Below, piece by piece: positions 1 to 64,000 of a stretch of 64,000 bases of DNA; within the stretch, counting starts at the first letter, position 1; each line of letters begins with the position of its first letter. The translations under genes were made by a program, and so were the position numbers. The notes under the pieces were generated by a model. It saw nothing but the letters and a program-made list of their open reading frames with translations, had not been told where the DNA came from and searched no databases. Origin of the DNA: Cupriavidus sp. 2SB (GTDB lineage: Bacteria > Pseudomonadota > Gammaproteobacteria > Burkholderiales > Burkholderiaceae); the NCBI RefSeq assembly GCF_005503625.1, contig NZ_SCMX01000004.1, positions 1-64,000 on the forward strand, written 5' to 3'.

Positions 1-35
1 CTCCCCCGCCCCTCTCCCGCGAAGCGGGAGAGGGG
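1..35. repeat. Hairpin repeat, copy cut by window edge
   Basis: Positions 9-35 form a perfect hairpin: CCCCTCTCCCGC, loop GAA, then the complementary arm. The same core (CCCCTCTCCC ... GGGAGAGGGG) recurs twice at 8060-8190 and, in modified form, in the terminator stem at 35240-35286. It lies just past the stop of the leftward Bug-protein gene, so it may also act as that gene's terminator. The element probably continues to the left of the window. Confidence 0.6.
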
Positions 36-63
36 AGAAAACAGTCAGGAGATTGTCGAGGCA

Positions 64-1047
64 TCACCCCGCCGTGATCCCCGCCGTCTTGATCACCTTC
101 CCCCACTTCTCGATCTCCGCATGGAGCCGCTTGCGCATCTGCTCCTGCGTCCCCGCATCAGCCTCAGCCCCCGCCTGCAGCAGCTTCTGCTTCACACTCG
201 GGTCATTCATCGCCACGTTGAAATCCGCATTGATCTTGTCGAGCACGGCTTTGGGCGTCTGGGCCGGGGCGAACAACGCTGCCCACGAATACGCTTCGTA
301 ACCCGGCAATCCCGATTCGGCCACGGTCGGCACATCGGGCAGCATGCCCGAACGCTTGCGGCTGGCCACGCCCAATACCTTGATACGTCCCGTCTTGATG
401 TGTTGCAGCGCAGTCGGCGCATCGCTGAACATCAACTGTACCTGTCCACCGAGCAGGTCATTCATCGCCGGGCCACTGCCCTTGTAGGGCACGTGCTGCA
501 ACTTCGTGCCCGCTTCCATGTTGAACAGTTCGCCCGCCAGATGCGTGCCGCCACCGTTGCCCGACGAGCCATATGAGAGCGTACGGCCGGGCTGCTTCGC
601 GTACGCAATCAGTTCCTTGATGTTGTTGGCAGGCACGGACGGATGCGCGACCACGAACACCGGGAACATCGCCGCGAAGCTCACCGGCGCGAAGTCCTTC
701 TCGATGTCGTACGGCAGCTTGCCCATCAGCGATGGATTCACCGCGTGGTGAATCGAGCCGAGGAACAGCGTGTAGCCATCGGGCGCCTCTTTGGATGCGA
801 TGGTGGCGCCGATCGTGCCGCCCGCGCCCGCGCGATTGTCGATGACGAGCGGCTGCTTCCAGATCTCGCCGAGCCGCTGGCTGAAGATGCGCGCGGTACT
901 GTCCACCGGACCGCCGGGCGGAAACGGCACGATCAGCCGCACCGGCTTGGCCGGCCATGGATCGCTGGCCAGCACCGATAGCGGATGCGTGGCGGCTGCC
1001 AGCGCGCCAGCAGCCATGAGCCGCCTGCGCATAGGGGAAATGATCAT
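64..1047 (-). CDS. Bug-family (TctC) substrate-binding protein
   Basis: A 327-residue periplasmic solute-binding protein of the tripartite tricarboxylate transporter (Bug) family. The N-terminus has an Arg-rich start and a hydrophobic stretch with a likely signal-peptidase site after about residue 27 (VLA-SD). The mature start WPAKPVRLIVPFPPGG is the typical family signature, and GAGGTIGA and PDGYTLFLG follow. The start is preceded by AAGGAGAC and overlaps the stop of the CoA ligase gene by 4 nt (ATGA), so the two are translationally coupled. No membrane TctA/TctB genes are nearby, which is usual for orphan Bug proteins of Burkholderiaceae. It probably captures the acid activated by the neighbouring ligase; the ligand cannot be read from the sequence. 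Confidence 0.93.
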   Translation of the reverse strand: MIISPMRRRLMAAGALAAATHPLSVLASDPWPAKPVRLIVPFPPGGPVDSTARIFSQRLGEIWKQPLVIDNRAGAGGTIGATIASKEAPDGYTLFLGSIHHAVNPSLMGKLPYDIEKDFAPVSFAAMFPVFVVAHPSVPANNIKELIAYAKQPGRTLSYGSSGNGGGTHLAGELFNMEAGTKLQHVPYKGSGPAMNDLLGGQVQLMFSDAPTALQHIKTGRIKVLGVASRKRSGMLPDVPTVAESGLPGYEAYSWAALFAPAQTPKAVLDKINADFNVAMNDPSVKQKLLQAGAEADAGTQEQMRKRLHAEIEKWGKVIKTAGITAG

Positions 1048-2573
1048 GCCTTGTCTCCTTGGGTCTGCATCGAACCGGCCTGCTCCCGCAGCACACGCTT
1101 GAGGATCTTGCCGTTGTTATTGGTAGGCAGTTCTGCCAGCGCGATGATTCGCGCGGGGCGTTTGTAAGGGGCCAGCCGGCTGCGCAGATGATCCTTGAGC
1201 GCGGCAAGTTCCAGCGGGCAGCCAGGACGCAGTTCCACGAACGCGACGATTTCCTCGTTGCCGTCGCCCTCGGGCGTGCCGACCACCGCCGAGCGCTGAA
1301 TGCTTGGATGGGTGTTCAATGCCGTTTCCACTTCTGCGGGATACACGTTGAAGCCCGAGCGGATGATCATTTCCTTGAGGCGACCCACCACGAAGACCGC
1401 GCCATCGGCGTGCATCTCGCCCAGGTCGCCGCTCGCATACCAGCCGCCTTCGCGCATCACGGCAGCGGTGGCTTCCGGATCGCGGAAATAGCCAGGCATC
1501 AGCCCCCTGCCCCGCAGCCAGAGTTCGCCGCGCTCGCCCAGCGGCAGCGGCTTGCCAGTCGTGGCGTCGGTGACCTGCACCTCGGCTTCGGCTACCGCAT
1601 AGCCCGCGCTGGTATCGGCACGCCGTTCGTCGATGCGCGTGACATGGACCGATCCCGCGTACTCGGAGAGTCCATAGCCATGGTGCAGCGTCAGCCCGAA
1701 CATCGCTTCCACGCGTTGCTTCAGCGCGAGGTCGAGCGGCCCTGCACCCGTGTAGATGTAGCGCAGCGACGGCGCTACAGGTTGCGTGATGCCTTGCTGT
1801 TGCAGATAGGCCAGCAGCCGCGAGAACAGCGTCGGCGGCCCCTGCAGTTGCGACACGCCGTGGTGCGCCAGCGCATCGAGCAGATCCTCGGGATCGAACT
1901 GCGGACGCATGACAAGCTGCGATCCGGCCAGCAGCGAACTCAGCAGCACCGTGCCAAGGCCAAAGATATGCGTCATCGGCACGAACGCGTAGCTGCGGTC
2001 TGCCGGACGCATCTCCCGTGCGTCGCGCGTCACGCGTGCAAAGTGGATCAGCGCGTCGTGCGTCAGCATCACGCCCTTCGGCTCACCCGTGGTGCCCGAG
2101 GTGAAGATCAGCGCGGCTACCTCGTCGCGCAACGGTTCGGGCTCCGTCACGGCGTCCGCGCGCACCGCCGAGCGCACCATGCCCGGGAGCGCGGACGGCA
2201 CGGCATCGAAGCGTGCCCCGTGCGCTGCGGCGGCCTGCGATGCCGATGCGGTGAAGTACACCACGCGGGCATCGGCGCGCGCCGCAAAGGCATCGATCTC
2301 GCCCGGCGCCATGCGTGCGTTGACGCCGCAAGACCATGCGCCCACGCGGCTGCAAGCCATGATCAGCGCCGCATGCTCGGGACAGTTCTCCGCCACCACC
2401 ATGACGCGGTCACCGGGGCGGACATCGAGCGCCCGCAGTTCTACCTCGGCCACATAGGTCAGCGCTCCAAGCTGGGCAAACGTCACCTGAGTGCCATCCG
2501 GCAGGTGGATGAACGGTTGATCGGGTGCCTCGTTCAACCAGTAATCGAGCAGGTGATGAATTCGCGTAGTCAC
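1044..2573 (-). CDS. AMP-dependent acyl-CoA synthetase (FadD-like)
   Basis: A 509-residue ANL-superfamily ligase that activates a carboxylic acid to its CoA thioester via an acyl-adenylate. Visible motifs are the phosphate-binding loop TSGTTGEPKG (about residues 158-167), GYGLSE, YASGDLGE, KEMIIRSGFNVYP and the C-terminal catalytic Lys in NNNGKILKR. The reading frame stays open upstream to 2894, but family alignment and an AGGA placed before it favour the GTG at 2573 (VTTRIHHLL). It is divergent from the acyl-CoA dehydrogenase genes and coupled to the downstream Bug-protein gene, so it should supply the CoA ester that enters the cluster. The substrate is unknown. Confidence 0.92.
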   Translation of the reverse strand: MTTRIHHLLDYWLNEAPDQPFIHLPDGTQVTFAQLGALTYVAEVELRALDVRPGDRVMVVAENCPEHAALIMACSRVGAWSCGVNARMAPGEIDAFAARADARVVYFTASASQAAAAHGARFDAVPSALPGMVRSAVRADAVTEPEPLRDEVAALIFTSGTTGEPKGVMLTHDALIHFARVTRDAREMRPADRSYAFVPMTHIFGLGTVLLSSLLAGSQLVMRPQFDPEDLLDALAHHGVSQLQGPPTLFSRLLAYLQQQGITQPVAPSLRYIYTGAGPLDLALKQRVEAMFGLTLHHGYGLSEYAGSVHVTRIDERRADTSAGYAVAEAEVQVTDATTGKPLPLGERGELWLRGRGLMPGYFRDPEATAAVMREGGWYASGDLGEMHADGAVFVVGRLKEMIIRSGFNVYPAEVETALNTHPSIQRSAVVGTPEGDGNEEIVAFVELRPGCPLELAALKDHLRSRLAPYKRPARIIALAELPTNNNGKILKRVLREQAGSMQTQGDKA

Positions 2574-2802
2574 TGCTGGCCGTCCTTTGCAATGCGGGAA
2601 GTGGTGCGCGCAGCATGAGCGCAAAGCCGTCGGGGCGCCATTCGTAAATGGCAAGGCCCGCCTTTGCCTCGCTGAAACCGCGCTGCAGTACGCGCGGGCG
2701 CAGGCTGGCAGCGCATTCCGCATAGATAAAGACCGGATTCGGCAAACCTGAACCAGAGCGACCGACACCCCCCTAGAATCGGTGGCATTGAGGAGACAAC
2801 CC

Positions 2803-3996
2803 ATGGACCTGCGTTTTTCCAAAGAAGAAGAATCCTTCCGCCAGGAAGTCCGTGCCTTCGTGCAGGCCAGCCTGCCCGCCGACATCCGCGACAAGGTGCT
2901 GGGCCACCGCCGCGTGGAGAAAGACGACTACGTGCGCTGGCACCGCATCCTGCACGCACAGGGCTGGGGCGCGCCCACCTGGCCGAAGGAATGGGGCGGC
3001 ACCGGCTGGAACGCGCTGCAACGCCTGATCTTCGAGATCGAAACCCTGCAGGCCGGCGCACCGCGCATGCTGCCGTTCGGCCTGACCATGATCGGTCCGG
3101 TCCTGATGAAGTACGCCAGCCAGGCGCACAAGGAACGATTCCTGCCGCGCATCCCCATGGTCGATGAGTTCTGGTGTCAGGGTTATTCCGAACCCGGCGC
3201 GGGTTCGGACCTGGCGTCGCTGCGAACCAGCGCGGTGCGGCGCGGCGACAAGTACATCGTCAATGGCCAGAAAACCTGGACCACGATGGCGCACTTTGCC
3301 GACTGGATCTTCTGCCTCGTGCGCACCGATCCGGAAGCCAAGGCGCAAGAAGGCATCTCGATGCTGCTGATCGACATGAAGTCGCCCGGCGTGACGGTGC
3401 GGCCCATCAAGACGCTTGATGGTGGCCACGATGTCAACGAGACGTGGTTCGAAGAGGTGGAAGTGCCCGTGGAGAACCTGCTGGGCGAGGAAAACCGCGG
3501 ATGGACCTATGCCAAGTACCTGCTCGGCCATGAACGCACCGGCATCGCAGGCATCGGCCATTGCTACCGCGAATTGCGCCAGTTGAAGCACTACGCGTCC
3601 GAAGCCACCGATGGCCGTGGCCGTCCGCTGATCGAAGAGCCGCGCATGCGCGATCGCATTGCACGTGTGGAGATGGACCTGCTGGCGCTGGAGATGCTGC
3701 TGTTGCGCGTGGCCACACAGGCCGCCGGCACGCCGGGACCGGAAGCATCGCTTGTGAAGATTCGCGGCTCGGAGTTGCAGCAGGATATCGCCATGCTGCA
3801 GATGGAAGTGGCCGGCCCGAACGGCTGGCCCTACTCGCCCGATTGGCTGGAACCCGGCGCACCGAATCCATCGAGCGGCCCGGACTGGGCACCGCCTGCT
3901 GCATCCACCTACTTCGACATGCGCAAGACCACGATCTACGGCGGTTCCACCGAAGTACAGAAAAACATCATCTCCAAGATGATCATCGGTTTCTAA
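2803..3996 (+). CDS. Acyl-CoA dehydrogenase, large subunit type
   Basis: A 397-residue FAD-dependent acyl-CoA dehydrogenase. The N-terminal helical domain (MDLRFSKEEESFRQEV), the flavin/substrate segment CQGYSEPGAGSDLASLRT and GQKTWTTMAH are typical. Near the C-terminus, where many family members carry the catalytic Glu, it reads TIYGGSTEVQ, with Gly in that place. This is common in FadE subfamilies that form heteromers or use another base. The start at 2803 has a strong GAGGAGA site. A second dehydrogenase begins 26 bp after its stop, suggesting a two-subunit enzyme like the alpha2beta2 steroid side-chain dehydrogenases; the heteromer is inferred. Confidence 0.92.
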   Translation: MDLRFSKEEESFRQEVRAFVQASLPADIRDKVLGHRRVEKDDYVRWHRILHAQGWGAPTWPKEWGGTGWNALQRLIFEIETLQAGAPRMLPFGLTMIGPVLMKYASQAHKERFLPRIPMVDEFWCQGYSEPGAGSDLASLRTSAVRRGDKYIVNGQKTWTTMAHFADWIFCLVRTDPEAKAQEGISMLLIDMKSPGVTVRPIKTLDGGHDVNETWFEEVEVPVENLLGEENRGWTYAKYLLGHERTGIAGIGHCYRELRQLKHYASEATDGRGRPLIEEPRMRDRIARVEMDLLALEMLLLRVATQAAGTPGPEASLVKIRGSELQQDIAMLQMEVAGPNGWPYSPDWLEPGAPNPSSGPDWAPPAASTYFDMRKTTIYGGSTEVQKNIISKMIIGF

Positions 3997-4022
3997 GCGC
4001 GCATCTCAGCAAGGACGACGAC

Positions 4023-5132
4023 ATGGATTTCACCTACAGCGAAGAACAGCAGATGCTGACCGACAGCCTGCGCCGCTTTGTCGCCTCGGCATATACCTTC
4101 GAGGCACGGCGCCGCAATGCGCGCGAGAACGGCAGCTTCGACACACATATCTGGTCCGCACTGGCCGAGATGGGCGTACTCGGCCTCTGCGTCCCCACCG
4201 AATACGGCGGCTTTGGCGAAGGCCCGGCCACGCAGGCCGTGGTACAGCGCGAGCTGGGCCGCGCGCTGGTGCAGGAACCCGTGATTCCCGGCGGCGTGAT
4301 TGCTGCCGCGATCCTCAAGCAGTTCGCGCCCGCCGCAATGCAGGCCGCGTATTTTCCTGCACTCGCCAGTGGCGAGAACGTGTTCGCCGTAGCCTATCTC
4401 GAACCCACCACACGCTATCGCACCGACACTGCTCAAGCACAAGCCCGCAAGCAAGGCACGGAAGGCTACGTGCTGAACGGCGCAAAGTCCGGCGTGTGGC
4501 ACGGTGCTGCAGCAAACATCTACATCGTGTCTGCAATGCTCGATGGCGTGCTCGCATTGTTCCTCGTGCAGCGCGATGCACCGGGCCTGAACATCACCAG
4601 CTATCCGACGATGGACCGCCTTGCCGGTGCCGACCTGACGCTCGCGGACGTGCCCGCCACGCTGCTGACGACGCAGGGTCTCGACGCCCTCGAAGTGGGC
4701 CTCGACCACGGCATTGCCGCGCAATGCGCTGCGGCTGCCGGTGCGATGGAGCGCCTGATCGAGATCACCGCCGAATACCTCGGCGCGCGCAAGCAGTTCG
4801 GCAAGCCGCTCGCCTCGTTCCAGTCGCTGCAGCACCGTGTGGCCGAGATGGTCATGCAGAAGGAACTGGCGCTGTCGATGGCCTACGTGGCCGCGCAGGG
4901 ACTCGATGCTATCGACATTGCGGAGCGACGCCGCAAGGTCTCGGCTGCAAAGGTCATCACCGCGCGCGCCGCGCGCTTTGTGGGCCAGCAGGCGGTGCAA
5001 CTGCATGGCGGCATGGGCATGACCGACGAGTTGGAGGTCGGCGACTACTTCAAGGCGCTCGCCATGGTGGACGTGCTGCTCGGCGACACGGACCTGCACA
5101 TGGAACGCTACACCGAGGCGATGGCCGCCTGA
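4023..5132 (+). CDS. Acyl-CoA dehydrogenase, second subunit
   Basis: A 369-residue acyl-CoA dehydrogenase-family protein beginning MDFTYSEEQQML. It has the usual alpha-beta-alpha domain order and the C-terminal FAD/partner motif QLHGGMGMTDE, followed by VLLGDTDLHMERY, which again lacks the classical Glu of the YEGT motif. It is shorter and more divergent than its upstream neighbour. The tight spacing and the shared lack of the classical base suggest that the two polypeptides form one alpha,beta-desaturase acting on the CoA ester made by the divergent ligase. An independent enzyme remains possible. Confidence 0.9.
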   Translation: MDFTYSEEQQMLTDSLRRFVASAYTFEARRRNARENGSFDTHIWSALAEMGVLGLCVPTEYGGFGEGPATQAVVQRELGRALVQEPVIPGGVIAAAILKQFAPAAMQAAYFPALASGENVFAVAYLEPTTRYRTDTAQAQARKQGTEGYVLNGAKSGVWHGAAANIYIVSAMLDGVLALFLVQRDAPGLNITSYPTMDRLAGADLTLADVPATLLTTQGLDALEVGLDHGIAAQCAAAAGAMERLIEITAEYLGARKQFGKPLASFQSLQHRVAEMVMQKELALSMAYVAAQGLDAIDIAERRRKVSAAKVITARAARFVGQQAVQLHGGMGMTDELEVGDYFKALAMVDVLLGDTDLHMERYTEAMAA

Positions 5133-5160
5133 TATCGAACACGCAAACGGATGAAACACG

Positions 5161-6327
5161 ATGACCATCAATAGCAAGGCATACATCGTCGGCGCCTACG
5201 AGCACCCGACCCGCAAGGCACCGGACAAGACCGTGGCGCAACTGCACGCCGAAAGCGCACGCGGCGCGCTGGAAGACGCTGGCCTGACGCTGGCCGATGT
5301 CGACGGCTACTTCTGCGCGGGCGACGCGCCCGGACTCGGCATGGTCAACATGGTCGACTATCTCGGCCTGAACGCCCGCCATGTGGATTCCAGCGAAATG
5401 GGCGGCTCGTCGTATATCGCGCACGTCTCGCACGCCGCGCAGGCCATTGCCGCCGGCAAGTGCAACGTGGCACTGATCACGCTCGCCGGCCGGCCCCGTT
5501 CGGAAGGATCGAGCGGTACGCAGGCGCGCAACTGGGGCGCCAACCTGCCCGACCAGCCGTTCGAGGCACCGTTCAATCCCGTGACGGTCAACCTGTACGC
5601 GATGGTCGCGCAGCGGCACATGTACGAGTTCGGCACGACGCCCGAGCAACTCGCGTGGATCAAGGTGGCCGCGTCGCATCACGCGCAGCACAACCCCAAT
5701 GCAATGCTGCGCGAACTGGTGACCGTCGAGGACGTTGTCAACTCGCCGATGATCTCCGATCCGCTACACCGGCTTGACTGCTGCGTGGTGTCCGATGGCG
5801 GCGGCGCGCTGATCGTTGCGCGCCCGGAAATCGCCGCTACGCTGAAGCGCCCGAAGATCAAGGTGCTGGGTGCGGGCGAGCACGTGAAGGGCCTGCTCGG
5901 CGGACAAGTGGACCTGTCGTGGTCTGCTGCAAAAATCTCCGGTGCCGCCGCGTTTGCCGAAGCCGGCGTCACGCCTTCGGATATCCAGTACGCGTCGATC
6001 TACGACAGTTTCACGATCACCGTGCTAATGCAGCTTGAAGACCTGGGCTTCTGCAAGAAGGGCGAAGGCGGCAAGTTCGTGATGGACGGCAACCTGATCT
6101 CGGGCGTGGGCAAGCTGCCCATCAACACCGATGGCGGCGGCCTGTGCAACAACCATCCGGCCAATCGCGGCGGCATCACAAAGGTGATCGAAGCCGTGCG
6201 CCAGTTGCGCGGCGAGGCGCATCCGGCAGTACAGGTCAAGAACTGCGGATTGGCATTGGCGCAGGGCACGGGCGGCTATATGGGCTCGCGCCATGGCTCC
6301 GCCACCCTGATCCTCGAACGCGAATAA
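5161..6327 (+). CDS. Thiolase-like protein (SCP-x/Ltp2 type), no nucleophilic Cys
   Basis: A 388-residue thiolase-fold protein of the lipid-transfer/SCP-x branch. Where thiolases have the nucleophilic Cys, this reads SEMGGSSYIAH with no Cys. The His region is present (GGGLCNNHPANRGG), but the terminal Cys-Gly motif is replaced by AQGTGGYMGSRHG. Two tyrosines, in IYDSFTITV and GGYMG, fall where Ltp2-type side-chain aldolases are reported to have catalytic tyrosines (from memory of the family). The next gene encodes a DUF35 protein, the known partner of Ltp2-type aldolases. The likely role is retro-aldol cleavage of a beta-hydroxyacyl-CoA rather than thiolysis; this is inference. Confidence 0.88.
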   Translation: MTINSKAYIVGAYEHPTRKAPDKTVAQLHAESARGALEDAGLTLADVDGYFCAGDAPGLGMVNMVDYLGLNARHVDSSEMGGSSYIAHVSHAAQAIAAGKCNVALITLAGRPRSEGSSGTQARNWGANLPDQPFEAPFNPVTVNLYAMVAQRHMYEFGTTPEQLAWIKVAASHHAQHNPNAMLRELVTVEDVVNSPMISDPLHRLDCCVVSDGGGALIVARPEIAATLKRPKIKVLGAGEHVKGLLGGQVDLSWSAAKISGAAAFAEAGVTPSDIQYASIYDSFTITVLMQLEDLGFCKKGEGGKFVMDGNLISGVGKLPINTDGGGLCNNHPANRGGITKVIEAVRQLRGEAHPAVQVKNCGLALAQGTGGYMGSRHGSATLILERE

Positions 6328-6341
6328 AAGGAAAGCAAGCC

Positions 6342-6749
6342 ATGACCACGCCTTATGTTTCCACGCCATACAAGGCCCCGGACGAGCTGCCGGACAACAC
6401 TGCCTTCTGGCAGGCCGCGCGCGAGGGCAAGTTGCTGGTGCGCCATTGCACCGGCTGCGGCAAGCCGCACTGGTATCCGCGCACGCTGTGTCCGTTCTGC
6501 ATGGGCGACACCGAATGGAAGACCGCCTCCGGCCTCGGTGAGATCTACTCGTTCAGCATCACACGCCGCGCGGGTCCGAACCCGTTCTGCATCGCCTATG
6601 TCCGTCTGGACGAAGGCGTGACGATGATGACGCATATCGTCGATACCGACCTGGATAGCGTGCGGATCGGGCAACGCGTGAAGGTGCGCTTTGCCGAAAC
6701 CGACGGAGAAGGCAGCGCACCAGTTCCTGTCTTCGCGCCGGTGGCCTAG
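6342..6749 (+). CDS. DUF35 Zn-ribbon/OB-fold protein, partner of the thiolase-like enzyme
   Basis: A 135-residue protein with an N-terminal rubredoxin-like Zn ribbon (Cys36, Cys39, Cys50, Cys53 in HCTGCG ... LCPFC) followed by an acyl-CoA-binding OB fold (GLGEIYSFSITRR ... GQRVKVRF). Such proteins are obligate partners of thiolase-fold acyl-CoA enzymes. The start at 6342 has AAAGGAA upstream and sits 14 bp after the thiolase-like gene. It is a stand-alone DUF35 rather than the C-terminal half of a MaoC hydratase fusion as in ChsH2. No hydratase gene is visible in the cluster, so the hydration step must be encoded elsewhere or be absent. Confidence 0.9.
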   Translation: MTTPYVSTPYKAPDELPDNTAFWQAAREGKLLVRHCTGCGKPHWYPRTLCPFCMGDTEWKTASGLGEIYSFSITRRAGPNPFCIAYVRLDEGVTMMTHIVDTDLDSVRIGQRVKVRFAETDGEGSAPVPVFAPVA

Positions 6750-6751
6750 GC

Positions 6752-8026
6752 ATGGCACCGACGAACCTTCCCTCGCCGTCGCGGCAGACCGGCGCGCTCA
6801 GTCACCTGCGCGTGCTCGACCTGTCGCGCGTGCTGGCCGGTCCATGGTGCACGCAGAACCTGGCCGACATGGGCGCCGACGTGATCAAGATCGAGAAGCC
6901 CGGCGCCGGTGACGACACGCGCCACTGGGGGCCTCCCTACCTCGATGGCGCGGACGGCTCGACGAATCAGGCGAGCTACTTTGCTGCGTGCAACCGCAAC
7001 AAGCGCTCGGTGACGGTGGACATCGCCACGCCGGAAGGCCAGAAGCTGGTGCGCGACCTGGCGGCGCAGAGCGATGTGGTCATCGAGAACTACAAGACGG
7101 GTAGCCTCAAGCGGTATGGACTCGACTATGAAACGCTCTCGGCGCTGAATCCGCGCCTGATCTACTGTTCGGTCACCGGCTTTGGCCAGACTGGCCCGTA
7201 CGCGACGCGCCCGGGCTACGACTTGCTCGTGCAGGCGATGAGCGGCCTGATGAGTATCACGGGGCAACCCGATGGCACGCCCGGCGCGGGGCCGATGCGC
7301 GTGGGCGTGGCCGTCATCGACGTGTTCACGGGCATGTATGCGACCACGGCCATCCTTGGCGCGATCGAGGCTCGGCACCACACCGGGCGCGGGCAAAGCA
7401 TCGACATCGCGCTGCTCGACGTAGCGATGGCGGTACTGGCCAACCAGGGTGCCGGATTCCTCAATGCGGGAGTCGTCCCCACGCGCCGGGGCAACGTGCA
7501 TCCAAGCGTGGTGCCCTATCAGGATTTCCCCACACGTGATGGCGACATGCTGCTGGCCATCGGCAACGACGGCCAGTTCGCGCGTTTCTGCGAAGTGGCC
7601 GATGTCGACTGGGCCCGCGACGCGCGCTACACGACGAACAGCGCCCGCGTGGCGAATCGCGACACGTTGATTCCGATGATGTGCGACATCACGCGGACGA
7701 AGCCCACGAGCGAATGGATTCACCTGCTCGAAGCAGCGACCGTGCCGTGCGGACCGATCAACGACATCGGCCAGGCGTTTGCCGATGAGCATGTGCAGTC
7801 TCGTGAGCTGCGTGTCGAACAGTTTCGCTACGCTGAGGGGTCTGGTGTTTCTGATCCGGTCAACCGGGTGTGCAGCACGGCCAGTCCGCTACGGTTGAGC
7901 GACACACCGCCAACGCTGCGGCATGCACCGCCTGCGCTCGGGCAGCATACGGAAGAGGTGCTGCGCGAGTGCTTGGGGTTGGATGGGGATGCGGTGGCGG
8001 GGTTGAGGGCCAGGGGGGTGTTGTAG
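6752..8026 (+). CDS. Class III (CaiB/BaiF) CoA-transferase
   Basis: A 424-residue formyl-CoA-transferase-type enzyme that moves CoA between carboxylic acids. It has the N-terminal signature LRVLDLSRVLAGPWCTQNLADMGADVIKIE, split here as LDLSRVLAGP and GADVIKIE. The nucleophilic Asp is in the segment VAVIDVFTG. It begins 2 bp after the DUF35 stop and is clearly in the same operon. It offers a second way to load CoA onto the pathway acid, beside the ATP-dependent ligase at 1044-2573. The donor and acceptor cannot be deduced. Confidence 0.92.
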   Translation: MAPTNLPSPSRQTGALSHLRVLDLSRVLAGPWCTQNLADMGADVIKIEKPGAGDDTRHWGPPYLDGADGSTNQASYFAACNRNKRSVTVDIATPEGQKLVRDLAAQSDVVIENYKTGSLKRYGLDYETLSALNPRLIYCSVTGFGQTGPYATRPGYDLLVQAMSGLMSITGQPDGTPGAGPMRVGVAVIDVFTGMYATTAILGAIEARHHTGRGQSIDIALLDVAMAVLANQGAGFLNAGVVPTRRGNVHPSVVPYQDFPTRDGDMLLAIGNDGQFARFCEVADVDWARDARYTTNSARVANRDTLIPMMCDITRTKPTSEWIHLLEAATVPCGPINDIGQAFADEHVQSRELRVEQFRYAEGSGVSDPVNRVCSTASPLRLSDTPPTLRHAPPALGQHTEEVLRECLGLDGDAVAGLRARGVL

Positions 8027-8059
8027 ACAAACCGCAAGCATGACAACTGCCGCTTGTTT

Positions 8060-8190
8060 GCTCCCCTCTCCCGCCATGCGGGAGAGGGGTTGGGGGTGAG
8101 GGCCGGCCGTCGCTATGCGAAAAGCGTGATCAGTTACGACACGCTTGCCCTCACCCCCAGCCCCTCTCCCATTTCATGGGAGAGGGGAGC
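8060..8190. repeat. Paired-hairpin (REP/BIME-like) intergenic element
   Basis: Two hairpins in inverted orientation. The left arm (8060-8103) reads GCTCCCCTCTCCCGC ... GCGGGAGAGGGG and then TTGGGGGTGAGGG. The right arm (8148-8190) reads CCCTCACCCCCAG and then CCCCTCTCCC ... GGGAGAGGGGAGC, so the whole 131-bp unit is a large imperfect inverted repeat with a small hairpin in each arm. The central 45 bp are unique. It lies between the convergently read-through CoA-transferase stop and the thioesterase gene and resembles a REP doublet. A related copy is at 1-35. Confidence 0.7.
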
Positions 8191-8240
8191 AAAGACACGC
8201 TACTATCCACCCAGCCAATCTCCCACTGCAGAGGTAACCC

Positions 8241-9029
8241 GTGTCCCTTCCCGCCAGCATTTTCGAAGTCTCCGGCGATGCCGTCGAGTCCACGGTGTTG
8301 TCACGCGGCCCCTGGAACCCCGGTGCGCAACACGGTGGTGCGCCCGGTGCCTTGCTGGCCACGATGGCAGATCGGGCCATGGCGCATGAGCCGGGCTGGT
8401 CGATGTCGCGTCTCACCTTGGAATTCGTGCGGCCAGTGCCCGTGGCACCGCTGCGCGCCATCATCGAGCCGCAACCTGGTGGCGCCGTGCGCCGTGTGCG
8501 CGTCGAGTTACAGCACGAAGGCGTGACCGTCGTGCATGGCACGGCGGTCTACATGCGCGAACGCGAACTCGACCTACACGCCACACCCGCATCGCCAGTG
8601 CTGCCACCGCCCGACGCTTGCCACACGCCGCTCCAGATTCCCGGCATGGCGCCGCAGACATCGTTCCACTACACCGCCATGGAAACCCGCGTGGCAACGG
8701 GCACCGTCTCCGAGCCGGGTCCGGCAGCGGTTTGGTTTCGCTTTGCTGTACCCGTAGTCGCCGACTGGCCCATCTCGCCCGCATCCCGCGCGATTGCCGC
8801 CGCAGACTTCGGCAATGGCATAAGTTGGGCGGTGCCGCTTAGTCGCTTCGCGTTTGCCAATGCCGATCTCACTGTCTATCTGCACCGTCAGCCGCAAGGG
8901 GAATGGGTGGCTGCGGAATCGGAGACCTTCGTGCAGCCCAACGGCATCGGGCTGGCACGCACCACCTTGCATGACGAACGCGGCCCGATCGGCGTGGCGC
9001 AGCAGGGCCTGATTTTCAAGCCCCGTTAG
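8241..9029 (+). CDS. Acyl-CoA thioesterase, double hot-dog (TesB-like)
   Basis: A 262-residue thioesterase-family protein with two hot-dog halves: residues about 20-110 (LATMADRAMAHEPGWSMSRL) and about 150-255 (FADFG-like segment AADFGNGISWAVPLSRFAFANADLTVYLHRQ, quoted here only by its key parts AADFGNG and ANADLTVYLHR). It hydrolyses acyl-CoA esters in the cytoplasm. It follows the acyl-CoA operon after a 214-bp gap holding the repeat element, so it may have its own promoter. Its role could be to release CoA from dead-end intermediates. The substrate is unknown. Confidence 0.82.
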   Translation: MSLPASIFEVSGDAVESTVLSRGPWNPGAQHGGAPGALLATMADRAMAHEPGWSMSRLTLEFVRPVPVAPLRAIIEPQPGGAVRRVRVELQHEGVTVVHGTAVYMRERELDLHATPASPVLPPPDACHTPLQIPGMAPQTSFHYTAMETRVATGTVSEPGPAAVWFRFAVPVVADWPISPASRAIAAADFGNGISWAVPLSRFAFANADLTVYLHRQPQGEWVAAESETFVQPNGIGLARTTLHDERGPIGVAQQGLIFKPR

Positions 9030-9035
9030 CGCAGA

Positions 9036-10154
9036 TCAAGCCGCCTTGGCCGGCAAGGTCGGATAGTCGGTCAGGCCGCGCGCGTCACCGCCAAACAGCG
9101 TATCGCGATCCGTAGGGTTGAGCATTGCGCCCGTGCGCAGGCGCTCCGGCAAATCCGGGTTCGCGATGAATGGACGACCAAAGGCGATCAGGTCGGCCCA
9201 ACCCTCTTCCAGCGCGGCCACGGCGCGCGCGCTCGTGTACTTGCCGGCGTAGATCAGCGTACCGGGATACACCGCGCGCAGGCGTTGCTTGAACGCCATC
9301 GGCATGTGCGGCGCATCCTCCCAATCTGCTTCCGCGATGTGGATGTAGCCCACGCCCACCTCGGCGAGCAACTTCGCGGCGGCGGTATAGGTGGTCTCCG
9401 GATCGGCATCGACACAACCGTTCAGCGTGGTCAGCGGGGCAAGCCGGATGCCGACGCGATCCTTGCTACCCGTGCCGTCCACCAGCGCCTCGGCCACCTC
9501 GCGCAGGAATCGCAGGCGATTGTCGAGCGAGCCACCGTACTCATCGGTTCGTGCATTCGCGCCAGAGTCGATGAACTGGTTCACCAGGTAACCATTGGCC
9601 GCATGCAACTCCACACCATCGAAACCGGCGGCCATGGCATTGCGGGCCGCCTGTCGAAACTGCTCGACGATGTCGTGGATCTCGGGAATGCTCAGGGCGC
9701 GCGGCTCGGATGCCTGGACGAAGCCCGGCTTGCCATCGTTGTCAGCCACAAACACATTGACGCCCTTCGCCTGGATGGCCGAAGACGACACCGGCTGTTC
9801 GCCGCCCAGCAAGCTGACGTGGCTCAGGCGTCCCACATGCCAGAGCTGCGCAAAGATGCGCCCGCCTGCCGCATGCACGGTATCGGTGACCTTGCGCCAG
9901 CCGGCGATCTGCTCCGGCGTGTACACACCGGGCGTCCAGGCATAGCCCTTGCCCATCGGCGAAATCCACGTCCCTTCGCTGACAATCAGGCCGGCGCCAG
10001 CGCGCTGGGCGTAGTACTCGGCCATCAACGCATTCGGTACATCGCCGGGCTGGCTGGCACGCGAGCGCGTCATCGGCGGCATGACGAGGCGGTTCGGCAG
10101 CTTCAGGCTGCCAAGCGAGTACGGTTGGAACAACGGGTTGCGGGTATCGGGCAT
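9036..10154 (-). CDS. Alkene reductase, Old Yellow Enzyme family (NemA-like)
   Basis: A 372-residue FMN-dependent NAD(P)H:flavin oxidoreductase that reduces activated C=C bonds or nitro esters. Typical segments are LPNRLVMPPMTRSRA near the N-terminus, FAQLWHVGRLSH, the active-site region FDGVELHAANGYL, and SGANARTDEYGGSLDNR. It is convergent with the thioesterase gene (6 bp apart) and divergent from an Rrf2-type regulator, the usual layout of electrophile- or nitrosative-stress-induced OYE genes. An inverted repeat at 10238-10260 in the shared promoter region is the likely operator. Confidence 0.95.
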   Translation of the reverse strand: MPDTRNPLFQPYSLGSLKLPNRLVMPPMTRSRASQPGDVPNALMAEYYAQRAGAGLIVSEGTWISPMGKGYAWTPGVYTPEQIAGWRKVTDTVHAAGGRIFAQLWHVGRLSHVSLLGGEQPVSSSAIQAKGVNVFVADNDGKPGFVQASEPRALSIPEIHDIVEQFRQAARNAMAAGFDGVELHAANGYLVNQFIDSGANARTDEYGGSLDNRLRFLREVAEALVDGTGSKDRVGIRLAPLTTLNGCVDADPETTYTAAAKLLAEVGVGYIHIAEADWEDAPHMPMAFKQRLRAVYPGTLIYAGKYTSARAVAALEEGWADLIAFGRPFIANPDLPERLRTGAMLNPTDRDTLFGGDARGLTDYPTLPAKAA

Positions 10155-10237
10155 TGCAGCGCTCCAGGAAGGAAAGTCACGATGGAGGCCAGTCTGCCGG
10201 CTTTACTCTTGCGGATTAAGGGGCTTTCGCAGGAAAT

Positions 10238-10260
10238 ATTGTTGATTTCTTGTCAACAAT
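10238..10260. promoter_or_regulatory. Inverted repeat in the OYE/Rrf2 divergent promoter
   Basis: ATTGTTGA, seven nucleotides, then TCAACAAT: perfect 8-bp arms. Read leftwards, the right arm contains TTGACA, a consensus -35 hexamer for the alkene reductase gene. Position and symmetry suit an operator for the adjacent Rrf2 regulator. This is inferred from location only. Confidence 0.5.
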
Positions 10261-10380
10261 GGGAGTGGCTTATCAACCGCTCCCATGCGGCCTGCTTGTC
10301 AAAGCGCTGCCCCCGCCCTTGCCGTAGTCGCCATGCTCGTATACGCTTCGAACTACGATTTATCGAGTCCTAGTTTTCCT

Positions 10381-10902
10381 ATGTCCCACATCAGTACAGG
10401 TGTTGAATACGGGCTGCATTGCCTGTTGTATCTGTCGCGTTCGCCACTCGCGGTGGAAGAAGCCAGCGTGCGCGACCTCGCCGAGTTACAAGGTATTCCC
10501 GCCGAGTTTCTCGCCAAGCTGTTCACCAAGCTGGCGAAAGCCGATCTGGTCGTGGCTACCGAGGGGATCAAGGGTGGCTTCCGCCTGGCCCGCCCCCCGT
10601 CGCGCATCACGGTGTACGACGTGGTCATGGCCATTGATGGCGACAAATCGCTGTTCGAGTGCCGCGAGATTCGCGATCGCAATGCCGTGTTCGAGGGATG
10701 CCCGCCCGCATGGGCCACGCGCGGCGTCTGCGGCATTCACGCCATCATGCAGCAGGCCGCGAAGGCGATGCAGGCGGAACTCAAGAAACATACCCTTGCT
10801 GATATCGCGGAGCGTACGCTCAAGGTTGTGCCAGCTTCCCACGGCGGCCAGATCGTGGAGTGGCTGACCGATCGCGCGGCCAATCGGCGCAGCGCACGAT
10901 AA
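10381..10902 (+). CDS. Rrf2-family transcriptional regulator
   Basis: A 173-residue Rrf2 winged-helix protein. The N-terminal domain (MSHISTGVEYGLHCLLYLSR, VRDLAELQGIPAEFLAKLF, GIKGGFRLARP) is canonical. Three cysteines, Cys94, Cys107 and Cys117, lie in the region where IscR and NsrR hold an Fe-S cluster, but the spacing (12 and 9 residues) is wider than in IscR. It may sense redox or nitrosative stress through a cluster or thiols. The frame is open upstream, but ATG at 10381 matches the family start. It is divergent from the alkene reductase and is the likely regulator of it. Confidence 0.9.
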   Translation: MSHISTGVEYGLHCLLYLSRSPLAVEEASVRDLAELQGIPAEFLAKLFTKLAKADLVVATEGIKGGFRLARPPSRITVYDVVMAIDGDKSLFECREIRDRNAVFEGCPPAWATRGVCGIHAIMQQAAKAMQAELKKHTLADIAERTLKVVPASHGGQIVEWLTDRAANRRSAR

Positions 10903-10996
10903 AGAAGGCGATCCCATCGGGACCGCCTTGCTTCACCCGGAGCAGGACTCTGCACCATGCACTGCCACGTGCGGTCGGCGCATCGAATCCTGCCGA

Positions 10997-11905
10997 TCAG
11001 TGCAGCGCCATGCGGCGGCGCTTTTCCACCAGTCCGACCAGCGCTACGACCAGCAGGTTGACCGGCGTCGGAATGCCAAGTGATGCGCCCCGACGCACGA
11101 TCTCGCCATTGAGCGACGCAATCTCGCTGGCACGGCCTTGTGCGAAATCCTGGGCCATCGACGAATATTGCCCGAGCGGAATCGTGCGACGGATCAGTTC
11201 GACCTGGCTCTCGGCACCGCCTTCGATCGTCACGCCGGAGGCGCGTGCCACGGCCAGACATTCCGCCACGATGGCGGTCATCGCGGCATCGGCAGAGGGA
11301 ACGTCGCGAATCTCGCCGTACGGCAGTTGGACGATGGCCGACAGCGCGTTGTAGGCGCAGTTGAGGATCAGTTTCCCCCACAGTGCGCTCATGACATCGG
11401 ACGATACAACCGTGGGCACGCCGGCGTGGTTGAACAACTCGGCCACCTGCGCACTCCCCTCGCCCGTCCCGATAATCAGGTCGCCACGCCCGTGATGGCG
11501 GAGATGGCCGGCATCGGCCATCTCGCTCGCGACGTAGACCGCTGCGGGAATGACGGGCCGCGCCAACGCGGCTTCGAGCCGGCAGGCATTGTCGATACCG
11601 TTCTGCAGCGAGACGATCACCGCTGCGGGTTTCAGATATGGACGCATCTGCTCGGCCGCGTGCTCGGTATCGACGGATTTCACACAGACCAGCACGAGAT
11701 CGGCATCGGCCACTGCAGCGGGGTCCGTACTCGCACCGATGTGCACGCGCGTATCGAATGACTTCGATTCAAAGCGCAACCCCTGCGCGTGAATGGCATC
11801 GACATGACGCTGCCTGCCGATCAGGACCACGCCCTCGCCGGCCTTCGCCAGCATGCCACCAAAGAAACAGCCCACAGCGCCTGCGCCCATTGCCGCGATT
11901 TTCAT
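10997..11905 (-). CDS. Ketopantoate reductase-family protein (PanE/ApbA-like)
   Basis: A 302-residue NADPH-dependent 2-dehydropantoate 2-reductase-family enzyme. The Rossmann motif GAGAVGCFFGG opens the protein, VLVCVKSVDTEHA follows, and the C-terminal helical domain contains the conserved Lys/Asn stretch ALWGKLILNCAYNALSA. It could make pantoate for coenzyme A, but a second, diverged paralogue sits at 51438-52469, so the substrate of either copy is uncertain. It stands alone and is convergent with the Rrf2 gene. Confidence 0.88.
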   Translation of the reverse strand: MKIAAMGAGAVGCFFGGMLAKAGEGVVLIGRQRHVDAIHAQGLRFESKSFDTRVHIGASTDPAAVADADLVLVCVKSVDTEHAAEQMRPYLKPAAVIVSLQNGIDNACRLEAALARPVIPAAVYVASEMADAGHLRHHGRGDLIIGTGEGSAQVAELFNHAGVPTVVSSDVMSALWGKLILNCAYNALSAIVQLPYGEIRDVPSADAAMTAIVAECLAVARASGVTIEGGAESQVELIRRTIPLGQYSSMAQDFAQGRASEIASLNGEIVRRGASLGIPTPVNLLVVALVGLVEKRRRMALH

Positions 11906-11980
11906 GATTCGCTCCTGCCAGTCCTGCCGTCCTGCTGTCGCGAGGGAAGGCGAACGCGCCGCCCCCGCGTCCTGCCTTGC

Positions 11981-12751
11981 TTACTGACGCTGCACGGTCT
12001 GCACGGCGTCCAGAATCACCTTGGCCACATCGGCCGGACGCGATTGCTGCGGCACGTGGCTGGTCGGCAGCTGCGTGACCTTCGCCCCGATCTTTTTAGC
12101 CATCTCGCGCTCCAGGGCGGGCGGGATCATGCGGTCGTTTTCGCTGACGATGAACCACGACGGCCGCGTGGTCCAGGCCGCGACGGTGGTCTTCTCGCCA
12201 AATGCCTTGGCCTGGATCGGGCCCTGGGTGGCAGCCATGACGCGCGCCTGTGCGGCAGGCACGTCCTGCGCAAAGTTGGCGGCCAGCGCCTCGGGCGGCA
12301 GCGTCAGGTATCCATCCTTGTCGGCCATCAACTTGGCGATGCCCGGTGCCGGCGGATACCCCTTGCCCACTTCTTCCGTGGACTGGCCGGCATCCGGCGC
12401 GAAGGCGGCCACATAGACCAGCGCCTTGACCTTGTCGTTGGCACCGGCTTCGGTAATCACCGTACCGCCCCACGAATGGCCCACCAGCACAACCTTGCCC
12501 GGCTGGTTGTCGATGGCACGGCGCGTGGTGGCCACGTCGTCCGCCAGCGAGTTCAGCCCGTTCTGCACGGCCTGCACCTTCACGCCCTTGGCCTGCAGGA
12601 ACGGAATGACCTTGGCCCAGTCCGAGCCATCGGCAAATGCGCCATGCACGATCACGACGGTAGTCGGCACCTTGTCGGCGGCGGAAGCCCCGGTGGCGGC
12701 CGTGAAACCCAGGGCCGCAATGGCCAGCGATGCAAGCGTTCGATTCAGCAT
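11981..12751 (-). CDS. Secreted alpha/beta hydrolase
   Basis: A 256-residue alpha/beta-hydrolase with a signal peptide (residues about 1-24, ending ATGASA-AD). VIVHGAFADGSDW marks the oxyanion strand, VGHSWGG holds the nucleophilic Ser, and the C-terminal PTSHVPQQSRP holds the catalytic His. Related proteins are annotated as EstC-like or salicylate-esterase-like hydrolases. The frame extends upstream to 12952, but the signal peptide and an AAAGGA site fix the start at 12751. It is divergent from an IclR regulator, which is its probable controller. The substrate is not known. Confidence 0.9.
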   Translation of the reverse strand: MLNRTLASLAIAALGFTAATGASAADKVPTTVVIVHGAFADGSDWAKVIPFLQAKGVKVQAVQNGLNSLADDVATTRRAIDNQPGKVVLVGHSWGGTVITEAGANDKVKALVYVAAFAPDAGQSTEEVGKGYPPAPGIAKLMADKDGYLTLPPEALAANFAQDVPAAQARVMAATQGPIQAKAFGEKTTVAAWTTRPSWFIVSENDRMIPPALEREMAKKIGAKVTQLPTSHVPQQSRPADVAKVILDAVQTVQRQ

Positions 12752-12848
12752 GTCGATCCTTTCAAGATCCGTTGGGATGGCAATGGATGTATTGGAAGGC
12801 GGCGACGTATCGCTTCCATGTGGCGAAAGCGGGAATCCGTATGCGCAC

Positions 12849-12871
12849 GTATCTGCGGCTCGCGCAGATAC
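12849..12871. promoter_or_regulatory. Perfect 9-bp-arm palindrome between hydrolase and IclR gene
   Basis: GTATCTGCG, five nucleotides, CGCAGATAC: a perfect inverted repeat centred 98 bp from the hydrolase start and 91 bp from the IclR start. It is a strong candidate for the IclR operator serving both divergent genes. Confidence 0.6.
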
Positions 12872-12950
12872 ATGACGGTACAAATGTCGAAGGCCGGCGC
12901 GCTCGCCACGCCGTGATACAGTCCGGCCACTATCCGCCGAGCCACCGCAC

Positions 12951-13724
12951 ATGTCCGAGCGTCAAGACTCTACGCCCAAGCCCGCTTCCATGAACGTCAA
13001 GACCGCCTTGCGCGTGATCGAGATCATCGAGACGTTTGCGCGGGAGCGGCGGGCCTTGTCGTTGTCGGAACTCGCGCGCCTGCTGGCGGTGCCAGCGTCG
13101 AGCTGCCATGCGCTCATCCGGACGCTGACGTCGCTGGGCTATCTCTACGAAACCGCGCGCCGGCAAGGCTACTACCCGACGGGACGCCTGCTGGCCATGG
13201 CGCAGCAGATCGCCCGTCATGATCCCGTGCTGGACCGCGTGCACGACACGATGGCCGAGTTGCGCGATGCCACGGGCGAAACCGTGGTCATCGGCAAGCT
13301 GCACGAGGGCGCGGCGGTGGTGTACCTGGACGTGCTCGAATCCCCGCACGCCATCCGCTATATCGCCACCGCAGGCGAACGGCGCGAACTGTACGCAAAC
13401 TCGATTGGCAAAGCGCTGCTGGGCGCCATGGAGGATGCCGAGCGCGGCGCCGTACTGGCGCAGGTGGCATTCCAGCCGTTCACCGCGCGTACGCTGACCA
13501 CGCCCGCCATGGTCGAAGCCGACCTGCAGGCTGCGCGCACGCGTGGTGCGTATGTCAATCTCAGTGAATCGATGCCCGATGTAGGCGCGCTGGCGTGGCC
13601 GGTGCGGTTATCGGGGGAAAGTTATGCGATCTCGATCGCCGGTCCGGTGTACCGGATCGAGCCGCATCTGGAGCGCTACGCGGCCATCCTGCGCGCGGCC
13701 TGTGCATCGCTGGAGAAGACCTGA
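12951..13724 (+). CDS. IclR-family transcriptional regulator
   Basis: A 257-residue IclR regulator. The N-terminal winged helix spans about residues 15-80 (VKTALRVIEIIETFARE, LSLSELARLLAVPASSCHALIRTL). The effector domain follows, with the family segments ETVVIGKLHEGAAVVYLD and LYANSIGKALLGAM. It is divergent from the secreted hydrolase gene with a 199-bp gap that contains a perfect palindrome, so it probably controls that gene and itself. Confidence 0.93.
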   Translation: MSERQDSTPKPASMNVKTALRVIEIIETFARERRALSLSELARLLAVPASSCHALIRTLTSLGYLYETARRQGYYPTGRLLAMAQQIARHDPVLDRVHDTMAELRDATGETVVIGKLHEGAAVVYLDVLESPHAIRYIATAGERRELYANSIGKALLGAMEDAERGAVLAQVAFQPFTARTLTTPAMVEADLQAARTRGAYVNLSESMPDVGALAWPVRLSGESYAISIAGPVYRIEPHLERYAAILRAACASLEKT

Positions 13725-13745
13725 GCGGTCACGCTCAGTCCACGC

Positions 13746-14441
13746 TCAGTCGACAGTCTCGCGCGACACCAGCCGCCAGCTCATCGCGTCGGGCAGATCG
13801 ATGTCACCGACCGGCAGCGCTGCCGCCAGCGCCAGCACGGCGTCCTTGCGGCGCCATGTCAGCCCATTGGCAGCCTCCAGCGGCGCCGGAACCGCTTCCA
13901 CGACATGGCCGATCATCGTCTGGAACAGGCTGCCGCCATGGCACTTGATCCACGCTTCCTTGAGTGTCCAGAGTTGGAAGAAGGCCACCATGCGGGCTTC
14001 GTCGTCACCCCCGGCGATCAATTCCGGCAGCGCCGCGCGCTCGGCTTCGGTCGTGGTGGCTTCGATCAGCGTCCCGAGGTGCTTGCGCGGCTGAAGGGCC
14101 TCGATGTCGACGCCCACCGGCATGTCAGATACCGCGCACGCCAGGTGATCACCCGAATGTGCGATCGATACGAAGATCGGCATGCCCACCGCCCCGCCCG
14201 AGTGCGTGGCAACGGGCGGTGCATCCTCGGCGGCCGACAACATCCATTCCGATGCATCGCCCCCCAGCGTCACCGCCAGCAGCCGCCGCGCCAGCCAGCG
14301 CCCCGCGGCAAACTGCTCGGCGCGCTGCTCCGCACGCATTTCGGCCAGGCGTGACAGCTCTTCCGCAGACATCCAGCGGCTGACTGGTGGCGCCATGGCA
14401 GCGAAGGCCATGACCGATCCGGTACGCAGGGCGAGCGGCAT
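13746..14441 (-). CDS. 4'-phosphopantetheinyl transferase (APE cluster)
   Basis: A 231-residue Sfp-superfamily enzyme that transfers phosphopantetheine from CoA to acyl carrier proteins. The Mg-binding motif GVDIEAL and the WTLKEAWIKC helix are both present, as is the N-terminal ARRLLAVTLG region. It is the last gene of the leftward aryl polyene operon, 27 bp after the ketosynthase, and most likely activates the two ACPs of that cluster. The ribosome site of this start is weak; an internal ATG (MAFAAMAPP) ten codons downstream is an alternative. Confidence 0.9.
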   Translation of the reverse strand: MPLALRTGSVMAFAAMAPPVSRWMSAEELSRLAEMRAEQRAEQFAAGRWLARRLLAVTLGGDASEWMLSAAEDAPPVATHSGGAVGMPIFVSIAHSGDHLACAVSDMPVGVDIEALQPRKHLGTLIEATTTEAERAALPELIAGGDDEARMVAFFQLWTLKEAWIKCHGGSLFQTMIGHVVEAVPAPLEAANGLTWRRKDAVLALAAALPVGDIDLPDAMSWRLVSRETVD

Positions 14442-14468
14442 GGTAATGGTGTGTGGATAGCGCCGGCA

Positions 14469-15698
14469 TCAATCCGCCCAGCGGCGGAATACCAGCGAGG
14501 TATTGATGCCGCCGAAAGCGAAATTGTTGCTCATCACATGGTCGGTATCGATCCTGCGCCCTTCACCCATGATGTAGTCCAGCGGTGCGCAACGTGGATC
14601 GAGATCGGTGAGATTGATCGTTGGTGCAAACCAGCCATCCCGCATCATCTCGATCGTCATCCACGCTTCCAGCGCGCCGCAGGCACCAAGCGTATGTCCC
14701 ATATAGCTCTTGAGCGAACTGACCGGCATCCGTCCGCCCAGCACATCGTGCGTGGCCTGCGATTCGGCCACGTCGCCGTGGTCGGTCGCCGTACCGTGCG
14801 CATTGACATAGCCGATGGCATCCGGCGACAGATTGGCGTCTTCCAGTGCCAGCCGCATCGCTTGGGCCATGGTCCCGGCCTGCGGCTGCGTCACGTGCGC
14901 GCCGTCGCTGTTGGTGCCATAGCCGACGATCTCGGCCAGGATGGTGGCACCGCGCGCCTGCGCATGCTCCAGTTCCTCCAGGACAAGCGTGCCGGCGCCC
15001 TCGCCCAGCACCAGTCCATCGCGATTTGCATCGAACGGGCGCGGCGTGCGCTCCGGCGCATCGTTGCGTGTACTCGTGGCGAACAGCGTATCGAAGACAG
15101 CGGCCTCGGTGGCATCCAGCTCCTCGGCGCCCCCTGCCAGCATCGCCAACTGGCGGCCCGCGCGAATGGTCTCGAACGCATAACCAATGCCGTGGCTGCC
15201 CGAAGTACAGGCGCTCGATGTGGTCAGGATGCGCCCGGTAATGCCAAAGAACACGCCGATATTGACCGCCGTGGTGTGCGGCATCATGCGGATATACGTG
15301 GTGGCGCTGATGTCCTCGGTCGTGCGCTCGGACATCATCCGGCCGAAATCCTGGACCGCCGAAGGCGTACCGGTGGACGAACCGTAGGCGATGCCCAGCC
15401 GGCCGCCCGTTACCAGCGGACTGCCGGCCAGCCCGGCATTGGCCAATGCAGCTTCGCTGGCCATCACGGCCATCAGCGAGACACGTCCCATCGATCGCGT
15501 CAGCTTGCGCGTGTAATGCGGCGGCGGCGAGAACGGCGGCACCGGTGCGCCCAACCGGGTATTGAGCCCCCGGATATCGTCCCATTCCGGCATATGGACC
15601 ACTGCATTGCGTCCGCTGGCCAGGCGCTCGCGCACTGTGGCCCAGTCATTACCCAGGGCGCTTACCGCCCCGGCGCCGGTTACGACAACCCGCTTCAT
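14469..15698 (-). CDS. apeR: Beta-ketoacyl-ACP synthase, ApeR-like
   Basis: A 409-residue FabF-type condensing enzyme with a full catalytic triad: Cys164 (SSACTSG), His301 (NAHGTAT) and His335 (KSYMGHTLGACG). It is the second ketosynthase after the reductase gene, the position of ApeR in the E. coli/Vibrio aryl polyene cluster, where it is thought to help initiate or support chain building. The start overlaps the stop of the reductase gene by 4 nt. The frame is open upstream to 16115, but MKRVVVTGAGAVSALG is the family start. Confidence 0.92.
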   Translation of the reverse strand: MKRVVVTGAGAVSALGNDWATVRERLASGRNAVVHMPEWDDIRGLNTRLGAPVPPFSPPPHYTRKLTRSMGRVSLMAVMASEAALANAGLAGSPLVTGGRLGIAYGSSTGTPSAVQDFGRMMSERTTEDISATTYIRMMPHTTAVNIGVFFGITGRILTTSSACTSGSHGIGYAFETIRAGRQLAMLAGGAEELDATEAAVFDTLFATSTRNDAPERTPRPFDANRDGLVLGEGAGTLVLEELEHAQARGATILAEIVGYGTNSDGAHVTQPQAGTMAQAMRLALEDANLSPDAIGYVNAHGTATDHGDVAESQATHDVLGGRMPVSSLKSYMGHTLGACGALEAWMTIEMMRDGWFAPTINLTDLDPRCAPLDYIMGEGRRIDTDHVMSNNFAFGGINTSLVFRRWAD

Positions 15699-16426
15699 CC
15701 GAACATCCCTCCGTTCACCGAAATCACCTGCCGCGTAATGTAACCGGCATCTGGCGACAAGAGGAAGGCCACCGTTGCAGCCACCTCGTCCGGCGTGCCC
15801 AAGCGGCGCGCCGGAATGATCTTGAGCGCCTCGTCGCGCACGTGGTCTTCCACCATTTCCGTGTCGATCAGCCCCGGCGCCACGCAATTGACCGTGATCT
15901 GCCGCTTGGCCAGTTCGATGGCCAGCGCCTTGGTGGCGCCGATGATGCCTGCCTTGGCGGCGCTGTAATTGGCCTGCCCACGGTTGCCCACCAGCCCCGA
16001 CACCGACGACAACGTAACGATGCGGCCCGGCTGGCGTCGCTGCACCATGGGCATGACCACGGGATTCAGCACGTTGTAGAACGCGTCGAGGTTGGTATGC
16101 ACGACCTCGTCCCATTCCTCGCCGGTCATGGCCGGAAACGCCGCATCGCGCGTCATGCCGGCATTGCAGACCACGCCGTAATAGCAGCCGTGCTTCTCGA
16201 TATCGGCCAGCAGGATTTCCGCCGTGGCCTCGCGGCGCGCCATGTCGAACGCCAGCACCCGGGCATTGCGTCCGAACGCGCGAACGGCATCCGCCACAGA
16301 TTCCGCCTCGTCCCGGCGTGTCCGGCAGTGAACCACCACGTCAAAGCCGTCGCGCGCCAGGCGCAAGGCAATGGCCCGCCCGATGCCGCGCGAGGACCCC
16401 GTGACCAGCACCGTCTTGTTTGTCAT
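15695..16426 (-). CDS. apeQ: 3-ketoacyl-ACP reductase, ApeQ-like (FabG family)
   Basis: A 243-residue short-chain dehydrogenase that reduces the beta-keto group during polyene assembly. It has the cofactor motif TGSSRGIG, the NAG motif (CNAGMTRDA) and the Ser-Tyr-Lys triad (SSVSGLVGNRG ... YSAAK), and ends with NGGMFG. Both ends overlap neighbours by 4 nt, so translation is coupled to the dehydratase and ketosynthase genes. The order KS, DH, KR, KS matches ApeO-P-Q-R. Confidence 0.94.
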   Translation of the reverse strand: MTNKTVLVTGSSRGIGRAIALRLARDGFDVVVHCRTRRDEAESVADAVRAFGRNARVLAFDMARREATAEILLADIEKHGCYYGVVCNAGMTRDAAFPAMTGEEWDEVVHTNLDAFYNVLNPVVMPMVQRRQPGRIVTLSSVSGLVGNRGQANYSAAKAGIIGATKALAIELAKRQITVNCVAPGLIDTEMVEDHVRDEALKIIPARRLGTPDEVAATVAFLLSPDAGYITRQVISVNGGMFG

Positions 16427-16902
16427 ACCTGCTGCCCCTGGAGAAAAGCCTCCGCGTCGGCAGGCTGGAATACGGAAACATTGGCGCGGGCCACTTCGCG
16501 GCCATCCATCGCCAGCGTGCAGGCGAACATGCCCAGGCCATTCTCGCCTTCCAGTTCCACCTGCACGGAAATTGTCAGTACGCTGCCCACCGGGAAAGCC
16601 GCTACGTCGCACGCGTAACGGCGAGAACCGAGCAGGAAGCCCACGCCTGGCCCCCGACCGGCAGCGCGGTCGCGCACGCCGGCCCAGGCTGCGATGGTCT
16701 GCGCCATGTATTCGATGCCCACCCAGCCAGGCATGCCGTCATCGCCAACAAACAACTGCGTGGCACGCACTGTCGCGCGCGCCGTGCAGTGTCCGGCATC
16801 GGCGTGGATCAATTCGTCGATCAGGCGCATCGCTCCCGCATGCGAGATCACCTCGGCCACTGGGGGCATCGGTACATTCGATATCGGTTCCATCGTCGTC
16901 AT
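16423..16902 (-). CDS. apeP: Hot-dog 3-hydroxyacyl-ACP dehydratase, ApeP-like
   Basis: A 159-residue single hot-dog protein. The segment VISHAGAMRLIDE, with the likely catalytic His21, and GWVGIEYMAQTIAAWAG on the central helix match the FabA/FabZ-like dehydratases of aryl polyene clusters. It would remove water from the beta-hydroxyacyl-ACP to build the conjugated chain. The start at 16902 lies 2 bp after the ketosynthase stop, with GAGGGGTAA as the ribosome site. An in-frame ATG at 16893 is an alternative. Confidence 0.88.
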   Translation of the reverse strand: MTTMEPISNVPMPPVAEVISHAGAMRLIDELIHADAGHCTARATVRATQLFVGDDGMPGWVGIEYMAQTIAAWAGVRDRAAGRGPGVGFLLGSRRYACDVAAFPVGSVLTISVQVELEGENGLGMFACTLAMDGREVARANVSVFQPADAEAFLQGQQV

Positions 16903-16904
16903 CT

Positions 16905-18095
16905 TTACCCCTCGCCCAGTACCAGCACGCAGTTGCTGCCGCCGAATGCAAACGAGTTGCTCATCACATGGCGGACCGGCCGCCCCAGCGACTCGTCCGC
17001 ATCCACCACGTGGAGCGCAGGCAGCGCCGCGTCCGGCGTGCCGTCCCACCAGTGCGCCGGCAGACGGCCCCGAGGGTTGCCGGTCAACGTCAGGACCATC
17101 AGCGCAGCCTCCACGGCGCCCGCCGCGCCCAGCGCGTGCCCGGTCTGTGGCTTGGTCGAACTCACAGGCACGTCCGGCCCGAGCAAGTCCATGACCGCGC
17201 GAGACTCCATGGCGTCGTTCTGCTCGGTGGCCGTACCATGCAAATTCAGGTAGTCGATATCGGCGGCTTGCAGGCCGGCGCGATCCAGCGCCTGCGCCAT
17301 GGCCGTGCGCGCGCCGAAGCCCTTCGGGTCCGGCGCCGACATATGATGTGCGTCGGATGTCTCGCCCCAACCGGCCAGACGCACCGGGCCAGCCTCGCGG
17401 GACATCAGGAACAGCGCCGCACCTTCGCCCAGATTGATGCCGTTGCGATGCGCTGACATCGGATTGCAGCGCTCGGCGCTGACCGATTCCAGCGAGCGGA
17501 AGCCGGCGATTGTAAACGCGCAGAGCGTGTCCACGCCGCCCGCGATGACCACATCGGCCATACCCTGTTCCAGAAGCCGGCCAGCCGCGCCAAGCGCCTT
17601 GGCACTGGACGAACACGCCGTGGAAATCGTATAGGCGGGCCCCGCCACGCCCAGCGCCAGCGCCAGATACTGGGCGGGCGACCCTAGTTCCTGCTGGCCG
17701 TAATGGAACGCCTTCGGCCACTGGCCGGTGCGCTGGCGCTCGCGCACCGCCACCTCGCCATCGCCGATGCCCGACGTGCTGGTGCCAAGGACGATGGCCA
17801 CCCGCGTGGGGCCCACGCGCGCGATGGCTGCTTCCACCGCTGGACGAATTGCAGCCAACGTATGGTGCAACAGCGCGTTGTTGCGGCTGCGCCGGGCTGG
17901 CGCCACATCTGCGGGCAGGTCCGCTGCCGTGACCACTTCCCGCACCGTGCCCAGATGCAACGGGGTGCCGGGCGTGTACCGATCGGTGGTTTCGCCGCCG
18001 CTGGGGCCATCGGTGCGCCACAAGGCGGTGCGCACGGCATCGTTGCCACTGCCGAGCGCGCAGATCACGTTCATCGCGTTCAGGTAGATCGTCAT
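16905..18095 (-). CDS. apeO: Beta-ketoacyl-ACP synthase, ApeO-like
   Basis: A 396-residue condensing enzyme with intact catalytic residues Cys161 (STACSSS), His286 (NLHGTAT) and His320 (KPQTGHALGAAG). In aryl polyene systems ApeO is the elongating ketosynthase and works with a chain-length factor; here that partner is the product of 28717-29499. The start MTIYLNAMNVICALG at 18095 overlaps the preceding lipoprotein gene by 4 nt, whereas the longer frame to 18293 lies inside that gene. Confidence 0.92.
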   Translation of the reverse strand: MTIYLNAMNVICALGSGNDAVRTALWRTDGPSGGETTDRYTPGTPLHLGTVREVVTAADLPADVAPARRSRNNALLHHTLAAIRPAVEAAIARVGPTRVAIVLGTSTSGIGDGEVAVRERQRTGQWPKAFHYGQQELGSPAQYLALALGVAGPAYTISTACSSSAKALGAAGRLLEQGMADVVIAGGVDTLCAFTIAGFRSLESVSAERCNPMSAHRNGINLGEGAALFLMSREAGPVRLAGWGETSDAHHMSAPDPKGFGARTAMAQALDRAGLQAADIDYLNLHGTATEQNDAMESRAVMDLLGPDVPVSSTKPQTGHALGAAGAVEAALMVLTLTGNPRGRLPAHWWDGTPDAALPALHVVDADESLGRPVRHVMSNSFAFGGSNCVLVLGEG

Positions 18096-18691
18096 CGCGC
18101 TCCCCCTTGCTCCTGCAGCGTCCGTATCGTCAGGCGGTAGCCATCGCGGTGTTGCGCGAATAGCGTGGTCCGCGCGTCGGGATAGCGAATCTCCGCCACG
18201 ACTTCGTCGCCGGCACGTAGCTGCCGCAGGCCAGCAGACGCCTCCATGCGCCAACCGGCCGGCAGTGCCGCCTGGATCGCGGCAACGGGCCATAACGACA
18301 ACTGCAGATCATTGAGGATACGCTCGGGCAGCAGTTCCGGGGGGGCCCACGGTGCGCGCGTCACGCGCAGGTCGCGGCCATCCCAATCCAGCCGCGCCAG
18401 CACCTGCCCACCCGCCACGGCGGCCAGCCTTGTGTGTGCGGCGTCGGCCTCCAGCAGGGCCAGCATGTCGCGGGTCTGTTCGCCCTGCGGCGACGGGTAT
18501 TGCACCGTGATCTGCTGCTGCAGTTGCAGCGTCCGCCCGAGCGATGCCGGTGGCAGGCGCAGCATTGGCACCTCGCCAGCCTGCGTACCCGACGGCGCGT
18601 CCGGACCATGCGACGCAAACGGCGCGCAGCCGCCCAGCGCCAGCATCGCTGCCAACGCCGCGCCCGCCAGCCATCGAGCGGCAGGACTCAC
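18092..18691 (-). CDS. DUF3261-type lipoprotein of the APE cluster
   Basis: A 199-residue predicted lipoprotein. The GTG start at 18691 overlaps the flavoenzyme stop (GTGA). A hydrophobic leader ends in the lipobox LALGGC, with the lipidated Cys at about residue 22. The remainder (TLQLQQQITVQYP, LLPERILNDLQLSLWP, GDEVVAEIRYP) resembles DUF3261 proteins found in aryl polyene clusters. It is likely an outer-membrane factor working with the LolA-like protein and MMPL exporter to deliver the pigment. Its function has not been shown for this family. Confidence 0.8.
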   Translation of the reverse strand: MSPAARWLAGAALAAMLALGGCAPFASHGPDAPSGTQAGEVPMLRLPPASLGRTLQLQQQITVQYPSPQGEQTRDMLALLEADAAHTRLAAVAGGQVLARLDWDGRDLRVTRAPWAPPELLPERILNDLQLSLWPVAAIQAALPAGWRMEASAGLRQLRAGDEVVAEIRYPDARTTLFAQHRDGYRLTIRTLQEQGGAR

Positions 18692-19917
18692 GCCGAGCAA
18701 AGCTGCTCCAGCACGTTGAGACGGCGCTTCGATTCCGCCACGAAGGGATTCTCGCGATCCCAGGCATAGCCCGCGAGGATCGACGAAATCATCTTGCGGA
18801 TCTCCGGCGCGCCCTCGGCATGGAAAATCACCTTCTGGAAGCTGCCGTCGTACCACCCCTCCACGTAGGTGCGGAAGCAGTCCACGCCTGCCTTGAGCGG
18901 CTTCGCAAAGTCCGTATCCCAATCCACCGGTTCGCCCGCCAGTTGCCGGGCCACGCACCCGGCCGCAAGGCTGGCCGACTTGAAGGCGATGGTCACGCCC
19001 GACGAGAACACGGGATCGAGGAATTCGCCTGCGTTGCCGAGCAGCGCATAGCCTTTGCCCCACAGCGAACTGACATTGGCCGAGTAGCCAACGATCTGCC
19101 GCGCGGGTGTGTCCCATCCGGCATCGCCCAGCAATCTGGCTAGCCCGGGCTCCTCGAACACTACCGTCCTGAGCTTGGCCATCTCGCCGCCCGGATAGCG
19201 GTCGAGGAACGATTTCTCCGCCACCACGCCTTGCGAGCAGCGGCCGTTCGAGAACGGAATGGTCCAGTACCACACGTCGGTATGCGCGGGATGCACGCTG
19301 ATCAGGATCTTGTTGCGATCGAAGGCGCCCACGGGAATGCGGTCTTCCACATGCGTGAAGATGGCGGCACGCACCGGGAAATTCGAAGGCGATTCCAGTT
19401 GCAGCAGGCGCGGGAGGATGCGGCCAAAGCCGGACGCGTCGAGCAGGAAGCGCGGTTCCACCACGTATGCCTGTCCGTCCGGATCGCGCACTGTCACCAG
19501 CGGCTGCGCACCGCTCACGTCCACGGCTTCCACCACATGACGGAAGCGAACCTCGGCGCCCTGCTTCTCGGCTTCGCGGATCAGCACGTTGTCGAAGTCG
19601 GCGCGCTGCACCTGGTACGTGGTGCCCCAGCCCGGCGAGAACTTCTCGCGGAAATCAAAGGCCGTATGGCGCCCCGCACGAGAAAACGCCGCACCATTCT
19701 TGTACTGGAATCCTGCCTCGACCACGGCCTGCAACATGCCGGCCTCCTCGATGTACGCCATGCTCTGCGGCAGCAGGCTCTCACCGATGGAGAAGCGCGG
19801 AAACTGCTCCTTTTCGATCACCAGCACGCGGATGCCGCGACGGCGCAGCAACCCCGCCGCCACCGATCCCGCAGGACCGGCACCGACGATCAGCACCTCG
19901 ACCTGTTCCTTCTTCAT
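18688..19917 (-). CDS. FAD-dependent oxidoreductase with flavin-halogenase motifs
   Basis: A 409-residue flavoprotein. The FAD motif GAGPAG is at residues 12-17, FSIGESLLPQ follows, and Lys73 lies in QYKNGAAF, where flavin-dependent halogenases of the CmlS type carry the catalytic Lys. WYWTIP at residues 216-221 fits the halogenase signature WxWxIP. Xanthomonadins are brominated aryl polyenes, so this enzyme may halogenate the aryl head or polyene. Related proteins are often annotated simply as NAD(P)/FAD-dependent or tryptophan-7-halogenase-family oxidoreductases. The gene is coupled at both ends (ATGA, GTGA) inside the operon. Halogenation is inference. Confidence 0.9.
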   Translation of the reverse strand: MKKEQVEVLIVGAGPAGSVAAGLLRRRGIRVLVIEKEQFPRFSIGESLLPQSMAYIEEAGMLQAVVEAGFQYKNGAAFSRAGRHTAFDFREKFSPGWGTTYQVQRADFDNVLIREAEKQGAEVRFRHVVEAVDVSGAQPLVTVRDPDGQAYVVEPRFLLDASGFGRILPRLLQLESPSNFPVRAAIFTHVEDRIPVGAFDRNKILISVHPAHTDVWYWTIPFSNGRCSQGVVAEKSFLDRYPGGEMAKLRTVVFEEPGLARLLGDAGWDTPARQIVGYSANVSSLWGKGYALLGNAGEFLDPVFSSGVTIAFKSASLAAGCVARQLAGEPVDWDTDFAKPLKAGVDCFRTYVEGWYDGSFQKVIFHAEGAPEIRKMISSILAGYAWDRENPFVAESKRRLNVLEQLCSA

Positions 19918-22292
19918 GTGGATCTACCCTGTTCAAGGTTGTCATGGGATGGCCCGGCCGCCGGCCTGAACCATGGCGACAGGAACCATACGGCACCCAC
20001 GCCCGAGAGCATGGTCATGCCGAAGGCATGCAGTGCCGGCGTCGAGGACAATGCCAGCAGCCCGAAGGCAAGCAGCGTACTGGCCGCGCCGAGGACGATG
20101 GCGGTCCACGACACGCCATCGCCGGGATGTTCGAGCAGGAAAATGCCATAGTCGACGCCTACGCCCAGCAGCAACGCCAGCGCGAGCACGGAGAACAATT
20201 GCAGTGGCACGTCCAGCCATCCAAGCACAGCCACGCTGATTGCCGCAGCCAGCAGCGTGGGAGCCAGCGCGCGCCAGCCGCTCCGGCCATAGCGCCACGC
20301 CAGCAGCAACGCCACGCCCGCCGCGCCGGCCAGCAATAGCCAGCTCATCAGCACGCGATAGTGATGCAGCAGGCCGGACAGATCCGCCACGCGATCTACC
20401 CATTCGGCCCCTTGCACTTCACTTACCGAACGCGCAATGGCCGGCATCGCTGCCGGATTGTCGAGTCCACGCAGCAGCATCACGCTTGCGTAGCCCTCGC
20501 CTTCCCGGCCGAGCCAGAGGTGGCGCAGCGTATCGGACACCGGATTCGCCAGCCATGCCTGAAGCGTCAGCACGGCATCGCCGCGCCTGACGGGCGGTGC
20601 GGCAATGGTGCCGCCGAGCGTCTTCGCCACGCTTTGGCGCACCGCAAGTTCCTGCCGGTCCGCCAGCGCCGCATCGGCACGCTGCCGCGCGGCGGACGGC
20701 ACCCAATCGGATACCGACAGGAGGCCGGCCAGCTCGCCCCGGCCAATCGCTCCGGCCAGTTTTGCCTTGACCGCTTCTTCGCGAGCCAGCACTTCGTCAG
20801 GCGTGGCGCCACGTACCAGCACGAATTGCGCGGGACTCGGCGTCCCCAGCAACCGCCCTGTCGTGCGTTGCGCTTCCACGAGTGCAGGCGGCGAGCTTTG
20901 CAGTTGCCGCAGATTGTCGACGACACGCACCTGCCACACGCCCGGCACGACAAACAGGGCCAGCATGACGAGCGCCATCCATGTGCGGCGATCGTTGCGC
21001 ACGCGCGGCCAACGGGCCAGGCTGCCCGCCAGCCATGCAGTCAGCCGGGTCTGGCGCAGCGTGCCGCGATCCAGCAGCGGAAACCAGAGCGCCACAGTCA
21101 GGAATGCGCAGACCAGACCCACCGCCGAGAACAGCGCCATCTGCCGCAACCCGGGGAATGGCGCCACCCCGAGTGCCAGATACGCCACCACGCTCGTCAG
21201 CAAGGCCAGCACCAGACCGGGCAGCAAGAATCGCATCACTGCCGGTGGCGCGCTGCGCGGCATCGACTGCCGCGTCACGAAGTAATGAATACCGAAATCC
21301 TCGGCCACACCGACCAGACTTGCCCCGAACACGAGCGTCACCAGATGCACGCGATCGAACACGACCGCCGTGGCCGAAATTGCAGCCGCCGTGCCGATCA
21401 GCAGTGACAGACCCACCAGCACAATGGGCCGCAGTGAGCGGAACGCGAGCCACACCAGCAACAACACGGCGGCCAGCGATCCTCCGCCGATCACGTTCAT
21501 TTCCCAGTTGGCCTGTGCGGCGGCGGCTTCCGCATGGAGTGGAATACCGGCGGCGATCACGCGCACCCCTTCGTCGCCGTGCCGCGCCGCAACCTCTGCC
21601 GTGTGCAGGAGGTCGCCATAGTCAGTATTGCCATCGACCGCGAAGGCCGGCCGGGTGATGCGATACGACAGCAACGCCCACTCCTTGCCGTCACCCGACA
21701 ATGCGGCCAGGCCATCGCGTTCATGCACCCGCGTGATCGCCGCGCGCGATAGCCACCAGTCCTGCCAGAGTCCGAGCGGGTCGGCGGCCCAGTCCGTCAG
21801 GCGAGGGCCAGTGGAAAACTGATATAGCCTGGTCAGCGCCTGCTGCGCCAGCGCATCCACATTGGCATCACGCAACTGCGTGCGCTGCGCATCGGTCAGC
21901 AGGTGGTCGCGCCACGGCCGGTAGAACGCCAGCGCGGCGTCGAAATCGAAGGCGGCTATCTTGTCCACCGGTTTGAGCAGCGCCGCCTGCTTCGCCGTGA
22001 CCGCGCTGAAACGCTCGGCGGCGGCGCGTGTACGTGTCCAGTCCGGACTACCGACCAGCACCACCACCTCCTGTGCCACGCCATCCGCCATTCGGCGCAG
22101 CACACGATCCGCCGTGGCTGTGCGTTCGCTCGTCGGCAGCAGCGCCATGACATCGGTATCGAGCCGCGATGCACGCCAGAACTGCAACTGATGCGCGATC
22201 AGCGCCAGCACAAGCAGCAGCCAGCCGATGGCCAGCCAGCGCTCCAGCCGCGTCAGTCCGCCACGCATCGCCACGCCGGCCGCGTCACTCAA
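19914..22292 (-). CDS. MMPL/RND-family exporter of the APE cluster (ApeM-like)
   Basis: A 792-residue inner-membrane exporter with two repeats of one transmembrane helix, a periplasmic loop and five helices, as in MMPL proteins and lipid exporters. Hydrophobic blocks include WLAIGWLLLVLALIAHQL, the segment after GGGSLAAVLLLVWLAF, and the C-terminal AASTLLAFGLLALS. The start is a TTG at 22292, supported by GAGGAG seven nucleotides upstream and an 8-nt overlap with the LolA-like gene; an ATG at 22268 lacks such a site. It probably moves the acylated polyene across the membrane. Confidence 0.9.
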   Translation of the reverse strand: MSDAAGVAMRGGLTRLERWLAIGWLLLVLALIAHQLQFWRASRLDTDVMALLPTSERTATADRVLRRMADGVAQEVVVLVGSPDWTRTRAAAERFSAVTAKQAALLKPVDKIAAFDFDAALAFYRPWRDHLLTDAQRTQLRDANVDALAQQALTRLYQFSTGPRLTDWAADPLGLWQDWWLSRAAITRVHERDGLAALSGDGKEWALLSYRITRPAFAVDGNTDYGDLLHTAEVAARHGDEGVRVIAAGIPLHAEAAAAQANWEMNVIGGGSLAAVLLLVWLAFRSLRPIVLVGLSLLIGTAAAISATAVVFDRVHLVTLVFGASLVGVAEDFGIHYFVTRQSMPRSAPPAVMRFLLPGLVLALLTSVVAYLALGVAPFPGLRQMALFSAVGLVCAFLTVALWFPLLDRGTLRQTRLTAWLAGSLARWPRVRNDRRTWMALVMLALFVVPGVWQVRVVDNLRQLQSSPPALVEAQRTTGRLLGTPSPAQFVLVRGATPDEVLAREEAVKAKLAGAIGRGELAGLLSVSDWVPSAARQRADAALADRQELAVRQSVAKTLGGTIAAPPVRRGDAVLTLQAWLANPVSDTLRHLWLGREGEGYASVMLLRGLDNPAAMPAIARSVSEVQGAEWVDRVADLSGLLHHYRVLMSWLLLAGAAGVALLLAWRYGRSGWRALAPTLLAAAISVAVLGWLDVPLQLFSVLALALLLGVGVDYGIFLLEHPGDGVSWTAIVLGAASTLLAFGLLALSSTPALHAFGMTMLSGVGAVWFLSPWFRPAAGPSHDNLEQGRST

Positions 22293-22908
22293 AACGCTGC
22301 TCCTCGGCGGGCGTGAGTGCGGTGGCCGCCGCAGTGTCGATCATCCGAACCACGGTGCTGTCGCCCCCCGCCTCCTCCAGCCGGACATTGCGCACGAACT
22401 TGTCACCCGTCAGTTCGATACGGACAAAAACCCGGCGCATGCCGGCATCGGTCGGCGTCAGCGTCAACGCCCAGCCGGCCTTGCCGACCAGCTTGCCCGT
22501 CACATCGAAGCGCGCCTGCAGGCTGCGCAGGTCGCCACGCAGCATCGCGATCATGGATTCACCCACGACGCGCATCGCGGGCTGGGTATCGGATTGCATC
22601 TGCTGCTGCACCTTGCCATCGGCGCCACGCATCACCAGCCGCTCGGGCGTGACCAGCAAGCTCGATGCAATCGGCTCACGCGTGGCCCATATCACGCCTC
22701 GTCCGCGTGCCAGGACGAAATCGCCGCGCGACACCAGCGGGTTGCCGAAACCGGCCAGCTTGCGAGTCTGCTCGAACTGGCCACGAATCACTGGCGCATC
22801 GGCCAGTCGCGCGGCCACGCCGCCGAGCAGGTCTTCGGCCTGGGCGGGAACACCCACACATAACGCCGCGCCGAGCGCAAGGCAGCAAACGAAGTGGCGG
22901 CGCTTCAT
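22285..22908 (-). CDS. LolA-like outer-membrane lipid carrier (APE cluster)
   Basis: A 207-residue periplasmic protein with a signal peptide (MKRRHFVCCLALGAALCV ... AQA-ED). The mature part follows the LolA pattern IRGQFEQTRKLAG, LVSRGDFVLARGRGVIW, then LLVTPERLVMR. LolA-like proteins in aryl polyene clusters are thought to ferry the lipid-linked pigment to the outer membrane. It overlaps the thioesterase gene by 4 nt and the exporter gene by 8 nt. Confidence 0.88.
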   Translation of the reverse strand: MKRRHFVCCLALGAALCVGVPAQAEDLLGGVAARLADAPVIRGQFEQTRKLAGFGNPLVSRGDFVLARGRGVIWATREPIASSLLVTPERLVMRGADGKVQQQMQSDTQPAMRVVGESMIAMLRGDLRSLQARFDVTGKLVGKAGWALTLTPTDAGMRRVFVRIELTGDKFVRNVRLEEAGGDSTVVRMIDTAAATALTPAEEQRFE

Positions 22909-23321
22909 GGCTCCACTCCAAGTTTTTCCAGCAACACCGGCGGGCTCACATAGAGCATTTCCTGCGTCTTCATGTCGACAGCCACCTGAATCGAATACCC
23001 CTTGGTCACGCGCTGCCCCGACGCTACGTCGCGGATCTCGTAGTCGATCTTGAGCCGGTTCTCCCACTCGACAATCGATGCATGGACTTCGACGACCTGC
23101 CCGTAGACCAGCGGGCGAACGTACTTGACGCGCAGGTCAACCACGGGCCACGCGTAGCCCGACTCCCGCATCTGCGGATAGTCGTAGTCGAAGGTCTGCA
23201 GCAACGCGCAGCGCGCCACTTCAAAGTAGCGCAGGTAGTTGCCGTGCCAGACCACGTCCATGGGATCGAGGTCATGGAATGACGGCGTCAGCGTGATGGC
23301 GTGATGGAGCGCTTTGGGCAT
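22905..23321 (-). CDS. Acyl-CoA/ACP thioesterase, 4HBT hot-dog (ApeK-like)
   Basis: A 138-residue 4-hydroxybenzoyl-CoA thioesterase-family protein. The signature DLDPMDVVWHGNYLRYFE (residues 17-34) carries the catalytic Asp near residue 19. It corresponds to the thioesterase of aryl polyene clusters and may release the finished or stalled acyl chain from the ACP. Its start lies 21 bp after the acyltransferase stop, and its end overlaps the LolA-like gene by 4 nt. Confidence 0.9.
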   Translation of the reverse strand: MPKALHHAITLTPSFHDLDPMDVVWHGNYLRYFEVARCALLQTFDYDYPQMRESGYAWPVVDLRVKYVRPLVYGQVVEVHASIVEWENRLKIDYEIRDVASGQRVTKGYSIQVAVDMKTQEMLYVSPPVLLEKLGVEP

Positions 23322-23342
23322 GGGAAATTGGGCCTGCCTGTC

Positions 23343-24341
23343 TCAAGAAGCCGCCGCCACCTGGCGACCGGCGGTTACGGGATCGTCCGCCCAGAAATCG
23401 TAGAAATTGAACCAGTCGTACGGCGACTCCAGGACGATGGCCTGCAGCCACGCGGCATAGGCCGTGGCCAATTCGACCAACGCCTCTTCTCTACGCGCGC
23501 GGCGCAGCTTGACCTCGCGTGCAAGTTCGGTGAAGCGCAGCAGATACCCGTCGCGCTGCCGGATGCAGCCCAGTGCATACAACGGACAGCGCATCAGCGA
23601 TGCCAGTACGTAAGGGCCTATCGGGAACCGGGCTGGCGCCCCCATGAACGGCACCCGCACGGCGCGGCCGCCGTGGGCGGGTGCGCGGTCTCCCGCAATC
23701 GCCACGAATTCGCCGGCCTGCACCCTGGCCGATAGTTCCAGCGCCGTGGCAGGCGAGATATCGACGATCTGGTAGAGCTGTACACCCGACTCCGGATCCA
23801 GGCGCGACAGGATCTGATTGAACTGTTCCGCGTGCTGGGTGTGAACGAGTACCGTCAGCCGCATGCCGTCGCGCCGGTCGGCCACCGCGCGGCATAGCTC
23901 CAGGCAGCCCAGATGTGCGGTCATGATGACGCCACCCTGCCCCCGTGCGATCTGTTCGCGCAGCACCTCGACACCTTCGTAGCGGACATTGTCGAAGCGA
24001 TACCGGCCGCCAATGGCCAGCAGCTTGTCCAGCAACGTGTCGCCAAAGCAGAACAGGTGCCGCAGCGAATGCCGCCAGGTCGGCCTGCCGCCAAACGTGC
24101 CGGCGGTCTGCTCGACCCGGGTCAGGAACGCCATCGAGGATCGGCGGGCCAGCGGGCGGGTCAGCCAGAAGTACGTCACCACCGGATAGATCACGATTCG
24201 GAAAAGGGTCCGACCGAAGATCCGATGGAGAAAATACAGGAACCAGACACCCCAGGCACACGTGACTTCGCCAATCGTGCTCCAGTGGCGCGAACGGGCG
24301 GCACCGGATGCGGCGCCAGGGCCAGTATCGGCCGGATTCAC
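23343..24341 (-). CDS. LpxL/HtrB-like acyltransferase (APE cluster)
   Basis: A 332-residue membrane-anchored lysophospholipid-type acyltransferase. An N-terminal hydrophobic segment (WGVWFLYFLHRIFGRTLFRI) precedes the AHLGCLELCRAV motif (HxxxxE type) and AGDRAPAHGG. It probably attaches an acyl chain in assembling the lipid-linked pigment. I chose GTG at 24341, which overlaps the glycosyltransferase stop (GTGA) and has AAGGTGG upstream; a second GTG at 24359 is possible. In E. coli this domain is fused to the glycosyltransferase as one protein (recalled); here they are separate. Confidence 0.85.
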   Translation of the reverse strand: MNPADTGPGAASGAARSRHWSTIGEVTCAWGVWFLYFLHRIFGRTLFRIVIYPVVTYFWLTRPLARRSSMAFLTRVEQTAGTFGGRPTWRHSLRHLFCFGDTLLDKLLAIGGRYRFDNVRYEGVEVLREQIARGQGGVIMTAHLGCLELCRAVADRRDGMRLTVLVHTQHAEQFNQILSRLDPESGVQLYQIVDISPATALELSARVQAGEFVAIAGDRAPAHGGRAVRVPFMGAPARFPIGPYVLASLMRCPLYALGCIRQRDGYLLRFTELAREVKLRRARREEALVELATAYAAWLQAIVLESPYDWFNFYDFWADDPVTAGRQVAAAS

Positions 24342-25108
24342 GTCACCACCTTGCGCCACAGCAGGCGCGGCATCCGCAGCAACATGCCGACGAACAGCCG
24401 TGCGTGCATGCGCGCGATGCGTACGTTGTCATGCAACAGATCGAAGTGCGATACGCCATCGGCCGGATACGTGACGCGCGTCGGGACATTGACCACCCGC
24501 ACGCCGCGCCACACTAGGTGCACAGCCACCTCGGTATCGAACTCCATGCGGTGGCCCAGATTCACTTCCCGCATCAGACGCGTCACGGCAGGCAGCGGAT
24601 AGACCCGCATCCCGCACATCGAATCCCGAATCTCGAAGGAGAGCGTATTGATCCACACCGAGACATGGGTCAGATAACGCCCGTACAACCTGTGCTTCGG
24701 GACGGATTCGTCATAGACGGGATGACCGCAAATCAAGGCTTCCGGAGCCGCCTCGGCCAGCGCCAGAAACTGCGGGATGCACGCGGCATCGTGCTGGCCG
24801 TCGGCGTCGATCTGTAGCGCATGTGTGTAGCCCAACTCTGCGGCAGCCCGAAAGCCCGCCATGAGCGCGGCACCCTTGCCCTGGTTCTGCGGCAGGCGCA
24901 CAAGGCGCACGCGGCCCGGGTGGGCAGCGGCGAGCTCGCGAAGCACCTGCTCGCACGCCGGACCACTGCCGTCGTCCACGAGCAGACACGGTGTCGGGTG
25001 CTGAAGAATAGCGTCCACCATGGCGCCAATCGCCCCTTCGTGATCGAAGACGGGGACGAGCACCACCGGGTGAAACGCCGGACGGACCCATGCGCCTGTC
25101 GAACTCAT
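24338..25108 (-). CDS. Family 2 glycosyltransferase (APE cluster)
   Basis: A 256-residue GT-A glycosyltransferase. VLVPVFDHEGAIGAMVDA is the N-terminal strand, LLVDDGSG and LQIDADGQHD carry the metal and nucleotide-sugar binding residues (DxD type), and a conserved GMRVYPL region follows. It probably adds a sugar to the polyene or its lipid anchor. It overlaps the AMP-ligase gene and the acyltransferase gene by 4 nt each. The very long open frame to 25912 belongs to the antisense-free codon pattern of the ligase gene and is not used. Confidence 0.88.
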   Translation of the reverse strand: MSSTGAWVRPAFHPVVLVPVFDHEGAIGAMVDAILQHPTPCLLVDDGSGPACEQVLRELAAAHPGRVRLVRLPQNQGKGAALMAGFRAAAELGYTHALQIDADGQHDAACIPQFLALAEAAPEALICGHPVYDESVPKHRLYGRYLTHVSVWINTLSFEIRDSMCGMRVYPLPAVTRLMREVNLGHRMEFDTEVAVHLVWRGVRVVNVPTRVTYPADGVSHFDLLHDNVRIARMHARLFVGMLLRMPRLLWRKVVT

Positions 25109-26835
25109 GGCGCCCCGCGATGAAAGACGATCTTGCCGCTGGCGTGGTGCCCCGCATCGGAGCTCAGGCGGAAACCCAGCGCATGGAGATCGGCGTGCCA
25201 GATCAGTTCCACCCGCACGCGGGTGTTCGGACGAATCACGGCATGGAACTTGAGAATATCCATTCCCGCGAAGTGCTGGCGCGGCGGGACCGGCAGCTTC
25301 TGAGGGGCGAGTGCCATGACCCAGTCCACCTGGGCCACGCCTGGCACCACGGGCGCGCTGGGGAAATGACCGTCGAACACGGCAAGGTCCTCGGTCACGT
25401 GCAGCTCGGCCATGGCGGACACCGCGTCGTGCGCCAGCCAGCGCACGTCGGGCATTGTGCGGCGAAACACCTCGCGCAGCATCACTTCGGTCGTCTTGCC
25501 CTGCGCATTGCACGGCAGCGCCCCCAGAAATCCCCAACGACGTGGCAACGCCACGGGATCGATAGCGTCGGCCAGATGCCGGCGTAGCGCACTGCCCAGG
25601 ACACTTCGTCCGTACGCATCCAGCTGCGCCTGCCCATCGTCCGAGAGCACTACGGCGGCGGCCACACGCACGCCGACATCCAGTTCCATCGTTACCACAC
25701 GCGCCTCTCGCACCCATGGCGATGCCATCAGACACTGCTCGATCTGCGTGAGCGAGATCCGTTTTTCCTCGATCTTCACAATGCGGTCGGCCCGTCCCGC
25801 CAGCACGAAGCTGTCGTCGCCGGCAGGCAACGCCCGGTCCGCGCAGACATACCAGTTGTCGTCGGCCAGATGGGGCGACCGCACGGCCAGAAAGCCGTCC
25901 TGGAGCCGCCATGCCACGCCCGGCAGCGCGGTCCAGCGATCGCCTTCTACCGGGCGCTGGCGCCAGGCGACGCCGCCGGTTTCCGAACTGCCGAACACCT
26001 CGATCGGAGACTGGCCCATCAGGCGCAGCGTGGCGGCCGCCGCCTCGGGGGGCAATGGGCCGCCAGACGAAAAGACGGCGCGTACGACATGGCGTATTAC
26101 CGGCCAGTCCAATGCATCGGGCAGCCGCTTCAGGAATGCAGGACTACTGACGAGCACGGCCGGTGTGCCACCGCTCTGGCAGGCAGCCACCAATTCCTCG
26201 TGGAAAGCGAGTCGCGAGAGCGGCATCGGCCGCCCGGCCGCCATCGGCCAGAGCACCGTAAACAGCAGTCCATAGATATGCTGATGCGAAACCGTGCACA
26301 GTACACGCGTGGTGTCGGAGCAGGTGTGGCGGAATGCCTGCTGCAGCGCGTGGACTTCGGCATCGAGTTGGCCCAGGCGCTTGTCGATCGCCTCTGGCGC
26401 GCCGGTCGAGCCGGACGTAAACAGCGTGATCCCGGTGTCCTGCGTCGCCAGATTCGGCCAGTCGCCCCCGGTATCCGTGACCTGTGCCGGGTCGGGCAAC
26501 GCTCCACCCGGCAGGTTGCCGGCCCAGCCATCGCTCTGCGCACGCAATGCCACCAGTGTTTCGGGGCGGGTATCGCCGGGCAGCACCACGTGCTTGCCCG
26601 CATGCCAGGCGCCGAAGAGTGCAGCGGCAAACTCGGCGGTGTCGTCGAGATGGATCGCCCAGCGCCGCCCCGGCGCGAGAGCCAGCATGCGCCGCCATGC
26701 CGTGGCGCGCGCCAGGAACTGCACGGTATCCACGGTGCGCGCCCCGTCACACGCCACGGGATGCGCGCCATCGGCCGCGGCCAGCGCCGCCATGACGCCC
26801 CCCAACCCGGTCCACACCGGATGCCGCTCAACCAT
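25105..26835 (-). CDS. apeH: AMP-ligase fused to FabZ-like dehydratase (ApeH-ApeI type)
   Basis: A 576-residue two-domain protein. Residues 1-460 form an AMP-dependent ligase: FTSGSTGAPE (139-148), GSSETGG (282-288), GRADRIVKIEEKRIS and the terminal Lys447 (NAQGK). Residues about 465-576 form a hot-dog dehydratase with FDGHFPSAPVVPGV (487-500). In the E. coli cluster these activities are separate (ApeH and ApeI), so this is a fusion in the same order. The ligase half should activate an aryl acid such as 4-hydroxybenzoate and load it on an ACP; the second half would dehydrate the growing chain. Confidence 0.9.
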   Translation of the reverse strand: MVERHPVWTGLGGVMAALAAADGAHPVACDGARTVDTVQFLARATAWRRMLALAPGRRWAIHLDDTAEFAAALFGAWHAGKHVVLPGDTRPETLVALRAQSDGWAGNLPGGALPDPAQVTDTGGDWPNLATQDTGITLFTSGSTGAPEAIDKRLGQLDAEVHALQQAFRHTCSDTTRVLCTVSHQHIYGLLFTVLWPMAAGRPMPLSRLAFHEELVAACQSGGTPAVLVSSPAFLKRLPDALDWPVIRHVVRAVFSSGGPLPPEAAAATLRLMGQSPIEVFGSSETGGVAWRQRPVEGDRWTALPGVAWRLQDGFLAVRSPHLADDNWYVCADRALPAGDDSFVLAGRADRIVKIEEKRISLTQIEQCLMASPWVREARVVTMELDVGVRVAAAVVLSDDGQAQLDAYGRSVLGSALRRHLADAIDPVALPRRWGFLGALPCNAQGKTTEVMLREVFRRTMPDVRWLAHDAVSAMAELHVTEDLAVFDGHFPSAPVVPGVAQVDWVMALAPQKLPVPPRQHFAGMDILKFHAVIRPNTRVRVELIWHADLHALGFRLSSDAGHHASGKIVFHRGAP

Positions 26836-27385
26836 GACGATTCTCCGCGCCCCTAGCCATCACCCGTTGGCGGACGAGCCACTCACCGGCAAACATCGCG
26901 CCGATCAACCCGTAGGCGATGGCGCCGTTATAGAGCGCCCAGACGCGGTCGCTGGCCGCAAACGCCGTGATTGCCGCCATCGTGCCGTTGCACGCAAAGA
27001 ACACACACCACACCTGGGTGACGCGGCGTGTGTAGGCCACCCCTCTCGGCGGCAGGTCCGGTTCCCGCATACGAGCCAGACGCTCGACAAGCGTGGGCGG
27101 ATGCCACAGCGTCCAGCCGAACACGCACAGCATCGCCACATTGACGACTACCGGGTATAGCTTCAGCGGCAACGCATGATCCGACGCCATGACCACCATG
27201 GCGAGCCCGGCCGCCAGTAGTGCCACGACGCGCCAGCCGGCTTGACGGCTCGTGCCGGCGCGCAACAATGCCAGCGCCAACAGCGCCAGCGCCATCACCC
27301 GCGGCGAAAAATGCTGCAGACCGAGGTAGATCACTGGCGGATAGGACAGCGTGAGCAGCCCGAATCCCCACTTGCGCCAGAGCAT
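26828..27385 (-). CDS. COG4648-type membrane protein (ApeG-like)
   Basis: A 185-residue integral membrane protein with about five or six hydrophobic segments (LTLSYPPVIYLGL, VMALALLALALL, VVALLAAGLAMVVMA, VVVNVAMLCVFGWTL, AIAYGLIGAMFAGEWL). Proteins of this type always sit between the ACP and ligase genes in aryl polyene clusters. No enzymatic motif is visible, and the function is unknown. It starts 7 bp after the ACP gene and overlaps the ligase start by 8 nt. Confidence 0.85.
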   Translation of the reverse strand: MLWRKWGFGLLTLSYPPVIYLGLQHFSPRVMALALLALALLRAGTSRQAGWRVVALLAAGLAMVVMASDHALPLKLYPVVVNVAMLCVFGWTLWHPPTLVERLARMREPDLPPRGVAYTRRVTQVWCVFFACNGTMAAITAFAASDRVWALYNGAIAYGLIGAMFAGEWLVRQRVMARGAENRHG

Positions 27386-27392
27386 GCCGGCG

Positions 27393-27650
27393 TCACGCGG
27401 TAGCCGGCGTGTCGATCAGTTGCGACAGCGCCAGCACAACGTCCTGCACCGTGCGCACGGACTTGAAATGCTCGGGCTTGAGCGGCTTGCTCAACAATGG
27501 CTTGAGCTTGACCAGCAAGTCCACTGCATCGATGCTGTCGATATCCAGATCGTCGTACAGGCGCGCCTCGGGCGTAATGCACGCCGGGTCGATCTCGAAG
27601 CTCTCCTCGAGGACCGCGGCCACGCGCGCGAAGATTTGGTCATGGGTCAT
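27393..27650 (-). CDS. apeF: Acyl carrier protein (ApeF-like)
   Basis: An 85-residue ACP. The phosphopantetheine attachment Ser39 lies in DLDIDSIDAVDLLVKL. It is one of two ACPs in the aryl polyene cluster; its position next to the membrane-protein gene corresponds to ApeF. It starts after GGAGTCCGAC, 41 bp downstream of the other ACP gene. It should be activated by the transferase at 13746-14441. Confidence 0.92.
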   Translation of the reverse strand: MTHDQIFARVAAVLEESFEIDPACITPEARLYDDLDIDSIDAVDLLVKLKPLLSKPLKPEHFKSVRTVQDVVLALSQLIDTPATA

Positions 27651-27691
27651 GTCGGACTCCGTAGCTGGGCGGAAAGATCGGTGGCGGTACG

Positions 27692-27961
27692 TCAGGCAGG
27701 CGCCTGCCCGCGCTGCTCGGCCACGAAGGCGGCAAGTGCCGAGACGCTGGCAAAACGCGCGCGGACCTCTTCCTTGCTGCCGTTCATCGTGATGCCAAAG
27801 CGTTTCTGCAGCGCGAGGCCAAGCTCCAGCGCGTCGATCGAGTCGAGGCCAAGACCCTCGACGAACAGCGGTGCCGCCGGGTCGATGTCATCTGCGCTCA
27901 CGTCCTCAAGGGACAGCGATGAGATGATCAGTTCTTTGATTTCTGTTTCAAGCGCCGTCAC
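27692..27961 (-). CDS. apeE: Acyl carrier protein (ApeE-like)
   Basis: An 89-residue ACP with phosphopantetheine Ser41 in GLGLDSIDALELGLAL. The GTG start at 27961 is supported by AGGGAG eight nucleotides upstream and overlaps the acyltransferase gene by 14 nt. It is the first of the two ACPs of the aryl polyene cluster and corresponds in position to ApeE. Confidence 0.92.
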   Translation of the reverse strand: MTALETEIKELIISSLSLEDVSADDIDPAAPLFVEGLGLDSIDALELGLALQKRFGITMNGSKEEVRARFASVSALAAFVAEQRGQAPA

Positions 27962-28724
27962 GGCGGATCTCCCTGGAGAAAAATTCGGATAGCGATTGCG
28001 TGAGCCGGCGCACGGCCAGACTGTCGTCAGTGCCCGGCGGCACCCAGTCAGACACCGGCACATCGGGATGCACCTCGATAACAAAGTGTGGCCGGTGCAC
28101 TGGCACGTGGTACCACTTCTCGCCCTTGGTCAGCGTAGGCGGCTGGCAACGGATCACCACCGGGGTCAGCGCGAATCCACCACGCACCGCCACGTTGGCG
28201 GCGCCACGCCGCAAGGTCAGCGGACCATCGGGGCGCGTGCGCGTGCCTTCCGGAAAGATGATGAGGTTGTTGCCCGAGCGCAGCGATGCGATGCAGTCAT
28301 CCACCATCGCTGCCCCGACGTCGTTACGGACCCAGCCCGTCGCCAGCACCGGCCCGCGCGTGAACGGATTGCGCACCAGCGCGGACTTGACCACGCAGTC
28401 AGGACGAGGGATCAGCGACATCAGGAACACCACGTCGATCAGTGACGGGTGGTTGGCCACGACCAGCAGCCCATTGCGGCGCAACCGCTCGCCGTGGAGC
28501 ACATCGCAGCGGATCACGCCCACGGTGTGCATCAGCCAGACAAACAGCCGGAACGCATGGTGGATCACCTGCCGGCATGCACGTTGACGACTGGCATCGG
28601 ACCATGGCAGCAACGACAAGACCGGAAATACGAACACCCGCAGCATCAGGCCGCCCATGCCGAAGCTCGAGAAGCAGAAGCCCGTGGCGCAAACGCGCCA
28701 CATGCGGTCCAGGCGTTCAACCAT
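27948..28724 (-). CDS. 1-acyl-glycerol-phosphate-type acyltransferase (ApeD-like)
   Basis: A 258-residue PlsC-like acyltransferase. The catalytic HX4D motif is in ANHPSLIDVVF and the glycerophosphate site in FPEGTRTRP. One hydrophobic segment near the N-terminus suggests membrane association. In the aryl polyene cluster it lies between the chain-length factor and the first ACP, as ApeD does, and probably joins polyene chains to a glycerol-type or other lipid anchor. The start at 28724 overlaps the chain-length-factor gene by 8 nt (ATGGTTGA). Confidence 0.9.
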   Translation of the reverse strand: MVERLDRMWRVCATGFCFSSFGMGGLMLRVFVFPVLSLLPWSDASRQRACRQVIHHAFRLFVWLMHTVGVIRCDVLHGERLRRNGLLVVANHPSLIDVVFLMSLIPRPDCVVKSALVRNPFTRGPVLATGWVRNDVGAAMVDDCIASLRSGNNLIIFPEGTRTRPDGPLTLRRGAANVAVRGGFALTPVVIRCQPPTLTKGEKWYHVPVHRPHFVIEVHPDVPVSDWVPPGTDDSLAVRRLTQSLSEFFSREIRRDGA

Positions 28725-29499
28725 GGCGTTGCCACCTCCAGATCGCGCGCTCGCCACGGTGCATCAGTTCTGGTTCGCCGGCCAGGAAGAAGCGCAATAC
28801 GTCCAGGCCGTGCGGCAACACAGGATGCGCAGTGTCCGTATCCTCCGCTTCCCTCGTCCCGCGCTGCGCCACAATTTCCAGCCTCATGGCAGGGTCTCCG
28901 GCACGTGGACGGCCCATTCGCCACGCCCAACCGAAGAGGCAGCCCGGTTCATCCGCGAACTCGGAATAAGCGGCAGGCAACGGCGCGTCATAGCAGACCA
29001 GCAGCACCTCGTCAGCGCCATCGGCCAAGAGTGCAGCCGCTTCGACGACGGCCGCCTCGACGGTGTCGCACCCCGCAGCAACGGCCTGCTGGACCGAGGT
29101 CTCGCCACGATCGATCGAGAACAGGGCGCCAATTGCGTTGTGCACGGACAGCCCGAAGGCCGTCGGCGAAATTGGCGCGTTTGCGGCCAGTTCGCTCAAC
29201 ATCTCGAACGCGCGCTCGCTATCGCCATGGCGCGAGGCAAAAACGGAAGGAATCTGTGGAAGGCGGGAGCCGCCTTCGGACGCGGGCACCGGGGTGCCGG
29301 CTACGTCACAGACCGGAAGTAATGCAGCCTTGCCGATCGCATTGACGCGTCGGCGCAACATCGGCGCCATGGAGGAGAGTGCGGGCAAGCCCGTGCCGTC
29401 TGGTAGCCATGGCGACCGGCACCATGCCTGCCAGGCGTCAGGCGTATGCAATGCCGGCGCAGTTGCCGCCCATGCGCGAACTCCAAATTCCAATGTCAT
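28717..29499 (-). CDS. apeC: Beta-ketoacyl synthase-like chain-length factor (ApeC-like)
   Basis: A 260-residue ketosynthase-like protein of the short 'ketoacyl-synt_2' type. It has no active-site Cys: the equivalent region reads SVHNAIGALFSIDRG. It would therefore act as the non-condensing chain-length partner of the ApeO-like ketosynthase. It is the first gene of the aryl polyene operon. I placed the start at 29499 (MTLEFGVRAWAATAP) by family alignment; the ribosome site there is poor and an upstream GTG cannot be excluded. Confidence 0.85.
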   Translation of the reverse strand: MTLEFGVRAWAATAPALHTPDAWQAWCRSPWLPDGTGLPALSSMAPMLRRRVNAIGKAALLPVCDVAGTPVPASEGGSRLPQIPSVFASRHGDSERAFEMLSELAANAPISPTAFGLSVHNAIGALFSIDRGETSVQQAVAAGCDTVEAAVVEAAALLADGADEVLLVCYDAPLPAAYSEFADEPGCLFGWAWRMGRPRAGDPAMRLEIVAQRGTREAEDTDTAHPVLPHGLDVLRFFLAGEPELMHRGERAIWRWQRHG

Positions 29500-29755
29500 G
29501 CCGTGCGCGTCGGGTGAGTAGTAGACCCGGAACCCGCCACAGGCACGCCGCACACGGAGTGCCTGTTGACGCACGCGAAGTGCCGGCACCCGCAAGACCC
29601 GGGGATAGTTCCGTATTATTTTCCAAGCGTAGTCTCTAACTGCCACGAAAGCTGTGGCGTAACCGTAACGATCCTGCCCAAATGTAACGGGGCGGGCGCA
29701 ACCTCTTGGTTGCCCCGCCCCGCGACCGTGTAGTCCGAGAATTCAGTCGGTCAAA
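29500..29755. other. Intergenic region: start of the APE operon, end of fahA
   Basis: This stretch should hold the promoter of the 16-kb aryl polyene operon (read leftwards, from AT-rich sequence around 29610-29640 containing TATTATTTTCC) and the end of the fahA transcript. Apart from the hairpin at 29689-29721 I see no gene and no regulator-site pattern that I can name. Confidence 0.5.
29689..29721 (-). terminator. GC-rich hairpin after fahA
   Basis: GGGGCGGGCGCAACC, loop TCTT, then GGTTGCCCCGCCCC: a long, nearly perfect stem 35 bp past the fahA stop. There is no clear T tract on the fahA strand (GTTACATTTGGG follows), so it may stop or stabilise the transcript rather than act as a classical terminator. 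Confidence 0.55.
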
Positions 29756-31021
29756 TTATGCATGCGCCGGCAGGATCTTCCCCATCACTTCTCCGAATCC
29801 CACGCGGTAACCGTCGCCCTGGCACCAGCCTGTCATGACCACGGTATCGCCGTCCTCCAGGAAACCGCGCCGGACCCCGCCAGCCAGTTCCACGGGTTCG
29901 TTGCCGTTGCGCGTGGTTTCCAGCAGGCTGCCGCACGAATCGGCCGTGGTACCGCTAATGGTGCCCGAGCCCATCAGGTCCCCGACGCGTACATTGCAGC
30001 CGGATACGGTATGGTGAGCCAGTTGCTGCGCCATCGTCCAGTACATCGCCTTGAAGTTGGTACGACATACCGTGGTGGCATCGCCGCCCTCGGGTTGCAG
30101 CGCCACTTCAAGCGCGATGTCGTAGGCGTTCCTCGCCTGCTGCCGCAGATACGGCAGCGGCTCGGGAGACTGGGCCGGATTGTCGCGACGGAACGGTTCT
30201 AGCGCATCCATCGTGACGACCCACGGCGAGATCGACGTGCCAAAGCCCTTGCTGTTGAACGGCCCAAGCGGCACATATTCCCATTGCTGGATATCGCGCG
30301 CACTCCAGTCGTTGAGAATCACCATGCCGAACATATGCGCAGGCGCGGCCTCGGTACTCACCGGGTCTCCAAGGGTCGACGGTTTTCCAACGATGAAGCC
30401 CATCTCCAGTTCATAGTCCAGCTTGCGACACGCCGTAAAAATCGGGCGCGGCTGATCTGGCAGCTTGATCTGGCCATTCGGCCGACGCAGCGCGGTGCCG
30501 CTGACCACGACCGAACTGGCACGACCGTTGTAACCAATCGGAATCTCCAGCCAGTTGGGCAGCAGCGCATTCTCGGGATCGCGGAACATGCGGCCGACAT
30601 TGGTCGCGTGCTCACGAGACGAGTAGAAATCGGTATAGCCCGGAATCTCGACGGGCAGGTGCAGGGTCGCTGCAGACATCGGCACCAGCGCCTTGCCACA
30701 CAGTGCCGCATTGCCCCGGAGGCTCTGGTCACCCGCTACTGACAGCAGCGCGGCCAGCCGCGCACGCGTCTCGCTCCACACCGGCTTGCCAAGGGCGATG
30801 AAGCGGTTCAGCGTCGGCGCCGCAAACGTGCCGCGCGCCGCGGCGGGCAGCAGTCCGGCATCGTCCAGTGCAGCGAGGTCAAGCACCTGGTCGCCAATCG
30901 CCACGCCTACGCGCGGTGTCTCGCCAACTTTGGAAAAAATGCCGTACGGCAGGTTCTGCAGCGGGAAATGAGTCTGGCCATCGTTGGCCGATTCGACCCA
31001 GCTGGTCATGGGGGCGGTCAT
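29756..31021 (-). CDS. fahA: Fumarylacetoacetase
   Basis: A 421-residue fumarylacetoacetate hydrolase, the last enzyme of tyrosine/homogentisate catabolism, yielding fumarate and acetoacetate. Length and sequence match the family: the N-terminal domain begins SWVESANDGQTHFPLQNLPYG (first part shown as key residues only), and the metal-binding catalytic domain contains YTDFYSSREHATNVG, LDYELEMGF and NDWSARDIQQWEYVPLGPF. It lies 18 bp after hmgA in the same operon. Confidence 0.97.
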   Translation of the reverse strand: MTAPMTSWVESANDGQTHFPLQNLPYGIFSKVGETPRVGVAIGDQVLDLAALDDAGLLPAAARGTFAAPTLNRFIALGKPVWSETRARLAALLSVAGDQSLRGNAALCGKALVPMSAATLHLPVEIPGYTDFYSSREHATNVGRMFRDPENALLPNWLEIPIGYNGRASSVVVSGTALRRPNGQIKLPDQPRPIFTACRKLDYELEMGFIVGKPSTLGDPVSTEAAPAHMFGMVILNDWSARDIQQWEYVPLGPFNSKGFGTSISPWVVTMDALEPFRRDNPAQSPEPLPYLRQQARNAYDIALEVALQPEGGDATTVCRTNFKAMYWTMAQQLAHHTVSGCNVRVGDLMGSGTISGTTADSCGSLLETTRNGNEPVELAGGVRRGFLEDGDTVVMTGWCQGDGYRVGFGEVMGKILPAHA

Positions 31022-31039
31022 ATCGAAATACTCCGAGTT

Positions 31040-32377
31040 TCAGCGGACGTCAGGGTTGAAATGCTTCTTTAGGCCCTGCCAGCACGTGTAGTAGTTGTGT
31101 TGCAGCATGGCCGACTCCGCCGCATAGCGAGTGGGACGGATAACGCCGGGGGTTTCGAACATGAACGCCATCGTGTCCGTGATGTGGTGCGGCGCACTGG
31201 TGTCCGAGACACTGGCCCGCTCGAAGGTCTCGGCATCGGGACCATGCCCGCTCATGCAGTTGTGCAGGCTGGCACCACCCGGTGCAAATCCATCGGCCTT
31301 GGCGTCGTACACGCCCGTGATCAGGCCCATGAATTCGCTGGCGATATTGCGATGGAACCAGGGCGGACGGAACGTGTTTTCCGCAGCCAGCCAGCGCGGC
31401 CCGAAGATCACGAAGTCGACCGTATCGACACCCGGTGTGTCCGACGGCGACTGCAGCACCAGGAAGATGGACGGATCCGGATGGTCATGACTGATGGATC
31501 CGATCGTATTGAAATGGCGCAGGTCGTATTTATAAGGCGCGTAGTTGCCATGCCATGCCACGACATCAAGCGGCGAATGATCGATCTCGGCGCGCCAAAG
31601 ATTGCCCTGGAAGCGCGCCACCAGTTCGAACTTGCCTTCGCGGTCTTCGTAGTGGGCAACCGGTGTGAGGAAGTCACGCGGATTCGCCAGACCGTTGGAG
31701 CCGATGACGCCAAGATCCGGCAGCCGGAACAACGCCCCGTAGTTTTCGCAGATGTAGCCGCGCGCCTCGCCATCGGGCAGCGCAACGCTGAATCGCACAC
31801 CGCGTGGAATCACCACGATTTCCTGCGGCTCCACGGTCAGGCGTCCCATCTCTGTATCCACCTGCAAGCGGCCTTGCTGCGGCACGATCAGCATCTCGCC
31901 ATCGGCGTTATAGAAGAAGCGGTCCTGCATCGACCGGTTCGCCATATAGAGATGGATGCCACACCCCGTTTGCGCCTCGGGTCCGCCATTGCCTGCCATC
32001 GTGACGATGCCGTCCACGAAATCCGTTGGGGCAGACGGCATCGCCGGCGGACTCCACCGCATCTGGTTCGGTGACGCCGGCACCTCGTCGAAGCGGCTTA
32101 GCCAGCGGCCTTGCGCCATCTCGACAAACGGCTTGTGCATGGCCGCCGGGCGAATGCGGTACAGCCACGAACGACGGTTGTGCGCGCGCGGCGCGGTAAA
32201 GGCGGTACCTGAAATCTGTTCGGCATAGAGACCATATGCCACGCGTTGCGGCGAGTTGCGGCCAACAGGCAGCGCGCCAGGCAGCGCCTCGGTAGCAAAT
32301 TCGTTGGCGAACCCGGACATATACGCCGCTGCCTGCTGCCCGATGCCTTCAGCCGGATGAAGTTGTGCTTGTGTCAT
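31040..32377 (-). CDS. hmgA: Homogentisate 1,2-dioxygenase
   Basis: A 445-residue non-haem iron dioxygenase that opens the ring of homogentisate to maleylacetoacetate. The iron-binding segments [11 protein letters not shown] (His and Glu) and [12 protein letters not shown] (His) are intact. It starts after AAGGAGACTTC and is the first gene of a two-gene operon with fahA. No maleylacetoacetate isomerase gene is adjacent, so that step is encoded elsewhere or is glutathione-dependent without an enzyme. Confidence 0.97.
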
Positions 32378-32737
32378 GAAGTCTCCTTCTCACCTCGCCA
32401 TCAAACTCAAGCGTCGCCGAGAAAATTACGTATTGTTAAATCAATTTACCGAATCGTAATCACGCGCCTGCGCAAAGTCAAACACAACTGACACCAACAC
32501 AATAGACGCACGCAGGCATCGTCAGCTGACAGGCGACGGCAACGAAACAAACGGGGAAATGTGAACGACAGGAGCGCCGCGCGAAGACGAGGACGGGCGG
32601 CCAAGAATGAATCAGGAAAACGAGATGCGCGGCGCACGGCCACGCAATATGCGCCAGCAGGGGCTGGCGGCGAAGCATATATCCGCCGAGGGCGAGCGAT
32701 GACTCGCCCGCCCTCGTCGTTCAGCGCACTGTTTCGG
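32378..32737. other. 360-bp non-coding region upstream of hmgA
   Basis: It holds the hmgA promoter. An AT-rich segment at 32420-32462 carries the widely spaced arms ATTACG (32425-32430) and CGTAAT (32455-32460) around TTGTTAAATCAATTTACC, which could be a regulator site. The rest shows no ORF with believable codon use and no RNA element I recognise. Confidence 0.45.
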
Positions 32738-33124
32738 TCAAACGGGCTTGTGGCCCTCGCCCGGCGCCGAGCCGGTTCCAAAACCACCCTGCGACGGCGC
32801 GGGCGCCGACGGGGCCTGCGCTGCAGCGGGTTGTCCCGCCATTGAGGCGGTTGTGACACCACCATTGCGGCTGGCTATGAATGCGTTGACGTCTGCAGCC
32901 AGGTGTTGCGGCGCAAGTACGACTTCAAGGCCCAACGCCTCGCATGCCGCCAGAAAGGTGGACATGCGCGGATCGGCTTGGCCCGATTCGGCCCTGAGAT
33001 AGGCCTCCCGGGAAATCCCGGCCTTACGGGCGACGTCCTCCTGCTTGAGCTTGCGGGCTCGACGCAACGCACGCAGTTGCCGGAACGGTTCGCTAGCGCC
33101 TCTTGGCACGGCTGTACTGTTCAT
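32738..33124 (-). CDS. Small XRE-family DNA-binding protein with Ala/Pro/Gly tail
   Basis: A 128-residue protein. Residues about 13-68 form a Cro/CI-type helix-turn-helix (LRALRRARKLKQEDVARKAGISREAY, shown as LKQEDVARKAGISREAY, then DPRMSTFLAACEALGLEVVLAP). The last 40 residues are low-complexity Ala, Pro and Gly with no predicted fold. It resembles HipB-like antitoxin repressors, but no toxin gene is adjacent on either side. The gene has an inverted repeat GTTCC-N14-GGAAC (33192-33215) upstream that may be an autoregulatory site. Confidence 0.82.
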   Translation of the reverse strand: MNSTAVPRGASEPFRQLRALRRARKLKQEDVARKAGISREAYLRAESGQADPRMSTFLAACEALGLEVVLAPQHLAADVNAFIASRNGGVTTASMAGQPAAAQAPSAPAPSQGGFGTGSAPGEGHKPV

Positions 33125-33371
33125 GTCGGTCTCCAGTCACCAGTGAAAAAAAAGTGCGCGGACGTGCATTCGAGTATAGAGCACGTTAAGCGTTCCGTAA
33201 GGTCTGTTGTGGAACACTTTTACAGTTTTTTAATGATGGCTTGATCTGGCCATTCGGACTCTCATCCGTACGGCTGACAAAGCACACCATCCTCCTCCGC
33301 CTTCACATAACGGAAGCGCCCGCTTTGCGTTGACGTCACATCAGTATCGTCCATGTGTGGCACAAGGCAAG

Positions 33372-33399
33372 TTGACAAACCGACCGGTCGTGCTATTCT
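33372..33399 (+). promoter_or_regulatory. tetR promoter with embedded palindromic operator
   Basis: TTGACA (33372-33377) and TATTCT (33394-33399) are separated by 16 bp. Inside the spacer lies the perfect palindrome CGACCGGTCG (33381-33390). This is the standard layout of TetR autorepression. The related site ACGACTGGTCGT occurs at 34131-34142, before the next gene. Confidence 0.75.
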
Positions 33400-33406
33400 C
33401 CAGCGC

Positions 33407-34027
33407 ATGCAAAAAGGACAACTGACGCGGAGCGCAATTATCGAGCAGGCACTGCAGTCGGCCACAAAGGTCGGCTTCGAGCAGTTGTCGCTCGCAACAC
33501 TTGCTGCCGACACCAACATGTCGAAGAGCGGGCTTTACGCGCACTTCAGATCCAAGGAAGCGTTGCAGGAAGCCGTTCTGGTCAGAGCCATGGAACGCTT
33601 CTCGGAAATCGTCATTCAGCCCGCCATGCGCGAGCCTCGCGGCACCGGCCGGCTGGAGAAGTTGTTCGACGGCTACATGGCCTGGTTGTCCGGCACGGTG
33701 ATCGAAGGCGGATGCGTGTTCATGGCGTTGTCCCAGGAATACCGGGATCGTCCCGGCGTCATACGGGACAACGTTGTACAGGCATTCAAGGATTGGCACA
33801 GCACCATCGTACGGGTGGTTCTGGATGCAGTCGATGAAGGGGATCTGCGCCAGGATACGGATCCGCGCCAGTTCGCATTCGAGATGGCTGGCATCGGGAT
33901 GTCGTTCCAGTCATCGCTCAGGCTGATGGGCCGGGGCGATGCGGCAGGGATGGCGCGAAAGGCCTTTGGGCGGCTCGTCAATGACGTCCGTGAGAATTGC
34001 CCTGGGTCGCCGGCCCGCGCAGAGTAG
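33407..34027 (+). CDS. TetR-family transcriptional regulator
   Basis: A 206-residue TetR/AcrR repressor. The N-terminal helix-turn-helix (RSAIIEQALQSATKVGFEQ, TLAADTNMSKSGLYAHFRSKE) is canonical; the C-terminal ligand domain matches the TetR_C-type proteins with GGCVFMALSQEYRDRPG. The start at 33407 follows a consensus promoter with an operator between -35 and -10; the frame's upstream extension would run through that promoter. It likely represses itself and the downstream alpha/beta-hydrolase gene, which has a similar operator. Confidence 0.92.
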   Translation: MQKGQLTRSAIIEQALQSATKVGFEQLSLATLAADTNMSKSGLYAHFRSKEALQEAVLVRAMERFSEIVIQPAMREPRGTGRLEKLFDGYMAWLSGTVIEGGCVFMALSQEYRDRPGVIRDNVVQAFKDWHSTIVRVVLDAVDEGDLRQDTDPRQFAFEMAGIGMSFQSSLRLMGRGDAAGMARKAFGRLVNDVRENCPGSPARAE

Positions 34028-34130
34028 TACTACAGGAAACCGGCTAACGGGATTGACAACGCTGCAGCGAGGGCATTCGCGCAGTGTATCCAACGGCATT
34101 CTTGCCGGTTTTTCTTGCCCAAAAAATAGC

Positions 34131-34142
34131 ACGACTGGTCGT
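34131..34142. promoter_or_regulatory. Second TetR-type operator, before the hydrolase gene
   Basis: ACGACTGGTCGT is an imperfect palindrome sharing CGACYGGTCGT with the operator in the tetR promoter. It lies 81 bp upstream of the hydrolase start. The match suggests a shared repressor. Confidence 0.5.
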
Positions 34143-34222
34143 TCCCTTACGCGAAAAAAGTCGGACCGGCTGCAGTCATATTCTCGTCAGCCATCATAAA
34201 GAAGCTGTTGGAGGTGCTCACC

Positions 34223-35206
34223 GTGCCGCAAGTGTTGTCATCTGCATCCGTCGACCCTGCATCCGAACCCGGGCAGGTACCGTTTCGCCTCCGTCATCGA
34301 CTCACCAACACCTTGACGTCCGGGTTGTTGGCGTGGCACCGCCTGCGCTGGCAGACCGGCAGCCTGTTTTTTCCCGACGCCACGTCGCGCGCGCTCGAGA
34401 GACTGTGGTTTTCGCCTCCACGCGAACGCATCCCGGCGGAAGGTTTGCGATTGCTCGATGCTGCACGCACAGAGTGGGCACTTGTAACGGGGCAAGGCGG
34501 CAGCCGCCGCGTGCGGGTATATCGCTGGGGAAGCAAAGGACCGGTCGTGGTACTCGCCCATGGATGGGGCGGCAATGCGGGACAGTGGCACGCCATGGTT
34601 GGAAAGCTGCTGTCGGCGGGCATGCGTGTCGTGGCTTTCGATGCGTTATCACATGGCGCGTCGGACGCAGGCGCCCGTGGCCAGCGGCAAACCTCGATAC
34701 TTGAAATGACGCGCTCGCTGTTGGCGGTCGCGTGGCATGTTGGACCGGTGCACGCGGTCATTGCGCATTCGCTGGGCGGTGCCGCCGCAGCGCAGGCAAT
34801 CCGCGAAGGTCTTCCAGCCCGTGGCGTGGTCATGATCGGCTCGCCTGCCGACATGCACGATGCCTGCTCGGCGTTGGCCTGGCAGCTCGGCATTGCGCCC
34901 AGGGTTCTGGCGCGGATGCAGCGAAACAGCGAACAATGGCTCGGCACGAGTTGGTCGACGTTCAATGTGCCAGATATCGGACGCGCGCGGCCGGTGCCTC
35001 CCGCCCTTGTCATTCACGACCGCCATGACAAAACCGTGCGTTGGCAGGATGGCGCAGCCATTGCCGGCGCTTGGCCGGGCGCCCGACTCCTGACAACCGA
35101 AGGGCTGGGCCATCGTCGCATCCTGGCCGACGATGCTGTGCTCGGGCATGTCGTCGATTTCGTCGGCAATCTCACTACCAGATCTGCCTTGCCCCTGGGC
35201 CGTTAG
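34223..35206 (+). CDS. Alpha/beta hydrolase
   Basis: A 327-residue cytoplasmic alpha/beta-hydrolase. VVVLAHGWGGNAGQW marks the oxyanion region, AHSLGGAAA the nucleophilic Ser, VIHDRHDKTVRW the acid and GLGHRRIL the catalytic His. The N-terminal 70 residues form an extra segment. The frame opens at a TTG (34208), but GGAGG at 34210-34214 points to the GTG at 34223. It lies downstream of the TetR gene with a TetR-like operator and ends in a strong terminator. The substrate is unknown; TetR-paired hydrolases of this type are often lipid- or ester-related. Confidence 0.88.
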   Translation: MPQVLSSASVDPASEPGQVPFRLRHRLTNTLTSGLLAWHRLRWQTGSLFFPDATSRALERLWFSPPRERIPAEGLRLLDAARTEWALVTGQGGSRRVRVYRWGSKGPVVVLAHGWGGNAGQWHAMVGKLLSAGMRVVAFDALSHGASDAGARGQRQTSILEMTRSLLAVAWHVGPVHAVIAHSLGGAAAAQAIREGLPARGVVMIGSPADMHDACSALAWQLGIAPRVLARMQRNSEQWLGTSWSTFNVPDIGRARPVPPALVIHDRHDKTVRWQDGAAIAGAWPGARLLTTEGLGHRRILADDAVLGHVVDFVGNLTTRSALPLGR

Positions 35207-35239
35207 CGCCACAGCGACCCCTGCTCGTTGGAGACCATG

Positions 35240-35290
35240 AATCCGGGGAGAGGGACTTGCCGAAAGGCAGGCCCTCTCCCCGGATTGTTT
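35240..35290 (+). terminator. Intrinsic terminator after the hydrolase gene
   Basis: Arms AATCCGGGGAGAGGG (35240-35254) and CCCTCTCCCCGGATT (35272-35286) pair perfectly over 15 bp, with an inner TGCC-GAAA-GGCA hairpin, followed by GTTT. The stem contains the same GGGGAGAGGG core as the repeat element elsewhere in the window. Confidence 0.8.
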
Positions 35291-35360
35291 AGGTCCTTCG
35301 TTGGCGGTTAATTGCACGAAGTCTACGAAGCCAGTCGGGTGCGTGCCTCGGAACAAGCGC

Positions 35361-35383
35361 AAAAAAGCCCGCACGCGGCGGGC
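35361..35383 (-). terminator. Intrinsic terminator after the OFA carrier gene
   Basis: Read leftwards, GCCCGC, loop, GCGGGC is followed by TTTTTT. It lies 52 bp beyond the stop of the MFS carrier gene at 35435-36742. Confidence 0.8.
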
Positions 35384-35434
35384 CTGGGACAAACGCCTCT
35401 CGCGAGGCGACTACTATTTGTTCACGTCAGATTC

Positions 35435-36742
35435 TCACGCATCGCGCGGCATGCCAATCGGCGCGCTGTCTTGCACGGTTTTTCGTGCATGCGCTTCGCG
35501 CATCGGCTTGAGGACAAACACCGCCAGGAGCGCCGAGAGCGCGGCCATGCCCGAAGCCAGCATGAACACGGCGTGCCAGTCGCCCGTGGCGGCCGTGATG
35601 ACGCTGGAGAAAGGCACCAGCAAGGCTGCCGTTCCCTTGGCGGTGTAGAGCATGCCAGCATTGGTGGCAGCAAACTTCGGGCCGAAGGTATCGCCGCAGG
35701 TGGCAGGGAAAAGGCTGTAGATCTCGCCCCAGGCAAAGAACACGATGCCAGTCAGCACCACGAACGCCACCGGATCATGACCGTACTTGGACAGTAGCAG
35801 GATACCGACAGCTTCCACGGCGAACGCGATGAACATCGTGTTTTCACGTCCGATGTGGTCGGAGATCCAGCCGAAGAAGGGGCGCGTGACCCCATTGAGC
35901 ACACGGTCGATGGTCAGGGCGAAGGTCAGCGCCGGCAGAGTCAGGCCGAGGATCGACACCGGCGAATCGTGCAGGCCAAAGTCCTTGGCGATCGGACCGA
36001 GTTGCGCCGTCGCCATCAGACCGCCTGCGGCCATCATGACGAACATCGCATACATGACCCAGAAGATGGGCGAGGACAGAACCTGCCGGGGCGACGCGTT
36101 ATACGTCGCAGCCGACTTCAGCGTCGCCTTGACGTCCGCCATCAGCTTCGCGGGCGGCGGCAGCAGCGCCAGGCCAAGCAGCACCACGATGATGCCCTGC
36201 CCCAGACCGAAGTACAGGAACGTTGCCTCATAGCCACTGGTCTTGATCATGTTGGCGATCGGCACCACGGTAGCCGCAGAACCCGCTCCAAACCCGGCCG
36301 CTGTAATACCCGCCGCCAAGCCACGACGATTGGGGAACCACTTCAGCGCATTGCCCACGCAGGTGCCATATACGGCGCCGGCACCCACGCCACCAATTGC
36401 AGCGGCAACGTAGAGCATCGGCAGAGATCCAGCTACCGAATTGAGGACCCATGCGATCGCACATAGCAACCCCCCGCCCACCACAACCGGGCGCGGACCG
36501 TACTTGTCGACCAGATAACCTTCGATAGGGACCAGCCAGGTTTCGGTCACCACAAAGATGGTGAATGCCACCTGAATGGCAGTGCGGCCCCATTGGTGTT
36601 TCTCGTCAATGGGGTTGACGAACAACGTCCAGCCATACTGCATGTTGGCGATCATCGCCATACAGATCACGCCGAATACAAGCTGCATCCACGGCGAACC
36701 ATACCAGGACGCTTGCGCGCCTGCGCGTTGCTGACTTTCCAT
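35435..36742 (-). CDS. OFA-family MFS carrier (oxalate/formate antiporter type)
   Basis: A 435-residue major-facilitator protein of the OFA (OxlT-like) family with 12 predicted membrane segments. Features are NMQYGWTLFVNPI in the first helix, the WLVPIEGYLVDKYGPRPVV loop motif and VYGTCVGNALKWFPNRRGLA, typical of OFA carriers. Helix-rich text such as GGVGAGAVYG fits. It probably exchanges oxalate or a related dicarboxylate for formate. A copy of the 20-bp GntR-type element lies 179-198 bp upstream, linking it to the oxalate genes. A close paralogue is at 38833-40188. Confidence 0.92.
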   Translation of the reverse strand: MESQQRAGAQASWYGSPWMQLVFGVICMAMIANMQYGWTLFVNPIDEKHQWGRTAIQVAFTIFVVTETWLVPIEGYLVDKYGPRPVVVGGGLLCAIAWVLNSVAGSLPMLYVAAAIGGVGAGAVYGTCVGNALKWFPNRRGLAAGITAAGFGAGSAATVVPIANMIKTSGYEATFLYFGLGQGIIVVLLGLALLPPPAKLMADVKATLKSAATYNASPRQVLSSPIFWVMYAMFVMMAAGGLMATAQLGPIAKDFGLHDSPVSILGLTLPALTFALTIDRVLNGVTRPFFGWISDHIGRENTMFIAFAVEAVGILLLSKYGHDPVAFVVLTGIVFFAWGEIYSLFPATCGDTFGPKFAATNAGMLYTAKGTAALLVPFSSVITAATGDWHAVFMLASGMAALSALLAVFVLKPMREAHARKTVQDSAPIGMPRDA

Positions 36743-37385
36743 GGTGGTGTCTCCTTCTGGCGGTGTGTCCCGCCGTTGCGGAATGGCATCTACGTTGGAT
36801 ACCGGTGGTGTTTTGATATGTCTTCTGGTGTTTCTTTTAATCCTGCTTTTACTGCTTTGCTTTTGTTTTTGGACTGCCCTTCTGTCCTGCTGCCTCGAAC
36901 AGCTGAGCCGTTCTAGTGCTATACAGTATGTGGTATATCACCGAAGTTCAAGGGCCTTGGAACGTGTGCCTGACTGGTACAGCGGACATTCGAAAGCACG
37001 CATGATCATCGCAACGCGGACTGGTGCGTCGGGTGCATCAAATTCCTTGGGCGGCTTGTATCGCTCCCCTTTCAGATCAATTACTTAGGGATCTTTTTCG
37101 CATGAATGCATCATGCCGAAGCTGGAGTGGAAATTGGTGCGGCGCATGTTACGGAATACCCGCGATAGGGTAAGTCCCGAGCAATGCGAGAACAAAAAAA
37201 GCAGGGAAACGAACGAGTGGAGCGATATACCGCGCTGCGTCGGGACCTGAGATCCGCAGGCGCAGGGGCATAAGAAGCTGAAGAAACGGCCGCGAGGAAA
37301 ACTGACAAACCACTTCAGTTCAGGTGTTGCCGGCCGCTACAGTGGACCCGAACTTGATACTTGGTACAGCGATAAAACCGAGCGA
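36743..37385. other. 643-bp non-coding region with long leader of the OFA carrier gene
   Basis: The region holds the promoter of the carrier gene, a GntR-type site (36921-36940) and a T-rich stretch (about 36812-36880) between the site and the start. Short ORFs of 60-115 codons in several frames have unconvincing codon use and no ribosome sites. The leader between operator and start (about 180 bp) is unusually long compared with the 40-130 bp of most other sites in this regulon. Confidence 0.5.
36921..36940 (-). promoter_or_regulatory. GntR-type operator, site A (OFA carrier)
   Basis: ATACAGTATGTGGTATATCA on the + strand. The core TGGTATATCA is a near-palindrome typical of FCD-type GntR regulators. 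It is identical over 20 bp to site E before the second frc gene. It lies 179 bp upstream of the carrier start. Confidence 0.7.
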
Positions 37386-37598
37386 TCAGGCGTGCAGGAA
37401 ACGCGGTTGCAGGACGGTGTCCGAAACCGAGCTGCCGATACCGGTATCGCTCTCTTCGGAACCCAGGCCAGCGAAGCGTCCGTGCTCCTGAGCTGTGGTA
37501 AGCAGGCCCATCGGCACGAGCGTGGCGAGGACATACGTGACGGTAACGCCAAGGGAAACCACACCAAGGGCCAGGATAGTAAGCAGCGTAGCGTTCAT
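37386..37598 (-). CDS. Small membrane protein, hypothetical, oxalate regulon
   Basis: A 70-residue protein I do not recognise. Residues about 5-35 are strongly hydrophobic (LLTILALGVVSLGVTVTYVLATLVPMGLL, i.e. one transmembrane helix, key part LALGVVSLGVTVTYVLATLV). The rest is polar: EESDTGIGSSVSDTV. The ribosome site TTAGGAG is well placed before the ATG, and a GntR-type operator (site B) lies 66-85 bp upstream, which supports a real, regulated gene. It sits between the two OFA carrier genes. It could be a partner of one of them; this is a guess from position. Confidence 0.7.
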   Translation of the reverse strand: MNATLLTILALGVVSLGVTVTYVLATLVPMGLLTTAQEHGRFAGLGSEESDTGIGSSVSDTVLQPRFLHA

Positions 37599-37663
37599 GA
37601 AAACTCCTAAGTGATGAAGATCAAGGTGGATTCATTATATGCTGCACTGCGAGGTCTGTAAAT

Positions 37664-37683
37664 ATTTGGTATGTGGTATATCA
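37664..37683 (-). promoter_or_regulatory. GntR-type operator, site B (small membrane protein)
   Basis: ATTTGGTATGTGGTATATCA on the + strand; the last 14 bases are identical to sites A and E. It is 66 bp upstream of the small membrane-protein gene. Confidence 0.65.
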
Positions 37684-37699
37684 GTAGAGGTCTGCGCCT

Positions 37700-37730
37700 A
37701 AAAAGACAACGCACCCCGAGAGGTGCGTTG
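37700..37730 (-). terminator. Intrinsic terminator after the LysR gene
   Basis: Read leftwards, CAACGCACC, loop of six, GGTGCGTTG, then GTCTTTTTA. It follows the LysR gene at 37846-38757 and isolates it from the small membrane-protein gene. Confidence 0.75.
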
Positions 37731-37845
37731 GTCATCACAACAATATGAATAAAATCCGCTTTATCAGTCGCTTTCGTGATGAATTCAGCCTATTAAGGCA
37801 CTAAAAATAATGCGGCGGCGCATCACATGAATCCGTTTCACGATC

Positions 37846-38757
37846 TCACCCTACTTTCTTCAACAGCCCGGTGTCGTATTCCTGTGCACGAAGGTTGTCC
37901 CAGATGGCGGCAGCGTTAGGTTTTAGCGATCGGGACTTGCGCCGCACGAGCATGACGTTGGACGTCACCTGCGGACGCAAAGGGCGAAGCACGGCGGCGG
38001 GCGCCATACCGCTGGCCTGGGCACGCGACGGCACGACGCCAATGCCGAGTCCCATCGCAACCATCCCGAAAATAGCGGCGAAGTGTCCGAGCAATTGCAG
38101 CGAGCCTGGCCTGACGTGATAGGTGGACAACGCGCGGTCCACCGCCGGCTGTACGCCCGAATTCTGATCGAGGGTCAGCACCGAGGCGTCGGCCAGTTCG
38201 CCCCAGCCCACGGACTCCCCCGCTGCCAGCGGATGATCCGCGGGCAATACCGCCTGCAGTGAATCGATGCACAGCGGTTCGCAGTACAGGTCATCGCACG
38301 GCGCCGGGTTGCTGGCGATACCGAAATCCACCTCGCCGCTACGCACGCTCTGCAGGACCGAGTCATGCGATTTGTCGCGCAGCGTAATGCCGATGCCGGG
38401 CCAGGCCTGCCGGCAACCCGCCACCCACATTGGCACCGACATCGAGGACGTCACCGGATCGGTCGCAATCTGCACGGTGCCCTGGCTCGGCTTTCCCGTT
38501 CCATGACTCTCCCGCAGGGTTTGCTCCACCTCTTCTATCAGGTGGCAAATCCGCTGGGAGAGCGTCTCGCCGGCATCGGTTAGCTCCACCTGGCGAGTCG
38601 TACGATCGAACAAGCGCTGGTCGATTTCTTCTTCGAGTTCGCGCACGCTACGGCTGATGGCCGATTGCGTCAGCCCCAACTCCGCCGCGGCGCGCGTAAA
38701 ACTCTTCTGGCGCGCCACAGCGGCAAATGCCTTCAACTGCGGAAGCGAAACATTCAT
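37846..38757 (-). CDS. LysR-family transcriptional regulator
   Basis: A 303-residue LysR regulator. The N-terminal winged helix (LPQLKAFAAVARQKSFTRAAAEL, TQSAISRSVRELEEEI) is standard, and the two-lobed effector domain runs from about residue 92. It follows the second OFA carrier gene by 75 bp in the same direction, so it may be co-transcribed with it. The effector is unknown; the oxalate context suggests a small carboxylate. Confidence 0.92.
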   Translation of the reverse strand: MNVSLPQLKAFAAVARQKSFTRAAAELGLTQSAISRSVRELEEEIDQRLFDRTTRQVELTDAGETLSQRICHLIEEVEQTLRESHGTGKPSQGTVQIATDPVTSSMSVPMWVAGCRQAWPGIGITLRDKSHDSVLQSVRSGEVDFGIASNPAPCDDLYCEPLCIDSLQAVLPADHPLAAGESVGWGELADASVLTLDQNSGVQPAVDRALSTYHVRPGSLQLLGHFAAIFGMVAMGLGIGVVPSRAQASGMAPAAVLRPLRPQVTSNVMLVRRKSRSLKPNAAAIWDNLRAQEYDTGLLKKVG

Positions 38758-38832
38758 GGTGCCGCTCCTTGCTGGCTGTCGCCGTGATAGTGCGGTGGTA
38801 CGGCTACAAAGTTGTAGGTGGGTAATACCTGC

Positions 38833-40188
38833 TTAGTCGCCCTTGCCTGCCGACCAGCCCGTTGCGTACCCGCCCGCATCGCTGACAGGTTTCGCAGCGG
38901 CATGTCCCGTGATGAAGCGCTGGCGCATGGGCTGCAATACGAATTTCGCCGATAGCCCCGCAGCCACAGTCATCGCGGCTGCTACGGCGAAGACGAGGTT
39001 CCATCCGCCCGTATGCGACAGCACCGATGCCAGCGGCACCAGTATCGCGGCTGTCCCCTTGGCCGTGTAAAGCGTGCCGGCATTGGACGCGGCGAAGCGG
39101 CTGCCGAACGTATCTGCACACAACGCCGGGAAGATCGAGAAGATCTCGCCCCAGAACAGGAACACCAGCGCGGCGAAGAACATGAACCAGTACGGGTTAT
39201 GTCCCATCTCCAGCAGGCCGATCAGCGACAGGCCCTCGCCAATGAAAATCACGAACATCGTATTCTCACGACCGATGCGATCCGAGATGAGGCCGCACAA
39301 CGGCCGCGTCAATCCATTGCAAAGGTTGTCGATGGACAGTGTCATCGTCAGCAGCGGCAACGTCATGCCCAGCATCGTGATGGGCATCGTCGCGAAGCCG
39401 AAATCCCGGGCAATCGGTCCAAGTTGCGCGGTGGCCATGATGCCGCCGGCTGCCACGGCCACGAACGATGCATAGATCACCCAGAACACCGGTGTACGCA
39501 CCATCTGGCCCGGCGTGAACTCCACGGGGTTGGTCAGGATGGCCTTGTTGGCCTTCAGCCCCTTGGGCGGGCGTGGCTTGACCAGTAACAACGCCATCGC
39601 AAAGATCAGCACGCCCTGGATGATGCCGAACGTGCGGAACGCATGCTCGTATCCGGACTTCTCGATCATATTTGCAATGGGAATCACCGTGAGGGCTGCG
39701 CCGGCGCCAAACCCTGCAGCGGTGAGCCCGGCTGCCAGCCCGCGCTTGTCCGGGAACCACTTCAGCGCGTTGCCCACGCACGTGCCATAGACACCGCCTG
39801 CGCCGATCCCGGCGAGCACGGCGCCGGCATACAGCATCGGCAGCGACGTGGCATAGGAATTGAGCACCCAGGCAAGACCTGCGCAGATGGCGCCGCCGGC
39901 CACTACCGGCCGGGGTCCGAACTGGTCTACGAGCCAGCCTTCCAGCGGCACGAGCCAGGTTTCGGTCACGATAAAAATGGAAAAGGCGACCTGGATCGCA
40001 GAGTCGCCCCAATGGTGCTTGGCGTTCATGGGATTGACGAACAATGTCCAGCCGTACTGGAGGTTCGCCACAAGCCCCATGCAGAGGATGCCGATGAAAA
40101 GCTGGAACCAGCGATTGCCCAGCAGGCCGCCTGAGCGGCCGCCGTCTTGATTAGCCGTGACGGCGTCTGCCGCATCGAAGTGCGCCAT
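38833..40188 (-). CDS. OFA-family MFS carrier, second paralogue
   Basis: A 451-residue OFA-type major facilitator, closely related to the product of 35435-36742 (NLQYGWTLFVNPMNAKHHWG, WLVPLEGWLVDQFGPRPVV, VYGTCVGNALKWFPDKRGLA as key segments). It has 12 predicted helices. It probably carries oxalate, formate or another short acid. Unlike its paralogue, it has no copy of the GntR-type element upstream; instead an ATAA...TTAT dyad (40348-40364) typical of LysR sites lies in the region shared with the divergent LysR gene. The two carriers may thus serve different signals or substrates. Confidence 0.92.
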   Translation of the reverse strand: MAHFDAADAVTANQDGGRSGGLLGNRWFQLFIGILCMGLVANLQYGWTLFVNPMNAKHHWGDSAIQVAFSIFIVTETWLVPLEGWLVDQFGPRPVVAGGAICAGLAWVLNSYATSLPMLYAGAVLAGIGAGGVYGTCVGNALKWFPDKRGLAAGLTAAGFGAGAALTVIPIANMIEKSGYEHAFRTFGIIQGVLIFAMALLLVKPRPPKGLKANKAILTNPVEFTPGQMVRTPVFWVIYASFVAVAAGGIMATAQLGPIARDFGFATMPITMLGMTLPLLTMTLSIDNLCNGLTRPLCGLISDRIGRENTMFVIFIGEGLSLIGLLEMGHNPYWFMFFAALVFLFWGEIFSIFPALCADTFGSRFAASNAGTLYTAKGTAAILVPLASVLSHTGGWNLVFAVAAAMTVAAGLSAKFVLQPMRQRFITGHAAAKPVSDAGGYATGWSAGKGD

Positions 40189-40347
40189 GTCGTGTCTCCT
40201 TGCATTAGTGTCTTCGCGCTCTGCGGCGCGAGTGCTGGGCTGGCCTGTTTGGGGAACCGCCCGTTTTTTTCACTACTGAATGAGCGCGCCTGACATTGCG
40301 GCACGAATTCGTGCATTGATGCTACTTCAAACTTAGATCAGCACGTC

Positions 40348-40364
40348 ATAAAGTTTTTTATTAT
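40348..40364. promoter_or_regulatory. LysR-type dyad between carrier 2 and LysR gene
   Basis: ATAAAGTTTTTTATTAT has ATAA/TTAT arms around a T-rich centre, as in CbbR-like LysR boxes. It lies 58 bp upstream of the divergent LysR start. A similar dyad (ATAAG-N6-CTTAT) is at 41362-41377. Confidence 0.5.
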
Positions 40365-40405
40365 GATCATTGACGATCCTTTATAGATTGCAGGAATCCA
40401 GTGCA

Positions 40406-41365
40406 ATGAAAAATGCAACGCTGCGGCAATTGAAAGTGTTCGAGACGGTAGCCCGTCACCTGAGCTTTTCGCGGGCCGCAGAGGAGCTGCATCTCACGCA
40501 GCCTGCCGTGTCCACGCAGGTTCGGCAGCTGGAGCACCATGTGGGCCTGCCCTTGTTCGAGCAGCTCGGCAAGCGGATTTACCTCACTCCGGCAGGCACG
40601 GAGATGCTCCACTACAGCCGCAGCATCATCCAGCAATTCAGGGAGGCGGAGGATGCCATGGCGCAACTCAAGGGTATTTCCGGAGGCCGTCTGAACGTCG
40701 CCGTGATCAGCGCCGGCGATTATTTCTTTCCTCGCCTGCTTGCCGAATTCATGAATCGGCATGATGGCGTGACACTGAATCTCGCAGTGCACAATCGCGA
40801 GGAATTGCTGCATCAACTGGGCGGAAACCTGACGGACCTGGCTGTCATGGTGCGCCCACCAGAAGGTATTGACACCATTGCGGAATCATTCGCTCCTCAT
40901 CCCTACGTGATTGTGGCCGCGCCGAATCATCCACTTGTTGGGCAACGCAACATACCTCTGGCCGGCTTGGCGGAGGAGGCGTTTGTTTCACGCGAAAAAG
41001 GATCTGACACCTGGAACTCGATGCAGGAAGGTTTTGCGGGAAGGCTGTCCAACCTTCGCATCGCCATGGAGATCAAGAGCACCGAGACCATCAAACAGGC
41101 GGTGATCGCCAACATGGGGATCGCTTTTCTCTCGGCGCATACCGTCGGACTGGAACTGCAGACCGGCAAACTGGCCGTGCTCGATATCCAGGGCTTCCCG
41201 GTGATGCTGAACTGGTATGTCGTGCACCGGAAAAACAAGCGTCTTCCCCCGGTAGCGCTGGCATTCAAGCATTTTCTGATGGAGGAAGGTCATACGCTGA
41301 TCCAGCAGATCACCGGTGTCGAGGGGTTGATCCGGCCCGCGCAACGACATCGCGTCAATGCATAA
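40406..41365 (+). CDS. LysR-family regulator, CbbR-like
   Basis: A 319-residue LysR protein whose N-terminus (LRQLKVFETVARHLSFSRAAEELHLTQPAVS, key part SRAAEELHLTQPAVSTQV) closely resembles CbbR, the Calvin-cycle regulator. It is divergent from the second OFA carrier. Two ATAA...TTAT dyads flank it, one in the divergent promoter and one just after its own stop, before the small gene at 41474. Growth on oxalate or formate in Cupriavidus can involve the Calvin cycle, but no cbb genes are in this window. The target set is inferred from the dyads. Confidence 0.9.
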   Translation: MKNATLRQLKVFETVARHLSFSRAAEELHLTQPAVSTQVRQLEHHVGLPLFEQLGKRIYLTPAGTEMLHYSRSIIQQFREAEDAMAQLKGISGGRLNVAVISAGDYFFPRLLAEFMNRHDGVTLNLAVHNREELLHQLGGNLTDLAVMVRPPEGIDTIAESFAPHPYVIVAAPNHPLVGQRNIPLAGLAEEAFVSREKGSDTWNSMQEGFAGRLSNLRIAMEIKSTETIKQAVIANMGIAFLSAHTVGLELQTGKLAVLDIQGFPVMLNWYVVHRKNKRLPPVALAFKHFLMEEGHTLIQQITGVEGLIRPAQRHRVNA

Positions 41366-41377
41366 GCATTTACTTAT
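41362..41377. promoter_or_regulatory. LysR-type palindrome before the 105-residue gene
   Basis: ATAAG-CATTTA-CTTAT: perfect 5-bp arms. It begins inside the stop region of the CbbR-like gene, 97-112 bp upstream of the gene at 41474. It resembles the dyad at 40348-40364. Confidence 0.5.
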
Positions 41378-41473
41378 GGTTTTTCGATGTAACTTTAATT
41401 ATCGTAAATCGTTCGTCCTGCCTAAGCTGCACACATACCAAGATTCACCGCAGTGCACTTTCAGGAGACGAAC

Positions 41474-41791
41474 ATGCAACAACTTCATACCGGCGAATCC
41501 GCCTCCTCCCTTTCCACGTCAGCCGGTAACGACACGCGCCATCATGACCGCGACGTCCAGCTGGCCGCCTACAACGCCGCATTCGACGAACTGGAGCTGA
41601 CGTTCCGCTGGGACGCACCCATGTTCGAATGGCTGTGCGGCATCGAGTGCGAAAAAGCCCGCGTGGCGCGCTACATCGAGCAGTACCATGCGCACCTGCT
41701 CACCGCGTACGATGCGCCGTTCCTCAGCCAACTCATCTTCGACAAGAAGAACGAGTACCTGCGCGCCGTGGCGGGAGCAGGGACGAATTGA
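41474..41791 (+). CDS. Hypothetical protein, 105 residues
   Basis: I do not recognise this protein. It is acidic and aromatic-rich, with no signal peptide or membrane segment; the middle reads ELTFRWDAPMFEWLCGIECEKARVARYI (key part FEWLCGIECEKARVARY), with two cysteines four residues apart (CGIEC), and the end is helical. AGGAG at 41463-41467 gives a good ribosome site, and a terminator follows at 41823, so it forms a monocistronic unit. A LysR-type palindrome is upstream. It lies between the CbbR-like regulator and the CoA-ligase pair. Confidence 0.75.
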   Translation: MQQLHTGESASSLSTSAGNDTRHHDRDVQLAAYNAAFDELELTFRWDAPMFEWLCGIECEKARVARYIEQYHAHLLTAYDAPFLSQLIFDKKNEYLRAVAGAGTN

Positions 41792-41822
41792 ATCGCTGAG
41801 TTCTTCAGTCTTGAAGTCAAAG

Positions 41823-41848
41823 GCGCGCCAATGGCGCGCTTTTTATTT
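41823..41848 (+). terminator. Intrinsic terminator after the 105-residue gene
   Basis: GCGCGCC, loop AAT, GGCGCGC, then TTTTTATTTT: a textbook terminator 32 bp past the stop. Confidence 0.85.
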
Positions 41849-41977
41849 TCCTGGCCGGCGACGACAAGTTCAGATCGCTTCCCTTGTAGATCCCGGCCAA
41901 GGTCCCGACCGCTATCGAGGCAGGAGAAGGGCTTCCTACCTACTCGTTTTCGCGGATTTCCTTACACCTTTCTCGTT

Positions 41978-41997
41978 GATATATTACATACCGTATT
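41978..41997 (+). promoter_or_regulatory. GntR-type operator, site C (CoA-ligase pair)
   Basis: TGATATATTACATACCGTAT; on the other strand this is ATACGGTATGTAATATATCA, matching sites A-E in inverted orientation, as expected for a rightward gene. It lies 62-81 bp upstream of the ligase beta-subunit start. Confidence 0.65.
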
Positions 41998-42058
41998 TTT
42001 GTAAGGAAATCGACGCTTCCAAGACCGGCATTCGGCATATAACAGCGAGAGGAGACAC

Positions 42059-43270
42059 GTGGACATCCACGAACATCAGGCCAAGGAATTGCTCAGGCGC
42101 TATGACGTGCCCGTGCCACCCGGCTGCGTGGCCTTTACGCCGGACGACGCCGCCCATGCCGCCCGCAAGCTTGGGGGCTCTGCCTGGGTGGTGAAGTCGC
42201 AGATTCACGGGGGCGGCCACGGCGCCGGCAGTTTCGCGGGCAATCATTCGGAAAAGGGTGGCGTGCGTGTCGCGATGTCCATTGACGAGGTGCACGCCAA
42301 CGCTGCGCAGATGCTGGGCAGGACCTTGATCACCAGGCACACCGGCCCGGCCGGCCGGGTCGTGCGGCGTCTTTATATCGAGAAAGACTGCGTTATCTCG
42401 CGCGAGCTTTACCTTGCCATCCTGATCGACCCCGCCACGGCGCGCGTCACGATCATGGTGTCGACCGAAGGCGGCACCGACATCGACGAGGTTGCCGCAC
42501 ACACACCAGAGAAGATCCTGAAGGTGGCGATCGACCCGGCTTGCGGTATCCAACCGTTCCATGCACGCCGGCTGGCGTTCGGCCTCGGGCTGTCAGGCAA
42601 GCTGGCGGATGCCGCCACGCCACTCATTCTCTCGGCCTATCGCGCCTTCACCGAGCTCGACGCGTCGCTCCTGGAAATTCATCCGCTTGCAGTCACGGAC
42701 AACGGCGAGGTCATGGCGCTCGACGCCAGGTTCCGCTTCGACGACAACGCCCTCTTCCGCCATCCCGAGATCGAGGCAATGCGCGACGAGGGCGAGGAGG
42801 ACCCCGCCGAGACCGAGGCTGCCAGGCACGCGCTGAACTATGTCCAATTGGACGGCACTATCGGCTGCATGGCCAATGGCGCGGGACTCGGGATGGCCAC
42901 CATGGACATCGTCAGGCTCCATGGCGCCGAGCCAGCCAACTTGCTGGATATAGGCGCCAGTACCACCACGGAGCGCATCACGACGGCCTTCCGCCTGATC
43001 CTGGCCGATCCGAATGTCAAAGGTGTTCTGGTGAATATCTTCGGCGGGGTCGTGCGCTGCAACGACATTGCCGAAGGCGTCATCGCGGCCGCGCGCGAAG
43101 TGGACCTGACCGTGCCGCTGGTAGTGCGGCTGGCTGGCACCAACGTCGATCAGGGCAGGCATACCCTGCGCAATTCAGGTCTGCCGATCGTGTCTGCCGG
43201 GGATCTAGCCGATGCGGCCGAAAAGATTGTGACCGCCGTGCGCGCCACGCAGACAAAAGGAGGCAGGTGA
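42059..43270 (+). CDS. ADP-forming acid-CoA ligase, beta subunit (SucC/malate-CoA-ligase-like)
   Basis: A 403-residue protein of the succinyl-CoA synthetase beta family: [15 protein letters not shown] start, ATP-grasp domain ([15 protein letters not shown]), and the C-terminal flavodoxin-like ligase domain with [16 protein letters not shown]. It is longer than housekeeping SucC (about 388) owing to a small insertion after the first ATP-grasp loop. The GTG start at 42059 follows GAGGAGA. With the alpha subunit it makes a CoA ester from a dicarboxylate. The oxalate context and the shared operator suggest malate, glycolate-derived acids or oxalate itself rather than succinate. Confidence 0.9.
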
Positions 43271-43271
43271 A

Positions 43272-44144
43272 ATGGGTGTCCTGATCAACCAGAACACGCG
43301 CGTGATCTGCCAGGGCTTTACCAGCGCGCAAGGCACGTTCCATGCGGAACAGGCCCTGGCCTACGGCACGAAGATGGTCGGCGGCGTTGCGCCCGGCAGA
43401 GGCGGAGCGACGCACCTCGGCCTGCCGGTTTTCGACTCCGTGGCGGCAGCGGCCGACGCCACCGGCGCGGATGCATCGGTCATCCACGTACCACCACCGT
43501 TCGCCGCCGATGCCATCCTGGAAGCGGTCGATGCGGGCATTGCCCTGATCGTCTGCATGACCGAAGGCGTCCCCGTGATGGACATGGTGCGCGTCAAGCG
43601 TGCGCTGTCAGGTTCCGGCAGCCGCCTGATCGGCCCGGGTTGCACGGGCGTGATCACGCCCGGCCAATGCAAGATCGGCGTCATGCCCGGGCACATCCAC
43701 GCGTCGGGCAAGATCGGCGTAGTGTCACGTTCGGGTACGTTGATGTACGAGGCCGTAGCGCAAACCACGGCTGCCGGGCTGGGTCAGTCGACCTGCATCG
43801 ACATTGGCAGCGATCCGGTCAACGGCACCAGCTTTATCGACTGCCTGGAGATGTTCCTGGCCGACGACCAGACCGAAGGCATCCTCATGCTGGGCGAGAT
43901 CGATGGGTCTGCGGAAGAAGACGCCGCACGCTTCCTGCGCGAAGCCCGGTGTCGCAAACCCGTGGTGGGCTACATCGCCGGCAACACTGCGCCAGCGGGA
44001 CGCAGCATGGGTCATGCAGGGGCCGTTGTCTTGAGGGGGACAGGGACGGCGGAAGCCAAGATCGACGCCATGCGGCAAGCCGGACTCCATGTGCCCGCTT
44101 CGCCAGCGGTTCTGGGAGCAACCATGGCAGCCGCGATGAAATAG
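43272..44144 (+). CDS. ADP-forming acid-CoA ligase, alpha subunit (SucD-like)
   Basis: A 290-residue SucD-type subunit. The CoA-binding N-terminus ([22 protein letters not shown], key part [16 protein letters not shown]) and the phosphohistidine loop [11 protein letters not shown] are intact. It starts 1 bp after the beta-subunit stop with AAAGGAGG upstream, so both subunits are made together. An extra housekeeping sucCD pair is expected elsewhere in the genome; this pair is likely a dedicated catabolic ligase such as malate-CoA ligase. That assignment is inference. Confidence 0.92.
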
Positions 44145-44149
44145 GCATC

Positions 44150-44177
44150 GGGGGCGCGCAGGCATCCGCGCGCCCCC
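44150..44177. terminator. GC-rich hairpin between convergent genes
   Basis: GGGGGCGCGC, loop of eight, GCGCGCCCCC. It separates the ligase pair from the leftward PAS gene. No T tract follows on the + strand, so it may act as a barrier rather than a classical terminator. Confidence 0.55.
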
Positions 44178-44195
44178 GAAAAAGAGAGAAGAAGT

Positions 44196-44633
44196 TCAGG
44201 CTGCGGCGCCCGCCTTGGCTTCCAGTTCCGTGATGCGCTTGCGCAGCGCCCGTTCTTCCTGAAAGCGCGCGGTCTCGTCGCGGATCACCGCCACGATGCC
44301 CGTAATCTCCCCGCCCTCTCCGTGCAGCAACGCCACGGTAAAGGCGATCGACATCGCCTCGCCTTTCTTGTTGATCGCCGGGACTTTCAGCAAGTCATGG
44401 CCGTAGCGGGTCTGGCCCGTTGCCATGGTCTTGTCGTACCCCTCCCAGTGGCGCGCACGCAGGCGCTCGGGAATGATCAGGTCCAGCGACTTGCCCAGGG
44501 CTTCCTCCTGGGTGAAACCGAACATGTATTCTGCCGCGGGGTTCCACAACGTGATGGCGCCATCGGCGCCGGAGATGATGATGGCGTCGCCGATGGCGGA
44601 CACCAATTGTTCGTAGTCGATTGCAGTCTGCAT
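44196..44633 (-). CDS. Stand-alone PAS-domain protein
   Basis: A 145-residue protein that is essentially one PAS domain (residues about 8-120: GADGAITLWNPAAEYMFGF, TQEEALGKSLDLIIPERLR, GEITGIVAVIRDETARF as key parts) followed by a short coiled coil. There is no kinase, cyclase or DNA-binding domain. It may sense a small molecule or redox state and signal to a partner. AGGA placed six nucleotides before it favours the ATG at 44633 over the one at 44639. It lies 118 bp downstream of the frc-oxc operon, in the same direction. Confidence 0.88.
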   Translation of the reverse strand: MQTAIDYEQLVSAIGDAIIISGADGAITLWNPAAEYMFGFTQEEALGKSLDLIIPERLRARHWEGYDKTMATGQTRYGHDLLKVPAINKKGEAMSIAFTVALLHGEGGEITGIVAVIRDETARFQEERALRKRITELEAKAGAAA

Positions 44634-44762
44634 GGTCATTCCTGAGGAATGGGAAGAGGCGTGGATCGTCGCCCCGGGTTCCAGGCTGTCATTCTGGCAC
44701 TTGCCCGAGCCGCCGGGGAATGCGCGGAAGGTTTCGTCCGCGCGTTCCCCGGCACACCGCGC

Positions 44763-46013
44763 TCAGATTACCTGCGACTCGCGCAGGCTGACGATTTCCT
44801 CGGCGCTGTAGCCAAGGCCGGCCAGCACTTCGTCGCTGTGCTCGCCCAGCAGCGGCGAACCCGTGATTTCCGGCTTCAGGTCCGAGAACTTGATCGGGCT
44901 GCCCACGGTCAGGTACGTGCCACGAACCTTGTGCGGAACTTCCACGATCGAGCCGCTCTTGCGCAGCGATTCATCTGCGGCAATTTCCTTCATCGACAGC
45001 ACCGGCGAGCAAGGAATATCGTACTTGCGCAGGATATCCACCGCTTCGTACTTGGTCTTGTCGGCCAGCCAGGCTTCGATGGTATTGAAGATGTCGAAGA
45101 TGTGCGGCTGACGCGCCTTCGCCGTGCTGTAGTTCGGGTCGGTAATCCACTCTTCCTTGCCCAGCGCCTTGCAGATCGGCTCCCAGGCGTGGCCCTGGAT
45201 GGTGAAGTAGATGTAGGCGTTGGGATCGGTCTCCCAGCCCTTGCACTTCAGCACCCAACCCGGCTGGCCGCCACCGCCGGCGTTGCCGCCGCGGGGCACC
45301 ACGTCGCTGAACGTACCGTGCGGGTACTGCGGATACTCTTCCAGGTAACCCAGGGCATCCAGGCGCTGCTGGTCGCGCAGCTTCACACGGCACAGGTTCA
45401 GCACGGCATCCTGCATCGACACGGCCACCTTCTGGCCCTTGCCGGTCTGCTGGCGGCCGATGATTGCGGTCAGGATACCGATGGCCAGGTGCATGCCGGT
45501 GTTCGAATCACCCAGGGCAGCTGCCGACACCGTGGGCGGACCGTCCCAGAAACCGGTGGTCGATGCAGCGCCGCCCGCGCATTGCGCCACGTTTTCGTAG
45601 ACCTTCAGGTCTTCATAGTGGTGGCCGTCGCTGAAGCCCTTGACCGATGCCACGATCATCAGCGGATTGAGTTCCTTGATGCGGTCCCACGAGAAGCCCA
45701 TGCGATCCAGTGCGCCCGGACCGAAGTTTTCCACCAGCACGTCAGATTCGCGAATCAGTTGTTCGAGAATCTTCTTGCCTTCGGGCTTCTTGGTGTCCAG
45801 CGTCAACGAGCGCTTGTTGCTGTTGAGCATCGTGAAGTACAGCGCGTCCGCGTCAGGAACGTCGCGGAGCTGCGTACGGGTGACGTCGCCGGAGCCGGGG
45901 CGCTCCACCTTGATCACGTCTGCGCCAAACCACGCGAGAAGCTGGGTGCAGGCGGGGCCGGCCTGGACGTGCGTGAAGTCGATGATCTTGATGCCGTGCA
46001 GTGGAAGGTTCAC
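44763..46013 (-). CDS. frc: Formyl-CoA:oxalate CoA-transferase
   Basis: A 416-residue class III CoA-transferase that swaps CoA from formyl-CoA to oxalate. The nucleophilic Asp169 is exactly placed in ALGDSNTG, as in the Oxalobacter enzyme, and the glycine loop [11 protein letters not shown] is present. The N-terminus [20 protein letters not shown] is typical. It follows oxc by 57 bp in the same direction, forming the classic oxc-frc pair: oxalyl-CoA is decarboxylated to formyl-CoA, and CoA is returned to oxalate. Confidence 0.97.
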
Positions 46014-46070
46014 GTTCGCTCTCCTATTGGATTGAGGAATGGGGGTGAAATTCGAGTGGATTCAAGTGAA

Positions 46071-47804
46071 TTACTTGCTGGCCGAGCTTTGCGGATTCAG
46101 GTTGGTCAGGCGACCGCTTTCCGTGCCGGCAGCCGGATCGATGACGGCGTTGACCAGCGTGGGCTTACCCGAGCGCAATGCTTCATTGACTGCCGCTTCC
46201 AGTTCCTGCGGCGTGGTGACGTTGTGACCGACACCGCCGAACGCTTCCATCATCTTGTCGTAGCGGGCGCCCGGCACGAACATCGTGACGGCCGGGTCCG
46301 AACCGCCCGTCGGGTTCTTGTCGATACCTTTGTAGACGCCGTTGTTGTTGAACACCACGACGCAGATCGGCAGGTTGTAGCGGCAGATTGTCTCCACTTC
46401 CATGCCCGAGAAGCCGAATGCACTGTCACCGCACACCGCCAGCACCGGCTTGCCGGTTTCCACCGCCGCAGCCACCGCATAGCCCATGCCTACACCCATC
46501 ACGCCCCACGTACCTACGTCCAGGCGCTTGCGCGGCTCGTACATGTCGATGACGGCGCGGGCATAGTCCAGCGTGTTGGCGCCTTCGTTGACAAACGGGA
46601 TGCTCGGGTTGGCCTTGACGACATCCTTCAGCACGCGCAGCGCGCTGTGGAAGTTCATCGGCGACGTGTCCTTGGCCAGCGTCTCGGCCATCTTCGCCAG
46701 GTTCTTGTCCTTGCGCTCGTCCACGGCGTTGATCCACTCCGCGCCCGGCTTGGCAAAGTTGTTGCCAATCTTGTCGAGCAGTGCCGATACGCACGATCCG
46801 ATATCACCCACTACCGGCGCGGCGATGGCCACGTTGCTGTCCATCTCGGTCGGCGAGATATCTACCTGGATGAATTGCTTGGGCTTGCCCCAGGTCTTGC
46901 CCTTGCCGTGCGACAGCAGCCAGTTCAGGCGGGCGCCCACCAGCAGCACCACGTCCGCTTCGGCCAGTACGTAAGAGCGCGCGGCCGATGCCGATTGCGG
47001 ATGCGTATCGGGCAGCAGGCCCTTGGCCATGGACATCGGCAGATACGGAATGCCGGTCTTCTCCACCAGCGCGCGGATATCCTCGTCGGCACGGGCGTAG
47101 GCGGCACCCTTGCCCAGCAGGATCAGCGGACGCTTGGCGCCCTTCAGCAGTTCCACGGCGCGATCGATCGAATCCGGTGCCGGGAGTTGGCGCGGAGCGG
47201 GGTCCACCACCTTGATCAGGGACTTGCGACCCTTCTCTGCTTCCATCGACTGGCCCAGCAGCTTGGCCGGCAGGTCCAGGTACACACCGCCCGGACGGCC
47301 GGACACGGCAGCACGAATGGCACGCGCGATCCCCACACCGATGTCTTCGGCGTGCAGCACGCGGAAGGCAGCCTTGGCGTGCGGACGGGCGATGGCCAGT
47401 TGATCCATCTCTTCGTAGTCACCCTGCTGCAGATCGACGATCTCGCGCTCGCTGGAGCCGCTGATCAGAATCATCGGGAAGCAGTTGGTGGTGGCATTCG
47501 CCAGCGCAGTCAGACCGTTAAGGAACCCGGGTGCGGACACCGTCAGGCAAACCCCCGGTTTTTGCGTGAGATAACCAGCGATGGCTGCGGCGTTGCCTGC
47601 GTTCTGCTCGTGACGGAAGCTGATGACGCGCATGCCGTTGGCCTGTGCCAGACGGGCCAGATCGGTGACCGGAATGCCGGGCAGGCCGTAGATATTCTCG
47701 ATGCCGTTCAGCTTGAGCGCGTCGATGACCAGGTGAAAACCATCGGTTTGTGCCTGATGTTCTTCCGCAGCGTGACGCTGCAGCTCGTTTCCGACTTCTG
47801 CCAT
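46071..47804 (-). CDS. oxc: Oxalyl-CoA decarboxylase
   Basis: A 577-residue thiamine-diphosphate enzyme that converts oxalyl-CoA to formyl-CoA and CO2. The N-terminal domain contains the cofactor-activating Glu in [12 protein letters not shown], and the C-terminal cofactor motif begins [13 protein letters not shown] and ends NNNGVYKG. Length and sequence match the family closely. A GntR-type element (site D) lies 114-133 bp upstream. It is the first gene of an oxc-frc operon. Confidence 0.98.
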
Positions 47805-47917
47805 GGTTGCTTCCTTCTATGCAAATTTGACGGGATTGGACTGTCTTTTTTGGTGTCAGCGGTCGGATGGAACGGTGTCTCCTCCCTTTCGATTCGCTGT
47901 ACTTCTCTAACGCTGAA

Positions 47918-47937
47918 ATACCGTATGTGATATATCA
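47918..47937 (-). promoter_or_regulatory. GntR-type operator, site D (oxc-frc operon)
   Basis: ATACCGTATGTGATATATCA on the + strand, differing from site A at two positions. It lies 114 bp upstream of the oxc start. Confidence 0.7.
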
Positions 47938-48053
47938 AAGATCAGCAAGTTATTTCCCACTATTCCGACGAACTTTCGTCGATGCACCGCAGCATTTCGT
48001 GACAAATAGACGCAAATTAAGGGGAATTACCGATTCCCCTGAGTTCTGCCTGG

Positions 48054-48836
48054 TTAGCCGCGCACGTGGTTGACCAGCGAGCCAATTCCGCGAATCGATA
48101 CCTCCACCACCGAACCGTCCTTCATCGACCCGACTCCGATCGACGTGCCAACTGCGATCACGTCGCCCGGCATCAACGTCATGTCCTGTGACAGACGGCT
48201 GACTTGCTCTTCCGGAGAAAACACAATGTCGGACAACGGGTAGTTCTGGCGCTCGACCCCATCCAGGCGCGTCACCACGCTGGCACTGCGCCAGTCGAAT
48301 CCGGTGACGATGGCCGGACCGATGCAACCGAAGGTGTCGGAACCCTTGGCGCGCGTCCACTGCGGGAAATTCGGGTCGGCATTGAGCAGCTCGCCCGCCG
48401 TCACGTCATTGACGATGGTGTAGCCGAAGATATGCGCGGCCGCTTCGTTCAATGGCACGTTGCGGCATTCACGGCCGATGACGATGCCGAGTTCGCCTTC
48501 ATAGGCGATCTTGCCGGCGTAGCCGCTCGGACGAACGATCGCGTCGCCGGGACCAGCCAGTGAACTGGCCGGCTTCAGCAGGAACAACGGATGCACGGGC
48601 ACCGACTTCTCCAGCCGCGCAGCAAGGGCGTGAAAGTTGTTCCATAGCGCCACGATCTTGCCGGGCAGGCACGGCGCGAGCAGTTCCAGCGAGGCGTAGC
48701 TATAGACGCTACCGGTGGGACGGGAATCGGCATAGCCAGGGCCATCGTATTCGATGACGCGGTCGGCATCGCCATCGTCGAGCCGGCCATAAGCAGTGTC
48801 GCCGTCGGGGCGGCGGAAGCGAATCCAGGTTTGCAC
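48054..48836 (-). CDS. Fumarylacetoacetate hydrolase-family protein (FAHD1-like)
   Basis: A 260-residue FAH-fold enzyme: KIVALWNNFHALAARL, FLLKPASSLAGPGDAI, YEGELGIVIGRECR (metal-binding Glu residues), GYTIVNDVTAGEL and TRAKGSDTFGCIGP. Members act as acylpyruvate hydrolases, oxaloacetate decarboxylases or hydratase/isomerases in meta-cleavage pathways. GTG at 48836 has GAGGAG upstream. It lies between the oxc operon and the second frc gene, transcribed leftward. In this setting a decarboxylase or hydrolase acting on an oxalate-derived keto acid is plausible but unproven. Confidence 0.9.
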   Translation of the reverse strand: MQTWIRFRRPDGDTAYGRLDDGDADRVIEYDGPGYADSRPTGSVYSYASLELLAPCLPGKIVALWNNFHALAARLEKSVPVHPLFLLKPASSLAGPGDAIVRPSGYAGKIAYEGELGIVIGRECRNVPLNEAAAHIFGYTIVNDVTAGELLNADPNFPQWTRAKGSDTFGCIGPAIVTGFDWRSASVVTRLDGVERQNYPLSDIVFSPEEQVSRLSQDMTLMPGDVIAVGTSIGVGSMKDGSVVEVSIRGIGSLVNHVRG

Positions 48837-48913
48837 GGCAGAGCTCCTCAGGCAGACGCGTGCGTGTCGCGCCTGCGCTCTCAGCAGGGATTGGGACCCC
48901 CAGTCGGGGGCCA

Positions 48914-48941
48914 GTGACGGGTGACGGGTGACGGGCGACGG
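48914..48941. repeat. Short tandem repeat, 7-bp unit x4
   Basis: Three copies of GTGACGG and one of GCGACGG in a row, flanked by CCAGTGA on both sides. It lies between the second frc gene and the FAH-family gene and is probably slippage-prone and of no coding relevance. Confidence 0.85.
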
Positions 48942-48963
48942 CCAGTGAGCCGCGCGCCTCGCG

Positions 48964-50211
48964 TCAGACGGCTCCCGCTACGCGTAGCGCCGCAATCTGT
49001 GCCGGCGAGCGTCCCAGCCATTCCAGAATCTCGTCGGTGTGCTCACCCAGCAGCGGCGAGCGCTCGACGCTCACCGGCGAGTCGGACAACGTGATCGGCG
49101 AACCCAACTGCACGTATTTACCGCGCGTCGGATGATCCAGTTCCACCAGGTAGCCCCGCTCGTACATCGACTTGTCTTCGATGAGATCCTTCATGGACAG
49201 GATCGGGCCGCACGGCACATCTGCGTCGTTGAGCGCGGTCATGACTTCGAACTTGGTGCGGCCCAGGGTCCATTGCTCGATGATGCCGAAACAGGCCGCG
49301 AGCTTTTTCAGGCGCACTTCCGGCGTGGCGAAATCCGGATCGGTGATCAGGTCCTCGCGACGGCACAGGCGCATCAGCGGCTCCCAGCCCTGCGGCTGGA
49401 TGATGACGTAGACATAGTCGTTCGGGCCGCCGGGTGCACAGCGCAGCGCAGCGCCCGGCTGACCACCGCCCGACGAATTGCCGGCGCGCGGCACGTGGTC
49501 ATCGAACTCGGTATTGGGGTACTCACGCAGCGGGCCAGCCTCGAGGCGCTGCTGGTCACGCAGCTTCACGCGGCACAGGTTCAGCACGGCGTCCTGCATG
49601 GCCACTTCCACGCGCTGACCGCGACCCGAATGTTCGCGCTGCAGCAGTGCGGCCAGGATGCCAACCACGCAGTGCACGCCCGTGCCCGAATCGCCGATCT
49701 GTGCACCCGTCACCGTCGGCACACCATGCGATTCGCCAGTCGTGGACGCGGAACCGCCCATGCACTGCGCCACATTTTCATAGGCCTTGCAGTCCTGGTA
49801 CGGCCCGGGACCAAAACCCTTGATCGACGCGTAGATCATGCGCGGATTCAGGGTCTGGATGTTCTCCCAGTCGAATCCGGCGCGGGCCAGCACACCTGGG
49901 CCAAAATTCTCGATCAGCACATCGCTTTGCTGGATCAGGTCCTCAAGCAGCGCCTTGCCTTCCGGTGTCTTCATATTGAGCGTCAGGCTACGCTTGTTGC
50001 TGTTCAGCATGGTGAAGTACAGGCTGTCGGCATTCGGCACGTCGCGGAGTTGGCTACGCGTGATGTCGCCGCGCCCAGGCATTTCAACCTTGATCACGTC
50101 GGCGCCCATCCAGGCCATCAACTGCGTGGCCGAAGGCCCGGCCTGCACGTGCGTCATGTCCAGGATGCGAATACCGTCCAGCGCTTTCCGTTCGGTGTGA
50201 GTGTCACCCAT
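48964..50211 (-). CDS. frc: Formyl-CoA transferase paralogue
   Basis: A 415-residue class III CoA-transferase closely related to the Frc at 44763-46013 ([21 protein letters not shown]). The nucleophile is Asp174 in QIGDSGTG. The glycine loop reads GNSSGGGQ instead of GNAGGGGQ, with a Ser where the canonical loop has Gly, which may shift kinetics or acceptor choice. ATG at 50211 has GGAGACG upstream; the frame beyond it runs into the operator. It has its own GntR-type site (E), so it is separately expressed from oxc-frc. Confidence 0.93.
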
Positions 50212-50248
50212 GCTGCGTCTCCTGATGATGTGTGTTTGTGCTTTTGAC

Positions 50249-50268
50249 ATACAGTATGTGGTATATCA
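50249..50268 (-). promoter_or_regulatory. GntR-type operator, site E (second frc)
   Basis: ATACAGTATGTGGTATATCA on the + strand, identical to site A. It lies only 38-57 bp upstream of the frc paralogue start, so it overlaps or adjoins the core promoter, consistent with repression. Confidence 0.7.
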
Positions 50269-50364
50269 CCAAGATGCAAGGGGGTTTAAACCCGAATTCA
50301 GCAGCTTTCGATACTGCGCCGCAGCAAGCTGCGTGGACACGCTCTGCGCCCAGACCGCGCAACG

Positions 50365-50399
50365 AAAAAACCCCAACGAGCCGCAAGGCTGTCGGGGTT
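50365..50399 (-). terminator. Intrinsic terminator after the GntR gene
   Basis: Read leftwards, AACCCC-GAC-AGCC-loop-GGCT-CGTT-GGGGTT is followed by TTTTCG: an interrupted stem 78 bp past the gntR stop. Confidence 0.7.
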
Positions 50400-50476
50400 C
50401 AAATGATGCGGTGAAATCGGTTGTGGCTAGCTATCCCTGACACCTGCCAGGCAGCGTGCAAGACGTCACTCCGACG

Positions 50477-51211
50477 TCAGTCCAGGAAGTCGCAGTTCTT
50501 CTCCACGTACTCTGCCAGGTCCAGCGAATGCTGGCGAACCAGCCGCTCGGCCAGCTCCGTGTCGCGTCTTTCCAGCGCCTCGATGATCCGCAGGTGATCA
50601 ACGATAGAACGCGCGGCGCGGTCGCTCTGCGAGATCGTCATTTTTCGAATGGCTCGCACATGAACGAAGATGTTCTTGATCTGGTCCATGATGACCTGCG
50701 ACTTCGACAACTGCACAATCGCCTGGTGAAAGACGATATTCGCGTCCGAGTATTCCTCGATATGCTCGGCGGGCGTGGAGTCGCGGAAGCTGTCGAACAT
50801 ATGGCGCAGCTTGCCGATTTCCGCGTCGGTGGCATTCTGCGTGGCCAGACGCGCGGCCATGCTTTCGAGCGCCGCCCAGACCTGAATCATCTCGACGATC
50901 TCGCGCTTGGTCTTGCGCGTAATGTAGATACCACGTCGTGGCACCGTACGCAGGAAACCTTCCTGCTCGAGTAGCGTCATGGCCTCGCGAATCGGCGTGC
51001 GGCTTACGCCTAGCCTTTCGGACAACACGCGCTCGTCAAGGCGTACTTCGTCACGCGACTGATAGATATCGGCGTCGGCAATCGCCTGGCGCAGCATCGC
51101 ATACGCCTGGTCGCGCAGGCTTGCCCCCGCATTGATAGGTTGCAAGGACAGCGCCAGCCCGGCGGGCGGTTGACCATGCGATTGGACTTCGGATTCGCTT
51201 TGGGCAGACAT
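50477..51211 (-). CDS. GntR-family regulator (FadR/FCD subfamily), oxalate regulon
   Basis: A 244-residue regulator. A short N-terminal tail precedes the winged helix (residues about 30-95: ERVLSERLGVSRTPIREAMTLLE, key part LSERLGVSRTPIREAM), then an all-helical FCD effector domain with the metal-site residues in SDANIVFHQAIVQ. FCD regulators bind short-chain acids. It lies in the middle of seven related 20-bp sites, one of them (F) upstream of its own start, so it is the obvious candidate for the oxalate regulon's repressor. The start at 51211 was chosen over the longer frame to 51313 by family alignment. Confidence 0.92.
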   Translation of the reverse strand: MSAQSESEVQSHGQPPAGLALSLQPINAGASLRDQAYAMLRQAIADADIYQSRDEVRLDERVLSERLGVSRTPIREAMTLLEQEGFLRTVPRRGIYITRKTKREIVEMIQVWAALESMAARLATQNATDAEIGKLRHMFDSFRDSTPAEHIEEYSDANIVFHQAIVQLSKSQVIMDQIKNIFVHVRAIRKMTISQSDRAARSIVDHLRIIEALERRDTELAERLVRQHSLDLAEYVEKNCDFLD

Positions 51212-51380
51212 GAATACACTCGTCAATGGCCGGCGCCCTGCCCGCCAGTCTGGCGAGCAGCGGCGACCCGCCTCTTCCTGAACGTCAACGCGCTCAGTTT
51301 GGCATGACCCCATGCGTTCTGCTCATGAATCTGGCAGGCAACCGAATGGAATCACAGGCGAAGAGGCGGGACCGGCCCTT

Positions 51381-51400
51381 TTGTATATGGTATATCACAA
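51381..51400 (-). promoter_or_regulatory. GntR-type operator, site F (gntR itself)
   Basis: TTGTATATGGTATATCACAA: it keeps the TGGTATATCA core but has a more degenerate left half. It is 170 bp upstream of the gntR start and suggests autoregulation. Confidence 0.55.
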
Positions 51401-51437
51401 AGACGGCACTTCCGAAGGACGTTTAACGCCGCGCGTG

Positions 51438-52469
51438 TTACGCCGCCCTCGCCACTTTCTCAATTTGAGGCGCGGCCACAGCCACAGGCGCAGACGCGGT
51501 AGCCTGCGCCATGCGATCCCGCTGCTTGATCAAGCCGAGCACCGCGTCGATCATCGGGGTCGGCTGACCGATCATGCGGCCCATCTCCTGCACCACCGTC
51601 AGCAACGGATCGATCTCCATCGCCCTGCCCGCCTCCAGGTCCTGCAGCATCGAGGTCTTGTGCGCGCCCACCGCGCCGGCCCCATCGATTCGCCGCTCCA
51701 CATCGACACGAAAATGCACGCCGAACCGTTCCGCGATGTCCTTGGCCTCGAGCATCATCTGCTTCGACAGCCCGCGGGTGGCAGGGTCCGAGGTGATGAT
51801 GTCCAGCGTCCCATGCGTCAGGGCGCTGATCGGGTTGAAGCAGAGGTTGCCCCACAGCTTGAGCCAGATCTCGTCTCGGATGTTGTCGCGAACCGGCGCA
51901 TCGAGATCCGCCTTGGCCATCATCTCCGCAAGGCGCGTCACGCGGTCCGAGCGGGTACCATCGGGCTCACCAATTGGAAATTTCTTGCCGTACACATGCT
52001 TGATCACGCCCGGTGCCACGATTTCGGCGGCGGGATACAGCACACAGCCAATCGCGCGTTCGGGTCCGAGACCATTCCACTGCTTGGCACCCGGGTCAAC
52101 GCTCTCCAGCGTGCGCCCGGCGAACTCGCCCCCGTGGCCGTGGAAGTACCAGTACGGAATGCCGTTCACACCAGTGACCACCGCCGTCTCCGGCCCGAGC
52201 AACGGCTGCATTAGATCGACCACGCCCGGCACCTGGTGCGCCTTTAGCGTAATGAACACGTAGTCCTGAGGGCCGAGTTCGCGCGGATCGCTGGTACAAC
52301 GGACTTTCGCGACGCGCTCTTCGCCTTCGATCTGGAGCCGAACGCCGTTGGCCTGCATGGCGGCCAGGTGCGGCCCGCGCGCGATGAAGCTCACGTCTGC
52401 GCCGGCCAGCGCAAGCTGCGCGCCCATATAGCCGCCGATGGCGCCCGCGCCGTAGATACAAATCTTCAT
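51438..52469 (-). CDS. Ketopantoate reductase-family protein, oxalate regulon
   Basis: A 343-residue NAD(P)-dependent enzyme of the PanE/ApbA family: Rossmann motif GAGAIGGYMGAQLA, TLKAHQVPGVVD, and the C-terminal IRDEIWLKLWGNLCFNPISAL segment. It is 40 residues longer than the paralogue at 10997-11905 because of a C-terminal extension (ATASAPVAVAAPQIEKVARAA-like tail). The GntR-type site G lies upstream, tying it to the oxalate genes. A 2-oxo or 2-hydroxy acid related to glyoxylate or oxalate is a better guess for its substrate than ketopantoate, though this is inference. Confidence 0.9.
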   Translation of the reverse strand: MKICIYGAGAIGGYMGAQLALAGADVSFIARGPHLAAMQANGVRLQIEGEERVAKVRCTSDPRELGPQDYVFITLKAHQVPGVVDLMQPLLGPETAVVTGVNGIPYWYFHGHGGEFAGRTLESVDPGAKQWNGLGPERAIGCVLYPAAEIVAPGVIKHVYGKKFPIGEPDGTRSDRVTRLAEMMAKADLDAPVRDNIRDEIWLKLWGNLCFNPISALTHGTLDIITSDPATRGLSKQMMLEAKDIAERFGVHFRVDVERRIDGAGAVGAHKTSMLQDLEAGRAMEIDPLLTVVQEMGRMIGQPTPMIDAVLGLIKQRDRMAQATASAPVAVAAPQIEKVARAA

Positions 52470-52545
52470 GGGGTTGTCTCCTCGATGGTGGTTTATTTAG
52501 ATATGTGATGCCGAAAGCTGCACGCGGAGCCACTCAAATCCGCAT

Positions 52546-52565
52546 TGGTATATCACATACTATAT
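52546..52565 (-). promoter_or_regulatory. GntR-type operator, site G (ketopantoate reductase-like gene)
   Basis: TGGTATATCACATACTATAT on the + strand; on the minus strand ATATAGTATGTGATATACCA. The spacing of the ATAC-like and core halves matches sites A-E in the opposite orientation. It lies 77-96 bp upstream of the gene. Confidence 0.6.
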
Positions 52566-52722
52566 TTCACAATCGCCATTCGACAACCTCGTTCTTCATC
52601 TGATCCCTTCTAATTGCGCTGTGCCCGCTTCGCGGGCGTCTGGCTGTGCGCTACCATGTATCCCGTTGTCCGCTTGCGGGCCAGCCGCCCCCGGCCTGTG
52701 TTACCTCTGAACTGGAGTTCGC

Positions 52723-53481
52723 ATGGAAACGCTGCTTGCCCTTACCCGCGATCCTTCCGCATGGGCTGCTCTCGCCACTTTGGTGGCCATGGAGATCGTC
52801 CTCGGCATCGACAACCTGATCTTCATCTCGATTCTCACCAACAAGCTGCCGGAAGAAACCCGCGAGAAAGCGCGCCGTATCGGTATCAGCCTGGCGCTGA
52901 TCCTGCGCCTGGGATTGCTGGCGACGATCGCCATCATCGTCGCGCTGACGGAGCCGGTCTTCACCATCTTCGGCAAGGGCATTTCCTGGCGGGACATGAT
53001 CCTGATTGCCGGGGGGGCCTTCCTGGTCTGGAAGGCCACGCGTGAAATCCACCAGCACGTGTCACCGGATGCGGAGCACGAAGAATCCTCCACCCTCGCC
53101 CGCGCCGTACCAAGCTTCGCCGCGGCCATCGGCCAGATCCTGGTGCTAGACCTCGTGTTTTCGATCGACAGCATCATCACCGCCGTGGGCATGACCGATC
53201 ATGTGCCGATCATGTTCGTTGCTGTCATCGCTGCCGTCACGGTCATGCTTGTCGCCGCCACGCCGCTGGCCAACTTCATCAACCACAACCCAACCATCGT
53301 CATGCTGGCCCTGGCCTTCCTGATCATGATCGGCATGACACTGATCGCCGATGGCCTGGGACACCATGTGCCGAAGGGCTATATCTATACGGCGATGGCC
53401 TTCTCGACCGCCGTGGAAGCGTTGAACATGGTGGCGCGGCGGCGCCGCGAGAAAGCGAGGGGGCAGACCCCGGCACACTAG
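52723..53481 (+). CDS. TerC-family membrane protein
   Basis: A 252-residue integral membrane protein with about seven helices. The family signatures are [20 protein letters not shown] near the N-terminus (acidic residues in the membrane) and the matching second-half motif [16 protein letters not shown]. TerC/YkoY proteins take part in tellurite resistance, manganese export and metalation of secreted proteins. GGAG precedes the ATG. It is divergent from the ketopantoate reductase-like gene and is not obviously part of the oxalate regulon. Confidence 0.92.
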
Positions 53482-53543
53482 TGAGGACAAGGCCTGACCG
53501 GGTATGATGGCTGCCTTGCTGTCATCCCCACATCAGTCCTTAC

Positions 53544-54233
53544 ATGCTTCCTACGGATCTCGCCGGCACCGACGGCGATCAGAGCGCTTCGCTGCCCCGC
53601 TCCGAGCGCGCTTACCAGCAACTGCGCTCCGCCATCCAGGCCGGTCAGCTCCCGCCGGGCACGCGCCTGCGCGAGGTAGAGCTGGCCGAATCGCTCGGCC
53701 TGTCCCGCACCCCCGTGCGCGAAGCACTCTCGCGGCTGGAGTCCGAAGGGCTGGTAGTCAATGAGCCTAATCGCGGCATGATGGTTACGCGCCTTGACGC
53801 GAGCATGGTCAGCGAACTGTATGTGATGCGCGAGGTCCTGGAATCCACCGCTGCGGCGCTCGCCGCGCGACACGCCACCGACGTGGAAATCTCGTTGCTG
53901 CGCGATATCGTCGAACGCGACCTGTCATTCGCTACAGACCCGGACAAGCTGGCGATGAACAATCGTCTCTTCCACGAAACCCTGCATCGCTGCGCCCACA
54001 ATCGCTATCTGCTCAAGACGCTGCGGTCGCTGCACGAGTCGATGGCCTTGCTGGGCCGCTCCACACTGGCCGTCCCCGGACGTGCGCGCGGCTCGTACGA
54101 AGAACATATGGCGCTGGTGGAAGCCCTGGAAGCACGCAACCCCGAACAAGCCGAACAGATCACGCGCCGCCATATCCAGCAGGCGTACAAGGCCCGCTTG
54201 ACGCTCTGGATAGAGGAGCAATCGGGCAGCTAG
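53544..54233 (+). CDS. GntR-family regulator (FCD type)
   Basis: A 229-residue GntR/FadR-type regulator: winged helix (AELAESLGLSRTPVREALSRLESEG-like, key part LAESLGLSRTPVREAL) and FCD domain from about residue 95. It follows the TerC-family gene by 62 bp in the same direction and ends in a strong bidirectional terminator. Its target is unknown; no enzymes of an evident pathway are adjacent. Confidence 0.92.
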   Translation: MLPTDLAGTDGDQSASLPRSERAYQQLRSAIQAGQLPPGTRLREVELAESLGLSRTPVREALSRLESEGLVVNEPNRGMMVTRLDASMVSELYVMREVLESTAAALAARHATDVEISLLRDIVERDLSFATDPDKLAMNNRLFHETLHRCAHNRYLLKTLRSLHESMALLGRSTLAVPGRARGSYEEHMALVEALEARNPEQAEQITRRHIQQAYKARLTLWIEEQSGS

Positions 54234-54258
54234 CTCCGCAGCCCGCCTCAATACAAAC

Positions 54259-54310
54259 AAAAAGCCGGTCCTGGCCCGCCTCTTTCGAAGCGGGCCAGGA
54301 CCGGCTTTTT
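54259..54310. terminator. Bidirectional terminator
   Basis: AAAAAGCCGGTCCTGGCCCGC, ten-nucleotide loop, then the exact complement ending GGCTTTTT (key arms GCCGGTCCTGGCCCGC / GCGGGCCAGGACCGGC). The stem is 16 bp with A and T tracts on both sides. It serves the rightward gntR gene and the leftward 61-residue gene. Confidence 0.9.
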
Positions 54311-54357
54311 AGTGCTGGCGGCGCCTTGAGCACCGCCCATTCATTCAGCTGTGTCGA

Positions 54358-54543
54358 TCAGCCGTTCGCGTAGACCACCTTGGCCTTGCGCGCTTCCGCC
54401 TGCAGGCGGGCGAAAACGTTTTGCACCGTAGCAATCACGCGCTTTGCGTCGTTCACAAAGCCCAGACGCTGGGTACCGAGCTCGCGCTCGATGAGGTCAC
54501 GTTCCAGTTGATCGGTCAGCTTGATATCGGATTGGGTGTTCAT
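54358..54543 (-). CDS. Small hypothetical protein, 61 residues
   Basis: A short, highly charged helical protein (MNTQSDIKLTDQLERDLIERE start; VNDAKRVIATVQNVFARLQAEARK end). AAGGAAGGA precedes the ATG, and a strong terminator follows on the same strand. No domain is recognised. Its charge pattern suggests a soluble helical hairpin. Confidence 0.65.
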   Translation of the reverse strand: MNTQSDIKLTDQLERDLIERELGTQRLGFVNDAKRVIATVQNVFARLQAEARKAKVVYANG

Positions 54544-54687
54544 GGCGTCCTTCCTTACAGGGATTACCCTTATGGGGTTTTCCCGGATTGTAGCAGAAGG
54601 TTTGTCGCATTGCAGCATTAGGTAATAGTGCGTAGCGATTGGCGCAACAGTCAGCGCGACTCAACCAGCACATTACGGTGCGGCCCC

Positions 54688-54903
54688 TCACAGGATGCCG
54701 GCCTGCCACCAGCCCGTATGGCCGCGAGGCTCCAGTGCTCGCGTCGGAACATGGGTACGCGCGCCGGCCCCCTCGAATTCGACAATGACTGCGGTGGGGC
54801 TCGCAATGCGGGTGATGATTACGGGCGCGCCTCGAAAGATCCACTTCGTTTCGATCTGATAGGGGCTTTGTCGGTATGCTTTGCGGCGTTGCTTGCTGTT
54901 CAT
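54688..54903 (-). CDS. Small basic hypothetical protein, 71 residues
   Basis: A basic N-terminus (MNSKQRRKAYRQSPYQIETKW) is followed by beta-rich sequence (VIITRIASPTAVIVEFEG) and ends GHTGWWQAGIL. I do not recognise it. There is no strong ribosome site, but codon use at third positions is G/C-rich, as in its neighbours. It lies between the 61-residue gene and an MFS carrier gene, all leftward. Confidence 0.5.
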   Translation of the reverse strand: MNSKQRRKAYRQSPYQIETKWIFRGAPVIITRIASPTAVIVEFEGAGARTHVPTRALEPRGHTGWWQAGIL

Positions 54904-54956
54904 ATCAATCGTGCTTCATCTGCAGACTGCCTGCGGTGTGGACGCAAAAATAAAAG

Positions 54957-56222
54957 TTACGGGACGAGCGCCTCCGTTCGCGCCTCCGAGACGGCTTGCG
55001 CCAGTTCCTCGGTCACACGGATCTCTGCCCCGATCGGGGTCATCTGCGCGGTTGCCGCAAATGGCGCGGCCGATGTCGGGGATGGATGGCTATTGCGTCG
55101 CCACAGGAAGAAGGACGCCAGGCCAGCGTGCAGGACGAGAAATGCCCAGAAAAGCCCGCTGGGCCCTAACCGATTCATGAGCGGAGAAATGATCAAGGGA
55201 CTGATCGCCGAACCGACCGAGTTGATCAGGAGCATGCCTTGAATGACGCGTACCAGCTCGCTGGCCTCTGCACGATCCGCCGAGTGGCTCACCGCCACCG
55301 GGTAGATAGCGAAAATGCTGCCCCCGATCAGGAACATCAGCACCATTAACAAGGGCGGATAACTCGGAAGGATCAGGACAGCCAACGAGACCGCTGCGCA
55401 GCCCACGCTCAATGCAAGCAGGACGCTCTGCCTGTCTTTCCTGTCGGACCATCGTCCTACCGGGTATTGCAACGCCATCGCGCCGCAGATGGCACTGGCC
55501 ATCAACTGGCCAACCTGGGCAACGCTCATGCCCTCTCGTTGCAGGTAGATCGGCAGTAGCGTATAGACCGCCGCAATGCCCACACCGGAACCAAAGCTGC
55601 CGATTGCGCCTGCGGGCGTCATGCGAACGAGATCCTGTGGCATCAGGGGTTCGGCATGACTTACGTCCGGTGCAGTCTTCGGCAAAACGGCCATGGGCAA
55701 CACCGCCATGGAGGCGAGTACACCGGCCACCATGAATGGCGCGCTCTCAGCCGCAGATCCAATGGCGCCCAGACTCATCTGCGCGAGCATGATGGAACCG
55801 TAGAGCGCGATCATATAGATCGCCAGCAATCGCCCCCGGGACTTCGTATCTCCCACGAGCAGCAACCAGCTTTCCACGACGAGGTAGATCCCTACCATCG
55901 CCCAGCCATTCACAAGGCGCAGCAGCAGCCAGACCCAGGGATCGAAAACCAGACCCTGGAGCAGGTAGGTGATGGCGACAAGGGAGGCAAAGCTGCTGTA
56001 TGAGCGGATATGACCGATTCGGGAAATCAGCCGGTCGCTGGTTACCGCACCGAGAGTCAGCCCGACAAAATACGCAGACGAAATGGCGCCGATCATCGTT
56101 GCCGAAACGCTTGCGGCGTCAAGCCGCAGAGACGTGAGGGAAGACATGAAGCCGCTTCCCAAGCTGACAATGAACAACCCTAAAAGTGGCCCAACCGCCA
56201 CGACCCAACTGCTGCGCGACAC
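54957..56222 (-). CDS. MFS transporter (YcaD-like)
   Basis: A 421-residue major facilitator with 12 predicted helices and the intracellular-loop motif DRLISRIGHIRSY. The family of YcaD-like carriers has no assigned substrate. The GTG start at 56222 has GAGAGGAAG upstream. The C-terminal 45 residues are a soluble tail rich in Ala and Glu. It is not near any gene that suggests a substrate. Confidence 0.88.
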   Translation of the reverse strand: MSRSSWVVAVGPLLGLFIVSLGSGFMSSLTSLRLDAASVSATMIGAISSAYFVGLTLGAVTSDRLISRIGHIRSYSSFASLVAITYLLQGLVFDPWVWLLLRLVNGWAMVGIYLVVESWLLLVGDTKSRGRLLAIYMIALYGSIMLAQMSLGAIGSAAESAPFMVAGVLASMAVLPMAVLPKTAPDVSHAEPLMPQDLVRMTPAGAIGSFGSGVGIAAVYTLLPIYLQREGMSVAQVGQLMASAICGAMALQYPVGRWSDRKDRQSVLLALSVGCAAVSLAVLILPSYPPLLMVLMFLIGGSIFAIYPVAVSHSADRAEASELVRVIQGMLLINSVGSAISPLIISPLMNRLGPSGLFWAFLVLHAGLASFFLWRRNSHPSPTSAAPFAATAQMTPIGAEIRVTEELAQAVSEARTEALVP

Positions 56223-56406
56223 AACTTCCTCTCAAAGCAATACGAAATGCACCGCGGAGGATACCCGATGTCGGACGCCCCCTACGCAAGCGCACTCCAA
56301 GTCCAGTGCCGATAGGAAAGTCGATGCGCCCGGGTGTTCAATGCCGGCCAGCGATTTGACCGGAACATCGAACACCCGTCGCAAGCGCATGCAGTATCGT
56401 GGTGCG

Positions 56407-57411
56407 TTATCCCAGCCAGGCTTTGATGGTTCCTCCCATCACCGAACTGGAAATGCCGTAGCGATCGTGCAGGGTGGGCAGTGCGCCGGCATCGAGAAAA
56501 GCATCGGGCAAACCGATCTGTCGGAACGGCACGTTCACGCCGGCGCGCAGCAAAGTTCCCGCTACCGCCTCGCCCAGTCCGCCGATCACCGTGTGGTTCT
56601 CCGCCACGACCACAAGGCGTCCGGGCTTGCGCGCTTCGCGCAGGATGGTCTCCGTGTCCAGCGGCTTGATCGTCGGTACGTGCAGCACCGCAACGCCCAC
56701 ACGATCCGCTTCCAGCGTCCTGGCCACTTCCAGCGCGCGCATTGTCATGATTCCCGACGAGATGATGAGCACCTCCGCGCCATCTCGGAGGAGCTTGGCC
56801 TTGCCGAGTTCGAACTGGTAGTCGTACTCATCGAGCACGACGGGCACGTTCCCGCGCAGCAGACGCGCATAGACAGGCCCATCGTGCGCGGCAATGGCAG
56901 GCACCATCTGTTCGATATCGATGGCATCGCACGGATCGATGACAGTCATGTTCGGCATCGCGCGCATCAGGGCCAGATCCTCGGCAGCCTGGTGGCTGGG
57001 TCCGTATCCGGTGGTCAGGCCGGGCAATGCGCAGACAATCTTGACGTTGAGGTTGTCCTCGGCAATCGTCTGGTGCATGAAGTCGTATGCACGTCGCGTG
57101 GCGAATACCGCGTACGTGGTCACGAACGGCACCGCGCCTTCGTGCGCAAGACCCGCTGCCGCGCCCATCAGCAACTGCTCGGCCATCCCCATCTGGTAGT
57201 ACCGTTCGGGATATGCCTTTGCAAAGAGATGCAGGTCCGTATATTTGCCCAGGTCTGCCGTCATGCCGACGATGTCGGGACGTTGCGCGGCCAGCGCGGT
57301 CAATGCATGGCCGAAGGGTGCAGCGCGCGTGGCCTGTCCTTCTGCGGCGATCGACGCAATCATTGCGGACGTCTTGAGGCGGGTCTTACCCGTATCGGCG
57401 GTGCGGCTCAT
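56407..57411 (-). CDS. Transketolase, C-terminal subunit
   Basis: A 334-residue protein equal to the C-terminal half of transketolase: pyrimidine-binding domain (GMTADLGKYTDLHLFAKAYP, YQMGMAEQLLMGAAAGLAHEG as key parts) and the transketolase C-terminal domain. It overlaps the N-terminal subunit gene by 4 nt (ATGA). The two form a heteromeric thiamine enzyme that moves two-carbon units between sugars or sugar-like acids. The downstream order with a carrier, SDR and LysR gene suggests a catabolic role, not the housekeeping one. Confidence 0.93.
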   Translation of the reverse strand: MSRTADTGKTRLKTSAMIASIAAEGQATRAAPFGHALTALAAQRPDIVGMTADLGKYTDLHLFAKAYPERYYQMGMAEQLLMGAAAGLAHEGAVPFVTTYAVFATRRAYDFMHQTIAEDNLNVKIVCALPGLTTGYGPSHQAAEDLALMRAMPNMTVIDPCDAIDIEQMVPAIAAHDGPVYARLLRGNVPVVLDEYDYQFELGKAKLLRDGAEVLIISSGIMTMRALEVARTLEADRVGVAVLHVPTIKPLDTETILREARKPGRLVVVAENHTVIGGLGEAVAGTLLRAGVNVPFRQIGLPDAFLDAGALPTLHDRYGISSSVMGGTIKAWLG

Positions 57412-58259
57412 GCTTGTCTCCCGGCTTCCAGCGCCTGCAGCGCGAGTTGCCATTCGTGGGCTTCCACCCGGATGAAGTGATTCTTCTCGCGTTCTTCGAG
57501 GAACGGTACGCCGCAGCCCATGCGGGTATCGCATACGATGATGCGCGGCTGCTTGCCCTTGTGATGGCGGGCGTTGTCGAAAGCGGCGGCTACAGCGTCG
57601 ATATCATTGCCATCCACTCGCTGCACATACCAGCCGAACGCTTCGAGCTTGGGCACGAGCGGTTCGAACGCCATGATCTGCGTCGAGGGGCCGTCAGCCT
57701 GTTGATTGTTGACGTCGACCATCGCGATCAGGTTGTCGAGCTTCCAGTGGCTTGCGGACATCAGGCCCTCCCAGATGGCACCCTCGTCAAGCTCGCCATC
57801 GGAGAAGAGCGTGTAGACGAACGCATCCGACTGCTTGCGCTTCAGGCCCAGACAGCGACCCACGGCGATGGTCAGGCCCTGGCCCAGCGAGCCGCCCGAC
57901 ATCTCCATGCCAGGGGTATAGCTCGCCATACCCGACATCGGCAGGCGGCTGTCGTCGCTTCCGTACGTTTCAAGCTCTTCTGCGGGCAGGATGCCGGCTT
58001 CGAGCAGCGCTGCATACAACGCAATCGCATAGTGGCCGTTCGACAGCAGGAAGCGGTCGCGCCCTTCCCACTCGGGGTCTTCGGGGCGATAGCGCATGGC
58101 GCCGAAGTAGGACACCGCCAGCACGTCGGCGATATCGAGCGCCTGGCCGACATAGCCCTGCCCTTGCACCTCTCCCATCAGAATGGCGTTGCGGCGGAGA
58201 CGGTAGGCGCGCTCGGCCAACGAGACGGGCACCTCCACATCGAGATTGGTAAGACTCAT
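57408..58259 (-). CDS. Transketolase, N-terminal subunit
   Basis: A 283-residue thiamine-pyrophosphate-binding half of transketolase: GNGHYAIALYA-type region (SNGHYAIALYAALLEAG), GGSLGQGLTIAVGRCLG, and the cofactor motif DGELDEGAIWEGLMSASHW ... DVNNQQADG. It is followed directly by the C-terminal subunit. An MFS carrier gene lies 24 bp upstream in the same direction, so the carrier, both subunits and perhaps the SDR form one operon. The sugar substrate is unknown. Confidence 0.93.
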   Translation of the reverse strand: MSLTNLDVEVPVSLAERAYRLRRNAILMGEVQGQGYVGQALDIADVLAVSYFGAMRYRPEDPEWEGRDRFLLSNGHYAIALYAALLEAGILPAEELETYGSDDSRLPMSGMASYTPGMEMSGGSLGQGLTIAVGRCLGLKRKQSDAFVYTLFSDGELDEGAIWEGLMSASHWKLDNLIAMVDVNNQQADGPSTQIMAFEPLVPKLEAFGWYVQRVDGNDIDAVAAAFDNARHHKGKQPRIIVCDTRMGCGVPFLEEREKNHFIRVEAHEWQLALQALEAGRQA

Positions 58260-58283
58260 GATGACTCCAGACAGAAAATGGGA

Positions 58284-59615
58284 TCAGCGGTTGACGGCCT
58301 TGGCCGGCACCAAGAACACCAGCAGCGCGCCGAATACGACCGTTGCCGAGATGAAGAGCAGCCCCGCGGTGGATTTGCCGGTCAGATCGTTGAGATAGCC
58401 GACGATAGCCGGGGAGAAGAAGCCCGCGAGGTTTGCCACACAGTTCACAGCGGCAATGCCAGCCGCCGCCGACATGCCACCCAGCATGGCGGTGGGCAGC
58501 GCCCAGAACTGGGACGACGAAGCCATGATTCCGGCTGCAGCGATACACAGGCAGACGATGGCTGCGGTCACGCTGCCGAGCAACGGGAGCGCCGCGAATC
58601 CCACGGCAGCTACCAGCATGGGAATGGCGAGGTGAAACCTGCGTTCGCGGCGACGGTCTGCGGACAGGCCGATCAGCGGCAACGCAACGATGGCGCACAG
58701 ATACGGCACCGCCGTCAGCATGCCCACCCAGACCGGATCGGCCACACCGGTCTTGCGGATGATGGTAGGCAGCCAGAACGTCAGGCCATACTGTCCCAAC
58801 ACCACGCAGAAGTAGATCGCGGACATCAGCCAGAGACGACGGTCGGCCATGAAGGCGCGGATCGACACGTGCTGCACCTTCTGCGCGTTGTCGCCTTCAA
58901 CGTTGCGTTGCAGCAGCGCCTTCTCCTGGTCGGTCAGCCACTTTGCGCCCTGGATACCGTTGTCGAGGTAGAACAGGATCGCCACGCCCAGCATCAGCGA
59001 CGGCAATGCCTCGATCAGGAACAGCCATTTCCAGCCGGCCAGGTCGTGCGCGCCATGGAAGGCATGCATGATCCAGCCCGACAGCGGCCCGCCGACGATC
59101 CCTGCGAGCGGGATGGCCATGAAGAAGAGCGACAGCGCCTTGGCACGGCGTTCCGACGGAAACCAGTACGTGAGGTAAAGGATCACGCCTGGCGCGAAGC
59201 CAGCTTCGGCCACGCCGAGCAGGAAGCGCAACACGTAAAACTGCGTAGGGGTACTGACGAACGCAAAGCCCGCCGAGATAACAGCCCAAGTCAGCATGAT
59301 GCGCGCCAGCCAGTTACGTGCACCGACCTTGTGGAGTATCACGTTGCTCGGGACTTCGAAGATGAAGTAGCCAAGGAAGAAGATGCCCGCGCCCAGGCCG
59401 TAGATGGTTTCGCTGAACTGGAGGTCATTGAGCATCTGCAGCTTGGCAAAACCCACATTCACGCGATCCAGGTATGCGCCGAGATAGCACAGCATCAGGA
59501 ATGGAATCAGGCGCCGCATCACCTTGCCATAGGTGCGCGATTCGAACGACGCCTGAGCGGCGTGCGGCATCACTGCGTCAGCCCCAACGGGCGACGCTGC
59601 GTATTTGGTCTTCAT
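58284..59615 (-). CDS. MFS transporter, anion:cation symporter family
   Basis: A 443-residue carrier of the ACS family (phthalate, tartrate, galactonate type). Features are LCYLGAYLDRVNVGFAKLQM (start of helix 1-2), GAGIFFLGYFIFEVPSN and the loop motif FLLGVAEAGFAPGVILYLTYWFP. It is co-directional with the split transketolase and SDR genes and likely imports the polyhydroxy acid or sugar they degrade. Confidence 0.92.
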   Translation of the reverse strand: MKTKYAASPVGADAVMPHAAQASFESRTYGKVMRRLIPFLMLCYLGAYLDRVNVGFAKLQMLNDLQFSETIYGLGAGIFFLGYFIFEVPSNVILHKVGARNWLARIMLTWAVISAGFAFVSTPTQFYVLRFLLGVAEAGFAPGVILYLTYWFPSERRAKALSLFFMAIPLAGIVGGPLSGWIMHAFHGAHDLAGWKWLFLIEALPSLMLGVAILFYLDNGIQGAKWLTDQEKALLQRNVEGDNAQKVQHVSIRAFMADRRLWLMSAIYFCVVLGQYGLTFWLPTIIRKTGVADPVWVGMLTAVPYLCAIVALPLIGLSADRRRERRFHLAIPMLVAAVGFAALPLLGSVTAAIVCLCIAAAGIMASSSQFWALPTAMLGGMSAAAGIAAVNCVANLAGFFSPAIVGYLNDLTGKSTAGLLFISATVVFGALLVFLVPAKAVNR

Positions 59616-59690
59616 GGAATGTCTCCTGCCGGTGCCCCGGGTGGTCCCGGGTGCGTTGACATGTTAGGCGCGGCCCGCGGCCGCGTGGCT

Positions 59691-60440
59691 TCAATGGATC
59701 AGCATGCCGCCATTGACATCGAGCGTGATGCCCGTCAGGTAGGAAGAGAGATCGCTGACCAGGAACAGGCAAGCGTTGGCGACATCACCTGCGTCACCAA
59801 GACGGCCGAGAGGAATGCCCTTGATGATGTCCGCGCGCATCTCCGGCGTCAGCTTGTCGCCGGTGATGTCTGTCTGAATCAGGCCAGGCGTGATGGCATT
59901 CACGCGGATGCGATCGCCGCCGAACTCACGGGCCATGGCCTTGGCCAACCCCAGCACGCCGGCCTTGGCCGCACTGTAGTGCGGACCGCCGAAGATGCCC
60001 CCGCCTCGCTGGGCGGACACCGACGACATGCACACGATGCTGCCGCGCTTCTGTTCCTTCATCTGCGGCAGCACTGCCTGCGACATGTAGAGCGTGCCAC
60101 GCAGGTTGACATCGACCACGGCGTCGAAATTGACGGCGCCGATGTCGAGCGTGCGGATCGGCTGAGTAATACCGGCATTGTTGATCAGGCCGTCGATCTG
60201 CCCGTATCGGGCAATCGTGGCGTGGACAGCAGCGTCGCATGACGCCTTGTCCGTCACATCACAGCGCAGGCCAAGGTGGCCTTCGCCCAGATCCGCCGCG
60301 GCATCTTGTGCGGCGCCAAGCTGCAGGTCGACGATCACAACCTTGGCACCCTGTTCGGCCAACGCGCGGGCCGTGGCCTTGCCAATACCGCGCGGCGAAG
60401 CCGCACCCGTGACGATCACCACCTTGTTCTGGACCAGCAT
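59691..60440 (-). CDS. Short-chain dehydrogenase/reductase
   Basis: A 249-residue SDR with the cofactor motif TGAASPRGIGKATA, the NNAG motif and the triad in SSVSAQRGGG ... HYSAAKAG. It resembles glucose/galactitol-type dehydrogenases. It is the first gene of a leftward unit continuing with the MFS carrier and the split transketolase, so it probably oxidises a polyol or polyhydroxy acid before the transketolase step. A LysR-like dyad, TGAGAAATTTTCA at 60528-60540, lies upstream. Confidence 0.92.
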   Translation of the reverse strand: MLVQNKVVIVTGAASPRGIGKATARALAEQGAKVVIVDLQLGAAQDAAADLGEGHLGLRCDVTDKASCDAAVHATIARYGQIDGLINNAGITQPIRTLDIGAVNFDAVVDVNLRGTLYMSQAVLPQMKEQKRGSIVCMSSVSAQRGGGIFGGPHYSAAKAGVLGLAKAMAREFGGDRIRVNAITPGLIQTDITGDKLTPEMRADIIKGIPLGRLGDAGDVANACLFLVSDLSSYLTGITLDVNGGMLIH

Positions 60441-60527
60441 CTCGTGTCTCCTTTGTTTCGACTTGACGATGGATCCAGTGTTGTCTGGCGCAGGGCGCCG
60501 ATCAACGCATTCGGGCTCAACTATCGT

Positions 60528-60540
60528 TGAGAAATTTTCA
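60528..60540. promoter_or_regulatory. LysR-type dyad before the SDR gene
   Basis: TGAGAAATTTTCA is a near-palindrome 88 bp upstream of the SDR start and 45 bp past the end of the LysR gene. It is a candidate site for that LysR protein. Weak evidence from symmetry and place only. Confidence 0.35.
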
Positions 60541-60584
60541 GATATCGAGGGTTGCGGAGCAGAGCGAAAACCCTAAGTACTCCG

Positions 60585-61487
60585 CTAGATCGCCACGCCT
60601 TCCTGTGGCCGGCCGACTTCGCGGTCCAGCCACGACAGGAAGCGCGCTACCCGAGGCAGGTCGGCGTTCTGAGCGGGGTACACCACGTGATGGCTGGCGA
60701 CTTCCACCGTGTATTGGGCTTCGAACACTGGCACCAATGCTCCCTTGCGCAACAGCACGGACGCCAGCAAGGAGCTTTCGAGTGCGACGCCAAGACCGAG
60801 CGCGGCGGTTTCCAACGACATGTAGGAACGGTCGAACGAGAAATCGAAAGTCTTCTGCGCACCCGCCACACCATGGCGCGCGAACCACTGGTGCCAGCGC
60901 ACCAGCGGCGTCTCCGAATGGATGAGCCGATGTCCGATCAGCGCCGATGGATCTTTCACCGGATGCTTGCGCAGATAGTCCGGTGAGGCCAGCGGCAGTA
61001 TGCGTTCGTTGCGCAACGTCCTGACTTCCGTATCACGCCAGTGCGCGTGGCCGTGCCGCACATCCACATCGTAAAAGCCGGCCGTGAACGAGACATCCTC
61101 GTACGAGCACGACAGGTTCAACTGGATGTCACCGTTGTCCGCCTGGAACGATGCAAGCCTGGGCAGCAGCCACATCAGCCCGAAACTCGGGCTGGTATGC
61201 ACGCGCAGGATTTCAATGGCAGACGGCGTGGCGGCACGTTCCGTGGCGCGGTTCAGCTCCGCGATGACGCCCGTCACATCCCGTAGATACTGTTCACCGA
61301 CTGGCGTGAGAACCAGACCACGCCCCTGCCGGAAGAACAGCGGCTGACCGATGACATCCTCCAGGTTTCCAAGCTGGTGGCTCACCGCGGAGGCAGTCAG
61401 CCCCAGTTCCTCCGCGGCCTTGCCCACGCTCTTGTTGCGGGCAACGCTTTCGAAGGCCATGATCGACTTCATGGGTGGGATGCGCAT
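60585..61487 (-). CDS. LysR-family regulator, GcvA-like
   Basis: A 300-residue LysR protein of the GcvA subgroup (RIPPMKSIMAFESVARNKSVGKAAEEL, key part AEELGLTASAVSHQLGNLE). It lies directly before the SDR-MFS-transketolase unit and is the likely controller of it. The ATG at 61487 matches the GcvA-type start; a TTG at 61502 would add five residues. Confidence 0.9.
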   Translation of the reverse strand: MRIPPMKSIMAFESVARNKSVGKAAEELGLTASAVSHQLGNLEDVIGQPLFFRQGRGLVLTPVGEQYLRDVTGVIAELNRATERAATPSAIEILRVHTSPSFGLMWLLPRLASFQADNGDIQLNLSCSYEDVSFTAGFYDVDVRHGHAHWRDTEVRTLRNERILPLASPDYLRKHPVKDPSALIGHRLIHSETPLVRWHQWFARHGVAGAQKTFDFSFDRSYMSLETAALGLGVALESSLLASVLLRKGALVPVFEAQYTVEVASHHVVYPAQNADLPRVARFLSWLDREVGRPQEGVAI

Positions 61488-61557
61488 GGGAGGCCGGGAC
61501 AAAGTTGCGATCGCTCATTATGCCGCCCGCTGCGTGGCGCCGTGGTGCCGCATCCCG

Positions 61558-62484
61558 TCAGTGTGTCAGTTCGATGTCCGGCAACGCCGCTGCACCGGTT
61601 TCACGGATCAATGCCACGAACTCCGCGATATAGGGACGGGTGTCGCTGGCCGGCAGGGTTGCCGCCCAGATCTCTGACATCAACCCGTCGCGAGTCAGTG
61701 GTTTGGCAGTGACGTACTGCCTCTGCAGGTAGTTCTGCACGGCCCAGCGTGGCAACACCGCGATACCACGCCGGGTGGCCACCAGCATCAGGATGGCGAC
61801 GGTCAACTCCGTGGTGCGGCGTGTCGGTGTGATACCCGCAGGACGCAGCAATTGATGCACCACGTCCAAGGCATCTTCCTCCACGGGGTACGTAATCAGC
61901 GTCTCATGACGAAAGTCCTCGGCGTCCAGATACGCCTTTGCGGCCAGCGGATGATCGTTCGCGACTAGCCCCACCATCCGATAGCGGAACAGCGGACGAT
62001 AGTCGACGCCGGCTTCCGCGTCATTGCATGAAACGATTGCCAGATCCGCATCCCCACGATGCAGCAGCCCCACCGGGTCTGACTGATACCCAGACACCAG
62101 ATCGACCTCGACCTCGGGCCAGCGGGCGCGGAAGGCGTCCACGGCGGGCATCAACCAGTCGAAGCAGGTGTGGCACTCAATCGCGATGCGCAATGTCCCG
62201 GTGGTGCCCTTTGCCAGACGCACGAGATCGCGGGTCGTCTGGTGCAGGATCGGAATGACCTTGTCCGCAGTTTCCAGCAGTCGTCTGCCGGCCGGCGTAA
62301 AGGTCACTGGCGTGGACTTCCGCACAAAAAGCGGCACCCCATAAAAGTCTTCGAGGCTCTTGATGTGATGCGACAGCGCGCCCTGCGTCAGCCGCAACCA
62401 GGTGGCTGCTTTCGACACACTACCGCTGTCGCGAAGCGCAACCAGGGTCTGCAGATGGCGGATGTCTATCGGAATGCGGTCCAT
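61558..62484 (-). CDS. LysR-family regulator, MetR-like
   Basis: A 308-residue LysR protein that closely follows MetR in pattern: IRHLQTLVALRDSGSVSKAA, FVRKSTPVTFTPAGRRLL, IECHTCFDWLMPAVDAFR and TYPVEEDALDVVHQLLRPAG are MetR hallmarks. MetR senses homocysteine and controls methionine synthesis genes. Here the divergent gene is an MFS carrier rather than metE or metF, so the true target may differ. I see no clear TGAA-N5-TTCA box in the 102-bp gap. Confidence 0.88.
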   Translation of the reverse strand: MDRIPIDIRHLQTLVALRDSGSVSKAATWLRLTQGALSHHIKSLEDFYGVPLFVRKSTPVTFTPAGRRLLETADKVIPILHQTTRDLVRLAKGTTGTLRIAIECHTCFDWLMPAVDAFRARWPEVEVDLVSGYQSDPVGLLHRGDADLAIVSCNDAEAGVDYRPLFRYRMVGLVANDHPLAAKAYLDAEDFRHETLITYPVEEDALDVVHQLLRPAGITPTRRTTELTVAILMLVATRRGIAVLPRWAVQNYLQRQYVTAKPLTRDGLMSEIWAATLPASDTRPYIAEFVALIRETGAAALPDIELTH

Positions 62485-62586
62485 TAGAAAATTTGAGATT
62501 CAGGCGTAAATTTATTCGTTTGAATAATAAACCTGCGCTGCGCATACTGCCAGCCTCAGTGTGCAATCCGGATCTACGGCCCAACC

Positions 62587-63840
62587 ATGCGGCAACAAGT
62601 CTTCCTGCTGGCCATCGCGCAAGCGCTATTTCAAACCGCGTCTGTCCTTGTCATGACTGTCGGCGCGCTTGCAGGCAGCCAGATCACATCTGTACCGATG
62701 TTGGCCACGCTACCCGTGGCAACCATGTTTCTGGGCACCGCAGCGGTGATGTTCCCGGCTTCGGCGTGGATGGCCCGGATCGGGCGCCGCAAGGGTTTCA
62801 TCGCCGGTGCCACAAGCGGACTGATCGGCGGCTTGGTAGCCGCGTATGGCGTGCTATCGGGATCGCTGCCGATGCTGGCGTTGGGCACGTTCCTCGTCGG
62901 GGCTTACTAGGCTTTCGCCCAGTTCTACCGGTTTGCAGCCAGCGAAGTGGCGACCGAGGCGTTCCGTCCACGGGCCATCGCACTGGTGATGGCGGGCGGG
63001 GTAGTCGCCGCCCTGCTCGGCCCTGCGCTGGCGAGGTTCGGCGGCACGATGCTGCCCGTCATGTACGCTGGATCGTTCGTGCTGCTCTCAGCGGTTTCCG
63101 CCGTGGCCATCGGCGTGCTGGGTTTCCTGCATATGCCGCCGGACATCGCAACGCGTGAGGTGGGCGCCACCGCCGCGCGTACGTGGCGCCAGATCGTTCG
63201 CCAACCGGCCTATCTGGTGGCGCTGTTCGGCGCCGCGACTGGCTACGGGATCATGATCCTGGCCATGACAGCGACGCCGCTCGCCATGATCCACCATCAT
63301 CATGCGATCAGCGATGCGGCAACTGTCATTCAGTTCCATGTGCTGGGCATGTTCCTGCCCTCTTTCGTCACCGGCACGTTAATCGCGCGGTTTGGCGCCA
63401 TCCGCGTGATGCTGGCCGGCGTCTGCTTGCTTTCGACTCATGTGTTTGCCACCTGGACCGGCACGGGATTCGCATCGTTCGCAGGTGCGCTCGTACTACT
63501 CGGCGTAGGCTGGAACTTCCTGTTCATCGGCGGCACCAGCCTCTTGACCGAGACCTACTCGGCCGCCGAGAAGAGCAGAGCCCAAGCGACTAACGACATG
63601 ACCATTTTTGCCGTCGGACTGTCGTGCTCGTTCGGCGCGGGAGGCTTGCTGAGAGAACTCGGCTGGCAGACAATGAATCTCCTGCTATTACCGTGGCTTG
63701 GCGCAGCGGCACTTGCACTGCTCTGGTTGGCCGCGCAGCGGCGCAAGGGCTGGCACGGGCGCCCGTCGGGTGACTGGCTCAGGATTGAACAGGCTGACGA
63801 GGGCGTTGCACTCCGCCAGGACACACTCAAAACGCCATGA
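62587..63840 (+). pseudogene. MFS transporter interrupted by an in-frame amber codon
   Basis: The two open segments 62587-62910 and 62947-63840 are in the same frame and together encode a 417-residue major facilitator (418 codons with stop). Codon 108 is TAG at 62908-62910, within the sequence GAY*AFAQFYRFAA; homologues of this YfcJ/UMF-type family have GAYQAFAQ there, so one C-to-T change (CAG to TAG) explains it. Downstream codons are intact to the natural stop, which overlaps the next start by 4 nt. It is either a recent pseudogene, a sequencing error or a suppressed codon. The second half alone (from 62947) would lack the first four helices. Confidence 0.85.
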
Positions 63841-64000
63841 CCGAACGATCGCACTGGGAAGATGTCTACGAGCACAAGGCGGCCGACCAAGTGAGCTGGT
63901 ATGCGCCGCACCTGTACACCTCGCTGGATTACATTCGCGCCGCAAGCCCGTCGACTGCTGCCCGCGTGCTGGACATTGGCGGTGGTGAATCGACACTCGT
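63837..64000 (+). CDS. SAM-dependent methyltransferase, 5' part
   Basis: The first 54 codons of a class I methyltransferase, cut by the window edge. The SAM-binding motif I reads VLDIGGGESTL. The start at 63837 overlaps the stop of the preceding MFS gene (ATGA), so the two are in one operon. Small methyltransferases with the opening HWEDVYEHKAADQVSWY are common in proteobacteria; the substrate is unknown. Confidence 0.85.
   Translation, partial: MTERSHWEDVYEHKAADQVSWYAPHLYTSLDYIRAASPSTAARVLDIGGGESTL

Follow-up and report, generated by a model that had tools for sequence, protein, structure and literature searches.

The window considered here is a 64,000-nucleotide stretch of the genome of Cupriavidus sp. 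2SB (contig NZ_SCMX01000004.1, positions 1 to 64,000). It contains genes of oxalate uptake and use, and a 20-bp element, ATACNGTATGTGRTATATCA, recurs before them. The features are as follows, with mismatches counted against the 20-mer.

35435..36742, minus strand: OFA1, oxalate/formate MFS antiporter (TIGR04259, 638.7 bits; cut-off 335)
36921..36940, minus strand: predicted operator before OFA1, 0 mismatches, 179 bp from the ORF start; predicted promoter with -35 TTGAAC at about 36951-36946 and -10 TACTGT at about 36928-36923
37386..37598, minus strand: small70, encoding a protein of 70 residues that has a single hydrophobic segment (by eye) and the motif [HN]GR[FY]
37664..37683, minus strand: predicted operator before small70, 2 mismatches, just upstream of a predicted promoter with -35 TTTACA at about 37662-37657 and -10 TATAAT at about 37639-37634
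40370-41365: LysR2, LysR protein
41977..41996, plus strand: predicted operator before the sucCD-like pair, 1 mismatch, 63 bp from the start
42059..44144, plus strand: sucC-like (42059-43270) and sucD-like (43272-44144) acid-CoA ligase subunits
44196-44639: PAS-domain gene, after frc1
44763..46013, minus strand: frc1, formyl-CoA transferase, downstream of oxc (TIGR03253, 722 bits; cut-off 504)
46071..47804, minus strand: oxc, oxalyl-CoA decarboxylase (TIGR03254, 1059 bits; cut-off 739)
47918..47937, minus strand: predicted operator before oxc, 0 mismatches; predicted promoter with -35 TTGCTG at about 47948-47943 and -10 TACGGT at about 47925-47920
48054-48836: FAA-hydrolase gene, after frc2 (FAA_hydrolase domain match)
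48964..50250, minus strand: frc2, formyl-CoA transferase paralogue (TIGR03253, 627 bits; cut-off 504)
50249..50268, minus strand: predicted operator before frc2, 0 mismatches; predicted promoter with -35 TTGCAT at about 50279-50274 and -10 TACTGT at about 50256-50251
50477..51313, minus strand: gntR, FCD-type regulator (PF00392 and PF07729 above cut-off)
51383..51397, minus strand: predicted operator before gntR, TGATATACCATATAC
51438..52469, minus strand: apbA2/panE2-like gene
52546..52565, plus strand: predicted operator before apbA2, 2 mismatches, inverted relative to the gene and 77 bp from its start
52723: terC, on the other side of the apbA2 operator
53544-54233: gntR2, second FCD GntR, 979 bp beyond the last site

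The 20-mer element is confirmed as real. At three or fewer mismatches it matched six times in the window and never in 100 dinucleotide shuffles, and the core TGRTATAYCA at one mismatch or fewer matched seven times, against a shuffle mean of 1.58, with none of the 100 shuffles reaching seven. An earlier sequence-only reading had counted seven copies of the 20-mer. Six of these fit it, but the seventh, placed at 51381-51400 before gntR, has more than three mismatches and retains only 15 bp (51383-51397), where it fits the core and the 15-mer TGRTATAYCAYATAC. The positions given for the sites agreed with the matches except at the third, which lies at 41977-41996, one base off 41978-41997. Two sites had been called inverted, which is correct on the genome strand; relative to its own gene, only the 52546 site of the apbA2/panE-like gene is inverted, an orientation shared by all its assigned counterparts in relatives (35 of 35). 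An RNA element was weighed on geometry only, from the inverted apbA2 site, and set aside. A constant spacing between paired divergent sites was dropped, the distance varying by eye from about 120 to 280 bp. Each site does precede a different transcription unit, as had been described. Among 13 window genes tested, seven named genes have the 15-mer at one mismatch or fewer within 250 bp upstream, terC shares its divergent site with apbA2, and the best fit in the 250 bp before LysR1, OFA2, LysR2, PAS and gntR2 has 5-7 mismatches.

Profile searches place the targets in oxalate uptake and use through OFA, oxc and frc, which score above the cut-offs of TIGR04259, TIGR03254 and TIGR03253; this profile-based link is limited to those three models and does not extend to small70, sucCD, FAA or TPPx. 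The sucCD-like pair scores above the NCBIfam succinate-CoA ligase cut-offs, and its beta subunit, at 516 bits, does not reach the malate-CoA ligase cut-off of 604. No Pfam or NCBIfam profile matched small70, relatives of which occur in 71 loci. The predicted frc2 start, 50250, falls within the gene's own site, and an AGGAG suggests that translation probably begins near 50211 instead. The gene previously labelled ketopantoate reductase-like has ApbA domains and a neighbourhood like that of Cupriavidus necator apbA2 in the available part of PMC7486775; it is most likely apbA2/panE2, its product a probable oxalyl-CoA reductase (CoA-acylating glyoxylate dehydrogenase). The same part of that report describes a C. 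necator oxc/frc/apbA2 pathway with the same enzymes, a similar neighbourhood and oxalate growth phenotypes, in which deletion of frc-oxc abolishes growth on oxalate and deletion of apbA2 slows it. In the main text of PMC7486775 the words "GntR" and "repressor" are absent and "regulator" occurs in the reference list only.

A matrix scan of the full genome had been proposed as a check on the sites. With consensus patterns in place of a matrix, good matches were confined to oxalate genes. The 20-mer at three or fewer mismatches has seven matches in the 6.98 Mb genome, all seven before oxalate genes, and the reversed control has none. Six lie in the window and one on another contig (C129), before a third oxalate/formate carrier, OFA3. 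The 15-mer at one mismatch or fewer lies at oxalate genes in eight of ten cases across the genome; the other two matches precede unrelated genes. The proposed regulon of seven sites gains an eighth, the OFA3 site outside the window.

Conservation in relatives was counted as a site within 450 bp upstream, leaving out genes with less than 300 bp of upstream sequence and, for all queries but the small ones and LysR1, matches below 55% identity. The site was present before oxc in 23/23 cases, TPPx in 22/22, sucC in 19/19, OFA1 in 12/12, OFA3 in 8/8, small70 in 7/7 and small70b in 43/44 (50/51 for the small70 type together). It precedes frc2 in 33 of 38, the remaining five lying behind TPPx, and panE in 34/34 at 79% identity or more and in only 1/25 below that. 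By the same count it was absent upstream of FAA (0/76), OFA2 (0/61), LysR2 (0/51), LysR1 (0/49), orf112 (0/34), gntR2 (0/25), sucD (0/17) and PAS (0/14). Before gntR itself lies a conserved predicted operator, as expected of autoregulation: of 34 Cupriavidus-type loci, 32 have the identical 15-mer and the other two differ from it at one and two positions. This set was taken without L045 and the Paraburkholderia-type loci and includes one Ralstonia sp. and one Burkholderiaceae bacterium. At the Paraburkholderia-type loci the site stands before small70b, and gntR follows small70b directly.

The distribution of the site across genomes points to the regulator that goes with it. Among 249 Burkholderiaceae genomes, which are related so that the counts are not independent, 73 have site and GntR, none the site only, 44 GntR only and 132 neither. 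The pathway alone does not account for this pattern, since the 27 genomes with Oxc but no GntR all lack the site, and 22 of the 31 with GntR but without this Oxc carry it. Among 291 genomes from other families, a single one (G444) has both a GntR (70%) and the site, on the same contig and before a TPP gene. Genome G331 has a site without the GntR. The reversed control gave one match in the 249 genomes (G007) and one in 300 (G435). Of the 117 genomes with GntR, 44 lack the site at one mismatch or fewer; 26 of these have only a 69-71% GntR and the other 18 carry GntR at 80-84%. In four of those 18 that were inspected (L139, L140, L142 and L144) the best sites have 2-4 mismatches. An Arg-to-Lys helix change was rejected as the source of altered oxc sites: the Lys copies L133, L139 and L140 keep TGGTATATCA, and L134 has TTGTATATCA though the neighbouring GntR copy has Arg. 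The earlier assignment of the sites to this GntR is supported by the co-occurrence, by the independent G444 case in another family and, weakly, by changed sites beside diverged GntR copies. A site that tracks one neighbouring regulator gene across relatives points to that protein as a candidate dedicated oxalate control protein.

The gntR product has an N-terminal GntR winged helix (PF00392, 45.9 bits; cut-off 27) and a C-terminal FCD domain (PF07729, 90.8 bits; cut-off 24.3), the domain pair of the FadR/FCD subfamily of the GntR family. Its start is probably at 51211, since alignments with close relatives begin at the first residue of the resulting 244-residue form. FCD domains bind metal through an Asp and three His. 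In an alignment of 126 rows, from which matches shorter than 180 residues were dropped, Asn158, His162, His206 and His228 occur in 87/87 close and 15/15 diverged copies, Asn replacing the Asp; the 24 gntR2-type rows (32-34%), excluded from the close-versus-diverged comparison, have them as well (24/24). The best NCBIfam model, that of the PhnR-type Burkholderia regulators (TIGR03338), gave 104.3 bits where the cut-off is 271.5, which places the protein outside that group. The available part of PMC4494728 describes FadR-subfamily operators that resemble the site in being 10-bp palindromes with TG..CA ends and an AT-rich centre, and members with 2-nt operator spacing (UxuR, MdcY, PrpR, GntR) that share the GntR and FCD domains. 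Compared with TKGT-N2/3-ACMA, the core retains TG, T, A, CA and the 2-nt spacing; it differs from the TKGT-N2-ACMA consensus in one or both half-sites, the inner G/C of TKGT/ACMA in that part of the source being R/Y here, mostly A/T. A further half-box, at a distance of 7-12 nt from the centre, is also described there, and CATAC lies here at about 7.5 nt. NanR, another FCD regulator covered in that part, binds direct repeats of TGGTATAW, and a GTATRTS-like 7-bp repeat can be read here by eye; however, this GntR scores 62.6 bits against the NanR cut-off of 260, and the site has a palindromic core. The word "oxalate" is absent from the main text of PMC4494728.

The placement of the sites bears on how the regulator would act. 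Of 126 sites that precede enzyme or carrier genes, 125 have a -35-like TTG 16-17 bp before an in-site TACNGT (oxc 23/23, frc2 32/32, TPPx 22/22, frc1 28/29, OFA1 12/12, OFA3 8/8), a geometry that fits a repressor. Within the 20-mer, some of the outer GTAT resembles a promoter -10 element rather than a regulator contact. Core positions seem more conserved than the -35, a contrast inflated by the choice of sites by core and arm. We infer promoter overlap and repression from the sequence. The sites are probably operators of the FCD-type GntR (50477-51313), which would repress its own gene together with a regulon for taking up and using oxalate until oxalate or a product releases it. Without inducer, a GntR dimer would sit on the TGRTATAYCA core, aided by the added CATAC box, and occupy the 16-17 bp spacer and -10 of the enzyme and carrier promoters, excluding RNA polymerase. 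Oxalate or a close product (oxalyl-CoA, glyoxylate or formate) would bind the FCD domain, the pocket probably being its N/H/H/H metal site, and free GntR from DNA; carriers, Frc, Oxc, the sucCD-like ligase and oxalyl-CoA reductase would then be produced together.

That GntR is instead an activator or dual regulator, its oxalate-bound form turning the regulon on, is possible but unlikely. The placement argues against it: at 125/126 enzyme and carrier sites the core falls within the promoter spacer and the arm covers the -10, positions where activators of this family rarely sit. The 50 small70-type sites (7 small70 and 43 small70b) favour it: a likely -35/-10 lies just downstream, with TATRAT or TATACT within 30 bp in 44 of them, and a site upstream of a likely -35 fits an activator as well. 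The FadR-subfamily protein GlcC of E. coli is an activator according to the available part of PMC11323563. A more speculative and quite unlikely proposal joins the two modes through one operator: GntR would block promoters of enzymes and carriers, whose spacer and -10 the operator covers, and would assist the small70(-gntR) promoter from an operator immediately upstream of its -35. The small membrane protein would in this scheme partner either the OFA carrier or GntR, in an oxalate-specific way, and report transport to the regulator. It is improbable, and disfavoured, that LysR2 binds the sites, even though it is equally conserved in the island, present in 72/73 site genomes and near gntR in many loci. 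It has no site of its own (0/51), nor has OFA2 (0/61), against a 15-mer at two or fewer mismatches before gntR in 34/34 loci; nor do LysR boxes typically resemble a 10-bp palindrome placed over spacer and -10. G242 has site and GntR without LysR2, and G038 and G233 have LysR2 with neither GntR nor site; these three genomes alone separate the two regulators, and they do so weakly.

The gntR gene had been called the only FCD-type GntR gene in the island, but gntR2, of the same domain family, lies just 979 bp past the last site. Co-occurrence excludes it as the binder, a role that has next to no likelihood: it is missing from 49/73 site genomes, has no site before it in 25 cases, and in G184 is present without GntR or site. 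The outer GTAT does overlap a -10-like TACNGT with TTG at -35 spacing, as it would if the 20-mer were a conserved promoter type or repeat family and no operator. This is very improbable, given that core and CATAC persist at small70-type sites, none of which has a TANNNT -10 in the in-site position (0/50), that the apbA2 site is inverted and that the element is missing from the rest of the genome.

The best reading is that this protein may be a GntR/FadR-type repressor which controls its own gene as well as oxalate uptake and use, and which oxalate or a product releases. By description, it resembles GlcR of Paracoccus denitrificans, in the available part of PMC11323563 a GntR-family repressor of an adjacent C2-acid catabolic operon (glycolate oxidase) released by glycolate; GlcR has one target cluster, whereas eight predicted operators on oxalate genes are found here. 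A likeness, again by description, exists to the actinobacterial 2-hydroxyisobutyryl-CoA lyase cluster, which in the available part of PMC7176365 usually has a GntR gene upstream and whose TPP enzyme yields formyl-CoA (compare TPPx), although phylum and substrate differ. Oxalate clusters are induced near a fungus or with sugarcane, with no regulator given in the available parts of those reports (PMC5209427, PMC5116747). Among the matches listed from titles and abstract openings of open-licence literature, none named an oxalate GntR or an oxc/frc regulator, which could appear in other literature. The available parts of PMC2864759, PMC7176365, PMC5987411 and PMC8305402 do not tie a GntR to oxalate genes, and "GntR" is absent from the main texts of PMC12927642, PMC9476978 and PMC5986945.

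Oxalate breakdown by oxc and frc is important in soils and at the roots of plants; in C. necator it can also serve to oxidise glyoxylate. A defined operator with a candidate regulator would yield a ready oxalate sensor, and the regulon could then be read from many Burkholderiaceae genomes. It would also place the sucCD-like ligase and an unnamed small membrane protein family, the least expected member of the regulon, in oxalate metabolism.

The 35-54 kb island encodes oxc-frc, two oxalate/formate carriers, a further frc paired with an FAA hydrolase, a sucCD-like ligase and an ApbA/PanE-like reductase, together with two LysR genes and one FCD-type GntR (gntR, 50477-51313, minus strand), whose closest named relatives in protein comparison are from Cupriavidus. 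The sequence-only reading had described seven copies of one 20-bp element in the window. Six of the seven agree within 3 mismatches, a result found in none of 100 shuffles, but the site before gntR (51383-51397) fits the inner 15 bp only. The same reading took this GntR to be the only FCD-type one in the island; a second, gntR2 (53544-54233), starts 979 bp beyond the last site. A scan of the source genome (6.98 Mb, 174 contigs) did not turn up the many equal matches at unrelated genes that had been named as counter-evidence: the 20-mer at ≤3 mismatches gave seven matches, six in the window and one on contig 129 upstream of OFA3, which TIGR04259 identifies as an oxalate/formate antiporter (532 bits against a cut-off of 335), and the reversed control pattern gave 0. 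The 15-mer at ≤1 mismatch gave 10 genomic matches. Two of these (contig 15:5210 and contig 131:21799) precede, by eye, hydrolase-like and deacetylase-like genes; an 18-mer common to both places occurs in 3/60 genus genomes, each time at the hydrolase gene (2/59 besides the source genome).

Assignment of the sites to this GntR was examined in 249 family genomes, with the site at ≤1 mismatch and proteins at set E-value limits. The site was present in 73 genomes, GntR in 117, Oxc in 113, LysR2 (40370-41365) in 115 and gntR2 in 25. All 73 site genomes carry GntR, and none of the 27 genomes with Oxc and without GntR has the site, which supports the proposed assignment; 22 of the 31 genomes with GntR and without such an Oxc have it. 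The gntR2 product was rejected as the binding protein, being absent from 49 site genomes, and the sole genome with gntR2 and without GntR has no site. LysR2 is told apart from GntR by three genomes only (G242, G038, G233). GntR occurs without the site in 44 genomes, 26 having only a 69-71% GntR and 18 an 80-84% GntR; four of these 18 were inspected and hold sites at 2-4 mismatches. The reversed pattern matched one of the 249 genomes (G007). An order survey of 300 genomes, 9 of them in the family, found the site in 5 and GntR in 5. In G444, the only genome outside the family with GntR (70%), site and GntR share a contig, and the site precedes a relative of TPPx (85%). The other site match outside the family, in G331, precedes a chitinase-like gene (by eye) in a genome lacking GntR and is probably chance, as is probably the single control match in G435. 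G009 has GntR and no site.

GntR is encoded in 80 fetched loci at 81-95% identity, mostly titled Cupriavidus and Paraburkholderia. In 96/97 sources (the window, these loci and 16 further stretches, some genomes perhaps being included twice) 277 sites at ≤3 mismatches were found, or 269 after removal of 8 that are one place read on both strands. A query-gene start lies within 450 bp of 272/277 sites and 5/277 have no such gene; 1/277 falls inside a matched coding stretch. As the query genes were the island genes, OFA3 and one relative's TPP-enzyme gene (TPPx), the counts show where sites lie rather than absence of other targets.

Genes with a site upstream (only genes with ≥300 bp upstream are counted)
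oxc (oxalyl-CoA decarboxylase): 23/23
TPPx: 22/22
sucC: 19/19
OFA1 (carrier): 12/12
OFA3: 8/8
small70 (37386-37598, 70-residue predicted membrane protein): 7/7
small70b (its counterpart in relatives): 43/44
frc2: 33/38; the five without a site stand behind TPPx
panE (apbA2-like reductase), ≥79% identity: 34/34
panE, <79% identity: 1/25
terC: 26/26, because the divergent panE site is common to both
frc1: 30/66; none is needed where frc1 comes after oxc
gntR: 46/81 at ≤3 mismatches of the 20-mer; among the loci listed without it, the 15-mer form had been found
None upstream: FAA 0/76, OFA2 0/61, LysR2 0/51, LysR1 0/49, orf112 0/34, gntR2 0/25, sucD 0/17, PAS 0/14

In Paraburkholderia-type loci (L052-L097, panE <79%) the apbA2-like gene is placed elsewhere and mostly lacks a site (1/25), so control there seems different. 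Many of L027-L047 and L051-L097 have a second site that faces outward, about 120-280 bp away from the frc/TPP one, and it is retained also in loci lacking the divergent sucCD genes. TPPx (L022:12484-14232, and 22 loci) is a TPP enzyme unlike Oxc (26-29%) with the same putative operator upstream. Among the best 25 of 50 NCBIfam models it exceeds no cut-off (top 434.9 against 587; second, 2-hydroxyacyl-CoA lyase, 355.8 against 600), and it possibly performs a 2-hydroxyacyl-CoA lyase-like step. OFA2 (38833-40188), the second oxalate/formate carrier, is flanked by two LysR genes and has no site, probably a sign of a second control layer. A 112-residue protein of no family (41453-41791) adjoins LysR2 and is conserved across genera at about 39-76%, and a small PAS-domain protein (44196-44639) 3' of oxc-frc is present in many relatives.

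Relatives of small70 occur in 71 loci (fetched for this regulon), including 45/80 GntR-encoding loci, and form an unnamed family of small membrane proteins whose motif is [HN]GR[FY]; in these loci it lies within or next to the oxalate regulon. The gene stands between LysR1 and OFA1 in Cupriavidus-type loci, and between the site and gntR, directly upstream of gntR, in Paraburkholderia-type loci. A large-database search scored 7994 candidates and gave at least 331 proteins at E≤1e-3; the 120 matches listed have no Pfam domain, those that carry a name are mostly 'hypothetical', and four bear the source name 'Oxalate:formate antiporter'.

Promoter geometry, taken as the best of spacers of 15-19 bp, places TTG 16-17 bp ahead of the site's TACNGT in 125/126 sites upstream of enzyme/carrier genes (oxc 23/23, frc2 32/32, TPPx 22/22, frc1 28/29, OFA1 12/12, OFA3 8/8); sucC is less uniform (17 bp in 8/19, 19 bp in 6/19). 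The core thus lies within the spacer and the arm over the -10, a location that would suit a repressor. In the window, small70 has TTTACA-17-TATAAT directly downstream of its site, and TATRAT or TATACT lies ≤30 bp downstream in 44/50 small70-type sites. TANNNT at the arm occurs in 0/50 of these, yet CATAC is kept, so CATAC is probably part of the operator and GTAT partly the -10; column conservation is overstated at core and arm, by both of which sites were selected. FCD residues N158, H162, H206 and H228 do not vary among the 87 close or the 15 diverged GntRs, and are the same in gntR2, which would fit, though not specifically, an effector that is a small acid bound through a metal.

Several genomes have diverged GntR copies (65-78% identity) next to oxc or in its vicinity, and the oxc promoters there have altered elements such as TGTGTGTGGAATATTGTATATCAC. 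The helix region reads DERVLS in 81/87 close copies, and DEKELT (10/15), DERQLI (3) or other forms (2) in diverged ones. The altered Arg is presumably, by hand alignment to FadR, position 28 of PMC4494728. Position 28 is tied to G/C of the half-site in that study (PMC4494728). There is no one-to-one correspondence of residue and base: TGGTATATCA is retained with three Lys copies, and TTGTATATCA occurs at one locus with Arg. Co-change may be taken as weak support for the assignment.

According to PMC7486775, C. necator deleted for frc-oxc no longer grows on oxalate, and its growth there is slower when apbA2, which encodes a PanE2 relative and lies near frc-oxc, is deleted. A copy of the window's apbA2-like gene at 85-87% adjoins gntR in three loci titled C. 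necator (L027, L036, L038), the comparison being with these copies. The sucCD-like ligase could be a source of CoA if oxalyl-CoA undergoes reduction instead of cycling via formyl-CoA. A new regulon of an already known type is well supported as regards its operator and regulator, with binding and repression predicted from sequence.
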